Assembly: GCF_001854805.1 (NCBI RefSeq)
Contig: NZ_MBLO01000242.1
Coordinates: forward strand, 54,703-100,021
Length of the DNA: 45,319 bases
Direction: 5' to 3'
Source of the DNA: Pseudofrankia coriaricola
Lineage (GTDB): Bacteria > Actinomycetota > Actinomycetes > Frankiales > Frankiaceae
Shown here: piece after piece, positions 1-45,319 of the stretch
How positions within the stretch are numbered: the stretch's first letter is position 1
Layout: every line of letters starts with the position of its first letter
The notes under the pieces: generated by a model
Seen by the model: the letters and a program-made list of their open reading frames with translations, nothing else
The model's database searches: none
Told to the model about the DNA's origin: nothing
Made by a program: the position numbers and the translations under genes

Positions 1-1431
1 CAAAGCCCGACCACCCCACAGGTCGCGGTCAACGACATCGGCTCGGCCGAGGACTTCCTCGCCGCCGTCGACAAGACGATCAAGTTTTTCAACGACGGTG
101 ACATCGTCGACGGCACCATCGTCAAGGTGGATCGCGACGAGGTGCTGCTGGACATCGGTTACAAGACCGAGGGTGTCATCCCGTCCCGTGAGCTATCGAT
201 CAAGCACGACGTGGACCCGCACGAGGTCGTGTCGGTCGGTGACCACGTCGAGGCTCTCGTCCTCCAGAAGGAGGACAAGGAGGGCCGGCTGATCCTGTCC
301 AAGAAGCGCGCTCAGTACGAGCGCGCCTGGGGCACGATCGAGAAGCTCAAGGAGGAGGACGGCGTCGTCACCGGCACCGTCATCGAGGTCGTCAAGGGTG
401 GTCTGATCCTCGACATCGGGCTGCGGGGCTTCCTCCCCGCCTCGCTGGTGGAGATGCGCAGGGTCCGCGACCTCCAGCCCTACGTGGGCCGCGAGCTCGA
501 AGCCAAGATCATCGAGCTGGACAAGAACCGCAACAACGTGGTCCTGTCCCGCCGGGCCTGGCTGGAGCAGACGCAGAGCGAGGTCCGCTCGGAGTTCCTG
601 TCGCAGCTGGCCAAGGGCCAGATCCGCAAGGGTGTCGTCAGCTCCATCGTCAACTTCGGCGCCTTCGTCGACCTCGGTGGGGTCGACGGTCTGGTGCACG
701 TCTCCGAGCTGTCCTGGAAGCACATCGACCACCCGTCCGAGGTGGTCGAGGTCGGCCAGGAGGTCACCGTCGAGGTGCTCGACGTCGACCTGGACCGCGA
801 GCGGGTCTCGCTGTCGCTGAAGGCGACGCAGGAGGACCCGTGGCGCCAGTTCGCCCGGACGCACGCCATCGGCCAGGTCGTCCCCGGCAAGGTCACCAAG
901 CTCGTGCCGTTCGGCGCGTTCGTCCGTGTCGACGAGGGCATCGAGGGCCTGGTCCACATCTCCGAGCTGGCCGAGCGCCACGTGGAGATCCCGGAGCAGG
1001 TCGTCAACGTCGGCGACGAGATCCTGGTCAAGGTCATCGACATCGACCTCGACCGGCGCCGGATCAGCCTCTCGCTCAAGCAGGCGAACGAGGCCGCCGC
1101 GCTCGCGGGCGACGGCGAGACGTTCGACCCGAGCCAGTACGGCATGGAAGCCAAGTACGACGAGCAGGGCAACTACGTCTACCCCGAGGGCTTCGACCCC
1201 GAGACGGGCGAGTGGCTGCCGGGCTTCGAGGAGCAGCAGGCCGAGTGGGAGCGGCAGTACGCCGAGGCCCAGTCCCGCTTCGAGGCGCACCAGGCGCAGA
1301 TCCGCGCCGCCCGCGAGGCCGAGGCCGCCGCGGTCGCGCCGAGCTCCTACACCTCCGAGTCGCAGCAGCCGGCCTCGGCGATCGACGAGGAAGCCCTGCG
1401 CCGCCTGCGCGAGCAGTTCGGAAGAGGCTGA
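1..1431 (+). CDS. rpsA: 30S ribosomal protein S1 (5' end outside window)
   Basis: Ribosomal protein S1 binds mRNA at the 30S subunit and helps initiation. The frame is open from base 1 (reads [20 protein letters not shown]), so the gene begins upstream; the first in-window ATG at 127 is internal. Four S1 (OB-fold) repeats are visible, at about codons 35-105, 120-187, 208-278 and 293-364 of the visible part; repeats 3 and 4 are the most canonical ([37 protein letters not shown]). A long Glu/Gln/Ala-rich tail follows, as in other actinobacterial S1 proteins, which have four repeats rather than the six of E. coli. Only about 10-15 residues appear to be missing. It ends before a strong hairpin terminator shared with the convergent gene. 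Confidence 0.97.
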
Positions 1432-1587
1432 TCGAGGGCGGCGCGATCGGGGGTGGCCTGGTCGCACGCTGATGCGTGCTCCCAGGCTCCCGCGTGATGC
1501 TGCCCCGGGCCCGAGCCCCGGACCCCACGGTCGGGGGGCTTCGCCCCCCGACGCCCCGAGGGGTAACTCTGGGGTCTAACTAGGCGT

Positions 1588-1624
1588 AAAACGCCCTCGC
1601 CGGTTTTGCCGGCGGGGGCGTTTT
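1588..1624. terminator. Bidirectional rho-independent terminator
   Basis: A 16-bp stem (1588-1603 with 1609-1624, one G-T wobble) closes a 5-nt loop. It is flanked by AAAA on the left and TTTT on the right, so it can stop transcription from both sides. It lies between the end of rpsA and the end of the convergent PucR-type gene. Confidence 0.9.
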
Positions 1625-1635
1625 CGTCTTCGTCC

Positions 1636-3039
1636 TCAGGGCGCTGGCTGGTCCCAGGCCAGGAGGCGGGCGCCGATTAGGGCTGTCTGGAGGACGTAGC
1701 GGTCCGCGGGTGATGCTGGGTCGTGCCTGGTGAGCTGGTGGATGCGGGCCAGGCGGTAGGTGAGGGCGCGGACCGAGAGGTGCAGGCGGCGGGCGGTGGC
1801 GAGCGCCACCGCGCCGGTGGCGAAGTAGGCGTCCAGGGTGTCCAGCAGCGGGCCGGCGCCGCCGCGGGCGCCCCGCAGGGGGCCGAGCACGGTCTCCACC
1901 AGTTCGGTGAGCGGCTCCCGGTCGCGCAGCAGCACCTTGTAGATGAGCAGGTCGTCGGTGTGGAGGGCGCGGTCGTGCAGGCCCAGCCGGCCGGCGAGCT
2001 CGACCGCCGCCGACGCCTCGCCGAACCCGATCCGAACACCCGTCACGCCGGTGCGGGCCCTGCTCACACCCACCCGCCACCCCGTCACGCCGGCCAGCGC
2101 CGCCGTGACGGCCGCCACCGCGCGCGGCGCGCCCGGGGCGGCGGTGGCCGCGACGGCGGGCAACGGGGTGAAGCCCGAGGCGCGCCGATCGGCCGCCGAG
2201 ACGCCTCCGTCGCCCGCCGGGCCGCCCCGGCCGTCCGGCTGGGGCATCGCGGCTTGGCCCGGCCCGGCTTGGCCCGGCCCGGCTTGGCCCGGTTCCCCCA
2301 GGGCGCCGGCGGCGCCGTCGGGTTCGGCCTCCTGCGGGACGACGCACACCAACTGCCCGCTCTTGGCCACCACGAGCGGCGGGGTCGGGCAGATCACCCC
2401 CAGCGCGGCGTCGACCGCGCGGCTGGTCCCGCGCCCGTCCACGAACCGGCGCTCCCCGGCGGCGACCAGGACGAGGTGCGGAGCCTCCAGCCGCAGCCCG
2501 AACGCCGCGGCCCGCTCGAGCACGAGGCCCGGGTCGGTGGCGGTGCCGGTGAGCAGGTCGTCGACGAGCTCCCGGCGCAGCGCCTCCTCGGCCCTGGCCC
2601 GGGCGGCGCGGGCCGCCTCGTAGCCCTCGCACACCGCCGCGACCGCGTCGTCGCTCGCCCGCAGCACCGCCGCGGCGGCGGCGCGCGTCCGCTCGGCCGC
2701 GCCCGGCGCCTCGGGCCCACCCGGGCGCGGCGTCGTGTCCCCGACGGCGGGCAGCGACGGCCAGGCCCGCCAGGTCGCGGACAGGTAGAGGTCGACGAGC
2801 GCCCGCAGCGACGCGCCTGACTCGGCCGCGGCCTGGCCGAGCTCGCGGGACCGGTCCAGTTCCGCCTGGGTGAGCCGGCGGCCGGTCTCGGCGGCCGAGG
2901 CGAGCGCCGGGAGGTAGTCGCCCAGCAGGCCGGCGGGCAGCCGGGCGTCCTGGGCGGCGAGCACCGCGGCGCGCGGCAGCCGGGTCAGGCTGGTCCCGGG
3001 CAGGCCCGCCGACTCGATGAGCTCGTCGTCGACCGACAC
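1636..3039 (-). CDS. PucR-type helix-turn-helix regulator
   Basis: Probable DNA-binding regulator of about 467 aa. The last 70 residues match the PucR C-terminal HTH pattern (LLDTLDAYFATGAVALATAR, then HLSVRALTYRLARI and QTALIGARLL), the module found in PucR/CdaR-like actinobacterial regulators. The N-terminal half is Ala/Arg-rich and resembles the helical sensor part of such proteins. The open frame reaches 3195, but the GTG at 3039 is chosen because GGAGG lies about 8 nt upstream of it; upstream codons show no conserved sequence. Residues encoded by 2251-2295 form three GQAGP-like repeats in an interdomain linker. Its effector and targets cannot be told from the sequence. It diverges from terC, 296 bp away, so control of terC is possible but untested. 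Confidence 0.8.
   Translation of the reverse strand: MSVDDELIESAGLPGTSLTRLPRAAVLAAQDARLPAGLLGDYLPALASAAETGRRLTQAELDRSRELGQAAAESGASLRALVDLYLSATWRAWPSLPAVGDTTPRPGGPEAPGAAERTRAAAAAVLRASDDAVAAVCEGYEAARAARARAEEALRRELVDDLLTGTATDPGLVLERAAAFGLRLEAPHLVLVAAGERRFVDGRGTSRAVDAALGVICPTPPLVVAKSGQLVCVVPQEAEPDGAAGALGEPGQAGPGQAGPGQAAMPQPDGRGGPAGDGGVSAADRRASGFTPLPAVAATAAPGAPRAVAAVTAALAGVTGWRVGVSRARTGVTGVRIGFGEASAAVELAGRLGLHDRALHTDDLLIYKVLLRDREPLTELVETVLGPLRGARGGAGPLLDTLDAYFATGAVALATARRLHLSVRALTYRLARIHQLTRHDPASPADRYVLQTALIGARLLAWDQPAP
2251..2295. repeat. 15-bp tandem repeat, three units, in the PucR-type gene
   Basis: Three head-to-tail copies of a 15-bp unit (GGCTTGGCCCGGCCC), the third diverging in its last bases. 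The period keeps the frame and encodes a repeated five-residue Gly/Gln/Ala/Pro linker. It is likely to vary in copy number between strains by slippage. Confidence 0.85.
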
Positions 3040-3335
3040 CCGTCGTCCTCCGCTCCCGGCCCGAAGGCCACGCGGGCGGGTGAGGCCCAGCGCCGCCCGC
3101 TCTTCTTCTTGCCGACTCTCGGCAACCTGGAACCAGCAAACCCCACCTTCTTCGGTCACGCGCTGCCGGGACCTCGAAGGCAACCAGACGTTCAACTAGA
3201 AGCAGGTCAGGTTGACGCCTCGACGGAGCCCGGCGCGGACCGGGATCGCGAGCCGGATCCGGCCCGACGGCCGGATCCGCCGTCCACTACCCGCATCCAT
3301 CCGCCGACTACCCGGACTCTCTAGGAGACACAACC

Positions 3336-4403
3336 GTGCACGTCCCCTTCTGGGCCTGGGCAGCCTTCGTCGCCGCCCTTGTCGCCCTTCTCGCCATCGA
3401 CCTGCTCGCGCACCGGCGGGCTCACGTGATCAGGCTCCGCGAGGCGGCGCTGTGGAGCGCCCTCTGGGTGAGCCTGGGAATCGGGTTCGCCTTCGTCATC
3501 TGGGCCTGGCAGGGGCCAGAGGCGGCCGGCGAGTACACCGCCGCCTGGCTGCTGGAGAAAAGCCTGTCGGTCGACAACCTCTTCGTGTTCGCCCTGATCT
3601 TCGGTTACTTCCGGGTGCCGCGGGAGTTCCAGCACCGGGTGCTGTTCTACGGGGTGCTCGGCGCGCTGGTGCTGCGGTTCGCCTTCATCGCGGGCGGGAT
3701 GGCGCTGCTGAACGCCTTCCACGTCGTGATCTACCTGTTCGGCGCGTTCCTGGTCTACACCGCGGTGAAGATGGTCCGGGACTCCGGCGTCAACGTCGAC
3801 CCGGGGCAGAGCCGAGCGGTGCGGCTGCTGCGCCGCGTCATCCCGGTGACCGACCAGTACGAGGGCCAGCACTTCCTGCTGCGCCGGGCCGGCCGGCTCG
3901 TCGCGACGCCGCTGCTCGCCGTCCTGGTCGCGGTCGAGACCGCTGACGTTCTGTTCGCGTTCGATTCGGTGCCGGCGGCGCTGGGCGTGACCGATCAGAC
4001 CTTCCTCGTCTACACGGCGAACGCGCTGGCCATCCTCGGGCTGCGGTCCCTGTTCTTCCTGCTCTCCGGGGCGCTGGACCGGTTCCATCACCTCGGCACG
4101 GGCCTGGCGGTCATCCTCGCCTTCATCGGGACGAAGATGCTGCTTTCCGACCTCGTGCACATCCCGATCGCCGTCTCGCTCGGCGTCATCGGCGTGGTGC
4201 TGGTGGCCTCGGTCATCTGGTCGCTGGTGACGCCCCCGCCGGCCGACTCCGACGAGGAGGACCCGGGCGCCGCGGACCTGCCCCCCGTGGCCGCGGTGGG
4301 TGCGGCCACGGGGGGCGGCCAGGACGCCTCGGTTCCGTCGGAGGACCACGCCGCGCCGCGGGACGCCGACGCCATGAGCGGCCCGTCACGGCCCGACCGC
4401 TAG
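3336..4403 (+). CDS. TerC/Alx family integral membrane protein
   Basis: Multi-pass inner-membrane protein of 355 aa. TerC-family proteins have been linked to metal (notably Mn2+) export and to tellurium resistance; the substrate here is not visible. Family landmarks are the buried acidic segments EKSLSVDNLFVFALIF (about residue 73) and VETADVLFAFDSVPA (about residue 205), within roughly eight hydrophobic helices. The C-terminal 60 residues are a hydrophilic Asp/Pro/Ala/Gly tail. The start is GTG at 3336 with AGGAGA about 8 nt upstream. No yybP-ykoY-type Mn riboswitch pattern was seen in the leader. It converges with the next gene across a hairpin at 4460-4490. Confidence 0.88.
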   Translation: MHVPFWAWAAFVAALVALLAIDLLAHRRAHVIRLREAALWSALWVSLGIGFAFVIWAWQGPEAAGEYTAAWLLEKSLSVDNLFVFALIFGYFRVPREFQHRVLFYGVLGALVLRFAFIAGGMALLNAFHVVIYLFGAFLVYTAVKMVRDSGVNVDPGQSRAVRLLRRVIPVTDQYEGQHFLLRRAGRLVATPLLAVLVAVETADVLFAFDSVPAALGVTDQTFLVYTANALAILGLRSLFFLLSGALDRFHHLGTGLAVILAFIGTKMLLSDLVHIPIAVSLGVIGVVLVASVIWSLVTPPPADSDEEDPGAADLPPVAAVGAATGGGQDASVPSEDHAAPRDADAMSGPSRPDR

Positions 4404-4459
4404 GAGACGCCGCCGGGACGAGACGACGACGAGGTCTCCCGCCCCGGCGTGGAACGCCC

Positions 4460-4490
4460 CGGTGCCCGGCACACGACGTGCCGGGCACCG
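4460..4490. terminator. Hairpin terminator between convergent genes
   Basis: A perfect 13-bp stem (4460-4472 with 4478-4490) with a 5-nt loop and no T-tract. Hairpins without T-tracts are common at actinobacterial gene ends. It serves terC on the plus strand and/or the minus-strand membrane gene. Confidence 0.65.
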
Positions 4491-4539
4491 AGGCGTACGG
4501 ACACCCGTATCGCTGGGCCGGTGCCGACGGAGCCGCGTG

Positions 4540-5256
4540 TTATCCGGGCTCGCCGGGCGCCGCCCCGGGCCGGCCCGCACGCCGGCGAAGCCGGGACCGG
4601 ACGGCCTGGGCGGCCAGGCGCAGCGCGCCGACGGCGAGCAGGAGCAGCAGGCCCTCGGTGGCGTGGCTGTCCAGCCAGGTGACCAGGCCGCGGGCCCAGG
4701 GGGCGACGGCGCGGGCCGCCAGCAGGTAGGCCGTCGTCGAGACGACCGTTCCCGGGATGAGGAAGCGCAGGAAGCGCCGCCAGGGGACGTCGCCGCCGCC
4801 CAGGGCCGCGTCGACGGCCGCATTGGTGTTGACCAGGCAGAAGTACAGCAGGGCCCGCTCGGTCGAGCGGCGCGACAGGGCGTTCGCGAGGCGCTGGCCG
4901 CCGGGACGCAGCGTCATCAGCGAGCGCAGGTTCGCCCTGGCGACGCCGAAGTAGGCGACGTCGACCAGCGCCCGCAGCGGTACCGCGATCAGCAGGGTCG
5001 GCAGGACCGGGGCGGAGCCACCGACCAGGAGCAGGATTGACGGCGTCGGACGCAGCGCGACGAGCAGCAGCGGCGCGCTCGACGCCAGCCGGGTGGACAG
5101 CGCCAGCCCCAGCACACCGCCGCCGATGAGCACGGCCAGCAGCACGGCCGGCCACACCCTGGCCGCCCACACCCTGGCCGCCCGCGGACCGGGCCGGGCC
5201 GCCGGTGCCGGCGGTGGGCCCGGCCGGGTCCTGATCGGTGCCGGCTGCTCCTCCAC
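4540..5256 (-). CDS. Uncharacterised multi-pass membrane protein
   Basis: About 238 aa with five or six hydrophobic segments, starting after a Pro/Arg-rich cytosolic leader (VWPAVLLAVLIGGGVLGLAL, LLLVALRPTPSILLLVGGSA, then LPTLLIAVPLRALVDVAYFG). The middle helices and the FLRFLIPGTVVSTTAYLLAA segment vaguely recall DedA/VTT membrane proteins, but the DedA signature residues were not found, so no function is assigned. The open frame continues backwards into the antisense of coaE; GTG 5256 is chosen because it is the last start before coding character fades. Its ribosome-binding site is poor (GGAGG is more than 20 nt away). It diverges from coaE with 75 bp between starts. Confidence 0.65.
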   Translation of the reverse strand: MEEQPAPIRTRPGPPPAPAARPGPRAARVWAARVWPAVLLAVLIGGGVLGLALSTRLASSAPLLLVALRPTPSILLLVGGSAPVLPTLLIAVPLRALVDVAYFGVARANLRSLMTLRPGGQRLANALSRRSTERALLYFCLVNTNAAVDAALGGGDVPWRRFLRFLIPGTVVSTTAYLLAARAVAPWARGLVTWLDSHATEGLLLLLAVGALRLAAQAVRSRLRRRAGRPGAAPGEPG

Positions 5257-5318
5257 CGGTCCAGCATGCCCGTCCGGTGACCTCCGCCCGTCCCCGTGCT
5301 CCCCGCTGGTGGGTAGGG

Positions 5319-5331
5319 CAGACTCGGCGGC
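5319..5331 (+). promoter_or_regulatory. Possible -10 box for a leaderless coaE transcript
   Basis: CAGACT (5319-5324) lies 7 nt before the GTG start of coaE, and no Shine-Dalgarno sequence precedes the gene. This spacing would place the transcription start on the start codon. No good -35 box is visible. Confidence 0.4.
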
Positions 5332-5934
5332 GTGCTGACGGTGGGACTTACCGGTGGAATCGGGTCGGGCAAGAGCGCCGTGTCGGCCCGGCTGGCGGAG
5401 CACGGCGCGGTGGTGGTCGACGCGGACAAGCTCGCGAGGGATGTGGTCGCGCCCGGCACCCCCGGGCTCACGGCCGTCGCCGAGGCGTTCGGGCCGGGTG
5501 TCCTGCGCCCGGACGGCAGCCTGGACCGCGCGGCGCTCGGGCAGATCGTCTTCGCCGACCCGGCGGCGCGCCGGCGGCTCGAGGGCATCACCCACCCGCT
5601 GATCCGGGATGAGACCGCCCGGCGGTTCGCTGCCCCGCCGCCGGACGCGGTCGTCGTGCACGACATCCCGCTGCTGGTCGAGGCCGGGATGGGGAAGGGC
5701 TACGACCTCGTGGTCGTCGTCGAGGCGCCGCGCGAGCTGCGGCTGGAGCGGCTGGCCGGCCGGGGGCTGCCCCGCGACCAGGCCGAGGCCAGGATGGCCA
5801 CCCAGGCCGACGACGCGGCGCGACGAGCCGTCGCCGACGTCCTGCTCGACAACTCGGGCACCCTGGCTGGCCTGCATGCTCAGGTCGACGCCCTGTGGCA
5901 CGACCTCGTCGCCCGCCGCGACGCCCAGCCGTGA
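5332..5934 (+). CDS. coaE: Dephospho-CoA kinase
   Basis: Catalyses the last step of coenzyme A synthesis, ATP-dependent 3'-phosphorylation of dephospho-CoA. The 200-aa length is typical. Visible motifs are the P-loop GLTGGIGSGKS (residues 5-15), the substrate-site DADKLARDVV (about 32-41), a HPLIRDE segment, and the lid/C-terminal region with RLAGRGLPRDQAEARM and DVLLDNSG. The start is GTG at 5332 (VLTVGLTGG), fixed by the conserved N-terminus. In many actinobacteria coaE lies near rpsA and the uvr genes, as here. A -10-like box only 7 nt upstream suggests leaderless translation. Confidence 0.95.
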   Translation: MLTVGLTGGIGSGKSAVSARLAEHGAVVVDADKLARDVVAPGTPGLTAVAEAFGPGVLRPDGSLDRAALGQIVFADPAARRRLEGITHPLIRDETARRFAAPPPDAVVVHDIPLLVEAGMGKGYDLVVVVEAPRELRLERLAGRGLPRDQAEARMATQADDAARRAVADVLLDNSGTLAGLHAQVDALWHDLVARRDAQP

Positions 5935-6001
5935 CCGAAGACCGAGTCATGAGTACATGAGGATCATGTATTTAGATTGGCTAAAGAAGTAGCGTCCGTA
6001 T

Positions 6002-6754
6002 ATGGCACGCGAATGGGACGCCACGACGTACGACAGCCTGCCCCTCCCGCACGAGCGGTGGGGACGGCGCACGCTGGCTCGGCTGGAGCTGAGCGGCACG
6101 GAGACCGTGCTGGACGCGGGTGCTGGTACTGGTCGGGACACCGTCGCGCTGCTGGAGGCGGTGCCGGATGGCCGCGTGATCGCGCTGGATGGGTCCGAGA
6201 AGATGCTGGCCGCGCTGCTCGCGCGGCTGGCCGACCGGCCGGACCTGCGTGACCGCCTGACGGTGCTGCGCGCCGATCTGACGACGCCGCTGCCACTGCA
6301 TGAGCAGGTCGACGCCGTCTTCAGCGTCGCGACCTTCCACTGGATCCCCGACCACGACGCGCTGTTCAAGAACCTCGCCGCCGTCCTGCGCCCGGGCGGC
6401 CAGCTGGTCTTCGACTGCGGGGGCCACGGCAACATAGCCACCGTCGAACGGGTGCTCGGCGAGCTCGTCACCGACCGGCCGCCGGTGTGGCCCTTCGCGA
6501 CCGCCGAGGAGACCGCGGCCCGGCTCACCACGGCGGGCTTCGTCGGCGTCAGGACCTCGCTCGACCCCGACCCGACCCGGCTCGACGACCCCGGCACGCT
6601 CCGCCGCTTCCTGGAGACGATCATCCTCGGGACGGACCTGGACCGGCTGCCTGTCGACGAACGCGCCGGGTTTGTCAACGCCGTCGCGGAACGGTTGCCC
6701 GAGCCGGTCATCGACTACGTCCGGCTGACCGGCACCGCCCGCCGCGCGGGCTGA
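6002..6754 (+). CDS. Class I SAM-dependent methyltransferase (Tam-like)
   Basis: A 250-aa cytosolic methyltransferase resembling trans-aconitate methyltransferase. SAM-binding motif I is VLDAGAGTGRDT (about residues 37-48), followed by the acidic motif II region IALDGSEKML, then FSVATFHWIPDH and LRPGGQLVFDCGG (post-motif). The WDATTYD opening is typical of the Tam-like group. The substrate cannot be inferred. The start is ATG 6002; the 50 bp before it (5950-6001) are unusually A+T-rich for this window and may hold the promoter, but no strong Shine-Dalgarno is visible. It is flanked by coaE and an unrelated protease gene, so it is probably a single transcription unit. Confidence 0.85.
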   Translation: MAREWDATTYDSLPLPHERWGRRTLARLELSGTETVLDAGAGTGRDTVALLEAVPDGRVIALDGSEKMLAALLARLADRPDLRDRLTVLRADLTTPLPLHEQVDAVFSVATFHWIPDHDALFKNLAAVLRPGGQLVFDCGGHGNIATVERVLGELVTDRPPVWPFATAEETAARLTTAGFVGVRTSLDPDPTRLDDPGTLRRFLETIILGTDLDRLPVDERAGFVNAVAERLPEPVIDYVRLTGTARRAG

Positions 6755-6769
6755 GGCGGGCGCCGGGGC

Positions 6770-6786
6770 GGCCGCCTCAGGCGGCC
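6770..6786 (+). terminator. Possible hairpin terminator after the methyltransferase
   Basis: A perfect 7-bp stem (GGCCGCC with GGCGGCC) around a 3-nt loop, 16 bp after the methyltransferase stop codon, with no T-tract. Confidence 0.4.
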
Positions 6787-6971
6787 AGGATGGCCCCGCG
6801 GCCGGGCGGACGCCGTGGCCCACGGGGGAGGGTGTGTCGTGACGGAGATGCGTGCCAAGGCTGGACAAGGCGCACCGGAGGCGGAAAGGTCGGTCACGTT
6901 GCGCACCATCCGGGGGGCTGGGCTGGCGCGTAGGTGTCGCCCGGCCCTGAGACCGCCACAAGGGAGCCGAC

Positions 6972-8051
6972 GTGCACCTCGAGCCCCGCAGCACCGCGAC
7001 CACTCGGCAGACGCCCTGCGCCCTCCCGCCGAACATCCTTGAGCGGATCATCCGCAACGGCACCGAGGAACAACGCGACTGGGCGCTGGGCACCCTCTCG
7101 CTGGACACGACCAACCGCATGGTCCGGGTACACAACGCGCAGGTGGCGGCCGCGCTGCCGCGGCGCCGGCCGCGTCCGGTGCCGGCGTCGCCCTCCGCGC
7201 GCCGTACGATCGCCGACACCCAGGGCACCGAGACACTGCCCGGCAAGACCGTGCGCACCGAGGGGCAGGCGTCGGTCGGCGACGTCGCCGTGAACGAGGC
7301 CTACGACGGGCTCGGCGCCACCTTCGACTTCTACTCGACGGTCTTCCACCGCGACTCGATCGACGACGAGGGCCTCGCGCTGCTCGCGACGGTCCACTAC
7401 GGCGACCACTACGACAACGCCTTCTGGAACGGCGAGCAGATGGTCTTCGGCGACGGCGACGGCGAGCTGTTCAACCGGTTCACGATCTCGCTTGACGTCA
7501 TCGGCCACGAGCTCACGCATGGCGTGACCGAGGACGAGGCGGGGCTCACCTACCTGAACCAGGCGGGCGCGCTCAACGAGTCGGTCAGCGACGTGTTCGG
7601 GTCCCTGGTGAAGCAGTACAAGCTGGGCCAGAAGGCCGGGGACGCCGACTGGCTGATCGGTGAGGGCCTGCTGGCCCCTGGCGTGCAAGGGGTGGCGCTG
7701 CGTTCGATGAAGGCGCCGGGAACCGCGTTCGACGACCCGGTCCTGGGCAAGGACGACCAGCCGGCGAACATGTCCGGCTACGTCCGCACCACCTCGGACA
7801 ACGGCGGCGTGCACACCAACTCGGGTATCCCGAACAAGGCGTTCTACAACGCCGCGGTCACCTTCGGCGGCCACGCCTGGGAGAAGGCCGGCAAGATCTG
7901 GTACGAGACGCTGCGCTCGCCGCAGCTGCGCTCGAACGCCTCGTTCGTCGCGTTCGCGAACGTGACGGTCACCCAGGCCAGGACGCTCTTCGACGCCGAC
8001 GCCGCCAAGGTCGTCGGGGACGCCTGGCGGGCGGTCGGCGTCAAGATCTGA
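6972..8051 (+). CDS. Protealysin-like M4 family zinc metalloprotease
   Basis: Thermolysin-family (M4) endopeptidase, 359 aa. Zinc site HELTH is at residues 179-183, with the third ligand Glu203 in NESVSD; the 24-residue spacing from the first His equals that of thermolysin. The transition-state His is in GGVHTNSG (about His281). The N-terminus lacks a signal peptide and the long FTP propeptide. Instead it carries a short propeptide with PPNIL at residues 19-23, the hallmark of the protealysin subgroup, which matures by autoprocessing. The start is GTG 6972 with AGGGAG about 6 nt upstream. The gene for a probable emfourin inhibitor follows on the same strand 139 bp downstream, the arrangement known for protealysin. 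Confidence 0.93.
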   Translation: MHLEPRSTATTRQTPCALPPNILERIIRNGTEEQRDWALGTLSLDTTNRMVRVHNAQVAAALPRRRPRPVPASPSARRTIADTQGTETLPGKTVRTEGQASVGDVAVNEAYDGLGATFDFYSTVFHRDSIDDEGLALLATVHYGDHYDNAFWNGEQMVFGDGDGELFNRFTISLDVIGHELTHGVTEDEAGLTYLNQAGALNESVSDVFGSLVKQYKLGQKAGDADWLIGEGLLAPGVQGVALRSMKAPGTAFDDPVLGKDDQPANMSGYVRTTSDNGGVHTNSGIPNKAFYNAAVTFGGHAWEKAGKIWYETLRSPQLRSNASFVAFANVTVTQARTLFDADAAKVVGDAWRAVGVKI

Positions 8052-8178
8052 GCCGGCGTCAGTATCTGACAGCCCGCATCCGGTTTCGCCGGGGCACGCG
8101 GGGCTGGCGACCCTTCCGGGTCGGGTACCTCGTCGGGCCTCCGGCGGCCGGAGGCTCAACCGTCGTGTGCGCGGGGAG

Positions 8179-8190
8179 GACAATCGCCGT
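8179..8190 (+). promoter_or_regulatory. GACAAT box / Shine-Dalgarno overlap before the inhibitor gene
   Basis: GGGGAGG (8173-8179) overlaps GACAAT (8179-8184), which ends 6 nt before ATG 8191. The first could act as a ribosome-binding site in a transcript from the protease gene. The second could act as a -10 box for a separate leaderless transcript. The same GACAAT-6 nt-ATG layout recurs before the Uma2 gene. Confidence 0.35.
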
Positions 8191-8502
8191 ATGGCTGGGG
8201 CCGAGCGGGTGCGAGTCGTGCTGGAACGATCCGGCGGGTTCGCCGGCCGGACGATCCGGCGCGGCCTGGACACCGATGACCTGCCGGCCGCGGAGGCGGA
8301 CCGCCTGCGGGCGCTCGTCGCCGCGCTCCCGGCGGCCTCCGGGCCGGTCGGGGCCACCGGGCCCGACCGGTTCACCTACGCGGTCGAGGTCGACGCGGGT
8401 GGCCGCCGCGGGTTGCACCACTTCGCGGAGCCGGTTCCCGCCGAGGCCAGGGACCTCGTCCAGCTGCTCTCCCGGGCCCCGCTGCTGCCCGCCTCCCGTT
8501 AG
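8191..8502 (+). CDS. Emfourin-like protease inhibitor
   Basis: A 103-aa protein resembling emfourin, the small inhibitor of protealysin-like M4 proteases: the opening VRVVLERSGGFAGRTIRRGL, then a short helix (AEADRLRALVAALP), DRFTYAVEVD and the terminal GLHHFAEPVPAEARDLVQLL. In Serratia protealysin and emfourin are encoded together; here the gene lies directly downstream of a protealysin-type protease, which supports the match. Its expected role is to bind the protease active site inside the cell and limit its activity. An in-frame GTG at 8167 could extend it by eight residues; ATG 8191 is preferred for its GGGGAGG site. The stop codon lies inside dispersed hairpin repeat copy 1. The assignment rests on remembered family features and synteny. 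Confidence 0.78.
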   Translation: MAGAERVRVVLERSGGFAGRTIRRGLDTDDLPAAEADRLRALVAALPAASGPVGATGPDRFTYAVEVDAGGRRGLHHFAEPVPAEARDLVQLLSRAPLLPASR

Positions 8503-8571
8503 TGATCCTGGGGACAACGGCCGCCGGGTGTGCGAAAGAAGATCATTTTCGCACACCCTTTGGCCCTCTAG
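8498..8571 (+). repeat. Dispersed hairpin repeat, copy 1
   Basis: A 74-bp element identical except for one base to 22967-23040 and related in inverted orientation to 28738-28800. The core is a 12-bp perfect stem, GGGTGTGCGAAA (8526-8537) with TTTCGCACACCC (8547-8558), around loop GAAGATCAT, with outer GGCC/GGCC pairs. It starts at the end of the inhibitor gene and supplies its stop codon. Confidence 0.92.
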
Positions 8572-9050
8572 GCCCTCTCCTGCCCCGCGGCGGTCACTGT
8601 CCGCCGCCCCCCGCGCCTGTTCCCAATACCCGACCCGCGATCACCGGCGCCCGGCGCGCGGAGCCCAGACCGTGATCGCTGCGTGGGTATGCGGGCCGGC
8701 GCTCCATGCCCTATTTTGTCCACTTTGTACATACCTGGCCCGCGATCAGTCTGGCATCTCGCCCGCGCGGCGCGTCGAAGATCGTCGACTGGGCATGCGA
8801 TCGGACTCCCGTGACCTGGCGGGTGGAGCCCCGTCAAAAGCCGCCCGGTTCCTGCGCCGACCGGGTCTCGGTCCGCCATCAGGGACCAACTCATCCGTTT
8901 GACGATCGACGGCCTCGAGAAATGGCCCAGGGCGGGCGCGGCCGGTTCTCGCGAAGATTCCTTTTGGCTTTCGCGCCTCTCGCCCAGCGTTTCCGGGGCG
9001 AGGTCCCGGGTATTCCACTGGCCTTACCGTCGAGCACGTCGGAGGCTGCC
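8572..9050. other. 479-bp stretch without a supported gene
   Basis: No ORF here shows convincing family features; the frame open from 8706 runs into the GlsB-like gene, but its first 115 codons look non-coding. The stretch holds an A+T-richer patch near 8709-8735 and, at its right end, the sigmaF/B-type promoter listed separately. Confidence 0.6.
8989..9013 (+). promoter_or_regulatory. Stress-sigma (SigF/SigB/SigH-type) promoter
   Basis: GTTT (8989-8992), exactly 15 nt, then GGGTAT (9008-9013). This matches the consensus of actinobacterial stress sigma factors (GTTT-N15-17-GGGTAT in mycobacterial SigF, similar for Streptomyces SigB/SigH). The start of transcription would fall near 9020, about 20 nt before the ribosome-binding site of a stress-type membrane protein gene. 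Confidence 0.75.
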
Positions 9051-9401
9051 GTGTTCCAAATCCTGTGGATCGTGATCGGCGGGGCGATCGTCGGCCTGCT
9101 CGCCCGCGCGCTGATGCGCCGGGGGAGCGTCCCGCTGTGGGCGACCGTCTGCCTGGGCATTATCGGCGCCCTTGTCGGTAATGTCATCGCCGGCGCGATC
9201 GGGGTACGCCACACCGGCGGAATTGACTGGATCCGCCATATTCTTCAGATCGGCGTCGCCTGTGGGCTCGTCGCGCTGGCCTCCCCGTTCTTCCTGCGCA
9301 GGCGCACCGGGGGCGGTGGCGTCGGCGGCGGGCCGTCACTGTTCGGCGGTGCTGGCCGCCGTTCCCACAGCCGCGACCGCTCGCACATCGACATGCGGTA
9401 G
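9051..9401 (+). CDS. GlsB/YeaQ/YmgE family stress membrane protein
   Basis: A 116-aa small membrane protein of the transglycosylase-associated (GlsB/YeaQ/YmgE) family, usually linked to general stress. Three hydrophobic, glycine-rich helices are visible: FQILWIVIGGAIVGLLARAL, PLWATVCLGIIGALVGNVIA and ILQIGVACGLVALASPFFL, followed by a Gly/Arg/Ser-rich tail. The start is GTG 9051, with GGAGG at 9041-9045 at ideal spacing; a longer frame back to 8706 exists but is not credible. A consensus stress-sigma promoter lies 38 bp upstream, consistent with the family's stress role. Its molecular function is not known. Confidence 0.88.
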   Translation: MFQILWIVIGGAIVGLLARALMRRGSVPLWATVCLGIIGALVGNVIAGAIGVRHTGGIDWIRHILQIGVACGLVALASPFFLRRRTGGGGVGGGPSLFGGAGRRSHSRDRSHIDMR

Positions 9402-9728
9402 TCACCAGCCGGGTCCGACGCCCGGTTCTCCCCGCACGCCGGCCGAGGGCGCCCGAGCCCCGGCCGGCGGACGCATGCTCGCGGGTGCCCGGCGGTCGCC
9501 GGGGTCAACGTGGACTGGGCGGCTTGGGTCGCCTGAACGGCTTGAGCGGCCTGGGCGTTGGGGCAGGTCGGCCGCGGCCGGAAAACGATTTGTCCGTTGT
9601 CGGACGGTCCCGCATGCTGATCCGGCGCGCATACCTGAGCCGGGCAGGCTTCCCGGCGACGACAACGCGCGGACGGACGGCCCGCGAGCGGAACGCCTGC
9701 CCGCCGCATGGAAGCAGGAGCAACAGTC
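9402..9728. other. 327-bp intergenic stretch before rtcB
   Basis: No gene is supported. It contains a weak CCGGG/CCCGG hairpin just after the stop of the GlsB-like gene and an imperfect inverted repeat (GTCCG-TTGT-CGGAC, about 9595-9608). No clear -35/-10 pair for rtcB was identified. Confidence 0.5.
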
Positions 9729-10943
9729 ATGAGCCCCGTGGCCCGGCTCGGTGGTGGGCGGGCGCCGATCTGGATGTGGACCCGGCCGGAGGGCGTGGAG
9801 AGCGCCGCTCTGGACCAGCTGCGCGCGATCGCCTCACTTCCCTACATCCACCACCACGTAGCGGTCATGCCGGACGTGCACCTGGGCAAGGGCGCGACGG
9901 TCGGCTCGGTCGTGGCGATGCGGGAAGCCGTCTCCCCGGCCGCGGTCGGCGTCGACATCGGCTGCGGGATGGCCGCGCTTCGCACGAGCCTGACCGCGTC
10001 CGACCTGCCGGACGACCTGGGCGCGGTGCGGTCCGCCATTGAGGCCGCCATCCCGGTCGGGCACCGCCATCACGCCGCCGTGTCCACCAGGGTCCGCCGC
10101 AGCGCCGACCTCTGGGATGCCTTCCCAGGCCTGCACCCGAAGGTCTCGGGCCTGCTGGGCAAGGCGATGACGCAGCTCGGCACCCTAGGGTCGGGTAACC
10201 ATTTCATCGAGCTGTGCCTCGATGCCGACGACGCGGTCTGGATGATGCTGCACTCCGGCTCCCGCAACATCGGCAAGGAGATCGCCGACGCGCACATCAG
10301 CGTCGCCAAGGGTCTGGCGCACAACACCGGCCTGCCCGACCGGGACCTCGCGGTGTTCCTCGCGGGCACGCCGGAGATGGCCGCCTACCGCCACGACCTG
10401 CGCTGGGCGCAGGAGTACGCGTGGCGCAACCGGCAGACCATGCTCGCGCTCTACGCCGACGCGCTGCGCGGTTTCTTCCCGTCGCTGCGGGTCCCGTGCC
10501 CGCCGGCCGAGGGCCCGCACACCGGCGAGGCGGCCTTCGCGAACGTCAACTGCCACCACAACTACGTCGCGGAGGAGCACCACTACGGCGCCGACGTGCT
10601 GGTAACCCGCAAGGGCGCGATCTCGGCGCGGGCCGGCGAGTACGGCATCATCCCGGGCTCCATGGGTACCGGCTCGTACATCGTCCGCGGTCTGGGCAAC
10701 CCGGAGGCGTTCGCGTCCGCGCCGCACGGCGCCGGGCGGCGGATGAGCCGGTCCAAGGCGCGCAAGACGTTCACCGTCGACGACCTGCTCGCCCAGACGG
10801 CCGGCGTCGAATGCCGCACCGACCCCGGCGTGCTTGACGAGATCCCCGCCGCCTACAAGGACATCGACGAGGTCATCGGCTTCAGCGGCGATCTTGTCGA
10901 GGTGGTCGCGCGGCTGCGTGCCGTCCTCTGCGTCAAGGGCTGA
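9729..10943 (+). CDS. rtcB: RtcB-type RNA ligase
   Basis: A 404-aa RtcB family protein, a GTP- and Mn2+-dependent ligase joining RNA 3'-phosphate or 2',3'-cyclic phosphate ends to 5'-OH ends. Visible family blocks: MPDVHLGKGATVGSV, the metal-binding VGVDIGCGM (Cys about 79), LGSGNHFIEL, HSGSRNIGKEIAD, NCHHNYVAEEHHYG, IIPGSMGTGSYIVRG, and ASAPHGAGRRMSR with the guanylylated His (about 333). All expected catalytic elements are present. ATG 9729 is preferred over ATG 9708 because AGGAG lies 8 nt upstream of it. No archease, RtcA or RtcR gene is adjacent, so the cellular substrate (damaged tRNA or rRNA) is unknown. Confidence 0.93.
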   Translation: MSPVARLGGGRAPIWMWTRPEGVESAALDQLRAIASLPYIHHHVAVMPDVHLGKGATVGSVVAMREAVSPAAVGVDIGCGMAALRTSLTASDLPDDLGAVRSAIEAAIPVGHRHHAAVSTRVRRSADLWDAFPGLHPKVSGLLGKAMTQLGTLGSGNHFIELCLDADDAVWMMLHSGSRNIGKEIADAHISVAKGLAHNTGLPDRDLAVFLAGTPEMAAYRHDLRWAQEYAWRNRQTMLALYADALRGFFPSLRVPCPPAEGPHTGEAAFANVNCHHNYVAEEHHYGADVLVTRKGAISARAGEYGIIPGSMGTGSYIVRGLGNPEAFASAPHGAGRRMSRSKARKTFTVDDLLAQTAGVECRTDPGVLDEIPAAYKDIDEVIGFSGDLVEVVARLRAVLCVKG

Positions 10944-11126
10944 ACCGGGACGGGACCGCCGCGACCGTCATGGTCATGGCTCGTGGACGGAGGACGTTCA
11001 CCGGAACGGACCTTACGGTGGGTCCTGTTCGTTGGACAATACGTTCCGGCACATGGCGGTTCCGGCCGGCCAGTGGCCGCGTGTCACTCCGTGGCCACTG
11101 GTCCCAGTGGAACAGGGAGGGCATGC

Positions 11127-11606
11127 GTGCCCGACGTCAGAGCGGTTCCAAACGACGACCTCACAGGCCTCGCGAGCCCGGCGGGACCCGTCGGCCCCGC
11201 CGAGCCGGCAGGCCCGGCAGATCCGGCGCAGTCCGCCTTCCACAGCTTCGACGCCGAGCGGCTGGAGATCCAGACCGGCGCGATGCGCGTCGCCGCCACC
11301 TTCGAGCCACCGATGCTCTCGATCGACGGCGACATCGACGTCTCGGTACTGCCGGCGCTCGTCGGCACGCTCGCGAAGGTCGCCCACCACGGCCGCGGCG
11401 ACGTCCGCGTCGACCTGGCGCGGCTGCGCCGCGTCGACGTCGGCGGCCTGCGGGCGCTGGTGGCCTCCGCGGGCAACCTGAACCGCGATGGGCGGCGCCT
11501 CGTGCTGCACGCCGCCGCGCCCTGGCTGCTCGGCCTGCTCATCGTCACCGGCTGGGACGACGCCCCGGGCCTGCGCGTGCTCCCCGGCCCGGTGCCCGCC
11601 GGGTAG
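11127..11606 (+). CDS. STAS-domain protein (anti-sigma-factor antagonist-like)
   Basis: A 159-aa protein with a low-complexity Gly/Pro/Ala N-terminus (residues about 12-36) and a single STAS domain (about 55-155): FEPPMLSIDGDIDVSVLPAL, then DVRVDLARLRRVDVGGLRAL and the terminal strand LVLHAAAPWLLGLLIVTGW. STAS proteins such as SpoIIAA are partners of anti-sigma kinases; here the usual phosphorylated Ser/Thr (D-S/T-x-G) is replaced: RVDVGGL has Val where Ser/Thr normally lies. It may thus be a non-phosphorylatable variant. The start is GTG 11127 with AGGGAGG 6 nt upstream. No anti-sigma factor gene is adjacent. Its 3' end abuts a degraded aminotransferase gene on the other strand. Confidence 0.8.
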   Translation: MPDVRAVPNDDLTGLASPAGPVGPAEPAGPADPAQSAFHSFDAERLEIQTGAMRVAATFEPPMLSIDGDIDVSVLPALVGTLAKVAHHGRGDVRVDLARLRRVDVGGLRALVASAGNLNRDGRRLVLHAAAPWLLGLLIVTGWDDAPGLRVLPGPVPAG

Positions 11607-11619
11607 CCGGGACGGCGAG

Positions 11620-11930
11620 GCCGCCTGCGCCGCGACCGCGGCGACGGTCGGAGCCGGGCAGTGGCCGGCCATCGCCCCGGTGTCGTCGAGGCAGAAGTCC
11701 ACATAGCTGTGCCCGTCGACGTCGGTGAGCCGGCACCCGGACGCGGACGACACCACCACCGGGTAGCTGCCGGGCCAGCGGGTCATCCAGTTCATCGGGA
11801 CTCCGGCGAGCTGTGAGCCGCGGGCCCGCTCGTACGCCGCTCCGGCGGCCGGATGGGTTTCGACGAATCGGGCGGTCTCGGCCGCGAGCAGCCTTTCCAG
11901 CCTTTCCGGGTCAACCACCGACATGGGCAC
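11620..11930 (-). pseudogene. 5' remnant of a class III aminotransferase gene
   Basis: The minus-strand frame from 11930 (or ATG 11924) encodes about 100 residues that look like the N-terminus of glutamate-1-semialdehyde aminomutase-like class III aminotransferases: MSVVDPERLERLLAAETARF, RGSQLAGVPMNWM, LTDVDGHSYVDFCLDDTGAM, then GHCPAPTVAAVAAQA. After about 11620 the similarity stops and the frame runs on only as antisense of the STAS gene. The PLP-binding lysine domain and everything else is missing (normal length exceeds 400 aa). It is most simply the stub left by a deletion or insertion whose junction is near 11607-11630. A TAAACT box lies just upstream of the old start. Confidence 0.7.
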
Positions 11931-12079
11931 TCAGTTTACGGACAGTCGCTCGCCGCGGACAGTGCGGCGGCCGGGGGCCCGAAGGTGCGCTCCGCTCTGT
12001 CAGCTACCCGGCATGGCGATGCTCAGGGGACTGACTCCGCCTAACTTCTCCTCATCGTGCTGTTTGGGGGAGGAACGGG

Positions 12080-12886
12080 ATGAAGCGAAAGATCGCAATA
12101 CCGTTGCTGGCGACCGTCGCGACTGGACTGCTGTTCGCCGGTGGTTGCGGGGGTTCCTCGGGGTCGCCAGGGGAAACGTCCACCCCGAGCGCGCCGAGCA
12201 CCGCCGCGACAGCCGCGCTGTCGCCGGCCCCGCCGTCCGAAGAACCGTCCGCGGACGCGTCGTTGCCGCCGGGAGCGCAACCGGGCGTGTTCGACCTCAA
12301 CGATGACGGCACCCCCGACCCCACGTGCGGCACCCAGGACTTCGGCGGCGGGCTGGTGCTGCGCATCCCCTGCGGGGACTTCAGCGGGTACGCCCACACC
12401 CCGGAGGACGGGACCACGCTGGTGCCGGACTCGCTCTACCGCCTGCCCGGGCCCGACGACGTCGACCTCAGCGGCATCTCGGGCGAGAACCTCCAGGCCG
12501 TCGACGATGCCGGCCGCGAGGTCTTCATCCTGATCTTCAACAGTGACGGCCTGTTCGAGACCGGCAGTGACGTCATCGGCAGCACGGACACGATGGACGC
12601 GACCATCAGGCTGATCAACGCGCACTACGCCGGCGGCGACATCCAGGTGCGCGGCCACACCGACGCGACCGGCTCGGCGAGCGTCAACCAGCCCCTGTCG
12701 GAACGCCGGGCGGCGACCGTCCAGCGCTACTTCACCGACCACGGGGTCCAGGCCGCCTCGGTCACGTCGGTCGGGCTCGGCAGCACGCACCCGCTGGTCC
12801 TGGAGACCAACCCGGACGGCTCCCCCAACCCCGCGGCCCAGCGCTTCAACCGCCGCGTCGAACTCGTCGTCCACCTGCCCAAGTAG
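12080..12886 (+). CDS. OmpA-domain lipoprotein
   Basis: A 268-aa secreted lipoprotein. A signal peptide (MKRKIAIPLLATVATGLLF) ends in lipobox FAGGC with Cys23 as the lipidated residue, followed by a Ser/Thr/Pro/Ala linker (about 24-65). The C-terminal 110 residues form an OmpA-like peptidoglycan-binding domain: DIQVRGHTDATGSASVNQPL, SERRAATVQRYFTDHG, then SVGLGSTHPL and AAQRFNRRVEL, including the Asp and Arg that bind diaminopimelate. It likely tethers the membrane to cell-wall peptidoglycan. The start is ATG 12080 with GGGAGGAA at good spacing. Downstream are small hairpins and then convergent uvrA. Confidence 0.9.
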   Translation: MKRKIAIPLLATVATGLLFAGGCGGSSGSPGETSTPSAPSTAATAALSPAPPSEEPSADASLPPGAQPGVFDLNDDGTPDPTCGTQDFGGGLVLRIPCGDFSGYAHTPEDGTTLVPDSLYRLPGPDDVDLSGISGENLQAVDDAGREVFILIFNSDGLFETGSDVIGSTDTMDATIRLINAHYAGGDIQVRGHTDATGSASVNQPLSERRAATVQRYFTDHGVQAASVTSVGLGSTHPLVLETNPDGSPNPAAQRFNRRVELVVHLPK

Positions 12887-12903
12887 GGCGACGCTGGCTC
12901 GAA

Positions 12904-12953
12904 GGTCGCTGGCGCGACCGCTCGCCGCGTCGCCGGTCGGGCGCGGAGCGCCC
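12904..12953. terminator. Tandem hairpins at the end of the OmpA-domain gene
   Basis: Two perfect 6-bp stems: GGTCGC/GCGACC (12904-12919) and GGGCGC/GCGCCC (12939-12953). Neither has a T-tract. They sit between the convergent OmpA-domain gene and uvrA and may end transcription. Confidence 0.35.
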
Positions 12954-13085
12954 TCCGGGCGTGGTACCGGATGCTGGCGTATAGCCGGGTCGGTGTGGTG
13001 CCGGGCCGAGGACGTGGCTGGGCTGACGCCGCGCTAGCGGCGCCGTCACCTGGCTTGGCCTGGGTCGCGCTGAATGGTTGCGGTG

Positions 13086-15998
<2,913 letters not shown>

Positions 15999-16770
15999 CC
16001 GCGTTCCCTCACGTCTTCTCGGCTTCGTCGGCCCCACCCGCGCCAGACCCGGCATCGCGTCCTGAGGCCGAGGGACAGCACCACGGCACCCGGAACGCCG
16101 ACCGCGGGTTCAGACCCGTGGTCCTGGCCCGGCGATGCTCCTTGCCCGGTGCTCACCTCGGTACGGACAACCCGGACCCGAGCAAAGGCACTCCCAGCGT
16201 ACGGATGGGATACGACACTTCTCGGACGCGGGACGCCTTCCCGAACGTCCGTTCGATACTAGCGGCCGGTATGAGAGTGTCCGCGGAGGGGCCACGCCGG
16301 GGCCACCATCCGAGCCGGTGCGGACCGGTGCGGACCGGGTGCGAGCCCGGCGGGCGGCGGACGCGGAGCGGGACGGGCGGCGTTTCGACCCCCGCATGCC
16401 CTCGTCGCGCCGAGGACGGCCTCCGGCCGCGGTGGGTCGAGCTCCGCTCCACCACCCCGTCCGCGGCCCGGGTGGAGTGGGATCTCCGTGATCGGCTTAG
16501 CGATTCCAGGGTGGACACAATGAGTCTTTTCGCCCCTCCGGCCACGATTCGGATCCGTATGCTGCCTATGCTTCATCTGGTCGGAACGAAACTTGGGATG
16601 AGATAGCCAGTTGGTACGACGTGACCGGCGTCATACTGTTTCCCCGACTCGCCGGAAAGAATTTCCGCGCGTGCCCGTCCCGGGTGGTTACGGTGGGTCC
16701 GGTCGTCAGGAACGCTGGTCGCAGAAATCACGACGAATAGCGGCTGGCCCGCGCCCAGGAGGGCGGAATA
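15999..16770. other. 772-bp divergent intergenic region (uvrA / glycosyltransferase)
   Basis: No gene is supported; the ORFs here are short, Arg/Pro-rich and without family features. It holds the LexA box listed separately, and a possible promoter for the glycosyltransferase: TTGGTA (16611-16616), 15 nt, CATACT (16632-16637). The remaining sequence is unexplained. Confidence 0.5.
16242..16256. promoter_or_regulatory. LexA (SOS) box
   Basis: CGAACGTCCGTTCGA contains the actinobacterial LexA core GAAC-N4-GTTC with matching flanks, as in the mycobacterial consensus TCGAAC-N4-GTTCGA (one flank base differs). It lies 244 bp from the uvrA start on the minus strand and 515 bp before the glycosyltransferase. 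uvrA is the natural target. Confidence 0.75.
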
Positions 16771-17778
16771 TTGCACAGCCTGCTCGCGGTCGTCGTCTCC
16801 TACGGCGGCTCGCCCCACCTGAATGGACTACTCAGCGCGCTCGCCGGCATGGCGGGCTGCCAGGTCGCGCTCGTCGAGAACAAGCTCGGCGGGCAGCACG
16901 GCACCGTGCCCGATGGCGTGCGGGTGTACGCCGAGCACGGCAACATCGGCTACGGCGCGGCGGTGAACCTCGCCGTCAAGCGTGCCCTGGCGGCCCCGCC
17001 GCCGGGCGACGGCTCATCCGGCGGCATTCCGGACTGGCTGCTGGTCGTCAACAGCGACGTCACCATTCCCCCTGACACCCAGGAGATGCTGCCGAAGCTC
17101 CTGGCCCAGGCGCCCGCCGACGTCGACGTCCTCGGGTTCGCGATCCGCACGGACGACGGCGGCCCGGGGCGGTCGACCGCGGTGCTGCCGACCATCGGCA
17201 CCAGCGCCTTCACCGCGCTGCGCGGGGAGGCCGCAGCGGTGGTGCGCTGGCCGGCGCTGCGGTACCCGGTCGGGGCGTTCTTCGCGATTCGCGGGTCCGC
17301 GTTCCTGCGGATCGGCGGCTTCGACCCATCCTTCTGGCTGTACTACGAGGAGACGGACCTGTTCGCCCGGCTGCTCGCAACCGGCGGGCGGATCGACTGG
17401 TGCGGCGATGCCTGGCCGGTACTCCACACCGGCGGTGGCACCGCGGGCCGGGACGCGGAGCTCCAGCGCGAGCTCGGCCGGGCGGCCGTGGCCTACGCCC
17501 TGCGCCACCGCGAGACCATCGGCCGCGGCTGGCTGCCCGTCCACGCGGCGCAGCTCGCCCTGTTGACCGGCCGCAAGGCGGTCCTAGGCCGGTGGCCCGA
17601 CGCCAGAAGGTCCGCCTGGATCCTCGCCGGCCTGCTCCAGGCGGCCACGCTGCCCGGGCGGGAGCCCGCCGCCCGGTCGCGCTGGCACGCGGTTCCTACC
17701 AGGACCCGGATCGCGCTCGCCGGCCTCGACGACATCCCGCCGCGCCCGGCGGGCTTTGGCGGCCCTCGGAGAGAATGA
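16771..17778 (+). CDS. GT2-family glycosyltransferase
   Basis: A 335-aa cytosolic family-2 glycosyltransferase of the rhamnosyltransferase/WsaF-like type, transferring sugar from a nucleotide-sugar donor to an unknown cell-envelope glycan. Visible: N-terminal LLAVVVSYGGSPHLNGLLSAL, ENKLGG, HGNIGYGAAVNLAVKRAL, the donor/metal site WLLVVNSDVTI (NSD in place of DXD), YPVGAFFAIRGSAFLRIGGF, then the acceptor-side FWLYYEETDLFARLLATGG and the conserved HTGGGT. The start is TTG 16771 with AGGAGG 8 nt upstream, and the preceding frame is closed nearby. No other glycan genes are adjacent, so its product cannot be named. Confidence 0.85.
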   Translation: MHSLLAVVVSYGGSPHLNGLLSALAGMAGCQVALVENKLGGQHGTVPDGVRVYAEHGNIGYGAAVNLAVKRALAAPPPGDGSSGGIPDWLLVVNSDVTIPPDTQEMLPKLLAQAPADVDVLGFAIRTDDGGPGRSTAVLPTIGTSAFTALRGEAAAVVRWPALRYPVGAFFAIRGSAFLRIGGFDPSFWLYYEETDLFARLLATGGRIDWCGDAWPVLHTGGGTAGRDAELQRELGRAAVAYALRHRETIGRGWLPVHAAQLALLTGRKAVLGRWPDARRSAWILAGLLQAATLPGREPAARSRWHAVPTRTRIALAGLDDIPPRPAGFGGPRRE

Positions 17779-17835
17779 CGACGCCGGAAACATCGGGCGC
17801 GGCCGCGGGCCGCCGGTGGCAGTGCTGGAGGAACG

Positions 17836-18501
17836 ATGAGCGTGCGCGGGTACACGGGCGATGTCACGGTGGGCGGGCCGGCGGACGTCCGGGAGCTGCC
17901 CGGCCTGACGGTCACCAAGGTCGCGGTCGGCCCGTTCGACAACAACTGCTACCTGCTGCGCTGCACCGCGACCGGCGAGCAGCTGCTCATCGACGCGGCC
18001 AACGAGCCGGACACCCTGCTGCGCGTGATTGGCGACGAGGGCCTGGCCACCGTGGTGACCACGCACCGCCACGCCGACCACATCCAGGCGCTCTCCGACA
18101 TCGTCGCGGCCACCGGCGCGACCACCGTCGCCCACCCGGACGACGCGCCCGCGATCCCGGTGCCCACCGCGGCGCTGCTGCGCGACGGCGAGGCGGTCCG
18201 GGTCGGCGAGGTCACCCTGCGGGCGATCCACCTGGTCGGCCACACCCCTGGCTCGATCGCCCTGCTCCACGACGCCGACCCGGCCGCCCCGCACCTCTTC
18301 ACGGGCGACTGCCTCTTCCCGGGCGGGCCGGGGAACACGCGCAACGACGCGGCCGCCTTCACCTCCCTGATGGACGGCCTGGAGACGAAGGTCTTCGGCC
18401 CACTGCCGGACACCACCTGGATCTACCCGGGCCACGGCAAGGACAGCACCCTTGGCCGCGAGCGCCCCCACCTGGCCGAATGGCGCACCCGCGGCTGGTA
18501 G
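17836..18501 (+). CDS. MBL-fold metal-dependent hydrolase (glyoxalase II-like)
   Basis: A 221-aa metallo-beta-lactamase-fold hydrolase. Metal motif THRHADHIQ (HxHxDH, about residues 76-81), then HLVGHTPGSIALL, FTGDCLFPGGPGNT and the terminal WIYPGHGKDSTLGRERPHLAEW are typical of the glyoxalase II-like branch, which hydrolyses thioesters; the exact substrate is not determinable. The start is ATG 17836 with GGAGG directly upstream (good spacing). It lies 57 bp after the glycosyltransferase and could share its transcript, but the functions are not obviously linked. Confidence 0.9.
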   Translation: MSVRGYTGDVTVGGPADVRELPGLTVTKVAVGPFDNNCYLLRCTATGEQLLIDAANEPDTLLRVIGDEGLATVVTTHRHADHIQALSDIVAATGATTVAHPDDAPAIPVPTAALLRDGEAVRVGEVTLRAIHLVGHTPGSIALLHDADPAAPHLFTGDCLFPGGPGNTRNDAAAFTSLMDGLETKVFGPLPDTTWIYPGHGKDSTLGRERPHLAEWRTRGW

Positions 18502-18560
18502 GGCGGTCGGCAGGTCGGGTGAAGTCGGGAGCCCTGGGCTTGCGACGTGCGCAAACGTGG

Positions 18561-18572
18561 CAGGCTGACAAT
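18561..18572 (+). promoter_or_regulatory. Possible -10 box for a leaderless WYL gene transcript
   Basis: CAGGCT (18561-18566) lies 6 nt before the GTG start, with TTGCGA (18540-18545) as a possible -35 box at short spacing. No Shine-Dalgarno sequence is present between them and the start codon. Confidence 0.35.
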
Positions 18573-19109
18573 GTGAGCAAGGAGAAGTCGAAGGAGCGAG
18601 CGGCCGCCGTCGCCGCGCCGTCGGCGGCCGGTGCTGAGCCGCTTCCGGTCGTGCTGACCGAGGACGAGGCCGCCGCCGCCGCGGTGGCGCTGGTCGCGCT
18701 GCCGCAGGGCCCGGCGAGCGACGCCGCCCGGGAGGCGCTGCACAAGGTGCTCACCGCGCTCGGCCCCGCGGGCCACGACAAGGTCACGGAGCTTGCCTCC
18801 CGGACGTGGAACCGGCCCGACGGGCTGCCGCGCACGCCGGCCACCCCGGTCATAGAGGACGCCATGCGCGACGGGGTCGCCGTCAGCATCGACTACGTCG
18901 ACGCGGCCGGGAAACCGAGCCACCGGCGGATCGAGCCGCACGCCTTCGCCTATGCCCGCGGCAACTGGTACCTGATGACGTGGTGCCTGGACAAGAACGC
19001 GCCGCGCTGGTTCCGCTGGGACCGCATCGAGCGCGCCGAACTCACCACCACGCCCATCCAGCCCCGCGTGGCCTTCTCCGTCTACCCGGCCCCCAGCCCC
19101 CGCGCCTGA
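18573..19109 (+). CDS. WYL-domain protein lacking the N-terminal HTH
   Basis: A 178-aa protein. Residues about 25-65 ([34 protein letters not shown]) match the spacer helices that precede WYL in YafY/PafC-type regulators. Residues about 95-170 form the WYL domain, including the motif itself (RGNWYLMTWCLDKNAPRWFR) and DRIERAEL. WYL domains bind ligands or nucleic acid and usually follow a DeoR/YafY HTH of about 60 residues; here only a 24-residue Lys/Glu/Ala-rich leader precedes the spacer. The MBL gene stop is only 71 nt upstream, so the HTH has not merely been missed. The start GTG 18573 is the first in frame after that stop that makes sense. Function unknown. Confidence 0.78.
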   Translation: MSKEKSKERAAAVAAPSAAGAEPLPVVLTEDEAAAAAVALVALPQGPASDAAREALHKVLTALGPAGHDKVTELASRTWNRPDGLPRTPATPVIEDAMRDGVAVSIDYVDAAGKPSHRRIEPHAFAYARGNWYLMTWCLDKNAPRWFRWDRIERAELTTTPIQPRVAFSVYPAPSPRA

Positions 19110-19158
19110 GCCCCGGGCGGGCGCCCCGGCGGCCCGGCTGCGTGGCCGGGCGCCGGGC

Positions 19159-20514
19159 TCAGCGGCCAGGGTGGTGGTTGGGGCGGCCGAAGCTGGAGGG
19201 GATCACGGTGCGGCCGCGCAGTGGGGCCGTCTCGATCGCGCGGCGGATCTCCGCCGGCCCGACCAGCCCGACCACCCGGGGACGTCCCCGCTCGTCGGGC
19301 TGCTCCTCGTCGAGGACCAGGACGTAGCCGGCGGCGGGCCGGCTGGCGAGCCGGGGGGCGACGATCGTCAGCGGCTCGTCGGGACGCGCCGTGGGGACCG
19401 AGGACAGGGGGATCGTCACCCGGCTCACCCTGGCGAGGCCGCGGTCGTCGAGCGGCACGGCGGCCAGGGCACGCGCCAGCGCGACCCCGGCCAGCGACTC
19501 GTCGAAGTCATGCACGGTGAACACGCTGGACACCGCACTCCCCGGCGCCGCGACGGAGCGCAGGGCCTCGTCCACGGTCTGCCACGACGACAGCCGGGGT
19601 GGCGGCGGGAGCATGACATCGCGGACGAACACGCCCTCGAGCGCGGTGCCGGCGCGCTGGCGCGCCTGCGCCAGCCGGGAGGTGCCCAGCGCCATCCAGC
19701 CCAGCAGCACCGCCCACAGCCCGATCAGCCCGACGAGGAAGCAGGCGGCGACACCCGCGGCGATCATCGCCCACCCGATGAAGACGCCGGTCCGCGCGAC
19801 GACCGCCTCCGCCCGGCGGGGGTCTCCGGTACGGCGCAGCACGAACGCGGCCAGGATCCGCCCGCCGGGGGTGCGGGGCGACGGCAGCAGGTCGACCAGG
19901 GTGATGAGCAGGATGAACGTCCCCACCCACAGCGCCACCTGCGCGGCGAGGGCGAGCGTCCCCCCGGGCGCGAGCGCGCCGAGCGTCACGAGGACCGCGC
20001 CGAGCAGGCCCGTCGTCAGCAGGCCCGCGCGGGCGATGGCCGCGTCCGCCCGCGGGTCGAGCCCGCCCGGCCAGGGCTGGCTCCCGCCGGCCGCCTCGCG
20101 AGGCTCGGCCGGCGTGCCCGGCCGCTGCGCGCCGCTGGAGGGCTCCGCCGGGTAGGGCTCCGCGGGGACTCCCCAGACGATCTCGTCGTCGGGGCGGTGC
20201 CAGCCGCCCGGCGCTGACGGCCGGGCGAGCACGAGCCGGCTGCCGAACGCGCCGAGCACGATCGCGTGGACGTCGAGCCCGGCCCGCCGGGCCGCGACGG
20301 ACCGCAGCAGGTCAGCGGCGACCAGGATCGCCAGCAGCAGGAGAGCGCCCAGCAGGCCGGCACTGAAGTACGCGGACCCCGTCCGGTTCGGGACGGTGAC
20401 CGGCAGCGTCAGCCAGCCGAGCAGCGCGGTGACGACCGCGACCGAGACAGCCAGCCCCGGACGCACGGTGATCCGGGGCAGCCGCCCGCCCCGGCCCGCG
20501 TCATGGGTGGTCAT
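19159..20514 (-). CDS. Degenerate site-2 protease (Rip3-like M50) with CBS domain
   Basis: A 451-aa membrane protein laid out like Rip3-type site-2 proteases: N-terminal helices, an M50 membrane core, and a C-terminal part after VRDVM that resembles a CBS pair. The segment VDLLPSPRTPGGRILAAFVL and FVLRRTGDPRRAEAVVARTG match the family closely. However, the zinc motif HExxH is replaced (ILVAADLLRSVAARRAG) and the second metal motif N/LPxxPLDGGR reads LLPSPRTPGGR, losing the Asp. Proteolysis is therefore unlikely; a binding or regulatory role is inferred. A hydrophilic insert (about residues 120-165, Pro/Ala/Glu-rich) interrupts the core. The start ATG 20514 has AAAGGAG upstream. It is divergent from uvrB. 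Confidence 0.8.
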   Translation of the reverse strand: MTTHDAGRGGRLPRITVRPGLAVSVAVVTALLGWLTLPVTVPNRTGSAYFSAGLLGALLLLAILVAADLLRSVAARRAGLDVHAIVLGAFGSRLVLARPSAPGGWHRPDDEIVWGVPAEPYPAEPSSGAQRPGTPAEPREAAGGSQPWPGGLDPRADAAIARAGLLTTGLLGAVLVTLGALAPGGTLALAAQVALWVGTFILLITLVDLLPSPRTPGGRILAAFVLRRTGDPRRAEAVVARTGVFIGWAMIAAGVAACFLVGLIGLWAVLLGWMALGTSRLAQARQRAGTALEGVFVRDVMLPPPPRLSSWQTVDEALRSVAAPGSAVSSVFTVHDFDESLAGVALARALAAVPLDDRGLARVSRVTIPLSSVPTARPDEPLTIVAPRLASRPAAGYVLVLDEEQPDERGRPRVVGLVGPAEIRRAIETAPLRGRTVIPSSFGRPNHHPGR

Positions 20515-20715
20515 TGCGCCTGCGGCTCCTTTCGAGGTTGCCTGCGCAGATTTGCCCTGCGCTGTTGCCCTACGCTCACTCAACGTCTGTCGTGCCCCTA
20601 GCCCTCCCGCCCGAACCGGCGATCTCGCCTCCAGTACCAGGGATCATGTGGTCCTCCAACGGATCCGGCCACTCGCCTCGGAAACTTGTCGGAGCCTTGT
20701 GGTGTTCTGGAAGAC

Positions 20716-22845
<2,130 letters not shown>

Positions 22846-22875
22846 CGGCGGCCCAGAACCGGCAGCGCTGTCGAC

Positions 22876-22903
22876 CCGGCCGGCACCTTCCGTGCCGAGC
22901 CGG
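22876..22903 (+). terminator. Hairpin terminator after uvrB
   Basis: A stem of 11 bp with one bulged base and a 5-nt loop, 30 bp after the uvrB stop, without a T-tract. It precedes hairpin repeat copy 2. Confidence 0.5.
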
Positions 22904-22966
22904 CCGAGAGCGGCCGGTATGGGCCCGGCGACAGTCGTGGCCGCCGGGAGTCTCCTGATCCGGTCT

Positions 22967-23040
22967 GTTAGTGATCCTGGGGACAACGGCCGCCGGGTGT
23001 GCGAAGGAAGATCATTTTCGCACACCCTTTGGCCCTCTAG
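22967..23040 (+). repeat. Dispersed hairpin repeat, copy 2
   Basis: A 74-bp element identical to 8498-8571 except for one base. The stem is GGGTGTGCGAAG (22995-23006) with TTTCGCACACCC (23016-23027), so the one change makes a G-T wobble instead of A-T. It lies between convergent uvrB and the Nudix gene and supplies the Nudix stop codon on the minus strand (23037-23039). Confidence 0.92.
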
Positions 23041-23558
23041 CCGGCGGACAGCGCGGCGAGGGCGGACGTGACGAGGTGGCGCATCAGGCCGGGCCGGGTG
23101 CCGCGGTATCCGGCCAGGAACTCGGCGGGCGGCAGGAGGACCCGGCCCGCCGACTCGTGACCGTCCGTCCAGGGGAGCAGGCGGTGGACCCGGGCGACAT
23201 AGATGATCATATAGGTCAGGTCGTCCGGGCCGAAGTAGTCCGACTCGATGACCTCGACCAGCGTCAGCTCGCCCAGCTCGGCCCTGATCTCCTCGAGCGC
23301 CTCGCGGCGGGCCGTCTCCTCGGGCGACGTGTCGCGCCACTGGACGTGCCCGCCGGGCAGGTCGAGCCCGCGCGCGAGCTCCGCGAGCACCAACCGGCCG
23401 TCGTCGTCGACGGCGACCACCGAGGCGCTCGTCACGGCCTCGAACGCCGGCCGGGCCTCCCGCCCGAGACAGGTCAGCCGGGTCGGGCCCCGACCCGGTC
23501 GCGACCGCACCGTCGGGCGCCGATCCTCATCCGCCGCCGGGCTGCCCGCCGCCGTCAT
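23037..23558 (-). CDS. Nudix hydrolase family protein
   Basis: A 173-aa Nudix-fold protein; the family hydrolyses nucleoside-diphosphate-linked compounds. The fold is seen in VTSASVVAVDDDGRLVLAEL, GLDLPGGHV and a Nudix box around EETARREALEEIRAELG. The core REx2EE is kept, but the box has an extra residue before it and the final conserved Gly is Arg, so it departs from G-x5-E-x7-REU-x-EE-x-G-U. The metal-binding Glu pair remains, so activity is plausible but not certain. The first 35 residues are an Arg/Pro-rich extension. The start ATG 23558 has GGAGGGTGAGGG upstream. The last codons and stop lie at the edge of hairpin repeat copy 2. Confidence 0.82.
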   Translation of the reverse strand: MTAAGSPAADEDRRPTVRSRPGRGPTRLTCLGREARPAFEAVTSASVVAVDDDGRLVLAELARGLDLPGGHVQWRDTSPEETARREALEEIRAELGELTLVEVIESDYFGPDDLTYMIIYVARVHRLLPWTDGHESAGRVLLPPAEFLAGYRGTRPGLMRHLVTSALAALSAG

Positions 23559-23647
23559 CTGCCCTCACCCTCCGTGCCCGGCCCGGCCAGGCCGCCTCTA
23601 CGATCATGCACTACCGCGTCCTGGTGGCGATCGAGGACGTGAGCGGG

Positions 23648-23659
23648 GACAATCGGCGC
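23648..23659 (+). promoter_or_regulatory. Possible -10 box for a leaderless Uma2 gene transcript
   Basis: GACAAT (23648-23653) lies 6 nt before ATG 23660 within GGGGACAATCGGCGCATG, nearly the same context as before ATG 8191 (GAGGACAATCGCCGTATG). No Shine-Dalgarno precedes the start. Confidence 0.4.
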
Positions 23660-24136
23660 ATGACCATGATCAGTGTTCCCGCTGAGATCACGCTTGGCGA
23701 TGTGGCCGCCATGGGAGAGGCCGACGAACTGCATCGCTACGAGCTCAGTGACGAGGGGGAGCTGCGGGTCATGATGACGCCGACACCGGAGCACTCCCGC
23801 ATCGTCATGCGGCTGACCGCCTGGTTCCTGCGGAACGGGTCCGACGAGGAGCGGCTGCGGACCGACCTTGGCATCTACACGGGCGGCGGTCGCCAGCCCG
23901 ACCTGACGGTGTGGTCGGACGCCGCGCCCGACGTCGGTGTCGCCTCGGTCTACGTCCCGGTGGACGGGCTTCAGGTCGTCATCGAGGTCGTCTCTCGCGG
24001 GTCGCGGCAGAACGACCTCGTGGACAAGGCCAGTGAGTACGCCCGGGCGGGCATCGAGCGGTACTGGACGGTCGAGCAGGGCGGCACCCAGCCGGTCACG
24101 TTTCGAACCCTGGCGACGGGCCGTTACTCCGCATAG
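23660..24136 (+). CDS. Uma2-type PD-(D/E)XK nuclease family protein (short)
   Basis: A 158-aa protein of the Uma2/DUF820 family, a restriction-endonuclease-fold group abundant in cyanobacteria and actinobacteria whose biological role is unclear. Visible: ITLGDVAAMGEADELHRYEL, the helix with HSRIVMRLTAWFL, the presumed catalytic RQPDLTVWS Asp, VVIEVVSRGSRQNDLVDKAS with Glu and Lys, and YARAGIERYWTVE. The catalytic core looks intact. It ends early (TLATGRYSA), about 30 residues short of the usual C-terminus, and no other frame downstream restores the missing strand. The start is ATG 23660 (ATG 23666 possible). It is followed by its own hairpin terminator, so it is a solitary gene. Confidence 0.82.
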   Translation: MTMISVPAEITLGDVAAMGEADELHRYELSDEGELRVMMTPTPEHSRIVMRLTAWFLRNGSDEERLRTDLGIYTGGGRQPDLTVWSDAAPDVGVASVYVPVDGLQVVIEVVSRGSRQNDLVDKASEYARAGIERYWTVEQGGTQPVTFRTLATGRYSA

Positions 24137-24145
24137 GGACCGCGC

Positions 24146-24169
24146 CCGCTTGAGTGGGTGCTCAAGCGG
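24146..24169 (+). terminator. Hairpin terminator after the Uma2 gene
   Basis: A perfect 9-bp stem (CCGCTTGAG with CTCAAGCGG) around a 6-nt loop, 10 bp after the Uma2 stop codon, without a T-tract. Confidence 0.6.
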
Positions 24170-24254
24170 CACCCTGGCGACTTCGGACTGAGCTAAGCGG
24201 CGGCGCCAGCCGGGCGGACGTCGCCTGTGGGCTGCTTGTGGGCTGACCGCCCGC

Positions 24255-24668
24255 TCAGGCGCGGAGAAGCTCGTCGAGGACGGCGTCGAGCTCGCGCTCG
24301 GGGTGCTCCTGGCCGGCCGGGACGACCCGCTCGGTGCGCTCCAGGAAGTCGCGCAGCGGTTCGGCGCCGAGGATGACGGTTGAGCGCGAGGCGCCGTCGG
24401 TGAGCTCCAGCTGCACCTCGGCGCGGCGCGGGTCGGGGGTGAAGCGCACGTCGCCGTCGCCAGTGGGCTTCTCCAGCCCGGCGCGCAGCGCGTCCCGCGG
24501 GGCCACCCAGTTGCCCTGGGGCAGCGCCGGGTGGTCGGGCCGGGAGACCAGGGTGATGCTGACGGCCAGCGGGTCGCAGGCACGCCAGGTGACCACGAGG
24601 ACAGTGACCCGCCCGCTCGTCGACGCGTCGTCGACGACGAACTCGGTGCTGACGTCCAGACCCTGCAC
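24255..24668 (-). CDS. SsgA-like sporulation/cell-division protein (SALP)
   Basis: A 137-aa SsgA/SsgB-family protein. SALPs occur only in morphologically complex actinobacteria and steer septum placement and spore-wall processes; SsgB recruits FtsZ in Streptomyces. Family features: VTWRACDPLAVSITL (the Y/W-x-x-x-DP-x-AV pattern), GNWVAPRDALRAGLEKPTGD, GDVRFTPD, then LGAEPLRDFLERTERVVPAG and an acidic helix at the end. The start is GTG 24668 with GGGAGGG 7 nt upstream. It is solitary. It is one of the best clues to a sporulating actinomycete host such as Frankia. Which SALP subclass it belongs to cannot be told here. Confidence 0.87.
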   Translation of the reverse strand: MQGLDVSTEFVVDDASTSGRVTVLVVTWRACDPLAVSITLVSRPDHPALPQGNWVAPRDALRAGLEKPTGDGDVRFTPDPRRAEVQLELTDGASRSTVILGAEPLRDFLERTERVVPAGQEHPERELDAVLDELLRA

Positions 24669-25130
24669 GGGTGGGTCCCTCCCTTGATGCGCCTGCCAGG
24701 CCGACGACGACGCTTTCTCCCAGCAGCCAAGTTTCCCAGTTGCTGATTTGAGGGTCGCAGCGTCGCGTCCCAGGTGCCAGCCGGATGCGGACGGCTTGCC
24801 GACAGGCAGCCGCGCCCCGCGGCGTCATCGCCGCTGTGCTGTCTTCCTGGTGGCGCTCTCGCGGGAGGTCCCCGACAGCGGATGCGCCCCTATAGCCGTG
24901 CACCCTTACGGTGATGCGCCCTTGCTGCCGTACGCGGTATGGCAATACCGACGCGCGCCTTCCGGCCCCACTGCCATAGGCCTTGCGGCGACATCACCAT
25001 CCGCCCGGCGGCAACGCCGGCCACGCTGCGCGCCGCCACCCCCCAGCGGCGGCGCGCACTCGCGCAAGCACGCTACGTCCACGATACGTGGTGCTCCTCG
25101 CCCGCGCCTGGACGGGTAGGGAAAGGGCGG

Positions 25131-25160
25131 TAAAGAAAAGAGGCCCGTGCGGGCGGGCCT
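25131..25160 (-). terminator. Minus-strand rho-independent terminator with no assigned gene
   Basis: Read on the minus strand: a 7-bp stem AGGCCCG/CGGGCCT with a 6-nt loop (25141-25160), followed by CTTTTCTTTA (25140-25131). It is the only T-rich terminator in this intergenic stretch. No convincing minus-strand gene lies between it and uvrC. Confidence 0.65.
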
Positions 25161-25532
25161 GTCCCACGGGGCGGCGGCCCCGCCCCGCCCGATCGGCGGC
25201 CACACACCTGTAGCTGTCTTTCGGCGCTGGCGCGCCGCTCGCCGGGCTGACCTGGCTCTCGCGGGCGGTGGCCGCTCACCCGTGCGCGCGCCGCGCCGAC
25301 CGCCGCGCCCGGGAACGGCGGCGCGGCGGACGGGCGCCGCGACGCGCGTGGGCCGCCAGGAACGCGGCGCGCGAGGGACTTCATAAGGCTGTGGGGGCCC
25401 GGTACGCCGTGCGCGAGACACGGTAAGGACACGGAGCGGTCGGGTTCGCGGGGCACCCCTAGGCGGGTATCGACGCTCTGCGTGATGAAATGGTTACGTG
25501 GAGGCGCTGTCTGATCGTGACCCGGGCCGCCG

Positions 25533-25544
25533 TAGGCTCGACCT
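25533..25544 (+). promoter_or_regulatory. -10 box for a probable leaderless uvrC transcript
   Basis: TAGGCT (25533-25538) fits the TANNNT -10 consensus and ends 6 nt before ATG 25545, so transcription would start at or next to the A of ATG. No Shine-Dalgarno is present. No clear -35 box is seen. Confidence 0.5.
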
Positions 25545-27827
25545 ATGGCTGATCCGGCGTCTTACCGACCCGCGCCGGGCTCGATCCCCGAGACCCCGGG
25601 CGTGTACCGCTTCCGGGACCCTCATGGCCGCGTCCTCTACGTCGGCAAGGCCAAGAACCTGCGCGCCCGGCTCGCCAACTACTTCACCGACGTCTATGCG
25701 CTGCATCCTCGCACCCGCACGATGGTCACCACCGCGAGCTCCGTCGAGTGGACCGTCGTGTCCACCGAGGTCGAGGCGCTCGCGCTGGAGTACACCTGGA
25801 TCAAGGAGTATGACCCGCGGTTCAACGTCCGCTACCGCGACGACAAGAGCTACCCGAGTCTCGCCGTGACGCTGCAGGAGGAGTTCCCGCGACTCCAGGT
25901 CATGCGCGGGCCGAAGCGCAAGGGTGTCCGCTACTTCGGCCCCTATGCGCACGCCTGGGCCATCAGGGAGACGCTGGACCTGCTGCTGCGGGTGTTCCCG
26001 GCGCGTACCTGCTCCGCCGGCGTCTTCAAGCGCGCCGGGCAGGTCGGCCGGCCGTGCCTGCTCGGCTACATCGACCGCTGCAGCGCGCCCTGCGTCGGAC
26101 GGGTCACAGCGAGCGAGCACCGCCAGATCGTCGATGACTTCTGTGACTTCATGGGCGGCCAGACCGGCAGGTTCCTGCGCCGGCTGGAGAAGGAGATGCG
26201 GGACGCCGCCGACGCCCAGGACTACGAGCGGGCCGCCCGGCTGCGCGACGACGCCGGCGCGCTGCGCCGCGCGATGGAGAAGCAGGCTGTCGTGCTGCCC
26301 GATGGCACCGACGCCGACGTCGTCGCGTTCGCCGACGACGAGCTGGAGGCGGCGGTCCAGGTCTTCTACGTGCGCGACGGCCGGGTGCGCGGCCAGCGCG
26401 GCTGGGTCGTCGACAAGCTGGCGGACGTTGGCACCCCCGACCTCGTCGAGCAGTTCCTCACCCAGGAGTACCTGGGGGACAAGGACGTGGGCGACGGTGC
26501 CCCTTCGGGCGGCGAGGGGCAGGCCGACATCCCGCGGGAGGTCCTCGTCCCGGAGCTGCCGACCGACGCCGAGGCCGTGGCCGAGCTGCTCGGCCGCTAC
26601 CGCGGCGGGCGGGTCGAGGTGCGCGTCCCGCGCCGCGGCGACAAGCGGACGCTGTTCGAGACCGTGGAGCGCAACGCCAAGCAGGCGCTCATGCTGCACC
26701 GCACCCGGCGCGCGAGTGACCTGACGGCGCGTAGCCAGGCGCTCGCCGAACTGCAGGAGGCGCTCGGCCTCGCCGACGCGCCGCTGCGGATCGAGTGCTT
26801 CGACATCTCGAACATCCAGGGCACCAACGTCGTGGCGAGCATGGTCGTCTTCGAGGACGGCCTGCCCCGCAAGTCCGAGTACCGGCGCTTCTCCATCCGG
26901 GGAGTGGCCGGCCAGGACGACGTCGCGAGCATGTACGAGACGGTTGGCCGGCGGTTCAGCCGGTACCTGGCCGAACGGTCGCGTACAGGCGAGCTGCCCG
27001 GCACGGAGGAGGACGCCCGGAGCGAGGCCGGGCCAGCCGGCCTGACCGTCGAGGACGGCGGGGGCGCGCTGACCTCCCGGATCACGACCTCCCAGATCGC
27101 CGACCTCCCAGATCGGCTCCGCCGATCGGGCAGGGACCCTGTCGCCGATCCGGCAGGGACCCCGTCCGCCGATCCGGCAGGGACCCTGGGGTCGAGCGAG
27201 CTCCCCGCCGGCGAGCCGCTGGTGGTCGACGGGCGGCCCCGCAGGTTCGCCTACCCGCCGAACCTGGTCGTCGTCGACGGCGGGCCCCCGCAGGTCGCCG
27301 CGGCGGCGCGGGCGCTGGCGGACCTGGGGATCGAATCGGGGCCTGGCGGGGTGGCCCTGTGCGGGCTCGCCAAGCGCCTGGAGGAGGTCTGGCTGCCGGA
27401 CGACCCAGACCCGGTCATCCTGCCGCGCACCAGCGAGGCGCTCTACCTGCTGCAGCGGGTGCGGGACGAGGCTCATCGGTTCGCGATCACCTACCACCGG
27501 CAGAAGCGGTCCGCGTCGATGACGGCGTCGCTGCTGGACGGCGTGCCGGGACTGGGCGAGACCAGGCGCAAGGCGCTGCTGCGCACGTTCGGCTCGGTCG
27601 CGAAGCTGCGGGCGGCGAGCGTCGAGGAGATCGCCGGCGTGCCCGGGATCGGCCCGCGCACCGCCGCCGCCGTCGTCGCGGCGCTCGCCCAGAGCGCCCC
27701 CGGGGCGCCCGCCGCACCCGCGCCGGCAGTCGACCCGCTCACGGGCGAGGTCCTGACGGAGAACTCGACGACAGAGAACTCGACGACAGAGGGAGAGCAC
27801 GCCGTGACAGGGGGGAATACGCCGTGA
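25545..27827 (+). CDS. uvrC: Excinuclease ABC subunit C with an 80-residue insert
   Basis: The nuclease of nucleotide-excision repair that makes both incisions; 760 aa, longer than the usual 600-680. Order: GIY-YIG domain ([20 protein letters not shown], residues about 18-47); four-Cys cluster ([23 protein letters not shown], with the x7 and x3 spacing of the known Fe-S ligands); UVR motif ([20 protein letters not shown], about 225); RNase H-like nuclease with [12 protein letters not shown] and [15 protein letters not shown]; and (HhH)2 ([31 protein letters not shown]). Between the halves of the nuclease domain, residues about 485-565 are a low-complexity insert carrying repeats (27071-27189). 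The C-terminus has a TENST repeat. Its stop overlaps the rapZ start by 4 bp (GTGA). Confidence 0.96.
27071..27189 (+). repeat. Compound palindromic/tandem repeat inside uvrC
   Basis: About 119 bp, built of GACCTCCCRGATC direct repeats, an inverted repeat (GATCGGCTCCGCCGATC), then three units of about 22 bp with core GCCGATCCGGCAGGGACC. The same ordered structure lies in yvcK at 29909-30028, on the same strand. In UvrC it is translated as a Asp/Pro/Gly/Ala-rich linker. Confidence 0.85.
27759..27788. repeat. 15-bp tandem duplication at the uvrC 3' end
   Basis: Two perfect 15-bp copies (GAGAACTCGACGACA) encode a repeated ENSTT pentapeptide in the disordered UvrC tail, followed by a partial third unit. 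Confidence 0.85.
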
Positions 27828-28705
27828 CCGCCGCCGCACCCAGCGGGCCGCTGGATCTCGCGATAATCACTGGGCTGTCCGGCGCCGGCCGCAGCACCGC
27901 GGCCAAGTGCCTGGAGGACCTGGGCTGGTTCGTCGTCGACAACCTGCCACCGGCGCTGTTGTCGACGATGGCCGAGCTGGGCCGGCGCTCCGGCGGCGGC
28001 GTCAGCCGGATCGCGGTCGTCGTCGACGTGCGCGGCCGCGCGTTCTTCGCCGACCTGCGGGCGGCGCTCGACGCGCTCGACGCCGCCGGCACCCGGCCGC
28101 GGGTGCTGTTCCTGGAAGCCAGCGACGACGCGCTGATCCGCCGGTTCGACCACGTCCGCCGCCCGCACCCGCTGCAGGGCGACGGCCGGGTCGTCGACGG
28201 CATCAGCCGGGAGCGGGCGCTGCTCGCCGAGCTGCGCGGAGAGGCCGACCTGGTGCTCGACACCACCGACCTCAACGTCCACGAGCTGCGCTCGAAGATC
28301 GACGCCGCCTTCGGGCAGCCGGGTGGCAACCGGCTCAACGCCACGGTCATCTCGTTCGGCTACCGCTATGGGCTGCCGCTGGACGCGGACCTGGTCGCCG
28401 ACTGCCGCTTCCTGGCCAACCCGCACTGGGTGGAGGCGCTGCGGCCGTTCACCGGCCGCGACCCCCAGGTGCGCGACTACGTCCTCGATCAGCCGGGCGC
28501 CAAGGAGTTCGTCGACCGGTACGCCGAGCTGCTGCGCCTCGTCGGCGAGGGGTACCTGCGCGAGGGCAAGCGGTACCTGACCCTCGCCGTCGGCTGCACC
28601 GGCGGGCGGCACCGCAGCGTCGCCGTCGCCGAGGAGCTCGCCGCGCGGCTCGCCGCGACCGGCGTCGGCGTCCAGATCGTGCACCGCGACCTGGGCCGGG
28701 AGTGA
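27824..28705 (+). CDS. rapZ: RNase adapter / P-loop nucleotide-binding protein RapZ
   Basis: A 293-aa RapZ (YvcJ) family protein, a P-loop ATP/GTP-binding protein. In E. coli it guides RNase E to the GlmZ small RNA and so tunes amino-sugar synthesis; in Gram-positives, including actinobacteria, the role is less defined. Visible: Walker [53 protein letters not shown], the Walker B-like [35 protein letters not shown], and [18 protein letters not shown]. The start GTG 27824 overlaps the uvrC stop (GTGA), so translation is coupled. The uvrC-rapZ-yvcK-whiA order is conserved in actinobacteria. Confidence 0.95.
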
Positions 28706-28737
28706 CGCCCGTGCCCCACCACCCCCACGACGTGGAA

Positions 28738-28800
28738 GGCCAAAGGGCGTGCGAAAATGATCTTCCTTCGCACGCCCGGCGGCCGCTGTCCCAGGACTAC
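28738..28800 (-). repeat. Dispersed hairpin repeat, copy 3 (inverted, covarying)
   Basis: A 63-bp match to the reverse complement of copies 1 and 2. Read on the minus strand, the stem is GGGCGTGCGAAG with TTTCGCACGCCC: the fourth base pair is C-G here and T-A in the other copies, a compensatory change. The loop GAAGATCAT is unchanged. It lies in the 109-bp gap between rapZ and yvcK. Confidence 0.9.
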
Positions 28801-28814
28801 TGCCCGGAGATCCC

Positions 28815-30071
28815 ATGACCCAGGTTCGGGCGGCCCAGCTCCCGGCGCCCGGGGCGCCGGCCGTCGTCGCCTTCGGCGGCGGGCACGGCCTCGCCGCGTC
28901 GCTGTCCGCGCTGCGCCGCATCACCGACCGGGTGACAGCCGTTGTCACGGTCGGTGACGACGGCGGGTCGTCCGGGCGGCTGCGCCACGAGCTCGGCGCG
29001 CTCCCGCCCGGCGACCTGCGGATGGCGCTGGCGGCGCTCGCCGGCTCGGACCAGTGGTCACGGACCTGGACCGACGTGTTCCAGCGCCGGTTTGTCGGCG
29101 GTGGGCCGCTGGCCGGGCATGCGCTGGGCAACCTGGTGCTGGCCGCGCTCACCGAGCATGTCGGCTCGCCGGTGGCGGCGCTCGAGCTGGCCGCCGAACT
29201 GCTCGGGGCGTGCGGCCGGGTGCTGCCGCTGTCCGAGGACGGGATCGACATCGTCGCCGAGGTCACGGGCCTCGACCCGGACGACCCGGCGGCGACTCAC
29301 CAGGTGCGCGGCCAGGTGGCCGTGGCGACCACCCGGGGCTCGGTCCGCGAGGTCTGGGTGGAGCCGGCGGAGCCGCGGGTCTGCGCTCCGGCCTGTGCCG
29401 CCGTCGAGGAGGCGGACTGGCTGGTGCTGGGCCCCGGCTCGCTCTACACCAGCATGCTGCCGCACCTGCTGGTGCCCGAGATGCACAAGGTGATCACCGG
29501 CGCGGCGGCGCGCCGGCTGGTCGTGCTGAACCTGGTCGCGCAGCCGGGGGAGACCGAGGGCTTCACCCCCGAGGCGCATCTGCGCGTGCTCGCCCAGCAC
29601 GCCCCGGGGTTCGCCGTGGACGTGGTGCTCGCCGACCCGGCGGCCGTCCCCGACCCCTCGGCGCTGGCTGCGGCGGCCGCCGACCTCGGCGCCGCGCTGC
29701 ACCTCGCGCCGGTCCGCTCGGCCGACGCCGCGGGGGTCCACGATCCCCTGCTGCTCGCGGCCGCCTTCGACGCCGTCTTCTCGGCGTCCGGCCCCGTGGC
29801 CGGCGGCATCCCAGGTCCGCCGGCCGGCGCGGAAGCACGGACGGCACGCGCGACCCTGACCACAGAGTCACCAGTGGCCCACCGTGGGCCGGGCTCGGCC
29901 GGTGAGCAGACCTCCTGGAGCGACGACCTCCCGGATCGACGACGCGCTGGATCGGCGAGGCCGATCCAGCAGGGACCTCGTCGCCGATCCGGCGGGAGCC
30001 CCGTCGCCGACCCAGTGGGAACCCCTGGCCCTCCCGACCCGCGGGCAACGGCCCGCGACCTCAAGGAGTGA
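28815..30071 (+). CDS. yvcK: YvcK/CofD-like gluconeogenesis factor with extended tail
   Basis: A 418-aa YvcK-family protein. YvcK (CuvA in mycobacteria) binds UDP-GlcNAc and is needed for normal cell-wall synthesis and growth on gluconeogenic carbon. Visible: the N-terminal [62 protein letters not shown], and [20 protein letters not shown]. The conserved core ends near residue 320. The extra 100 residues are Pro/Arg/Gly-rich, and residues about 366-405 come from a repeat also present in uvrC (29909-30028). The start is ATG 28815, set by the conserved N-terminus; hairpin repeat copy 3 lies just upstream and no strong Shine-Dalgarno is seen. Confidence 0.93.
29909..30028 (+). repeat. Compound palindromic/tandem repeat inside yvcK
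   Basis: About 120 bp that aligns end to end with 27071-27189 in uvrC on the same strand, at roughly 75-80% identity by eye. Its central inverted repeat is TGGATCGGCGAGGCCGATCCA less one base at an end in places. One-base indels shift the reading frame relative to the uvrC copy, yet both frames stay open. Confidence 0.82.
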
Positions 30072-30076
30072 TCGGT

Positions 30077-31063
30077 GTGGCGGCGATGACGGCCACCGTG
30101 AAGGACGAACTCAGCCGGCTGCGGGTGGCGAAGCCCTGCTGCCGGCGCGCCGAGATGGCGGCATTGCTGCGTTTCGGCGGCGGCCTGCACATCGTCGGGG
30201 GCCGCATCGTCGTCGAGGCGGAGCTCGACACCGGGGCAACCGCGCGCCGGCTGCGCCGGGAGATCGCCGAGGTGTTCAGCTTCCCGTCGACGATCGCGGT
30301 GCTCGCGGCCGGCGGCCTGCGCCGCTCGGTCCGCTACATTGTGCGGGTCGAGCGCGACGGTGAGCAGCTCGCCCGGTCGACCGGGCTGCTCGACCAGCGC
30401 GGCCGCCCCGTCCGCGGGCTTCCGCCGCAGGTCGTCACCGGCTCGGCCTGTGACGCGGCGGCGGCCTGGCGGGGCGCGTTCCTCGCGCACGGCTCGCTCA
30501 CCGAGCCGGGACGGTCCTGCTCGCTGGAGGTCACCTCGCCCGGCCCGGAGGCGGCGCTGGCGCTCGTCGGCGCGGCCCGCCGGCTCGGGGTGCAGGCCAA
30601 GAGCCGGGACGTGCGCGGCGTCGACCGCGTGGTGATCCGCGACGGCGACGCGATCAGCGCGCTGCTGACCAGGATCGGCGCGCACGACAGCCTGCTGGCC
30701 TGGGAGGAGCGGCGGATGCGCCGCGAGGTCCGCGCGACCGCCAACCGGCTGGCGAACTTCGACGACGCGAACCTGCGCCGCTCGGCTCGGGCGGCCGTCG
30801 CCGCGGGCGCGCGGGTGCAGGCCGCGATGCGCATCCTCGGCGACGACGCTCCCGAGCACCTGCTGGCGGCCGGCCGGCTGCGGCTCCAGCACGCCCAGGC
30901 GTCGCTGGAGGAGCTCGGCGCGCTCGCCGACCCGCCGCTGACCAAGGACGCCGTCGCCGGCAGGATCCGCCGCCTCCTCGCCCTCGCCGACAAGCGCGCG
31001 AGCGTCCTCGGCATCCCCAACACAGAGGCGAGTGTGTCGCCCGAGTTGCTGGAGAATGCGTGA
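30077..31063 (+). CDS. whiA: Sporulation regulator WhiA
   Basis: A 328-aa WhiA protein, a DNA-binding regulator that with WhiB switches Streptomyces aerial hyphae to sporulation septation and is conserved in Gram-positives. Visible: N-terminal [27 protein letters not shown] and the LAGLIDADG-like fold without nuclease residues ([40 protein letters not shown]), then the C-terminal HTH ([40 protein letters not shown]). The start GTG 30077 has AAGGAG 8 nt upstream and gives [12 protein letters not shown], like other WhiA proteins; GTG 30068, overlapping the yvcK stop, is possible but lacks room for a ribosome-binding site. Confidence 0.95.
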
Positions 31064-31134
31064 TGTGCGTGGTCGCCGGGGGGTGATCCGGCCCCCGTTG
31101 GGCCTCGGATACCAACCCGGCGGCGCAAAGTCGT

Positions 31135-31140
31135 TAGGCT
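31135..31140 (+). promoter_or_regulatory. Possible -10 box of the gap promoter
   Basis: TAGGCT, matching TANNNT, 52 bp before the gap start codon, in the 129-bp gap after whiA. No clear -35 box is visible. Confidence 0.3.
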
Positions 31141-31162
31141 CTGTGGCGGCAACGGAACATGA

Positions 31163-32203
<1,041 letters not shown>

Positions 32204-32235
32204 CCCCGCCAGTCGAAGGCAGAGAACCGCTGTGA

Positions 32236-32276
32236 CGAGCCGCCCGGTGCCCCCGGCACCGGGCGGCTCGTCCTTT
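32236..32276 (+). terminator. Strong terminator after gap
   Basis: A perfect 16-bp stem (32236-32251 with 32255-32270), 3-nt loop, followed by TCCTTT. It separates gap from pgk-tpiA, so pgk probably has its own promoter or depends on read-through. Confidence 0.88.
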
Positions 32277-32382
32277 GGGCCGTTCTTGTCGCCGGCCGTG
32301 CGACGGGGCCGGCAGGCAGACCCCCGTTGGGCCGGGCCTGTCAGACAAGGCCAAGCCAGTGCGGCAGCAAACGCAACAGGCA

Positions 32383-32466
32383 GCGCGACGCGACGTGGAA
32401 GCAGGACCTAGCCACAAGAGGCGACCGGCGGCGCGACGTGACGTCGAAGCGGGACCTAGCCACAAG
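32383..32466. repeat. 36-bp imperfect direct repeat upstream of pgk
   Basis: Copies at 32383-32418 and 32431-32466 (period 48 bp) share GACCTAGCCACAAG and the GCGCGACG start, with three differences. The second copy ends 18 bp before the pgk start codon, directly ahead of its AGGAG site. Only two copies with a 12-bp separation exist, so this is not a CRISPR array. Confidence 0.85.
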
Positions 32467-32484
32467 CAATAGGAGACGCCAAGC

Positions 32485-33690
32485 GTGAGGACGATCGACG
32501 ACCTGCAGGTCGCCGGGCACCGGGTGCTGGTCCGCAGCGACCTGAACGTGCCGCTCGACAGGTCCGGCGACACCCCGCGGATCACCGACGACGGCCGGGT
32601 GCTGGCCAGCGTGCCCACCATCAGGACGCTCGCCGAGCGCGGCGCCCGCGTGGTGGTCTGCTCCCACCTGGGCCGGCCCAAGGGTGAGTACGACGAGAGG
32701 TACTCGCTCGCCCCGGTCGCGGCCCGGCTCGCCGAGGCGCTCGGCCGGCCGGTCGCCTTCACCGGCGACGGCACCGCCGACATCGCGGGCTCGGCGGCCG
32801 CGGAGGTCGTCGCCGGGCTCGGGGACGGCGAGGTGGCCCTGCTGGACAACCTGCGCTTCAGCCCGGGGGAGACCAGCAAGGACGCCGCCGCGCGCGCCGC
32901 GTTCGCCGACGAGCTGGCCGCGCTCGCCGAGTTCTACGTCGGCGACGCGTTCGGCGCCGTGCACCGGGCCCACGCGAGCGTCGCCGACGTGCCGAAGCGG
33001 CTGCCGCACGCGGCCGGCGGGCTGGTGCTCGCCGAGCTGTCGGTGCTGCGCGGGCTGGCCGGCGGCGACGCCGGCCGGCCGTACGTGGTGGTGCTCGGCG
33101 GGTCGAAGGTGTCCGACAAGCTGGGCGTGATCCGGGCGCTGCTGCCGAAGGTCGACGCCCTGCTCATCGGGGGCGGCATGTGCTTCACGTTCCTGGCGGC
33201 CCAGGGCCACGGTGTCGGCGCGTCGCTGCTCGAGGCCGAGATGATCGACACCTGCAAGAACCTGCTCGCCGAGGGCGGCGAGCGGATCGTGCTGCCGCGG
33301 GACGTCGTCATCGCCGACCGGTTCGCCGCGGACGCCGCGACCGACGTGGTGCCGGTGACCGGCATCCGCGACGGCTGGCTGGGGCTCGACATCGGCCCCG
33401 AGTCGACGGAGCTGTTCGCCGGCAGGCTCGAGGGCGCACAGACGATCTTCTGGAACGGGCCGATGGGTGTCTTCGAGCTGGCGCCGTTCGCCGCCGGCAC
33501 GAAGGGCGTCGCCGAGGCCATCGCCGCGCGGGACGGCTTCACGGTCGTCGGCGGCGGCGACTCCGCCGCGGCGGTGCGCACGCTCGGTATCCCCGAGGCG
33601 TCGTTCAGCCACATCTCGACCGGTGGCGGCGCGAGCCTGGAGTTCCTGGAGGGCAAGTCCCTGCCCGGCCTCGCGGCCCTGGAGGTCTGA
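32485..33690 (+). CDS. pgk: Phosphoglycerate kinase
   Basis: Converts 1,3-bisphosphoglycerate and ADP to 3-phosphoglycerate and ATP; 401 aa, normal length. Visible: [20 protein letters not shown] (N-domain, substrate Arg/Asp/Asn), [74 protein letters not shown] and [26 protein letters not shown] (nucleotide site). The start is GTG 32485 with AGGAG about 9 nt upstream. tpiA follows after only 5 bp, so the two are one operon. Confidence 0.97.
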
Positions 33691-33695
33691 GCCCC

Positions 33696-34535
33696 ATGAC
33701 TCCTCCTCCGTTGGGACGCTCGGGTGGCAAGCCGGCCGGTAGCCCGAAGCCGAAGGGCACCGGCCGCCGCACGCTCGTCGCGGGCAACTGGAAGATGAAC
33801 CTGAACCACCTCGAGGCGATCGCGCTCGTCCAGAAGGTCGCCTACGACCTCAAGCCCGACGAGCTGGACCGGGTCGAGACGGTCCTCTTCCCGCCGTTCA
33901 TCGACCTGCGCAGCGTGCAGACCACGATCGACGGGGACAAGCTGGCGGTCGGCTACGGCGCCCAGGACCTCTCACCGTTCGACTCCGGCGCGCACACCGG
34001 CGACGTCAGCGGGCCGATGCTGGCCAAGATCGGCTGCACGTATGTGATCGTCGGGCACTCGGAGCGCCGCACCGACCACCACGAGACGGACGCGGTGGTC
34101 GCCGCGAAGGCCGGCGCCGCCTACCGGAACGGGCTGACGCCGATCGTGTGCATCGGTGAGCACGAGGACGTCCGGGTGGCCGGCGCCCACGTCGAGCACT
34201 GCCTGGCGCAGCTGGACGGGTCGCTCGCCGGCGTGACGCCGAAGCAGGCGGAGACGATCGTCATCGCCTACGAGCCGGTATGGGCGATCGGCACCGGCCG
34301 GACGGCCTCGGCGCAGGACGCGCAGGACATGTGCGCTGCCATCCGCGGGCGGCTCGCCGAGCTGTTCACGCCGGTGATCGCCGCCGGGATCCGGGTGCTC
34401 TACGGCGGCTCGGTCAAGGCGGCGAACGCCGCCGAGCTGTTCACCATGCCGGACGTCGACGGCGGTCTGGTCGGCGGCGCGAGCCTGGTGGCCGAGGAGT
34501 TCACCGCAATTGTCCGCAGCGGGCCGCCGGCCTAG
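33696..34535 (+). CDS. tpiA: Triosephosphate isomerase with N-terminal extension
   Basis: Interconverts dihydroxyacetone phosphate and glyceraldehyde-3-phosphate. It is 279 aa against the usual 250-260. Catalytic residues are present: Asn/Lys in [10 protein letters not shown] (about residues 29-38), His in [10 protein letters not shown], Glu in [12 protein letters not shown], and the phosphate-binding [11 protein letters not shown] and GGLVGGASL. The first 24 residues (Pro/Gly/Lys/Arg-rich, ending KGTGRR) precede the normal start and look disordered. ATG 33696, 5 bp after pgk, is the only plausible start because no other start codon lies closer to the conserved RTLVAGNW. A strong terminator follows; secG, its usual neighbour, is displaced by a transporter operon. 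Confidence 0.96.
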
Positions 34536-34570
34536 GCCGACGGCCAGACGAACCAACCCAGCACCGACGC

Positions 34571-34609
34571 CACAGGGCCCGGGCCGCGACCAGCGGCCCG
34601 GGCCCTGTG
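34571..34609 (+). terminator. Strong terminator after tpiA
   Basis: A perfect 17-bp stem (34571-34587 with 34593-34609) with a 5-nt loop, 35 bp after the tpiA stop, without a T-tract. It closes the pgk-tpiA unit. Confidence 0.8.
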
Positions 34610-34643
34610 CTGTCTAGCTGCCGGGCCCCGTGCTGTGTAGCTG
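34598..34643. repeat. 23-bp tandem duplication overlapping the tpiA terminator
   Basis: Two copies (34598-34620 and 34621-34643) of CCGGGCCCTGTGCTGTCTAG plus CTG, differing at two bases. The first copy includes most of the right arm of the terminator stem. Confidence 0.8.
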
Positions 34644-34926
34644 TGCGGCGGCTTCTGCTCCTGGACGGCCGCTGAGGCGGCCGGGCTCGGTCGTCGGCGC
34701 GCCGCCGGTGTGACGTTGGTCTTCCGTTGTGTATTGGGCTGGTGGGCTGCTGAGGCCGTGCTCCGCGGCGGCTGGTCCCGGTCGCCGTGGCAATTTCGCT
34801 CGCCGTGGCGGGCCGGTGGCCGTGGCGGGTCGTCGCGGTTGCGATCCGTCGCGGTGTGTTCTGTTACGGCTGTGCTGGTCGGGGGGTTGCGCCGACACGT
34901 CGGCGGCGCCAGCAGTTCTCCCCTTC

Positions 34927-34942
34927 GTAACGCAGACGTTAC
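34927..34942. promoter_or_regulatory. Inverted repeat GTAACG-N4-CGTTAC
   Basis: Perfect 6-bp arms with a 4-nt spacer, 25 bp before the first LacI-type palindrome. It has the form of a dimeric regulator site; the regulator is unknown. Confidence 0.45.
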
Positions 34943-34966
34943 ATAAAGGTCATCGTATGGCAAATG

Positions 34967-34978
34967 GGAAACGTTTCC
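34967..34978. promoter_or_regulatory. LacI-type operator, site 1
   Basis: GGAAACGTTTCC, a perfect 12-bp palindrome with the central CG typical of LacI/GalR-family operators. Its centre is 85 bp from that of site 2, about eight helical turns. Confidence 0.6.
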
Positions 34979-35031
34979 TCAGCACTTCATAACATCCGCT
35001 ATCCAGCGCGCCCCGGCAACGCTACCGTGCG

Positions 35032-35061
35032 TTGACTTTCTTGCTTTGGGCGGAAACGTTT
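35032..35061 (+). promoter_or_regulatory. Candidate opp promoter overlapped by LacI-type operator, site 2
   Basis: TTGACT (35032-35037) is a good -35 box. About 17 nt further, AAACGT/AACGTT would be the -10 region, and it coincides with GGAAACGTTT (35052-35061), the second copy of the palindrome core. A repressor bound here would block the promoter. The oppC start lies 26 bp downstream. Confidence 0.5.
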
Positions 35062-35086
35062 ATTTCGCCTGCTCCGGAGGTGGTTT

Positions 35087-36073
35087 GTGGCGGTGCCGGT
35101 GCAACTGGAGCCGACGAATCTGACGCCCGGACCGCCGGCGGTCAAGCCGGTCGCTGGCCGGTCGCTCTGGCGGATCGCGTGGTCGCGGCTGCGCAAGGAC
35201 AAGGTCGCCCTGGCCAGCGCCGCCTTCGTCATCCTCGTCGTGCTCGTCGCCATCTTCGCGCCCGTGCTGACGTCGATCGTCGGAGTGAATCCGGACGAGC
35301 CGAACTACGGCCTGCTCGACCCGAACACGGCCCTTCCCGCGGGGTCGTTCGGCGGCATGAGCTCCCATCACCCCTTTGGTGTCGAGCCGCTCAGCGGGCG
35401 CGACGTCTTCGCCCGGGTCGTCTACGGCGCTCGCATCTCGCTGCTGGTCGCGTCGCTGGCGACCCTGCTCTCCGTCGTCCTCGGCACCGTGATGGGCCTG
35501 ATCTCCGGCTACGTGGGCGGCTGGATCGGCGGCCTGATTGCCCGGCTGATGGACCTGCTGCTCGCCTTCCCGCTGCTGCTGTTCGCGATAGCCATCGTCG
35601 CGGTGATTCCGGACAGTGCCTTCGGACTGAACGGCAACACGCTGCGCCTGTTCATCCTGGTGTTCATCATCGGGTTCTTCAGCTGGCCGTACATCGGCCG
35701 GATCGTCCGGGGCCAGGTGCTCTCGCTCAAGGAGAAGGACTTCGTCGCGGCCGCGCGTGGGACCGGCGCCGGGTCGATCCGGATCATGATGCAGGAGCTG
35801 CTGCCGAACCTGGTCGCGCCGATCCTCGTCTACACCACCCTGCTGATCCCCACGAACATCCTCTTCGAGGCCGCGCTGTCCTACCTGGGCGTGGGCGTGA
35901 AGCCGCCGACCTCGTCCTGGGGCGACATGCTCTCGACCGCCGCGGGCGGGCTGTTCAGGGTCGACCCGACCTTCATGGTCGTGCCGGGCGTGGCGATTTT
36001 CCTCACCGTGCTGGCTTTCAACCTGCTCGGTGACGCGCTGCGGGACGCCTTCGACCCCCGAGGCGGCGGCTGA
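35087..36073 (+). CDS. Peptide ABC transporter permease (OppC/DppC type)
   Basis: A 328-aa inner-membrane permease of a peptide/nickel-type ABC importer. The N-terminal OppC_N segment SLWRIAWSRLRKDKVALASA is followed by a first helix, a periplasmic loop ending in HHPFGVEPLSGRDVFARVVYGARI (the canonical G-T-D-x-x-GRD-like block), four to five more helices, and the cytosolic EAA loop FVAAARGTGAGSIRIMMQELLPN that docks the ATPase. The C-terminal AALSYLGVGVKPPTSSWGDML is family-typical. The start is GTG 35087 with GGAGG 7 nt upstream. It is the first gene of the operon, unlike the usual A-B-C-D-F order. The transported compound is unknown. Confidence 0.93.
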   Translation: MAVPVQLEPTNLTPGPPAVKPVAGRSLWRIAWSRLRKDKVALASAAFVILVVLVAIFAPVLTSIVGVNPDEPNYGLLDPNTALPAGSFGGMSSHHPFGVEPLSGRDVFARVVYGARISLLVASLATLLSVVLGTVMGLISGYVGGWIGGLIARLMDLLLAFPLLLFAIAIVAVIPDSAFGLNGNTLRLFILVFIIGFFSWPYIGRIVRGQVLSLKEKDFVAAARGTGAGSIRIMMQELLPNLVAPILVYTTLLIPTNILFEAALSYLGVGVKPPTSSWGDMLSTAAGGLFRVDPTFMVVPGVAIFLTVLAFNLLGDALRDAFDPRGGG

Positions 36074-36257
36074 CAGCCCGCCTGCAGTGACCAACCTCGT
36101 GCCGGAGTCGACCACACCACCACACCTGGCGTGGCGGCGAGACCCGCCGCACCGCCGTTCGGCCGGATCCGCCCGCAACGACGCGGGCCGGGCTTGGCAC
36201 GCACGGGCAGTCCTCGGCCCATCCCGGGGCAGCACCGCACAAGAAGAGGGGAACCGG

Positions 36258-38027
36258 ATGAGGAAACACTCGGTCTGGATCAGGACCGGCGTGCTCGTCG
36301 CGGCCGCCGGCCTGGTCCTCGCTGCCTGCGGCAGCGGCGGCGACGACAACGGCACCACCGGTGGGAGCAGCGCCCCCGCCGCCGCCGGCCTGCCGACGAC
36401 GACGGACCAGTTGTTCTACGCGTCGGACAAGAAGGGCGGCACGCTGAACGCGCTGTCGGCCGGTGACTGCGACTCGTGGGACCCGGCGCGGACCTACTAC
36501 GCGTCCTGCTGGGACCAGCAGCGCTGGATCGCCCGTACGCTGCTGACCTACGAGACCAAGCCGAACTCGGCCAAGCTCGTGCCGGACCTCGCGACCGAGG
36601 TCCCGACGTCACCCGACGGCGGGAAGACCTGGACCTACAAGCTCAAGAGCGGCATCAAGTTCGAGGACGGGACCCCGATCACGTCCAAGGACATCAAGTA
36701 CGGCATCGAGCGTTTCTTCGCCCAGGACATCATCAACGGCGGCCCGACGTTCCTGATCGACTACCTGCAGACCGACCCCGCGTACGAGGGCCCATACAAG
36801 GACACCACCCCCGACAAGCTCGGCCTGACCTCCGTTGAGACGCCGGACGACAGCACTCTGGTCTTCCACCTGACGAAGGCGTTCACGGACTGGAACTACA
36901 TCATGGCCCAGCCCGGGGCCTCGCCGGTGCCGCAGGCGAAGGACACCGGTGACAAGTACACGTCGCACCCGGTGGCGTCCGGCCCGTACAAGTTCGACAA
37001 GTACGTGCCGAACCAGTCGCTGACCCTGGTCCGCAACGACCAGTGGGACCAGTCGACCGACGACATCAACAAGGCGCTGCCGGACAAGATCGTGATCACC
37101 ATGGGTCTTGAGTCGGCCGAGATCGACAACCGGCTGATGTCCGGTGACGCCGACATCTTCCTCGACCAGACGGGCGTGGACACCGCGGCGCGGACCCAGC
37201 TCCTGGCCGACCCCACGCTGCGCAAGGCCCGCACGACGGTCGACCTCACCGGCTTCCTGCGTTACCTGAGCGTCGCCACCACGGTGAAGCCGTTCGACAA
37301 CGTCCACTGCCGCCTCGCGGTCGCGTACGCGGTCAACAAGCAGGGCCAGGTCGCCGCGCGCGGTGGCCCGACGGCCGGTCAGCCCGCGACGACGATGCTC
37401 CCGCCAACCGTCGCCTACTACGCGCCGTTCGACATCCTCCCGACGCCGAACAACGCGGGTGACCTCACCAAGGCCAAGGACGAGCTGAAGGCCTGCGGCC
37501 AGCCGAACGGGTTCTCCACGAAGATCACCGTCCGGAGCAACCGGCCGCTCGAGGTCAACCAGGCGACCGCGCTCCAGGCGGACCTGAAGAAGATCGGCAT
37601 CAACGCCTCGGTGGAGAAGTTCGACTCCTCGCAGTACTTCTCGGCCGTGATCGGCATCCCGAAGAACGTGCAGGAGAAGGGCTACGGCCTGCACATCACC
37701 GGGTGGGGCCCGGACTGGCCCTCGGCCTACGGCTTCTTCAGCTCCATCGTTGACGGCCGGAAGATCCTTCCCCAGGGCAACAGCAACTACGCCGAGCTCA
37801 ACGACCCGACCGTGAACAAGGGCATCGACGACGGCCTCGCCGCCACCGATGACGGCGCCGCGCAGGCCGCGTGGACCTCGGTCGACAAGGCTGTCGTGCA
37901 GTCCGGCGCCTACGTCCCGCTGATCTACGACAAGGCGATGAACCTGTACAGCGACCGGATCACGAACATCCAGTTCTCGCCCGGTTACAACATGGCCAAC
38001 TTCGCCGCGCTGGGCGTGGTGCGGTAA
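36258..38027 (+). CDS. Peptide ABC transporter substrate-binding lipoprotein (family 5)
   Basis: A 589-aa extracytoplasmic binding protein of the OppA/DppA family (SBP_bac_5). A signal peptide (RTGVLVAAAGLVLAAC) has the lipidated Cys at about residue 23, followed by a Gly/Asp/Ser linker. Mature features: KKGGTLNALSAGDCDSWDPA, RTLLTYETKP, LVPDLATEVPTSPDGGKTWT (family signature), FEDGTPITSKDIKYGIERFF, SGPYKFDKYVPNQSLTLVRN, and LAVAYAVNKQ. The start is ATG 36258 with AGGGGA upstream. It lies between the two permease genes. A large hairpin follows, probably lowering transcription into oppB and favouring more binding protein than permease. Confidence 0.93.
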   Translation: MRKHSVWIRTGVLVAAAGLVLAACGSGGDDNGTTGGSSAPAAAGLPTTTDQLFYASDKKGGTLNALSAGDCDSWDPARTYYASCWDQQRWIARTLLTYETKPNSAKLVPDLATEVPTSPDGGKTWTYKLKSGIKFEDGTPITSKDIKYGIERFFAQDIINGGPTFLIDYLQTDPAYEGPYKDTTPDKLGLTSVETPDDSTLVFHLTKAFTDWNYIMAQPGASPVPQAKDTGDKYTSHPVASGPYKFDKYVPNQSLTLVRNDQWDQSTDDINKALPDKIVITMGLESAEIDNRLMSGDADIFLDQTGVDTAARTQLLADPTLRKARTTVDLTGFLRYLSVATTVKPFDNVHCRLAVAYAVNKQGQVAARGGPTAGQPATTMLPPTVAYYAPFDILPTPNNAGDLTKAKDELKACGQPNGFSTKITVRSNRPLEVNQATALQADLKKIGINASVEKFDSSQYFSAVIGIPKNVQEKGYGLHITGWGPDWPSAYGFFSSIVDGRKILPQGNSNYAELNDPTVNKGIDDGLAATDDGAAQAAWTSVDKAVVQSGAYVPLIYDKAMNLYSDRITNIQFSPGYNMANFAALGVVR

Positions 38028-38075
38028 CCAAAGGCCGGCGGTCGCTGGTCCGAGAGAAGAGAAACACGCCGTAGA

Positions 38076-38115
38076 CCCGGCCGCCGGGTGGGCTCACGTC
38101 CACCCGGCGGCCGGG
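38076..38115 (+). terminator. Intra-operon hairpin between binding protein and oppB
   Basis: A perfect 15-bp stem (38076-38090 with 38101-38115) with a 10-nt loop, 49 bp after the binding-protein stop and 55 bp before oppB, without a T-tract. Probably a partial terminator or 3'-end stabiliser. Confidence 0.65.
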
Positions 38116-38170
38116 CCCACGCGGCGACGCAAGGCCCCCGAGACGCTGACAGAAGCGGAGACCACCAGAC

Positions 38171-39172
38171 ATGGCCGGATTCGTCATCCGCCGGGTGCTC
38201 GGCGGGATCGTGATCCTCTGGCTCATCAGCGTCATCACGTTCCTGCTGTTCTTCCTGGTACCGAAGGTGCTGGGCTCGAATCCAGCGATCCTGTTCGCGG
38301 GCCGGTCCCCGAGCGAGGCGGCCGTCGCCGGTGTGACGAAGAAGCTGGGCCTCGACCAGCCGATCGTCGTGCAGTACTGGCACTTCCTCGCGGGGATCTT
38401 CACCGGCCGGCACTTCGACGCCGGGCCGGACAAGACCTGGTGCCCGCCGCCCTGCTTCGGCTACTCGTTCAAGAACAGCGAGCCGGTCTGGCAGGAGATC
38501 ACCAGGGCGCTGCCGGTCACCATCTCCCTGGCGCTGGGTGCCGCCGTGCTGTTCCTGCTCATCGGCGTCGGCATCGGCATCCTCTCGGCGCTTCGCCGCG
38601 GCTCGGTCGTCGACCGGGCGGCGATGACCGTCGCGCTCGGCGCCGTCTCGTTGCCGGTCTACTTCACCGGCCTTGTCCTGTTGCTACTGGTCAGCTACCA
38701 GTGGCGGATTTTCCCGAACATCCACTATGTGGCGTTCCTGGACAATCCCTTGCTCTGGGCGCGCAACCTGCTGCCCGCGTGGATCGTGCTCGCCTTCCTG
38801 TACTCCGCGATGTACGCCCGGCTGACCCGGGCGAGCATGCTGGACGTACTCGGCGAGGACTACATCCGGACCGCCCGGGCCAAGGGCCTTCCGGAGCGCA
38901 CGGTCGTCGGCAAGCACGCCCTGCGCTCCGCGCTGACCCCCGTGGTCACCATCTTCGGCCTCGACCTCGGCTCGCTGCTCGGCGGCGCGGTGCTGACGGA
39001 GACCACCTTCGGCTTCCGGGGGCTCGGGAAGACATCCATCGAGGCGATCTCGACCGGGGACCTGCCGACGATCCTCGGGGTCACCATCTTCGCGGCGGGT
39101 TTCGTGGTCCTGGCCAACATCCTCGTCGATGTCTTCTACGCGGTCGTCGACCCGCGGGTACGCCCAACATGA
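38171..39172 (+). CDS. Peptide ABC transporter permease (OppB/DppB type)
   Basis: A 333-aa inner-membrane permease, partner of the OppC-type protein. N-terminal FVIRRVLGGIVILWLISVIT is the usual first helix; a large extracytoplasmic loop with KKLGLDQPIVVQYWHFLAGI follows, then five more helices and the EAA loop DYIRTARAKGLPERTVVGKH. The segment GLDLGSLLGGAVLTETTFGF is family-typical. The extracytoplasmic loop (FTGRHFDAGPDKTWCPPPCFGYSF) carries two Cys residues separated by three prolines, an uncommon feature that could form a disulfide. The start is ATG 38171. The oppD gene follows after 58 bp. Confidence 0.93.
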   Translation: MAGFVIRRVLGGIVILWLISVITFLLFFLVPKVLGSNPAILFAGRSPSEAAVAGVTKKLGLDQPIVVQYWHFLAGIFTGRHFDAGPDKTWCPPPCFGYSFKNSEPVWQEITRALPVTISLALGAAVLFLLIGVGIGILSALRRGSVVDRAAMTVALGAVSLPVYFTGLVLLLLVSYQWRIFPNIHYVAFLDNPLLWARNLLPAWIVLAFLYSAMYARLTRASMLDVLGEDYIRTARAKGLPERTVVGKHALRSALTPVVTIFGLDLGSLLGGAVLTETTFGFRGLGKTSIEAISTGDLPTILGVTIFAAGFVVLANILVDVFYAVVDPRVRPT

Positions 39173-39230
39173 TCGTCGAGCTCGCACGAGTCACGGCCCG
39201 GAGCAACCCACGACTGAACGGGGGAGTGAG

Positions 39231-40300
<1,070 letters not shown>

Positions 40301-40304
<4 letters not shown>

Positions 40305-41473
40305 ACAGCCACGACTCGACAGGCCCCGCGTCCACGGGCGGAGCCGCGCCGGTGGGCGCCGATGCCTTCCTGAAGGGCGCCGCGCCGCCCGCGCCGTCCA
40401 CGTCGCCGGCGGCGCCGGTGGTCATGGACAAGCCCGATCCGGTCCCGATGGAGAAGCTCGCGGCGGTCACCACCGCGGCGTCCGGCGACGCGCTGCTGCG
40501 GGTCACCGATCTCCAGGTCCACTTCCCGGTCACCCAGGGCGCGCTGGTCGCGCGCAAGATCGGTGCGGTGCGCGCCGTCGACGGGCTGAACTTCGCGATC
40601 CGCCGCGGCGAGACGCTGGGGCTGGTGGGGGAGAGCGGCAGCGGCAAGAGCACCACCGGCCGGGCGATCGCCCGGCTGCTGGAGCCGACCGGCGGCAAGG
40701 TCGAGTTCGACGGGCGGGACATCACCCACCTGTCCGCCAGAACGATGCGGCCGCTGCGACGCGACATCCAGATGATCTTCCAGGACCCGTACACGTCGCT
40801 GAACCCGCGGCACACCGTCGGGTCGATCGTCTCCGCGCCGCTGAAGATCGTCGGCGACCTGTCCGGGGACGCCCTCAAGGCCCGCGTCCGGGACCTGCTG
40901 GAGCTCGTCGGCCTGTCCCCCGAGCACCTCAACCGCTACCCACACGAGTTCTCCGGCGGACAACGGCAGCGCATCGGCATCGCGCGGGCGCTCGCCACCC
41001 ATCCCAAGCTCGTGATCGCCGACGAGCCGGTCTCCGCGCTCGACGTCTCGGTGCGTGCCCAGGTCGTCAACCTGTTGGGCGACCTGCAGTCCGAGCTCGG
41101 TCTGACGTACATGTTCATCGCCCACGACCTGTCGGTGGTGCGCCACATCAGTGACCGGGTCGCCGTGATGTACCTTGGCACGATCGTCGAGATGGCCGAT
41201 CGGGCCGGTATGTACGAGCATCCGTTGCACCCGTACACCCATGCCCTGCTGTCGGCCGTCCCGGTGCCGGACCCGGCGAAGCAACACCGGCGGGAGCGGA
41301 TCCTGCTGCGGGGTGACCCACCGACCCCGCTCAACCCGCCCGCCGCGTGCCGGTTCAACCCACGTTGCTGGAAGGCCGAGGAGGTGTGCAGGACCGTGGA
41401 GCCACCTCTGGTGGAGATCCAGCCGGGTCACCAGGTCGCCTGCCACTTCCCCGAGGAGCGGGAGCTGGTCTAG
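40301..41473 (+). CDS. Peptide ABC transporter ATPase (OppF/DppF type)
   Basis: A 390-aa cytosolic ATPase, second of the pair. Residues 1-65 are an Ala/Pro/Gly-rich extension not needed for the fold. Then [20 protein letters not shown] (the OppF-type insert), Walker [20 protein letters not shown]-loop [19 protein letters not shown], signature [18 protein letters not shown], Walker [22 protein letters not shown]-loop [11 protein letters not shown], and C-terminal [12 protein letters not shown] with [12 protein letters not shown]. The start is GTG 40301. Its stop codon (41471-41473) directly abuts the secG ATG, so secG may be transcribed from the opp operon. Confidence 0.95.
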
Positions 41474-41704
41474 ATGGAGATCGGGCTGTCCATCGTCGTG
41501 ATCATCACGAGTGTGATGCTCGTGATGCTGGTGCTGTTGCACCGGGCGAAGGGCGGCGGTCTGTCGACGCTGTTCGGCGGTGGGGTCTCGTCGTCGCTCG
41601 GTGGCTCGTCGGTGGTCGAGAAGAACCTCGACCGGCTGACGATCGCCGTCGGGACGGTGTGGATCATCGCGATCATCGGGCTCGGCCTGCTGCTGAAGAG
41701 TTGA
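41474..41704 (+). CDS. secG: Preprotein translocase subunit SecG
   Basis: A 76-aa small subunit of the SecYEG channel. Two membrane helices (LSIVVIITSVMLVMLVLLHR and LTIAVGTVWIIAIIGLGLLL) flank the Gly/Ser-rich cytosolic loop KGGGLSTLFGGGVSSSLGGS, the SecG signature. The start is ATG 41474, immediately after the OppF-type gene's stop. In most actinobacteria secG follows tpiA closely; here 6.9 kb of transporter genes separate them. The stop (TGA 41702-41704) overlaps the TTG start of the next gene. Confidence 0.95.
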   Translation: MEIGLSIVVIITSVMLVMLVLLHRAKGGGLSTLFGGGVSSSLGGSSVVEKNLDRLTIAVGTVWIIAIIGLGLLLKS

Positions 41705-43503
41705 GCCCGCGTCGCGCCGCCGGCCACGCGCTGCGTCGGCCGGCGCTTCGTCTCGTCTCCGGACTGGCCGCGGCGCTAGCCGTCGTCACTGTGCTCGCCG
41801 GCTGCGCGGGCTCGTCCGACGGGCCGGTCCCCACGGCTTCGGCGAGCCCGTCCGCCGTCGCCCAGGCGACCGGCAAACCGGGCGGCACCCTGGAGCTGGT
41901 GACGTCCGCCATGCCCAGCGGCGACCCAGGCTGGGCCGTGACGACCGCCGACCAGGTGCTCGCCCGGCTGGTGAGCCGCACGCTGTATGCCTACCCTCCC
42001 GACCCGGACATCGACAAGACCGTCATACCGCGTCCTGACCTGGCGGCCGGCGCGCCGCAGGTCAGCGACAACGGCAAGGTGATCCGGGTGCGGCTGAGTT
42101 CGGCGGCCCGCTGGGACACCCCGGTGCCGCGCCGGGTCATAGCGCCCGACGTGGCCCGCGGGATCAAGCGGCTGTGTGCTCCGCCGACCCCGTCACCGCT
42201 GCGCGGCTACTTCGCGGCGACCATCGTCGGGTTCACCGACTACTGCACGGCGCTGTTCACCAAGCCGATTGACCAGGTGAAGGACTTCATCGAAGGCGAG
42301 TCGCCGGCCGGCATCCAGGTGATCAACGACACGGACATCGCGTTCCACCTGATCGAGCCCGTCAACGACTTCGTCGAGGTGCTCGCGCTGCCGGCGGCGG
42401 CGCCGGTGCCCTACGAGGCGCTCGACTACCTGCCGAACTCGCCCGACTACCTGGCCAACCTGGTGTCCGACGGCCCGTACCGGATCACCGGCAGCACCGG
42501 CGGAACGTACATGCTCTCGCGCAACGAGGAATGGAACTCCCACAGCGACTTCATCCGCCGGGCGACGGAGGGGCCGGACCACATCAGGATCCACACCGGG
42601 GTGGACCCGGCGACCGCGCAGGCGCAGATCGAGGCCGGCGACGCGGACATGACGCTGGATGCCGCCGTCCCGCTGGACAGGGCCGCGGCCCTGCTCCAGG
42701 CGGGCGACCCTCGGCTGTCGGTCCCGACGACCGGGTCGACGATGCTGCTCGCCGTCGCCCGGCACGGACCCGCCGCCGCCCTCGACGACCTGACCGTCCG
42801 GGAGACGCTCGCGACGTGCATCGACCGGATCTCGGTCGTCAAGGCCCTCGGCGGCCCGCCGTTCGCCACGGCCGCGACGCAGCTGCTGCAGCCGACGATG
42901 ACCGGCTACAGCCCGCTGGACCCTTTCCCGACCCCGTCCGGCGCCGGCGACGCCACCCGGTGCGGGCAGGGGCTCGCCAACGCGCCGGGTGCGCCCGTGA
43001 GCACGCTGACACTGCTCACCTCCGACAGCCCGCGGGACGCCGCCGTCGCCTCCGCCCTGGCCGAGACGTTCGCCAAGGCGGGCGTGAAGCTGGACGTCCA
43101 GGCGCGCGCCGCGGCGGACTTCGCGGCCGCCGCGGTCAGCCCGCTGGCCCAGACCTGGGACCTGGCGCTGACGACCCTCACCCCGCTGTGGTTCGGCGAC
43201 GCCGGGCGGACCGTGTTCCAGCCGCTGCTCGACCCGAACTGGGTCGGCCAGCGCCCCGTCGACGGCGGCTACGACACCAGGGATGTCCTCGCGACCATGG
43301 GCGTGGCCCTGCGGGCCGGCACCGAGACGCTGCGCGCCGGGGCGTGGGCCGACCTGGAGGCGACGGTGCTGCGCGACGTCGCCGTCATCCCGCTGGCCGT
43401 GGTAGCCGAGCCGCGGATGCACAGCTCCTCGGTGCTGTCGTTCACCCTCGTCCCGTCGCTCGGCACCGGCGACCCGACAGGTGTCTCTCTGGGGCCGGCA
43501 TAA
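41701..43503 (+). CDS. Second family 5 substrate-binding lipoprotein
   Basis: A 600-aa extracytoplasmic binding protein, a distant relative of the OppA-type protein at 36258. The signal peptide (LRLVSGLAAALAVVTVLAGC) ends in lipobox LAGC, then a Ser/Ala/Pro linker. Mature features: GKPGGTLELVTSAMPSGDPG, RTLYAYPPD, RPDLAAGAPQVSDNGKVIRV, DGPYRITGSTGGTYMLSRNE, VRETLATCIDRI. The most probable start is TTG 41701, overlapping the secG stop (TTGA); the frame is open further upstream only as antisense or out-of-frame of oppF and secG. No permease or ATPase gene follows, so it may use the opp transporter or have another role, such as sensing. Confidence 0.85.
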   Translation: MSPRRAAGHALRRPALRLVSGLAAALAVVTVLAGCAGSSDGPVPTASASPSAVAQATGKPGGTLELVTSAMPSGDPGWAVTTADQVLARLVSRTLYAYPPDPDIDKTVIPRPDLAAGAPQVSDNGKVIRVRLSSAARWDTPVPRRVIAPDVARGIKRLCAPPTPSPLRGYFAATIVGFTDYCTALFTKPIDQVKDFIEGESPAGIQVINDTDIAFHLIEPVNDFVEVLALPAAAPVPYEALDYLPNSPDYLANLVSDGPYRITGSTGGTYMLSRNEEWNSHSDFIRRATEGPDHIRIHTGVDPATAQAQIEAGDADMTLDAAVPLDRAAALLQAGDPRLSVPTTGSTMLLAVARHGPAAALDDLTVRETLATCIDRISVVKALGGPPFATAATQLLQPTMTGYSPLDPFPTPSGAGDATRCGQGLANAPGAPVSTLTLLTSDSPRDAAVASALAETFAKAGVKLDVQARAAADFAAAAVSPLAQTWDLALTTLTPLWFGDAGRTVFQPLLDPNWVGQRPVDGGYDTRDVLATMGVALRAGTETLRAGAWADLEATVLRDVAVIPLAVVAEPRMHSSSVLSFTLVPSLGTGDPTGVSLGPA

Positions 43504-43531
43504 GGCGGTCTCTTGGGCGTCCGTGGGGCGC

Positions 43532-43575
43532 GGAATCCCCCGGTGCGTCACGTGGTGGTCCCCGCGTCCTACACT
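43532..43575 (+). promoter_or_regulatory. Candidate rbpA promoter region
   Basis: GGAAT (43532-43536), 18 nt, then GTG (43555-43557). This is one base from the SigR consensus GGAAT-N18-GTT; in Streptomyces coelicolor rbpA is SigR-dependent. TACACT (43570-43575) is an alternative housekeeping -10 box. Both are only candidates. Confidence 0.35.
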
Positions 43576-43635
43576 CGCCCCATAGCGAACCGGGTTATAC
43601 CTGGTCCGACGTCTAACGTGGCTGGTGCCGGTTCG

Positions 43636-43661
43636 CCGGGCCGGCGCCGGGACCGGCCCGG
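43636..43661 (+). other. Hairpin in the rbpA leader
   Basis: A perfect 9-bp stem (CCGGGCCGG with CCGGCCCGG) and 8-nt loop, 64 bp before the rbpA start codon. It could be a leader structure or the terminator of the preceding lipoprotein gene; there is no T-tract. Confidence 0.4.
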
Positions 43662-43725
43662 CTGGTACTGACCACCTTGGCTGGCGCTGACGTGACTGGC
43701 ACTGAACAGAAGGAGTACGCGGGCC

Positions 43726-44070
43726 GTGGCAGGTGGCAACGCCATCCGGGGGAGCCGGGTCGGGGCGGGACCAATGGGAGAGGCCGAGCGGGGAGAGACG
43801 GCTGCGCGGCAGCGGGTGTCCTTCTGGTGCGCGAACCAGCACGAGACACGCCCGTCGTTCGCCGCGGACGCCGCGGTCCCCGACACGTGGGACTGCCCGA
43901 GCTGTGGCTATCCGGCGGGCCAGGACCGGGACAACACCCCCGCGCCGCCCAAGATCGAGCCGTACAAGACCCACCTGGCCTACGTCCGGGAGCGGCGTAA
44001 CGAGAAGGACGGCGAGGCGATCCTCGCGGAGGCCCTCGCCAAGCTCCGGGGGTCCTCCACCGCGTCCTGA
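43726..44070 (+). CDS. rbpA: RNA polymerase-binding protein RbpA
   Basis: A 114-aa actinobacteria-specific transcription factor that binds the principal sigma factor and stabilises open complexes. Visible: N-terminal GGNAIRGSRVGAGPM (core-binding basic region), the core domain with VSFWCANQHETRPSFAADA and WDCPSCGYPAGQD (three Cys of the zinc or structural site), and the C-terminal sigma-interaction helix KTHLAYVRERRNEKDGEAIL. The start is GTG 43726 with AAGGAG about 10 nt upstream. It follows the lipoprotein gene by 222 bp and probably has its own promoter. Confidence 0.96.
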   Translation: MAGGNAIRGSRVGAGPMGEAERGETAARQRVSFWCANQHETRPSFAADAAVPDTWDCPSCGYPAGQDRDNTPAPPKIEPYKTHLAYVRERRNEKDGEAILAEALAKLRGSSTAS

Positions 44071-44229
44071 CCGCTCTCGCGGGCGGTACCGGCGATGGCT
44101 ACGGGCGCCGGCCGTCAGCGGCGCCGGGATTCGGCGTTGTCCCAGAACCGGCCGGTCTGAGCCGCTACGCTTCGCTCAACCTGGGCCACGGCCCGTGCGT
44201 TGCGTGCGAGCGGATCGACGGGCGGAGGG

Positions 44230-45319
44230 ATGGGGAGCGAGGCCGAGGCCAGCGCCGGGCGCATCCGGCCTGTCGGCCCGCCGGAGGGCGCCGGTTCGGC
44301 GGGGGCCGCCGGGCGGCTGATCGCCGGTCGGTACCGGCTGGTGGAGCTCATCGGCGTCGGCGCGATGGGGGCCGTGTGGCTCGCCCGCGACGCGCTGCTC
44401 GACGTGGACGTCGCGGTCAAGGAGATCCGGCCGCCGTTCGCGTTCGCCGATCCCGACGGTGCCAGGGCCGGCGACGGCGAGGGCGCCGGCCCAGACAGCG
44501 CTGACGGCGGGAGCGCGGACGGCTGGGAGGCCTCGACCGGCGCCTGGGTGGCGCAGGCGTTGCGTGAGGCACGCAGCGCCGCGCAGCTGCGGGCGAACCC
44601 GCACGTGGTCACCGTCCACGACGCTGTCGTCGATGACGGCGCGCCGTGGATCGTCATGGAGGCCGTGGCGGCCAGCTCCCTGCAGGAGGCGGTCGCGCGT
44701 GACGGGCCGCGCCCGCTCGCCCAGGTCGCCCAGATCGGGCTCGCCGTGCTGGACGCGCTGGTCGCCGGGCAGCGGCTCGGCGTGGTCCACCGCGACGTCA
44801 AGCCGTCCAACATCCTGCTCGCGCATGACGGCCGGGTGCTGCTCACCGACTTCGGGATCGCGGCCTCGGCCGCCGACTCGACCCTGACCCACCAGCCGGG
44901 CGAGGGCGGCCTGCCCAGCGGCACACCCGCCTACATGGCCCCCGAACGGCTGCGCGGCGGCCCGGCGACGCTCACCGCCGACCTGTTCGCCCTTGGCGCG
45001 ACCCTGTTCTACGCGGCGGACGGCGCCGCCCCGTTCCACCGGGACTCCCTGCTCGCCTCGCTGCACGCGGTCCTGTACGACCTGCCGGAGCCGACCCGCG
45101 ACGTGGGCCCGCTCGCCCCGGTGATCGCGGGCCTGCTCACCAAGGACCCCGCTGCCCGCCTGCGCGCCGACGGCGCCGCCGCCCTGCTCACCCGCGCCCT
45201 GCGCCTTCTCGCCGGCACGGCCGCCCTGTCGCCGCCGCCTCCACCCCCGTCTGGCGAATCCGAGCCCGTCTCGCCCCTGACCAGCGCATCGATTCCCCTC
45301 GCGCGGCCACCCGCGACCG
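44230..45319 (+). CDS. Ser/Thr protein kinase, PknB-like (3' end outside window)
   Basis: Eukaryotic-type kinase, 363 codons visible and still open at the window end. Motifs: glycine loop YRLVELIGVGAMGAVWLARD (about residues 35-54), ATP-binding Lys in VDVAVKEI, catalytic VVHRDVKPSNILL, LTDFGIAAS, activation-segment GTPAYMAPERL, and DLFALGATLFYAADG. All catalytic residues are present. Between the Lys strand and helix C there is a 35-residue Asp/Gly-rich insert (from FADPDGARAG to WEASTGAWV). A Pro-rich linker (SPPPPPPSG) begins at the end, so a membrane helix and sensor domain probably follow. The start ATG 44230 is preceded by GGCGGAGGG, spaced rather tightly. Confidence 0.92.
   Translation, partial: MGSEAEASAGRIRPVGPPEGAGSAGAAGRLIAGRYRLVELIGVGAMGAVWLARDALLDVDVAVKEIRPPFAFADPDGARAGDGEGAGPDSADGGSADGWEASTGAWVAQALREARSAAQLRANPHVVTVHDAVVDDGAPWIVMEAVAASSLQEAVARDGPRPLAQVAQIGLAVLDALVAGQRLGVVHRDVKPSNILLAHDGRVLLTDFGIAASAADSTLTHQPGEGGLPSGTPAYMAPERLRGGPATLTADLFALGATLFYAADGAAPFHRDSLLASLHAVLYDLPEPTRDVGPLAPVIAGLLTKDPAARLRADGAAALLTRALRLLAGTAALSPPPPPPSGESEPVSPLTSASIPLARPPAT

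Follow-up and report, generated by a model that had tools for sequence, protein, structure and literature searches.

The ends of IS200/IS605 elements form hairpins, and such elements insert 3' of a short site without duplicating it. These sites are chosen by tetranucleotide guides located 5' of the palindromes (PMC8266576). The REPs carrying a GTAG tag are described in PMC3733652 as multi-copy palindromes that often lie at gene ends, where the tag supplies TAG stops, with some copies inside genes or in clusters and with covariation in the stem; the same account includes the CGTC REPs, which it says lack a dedicated transposase. The main text of PMC3733652 does not mention Frankia. In-frame copies of Rickettsia palindromic elements (RPE) within genes are reviewed in PMC10969869. 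Among the open-licence PubMed Central papers listed for small repeats of Frankia and Pseudofrankia, none deals, by its title or abstract start, with the 69-bp family described here.

We examined a window of 45,319 nucleotides from the soil actinobacterium Pseudofrankia coriaricola (the whole stretch of DNA analysed; contig NZ_MBLO01000242.1, positions 54,703 to 100,021). An initial annotation had proposed that it holds three near-identical copies of a hairpin element, the first two differing at one base and the third having a stem T-A pair replaced by C-G on both arms, and direct reading of the three sites confirmed this: a single position of 69 distinguishes copy 1 from copy 2, and of the 12 positions that differ between copies 2 and 3 the two in the upper stem (27 and 53) constitute the one compensatory change. 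In place of the extents first assigned (63–74 bp), the family frame suggests 69-nt units that include TGATCCTGGGGACAAC at the 5' end and CTCTAG at the 3' end. The hairpin itself stood, with a stem longer than the proposed 12 bp, having a GGCC/GGCC foot beyond a conserved GCC/TTT internal loop. Family-wide we take the loop as 11 nt; the proposed 9 nt result from treating R-T as one more pair that closes it.

Copy 1 occupies 8503..8571 on the plus strand (a 69-nt unit read directly and matched by the covariance model), with its hairpin at 8519..8565 (plus strand), in which an 11-bp stem stands on the GCC/TTT internal loop and GGCC foot and carries an 11-nt loop at 8537-8547. It is preceded on the same strand by a target-like left flank, CCCGTTAG, at 8495..8502 (direct reading; family consensus CCCGYYAG), within which lies the TAG stop (8500-8502) of an emfourin-family gene. 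Copy 2, also a directly read 69-nt unit on the plus strand (22972..23040), has a hairpin at 22988..23034 (plus strand), and its terminal CTAG (23037-23040) gives a minus-strand NUDIX gene (23037-23558) its TAG stop. Hence the idea that two copies supply a stop codon was right for copy 2 and wrong for copy 1, whose TAG stands 5' of the unit. The G006 counterpart of the copy 2 site (relatives are numbered as below) has TTAG, giving the NUDIX gene a TAA stop, and this is likely the earlier state. Copy 3 is an older, diverged unit on the minus strand (28732..28800; 68 nt if its first base is counted to the target) in the interval between rapZ and a CofD-family gene; it lies 26 nt beyond the rapZ stop, its hairpin with the T-A to C-G change lies at 28738..28784 (minus strand), and its site is empty in both G005 and G006. 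The stretch 3' of copy 1 (8572-8800) is mostly absent in G005, with 304 query bases between two matched pieces, so the copy 1 site has been changed by more than the element.

A genome-wide search showed that there are not three copies in the host but more than 160. Within its 11.2 Mb (280 contigs), 167 matches to the core pattern were found with up to 3 mismatches, 85 and 82 on the two strands, versus 0 for the same pattern read backwards. BLAST and covariance-model searches gave at least 88 pieces (40 of 190 candidates scored) and at least 153 matches (150 of 15,394 candidates scored), respectively, and as each scored only part of the candidates these host totals are inexact. A crude test based on shared 25-mers was positive in the window and also in 1 of 20 shuffles, so we relied on the backwards-pattern control. 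Among 58 genomes (the host, seven of its genus and 50 more distant relatives) there were four carriers, namely the host (G000, 167 matches) and the genus-mates G006 (35), G005 (10) and G004 (4); the core-pattern scan found no copies in the other genus-mates (G001, G002, G003 and G007) or in the 50 more distant relatives. In a contig collection covering 84,980 species we identified 11 stretches. Six of them belong to Pseudofrankia asymbiotica NRRL B-16386, four to Frankia nepalensis CN7 and the last to a Pantoea MAG that lacks the rest of the element; the phage, plasmid and viral (IMG/VR) collections gave no match. The annotation had not recognised a named family, in agreement with which Rfam 15 gave 0 matches at gathering score within the window.

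Each unit contains one hairpin, in which the apical 11-nt loop and a 3x3 internal loop are conserved and the stem covaries; loop letters hardly vary and stem letters do. In the main form, consensus A, the order is TGATCCTGGGGACAAC, the GGCC foot, GCC, the 11-bp stem, the 11-nt loop, the returning stem, TTT, GGCC and CTCTAG. Among the 156 complete host copies 24 are identical to consensus A, 56 are within two changes and 66 within six, and 19 are within six changes of a second form, B. The right end is CCCTCTAG in 91 of the 156 and resembles the target CCCGYYAG, and copies 1 and 2 have no inverted repeat of 8 nt or longer joining both ends. We counted pairing over 131 distinct hairpins from four genomes, from which four chance matches of a relaxed core pattern (L127, L239, L257 and L273) had been removed. 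Of all cells 93.3% pair, and 163 are changed on both sides, against an average of 57 over 500 shuffles, none of which reached 163. Kinship among copies inflates this shuffle control and not a second one, in which partners were slid by 1–3 columns and 5–19 two-sided cells remained versus the 163. At one stem pair the family has C-G 43 times, G-C 41, U-A 29 and A-U 3. Together with the high copy number and the empty sites described below, the covariation bears out the original reading of a dispersed REP/MITE-like element.

Gene positions were taken from our own simple codon-usage gene caller. They placed 69 of the 127 host loci between co-directed, 21 between convergent and 12 between divergent genes, with 10 in a reading frame; the 15 too near contig ends were dropped, which left 112 placed loci, 102 of them outside frames. 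That copies sit at gene ends, as first suggested from the window, was borne out across these loci: genes end toward either side of the element at 48 and 63 loci, the nearest stop is at a median distance of 2 nt, and it lies within 10 nt at 56 of the 90 loci having such a stop. The genes that stop no more than 12 nt from the element number 19 at its 5' end, all by a TAG of the target, and 39 at its 3' end (TAG 25, TGA 10, TAA 4), where 30 of the stops are inside the terminal YYAG; the 3' excess may be overstated because genes cut short by insertion would also count there. No locus belongs to both groups, and background stop use is TGA 354, TAG 103 and TAA 39. About half of the intergenic loci (49 of 102) lie exactly on a stop codon versus 9–15% expected, where 9% is the share of non-coding YYAG sites overlapping a stop (333 of 3,634) and 10–15% the share for stricter motifs. 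The copies at the ten host loci inside called reading frames contain no stop in that frame, in part simply because of how genes were called; two copies are inside a host glycosyltransferase gene. An FtsK/SpoIIIE-family gene that is uninterrupted in G000 is lengthened in G006 and G004 by a stretch containing GGSAKEGDFRTPPG or GGAKEEHFRTPFD, and this insert is independent support for in-frame copies.

The element has moved, and its presence or absence at given sites differs between species; the analysis recorded no new transposition. We compared the three window sites and sets of seven and nine pairs, and seven intergenic empty sites were readable in relatives (window copy 3, L152, L095, L160, L024, L055 and L072). 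The other comparisons comprised two coding pairs that read as in-frame inserts, one pair filled in both genomes, and the rest, which were blurred by indels. All seven empty sites have YAG directly before the insertion point (e.g., that of copy 3 in G006 lies between GGGCAG and GTCGTG in the element's direction), and none of the seven showed a target duplication beyond the shared AG. The left flank from -8 to -1, compiled from 83 of the 156 copies (tandem and off-frame starts left out), reads C.66, C.88, C.73, G.51, Y.92, Y.95, A.88, G.94, so that the insertion point is 3' of a CCCGYYAG-like site; TTAG (26), TCAG (19), CTAG (9) and GTAG (4) occur among these flanks. The right flanks of the same 83 non-tandem copies have no comparable letter preference. 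At L055 there is an extra T.

Head-to-tail arrays were found at 24 of the 127 loci (2 units at 18, 3 at 5 and 4 at 1), the units typically sharing a CTAG joint in which CTAG is followed directly by TGATCC, and one three-unit host array corresponds to a single recognisable copy in G006. Eight host contigs (C40, C57, C65, C106, C135, C191, C255 and C264) terminate inside tandem units, and as the draft assembly breaks in arrays these sizes are lower bounds. Five loci (L137, L100, L107, L145 and L047) have array periods of about 63–72 bp and joints other than YYAG (CCCTCTGA, CCCTGTGTT and others), and are perhaps slippage products or sister families.

The window also contains, at 27069-27189 inside the uvrC frame (25602-27827), another palindromic repeat, larger than the first and made up of ACCTCCCAGATCG and CGATCCGGCAGGGACCC units. 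Among the matches listed, similar stretches occur at other places of the host genome as well as in G002, G003, G004 and G005, and as G002 and G003 carry it this repeat also occurs without the 69-bp family. Composite long forms, in which the 69-bp element has arms of the second repeat inside its 5' part, were seen at L153:3183-3292 and, upstream of the core, at L177, L211, L159, L143 and L130, with the arms repeated several times in the last two. A stretch of ~177 bp at 12894-13070 of the window, which is not the 69-bp element, has an 80% match at G000:C216:72215-72390.

Based on these results we consider the family to be, in all probability, a small palindromic mobile element that is REP/RPE-like and non-autonomous, and it is probably handled in folded, single-stranded form. 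A trans-acting protein would recognize the folded strand by its apical and internal loops and join it 3' of a YYAG target. Target and element end would perhaps both be chosen by pairing with the internal CTGGGG, as with the guides of IS200/IS605. This hexamer, 5 nt upstream of the hairpin foot, can pair at all six positions with CTCTAG, which no other 6-mer in the 5' part does, and at 5 of 6 with the usual target; the predicted RNA fold includes the CTGGGG-CTCTAG pairing in copies 1 and 2 and a similar pairing in copy 3. Pairing of the putative guides to their own ends is in slight excess over permuted ends (5.03 versus 4.83), which shared ancestry may explain. Landing on a stop would be harmless, because for a gene on the 5' side the TAG of the target would stay in place and for one on the 3' side the CTAG of the element would replace C-TGA, C-TAA or C-TAG; this suggests a low-harm strategy of landing on a stop codon and giving one back. 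Points against this reading are the left flank letters at L160, L152 and L095, which differ from the ancestral ones (at L160 the right end carries the ancestral letters), the extra T at L055, the arrays with 63–66 bp periods that end in letters other than YYAG, and the lack of a mover in our searches.

An origin from a RAYT/IS200 system with a resident enzyme was rejected, as no gene for a Y1 transposase (PF01797; IS200/IS605 and RAYT) was found in the four carriers, three of which are drafts of 170–400 contigs. It is possible, if doubtful, that the copies are instead cast-offs of such a system, i.e., true REPs whose Y1 transposase has since been lost: the hairpin, YYAG-like site, target-like end, stop codons and intragenic copies all have counterparts among the REPs of PMC3733652, and a guide 5' of the hairpin would have one in PMC8266576. 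However, the one genus-mate with a Y1 transposase (G007) has no element copies, and the many near-identical copies argue for recent activity. Searches for a helitron/IS91-type Y2 HUH transposase (PF04986) gave 0 in the eight genus genomes, with the control genomes silent as well, so that a Y2 mover may yet be present. Of the proteins listed between neighbouring copies ten were tested and none of these was of a mobile type, eight matching ordinary families (including Lsr2 and DUF4229) and two matching none. No autonomous version with the same ends was found among the scored matches (40 of 190 candidates), and the partial matches, besides the hairpin's own reverse complement, were at contig ends or, in one case, beside another copy. 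In G006, with dnaA at C1:1,410,373 and an assumed terminus, the orientations at 26 loci (7 matches on contig C2 left out) are 11 versus 15, i.e., there is no strand bias such as lagging-strand, single-strand transposition might give. The many near-identical copies, the readable empty sites in near relatives and the narrow carrier range allow a hunt for the mover that compares which genes are present. We propose only tentatively, and as rather unlikely, the more specific reading of a folded-strand element that homes to stops, replaces them with its CTAG, and has a mover from an enzyme family so far tied to no palindromic repeat.

The initial annotation had suggested an element kept for its hairpin, as a stabiliser or terminator at RNA 3' ends or as a protein site. 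A hairpin that serves the host by stopping transcription or protecting mRNA 3' ends would fit the position at stop codons, the strong predicted RNA fold of the window copies (-33 to -34 kcal/mol; z -3.9) and stem changes that preserve pairing family-wide. Against it, no terminator-like site was called at the three window copies, which have no T run, ten loci are in called frames and 12 of 102 lie between divergent genes, sites are empty in close relatives, and pairing is often lost in place. The 12 copy pairs compared from two genomes, some of which lie in arrays and are of uncertain orthology, differ at 41 stem pairs, 21 being broken by a one-sided change and 2 by a two-sided one, with 12 one-sided and 6 two-sided changes still paired. 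Seven copies could be aligned across both flanks in one piece; there 25 stem pairs have changed, and 14 of these fail to pair in one of the two genomes. The number of broken pairs tends to be higher in copies that have no near-identical sister (Spearman 0.34; 0.13, 0.62, 0.83, 0.5 and 3.0 by bin, the last bin having 3 copies), and it seems that pairing is held while a lineage multiplies and loosened afterwards. As pairing is often lost in copies that stay put, the hairpin is apparently kept for spreading and not for a 3'-end RNA role, which we therefore regard as improbable, and covariation by itself is no proof of a host RNA function. The copies may still have a side effect on mRNA ends.

IS607-type serine recombinases exchange at a dinucleotide, and a circle integrated at the shared AG by such a site-specific recombinase would account for AG on both sides, for variable letters adjoining AG on either side, and for the tandem joint, which is the joint expected of a circle. 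To our knowledge these recombinases need no covarying hairpin with conserved loops, which would be superfluous, and we think integration of this kind unlikely. Least plausible of all is RNA-templated spread, in which a reverse transcriptase would copy the hairpin RNA of transcript ends into DNA: the gene-end position and the reverse transcriptase genes of seven of the eight genus genomes (nine matches in the host) fit it, but such genes are as present in the copy-free G001, G002 and G003 as in the carriers, by which we rejected them as the mover, and target similarity is confined to the 5' side of the insertion point.

The favoured reading, a folded-strand mobile element, can be set against the described systems. 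With the GTAG REPs and their RAYTs it shares high copy number, mostly extragenic position and a covarying stem, but it is 69 bp long, whereas these REPs are palindromes of 20–40 bp with a terminal GTAG, a tetranucleotide that flanks just 4 of 83 element copies on the left; its arrays are head-to-tail and theirs are mainly head-to-head dimers, and with no Y1 transposase found in its four carriers it lacks a defining feature of RAYT-linked REPs. It resembles the CGTC REPs and RPE in having no known dedicated transposase and in its in-frame copies. Those have a CGTC tag, an 8–9 bp stem and a 4–5 nt loop, in contrast to the 11-bp upper stem, 11-nt loop and TGATCC and CTAG ends found here, and most element copies are intergenic at stops (102 of 112 placed loci outside frames). 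It shares a hairpin with the ends of IS200/IS605 and, as they do, inserts 3' of a short motif (YAG at 7 of 7 sites) with no target duplication; a guide beside the hairpin would be a further likeness. It differs from them in that it has no transposase gene and a single hairpin serves both ends. Like the MITEs of DDE transposons described in PMC10969869 it is short, non-autonomous and multi-copy with open frames; unlike them, it has neither terminal inverted repeats nor a target duplication. Because tag, size and transposase set it apart we do not file the element as a member of any REP or RPE family, although it behaves like them.
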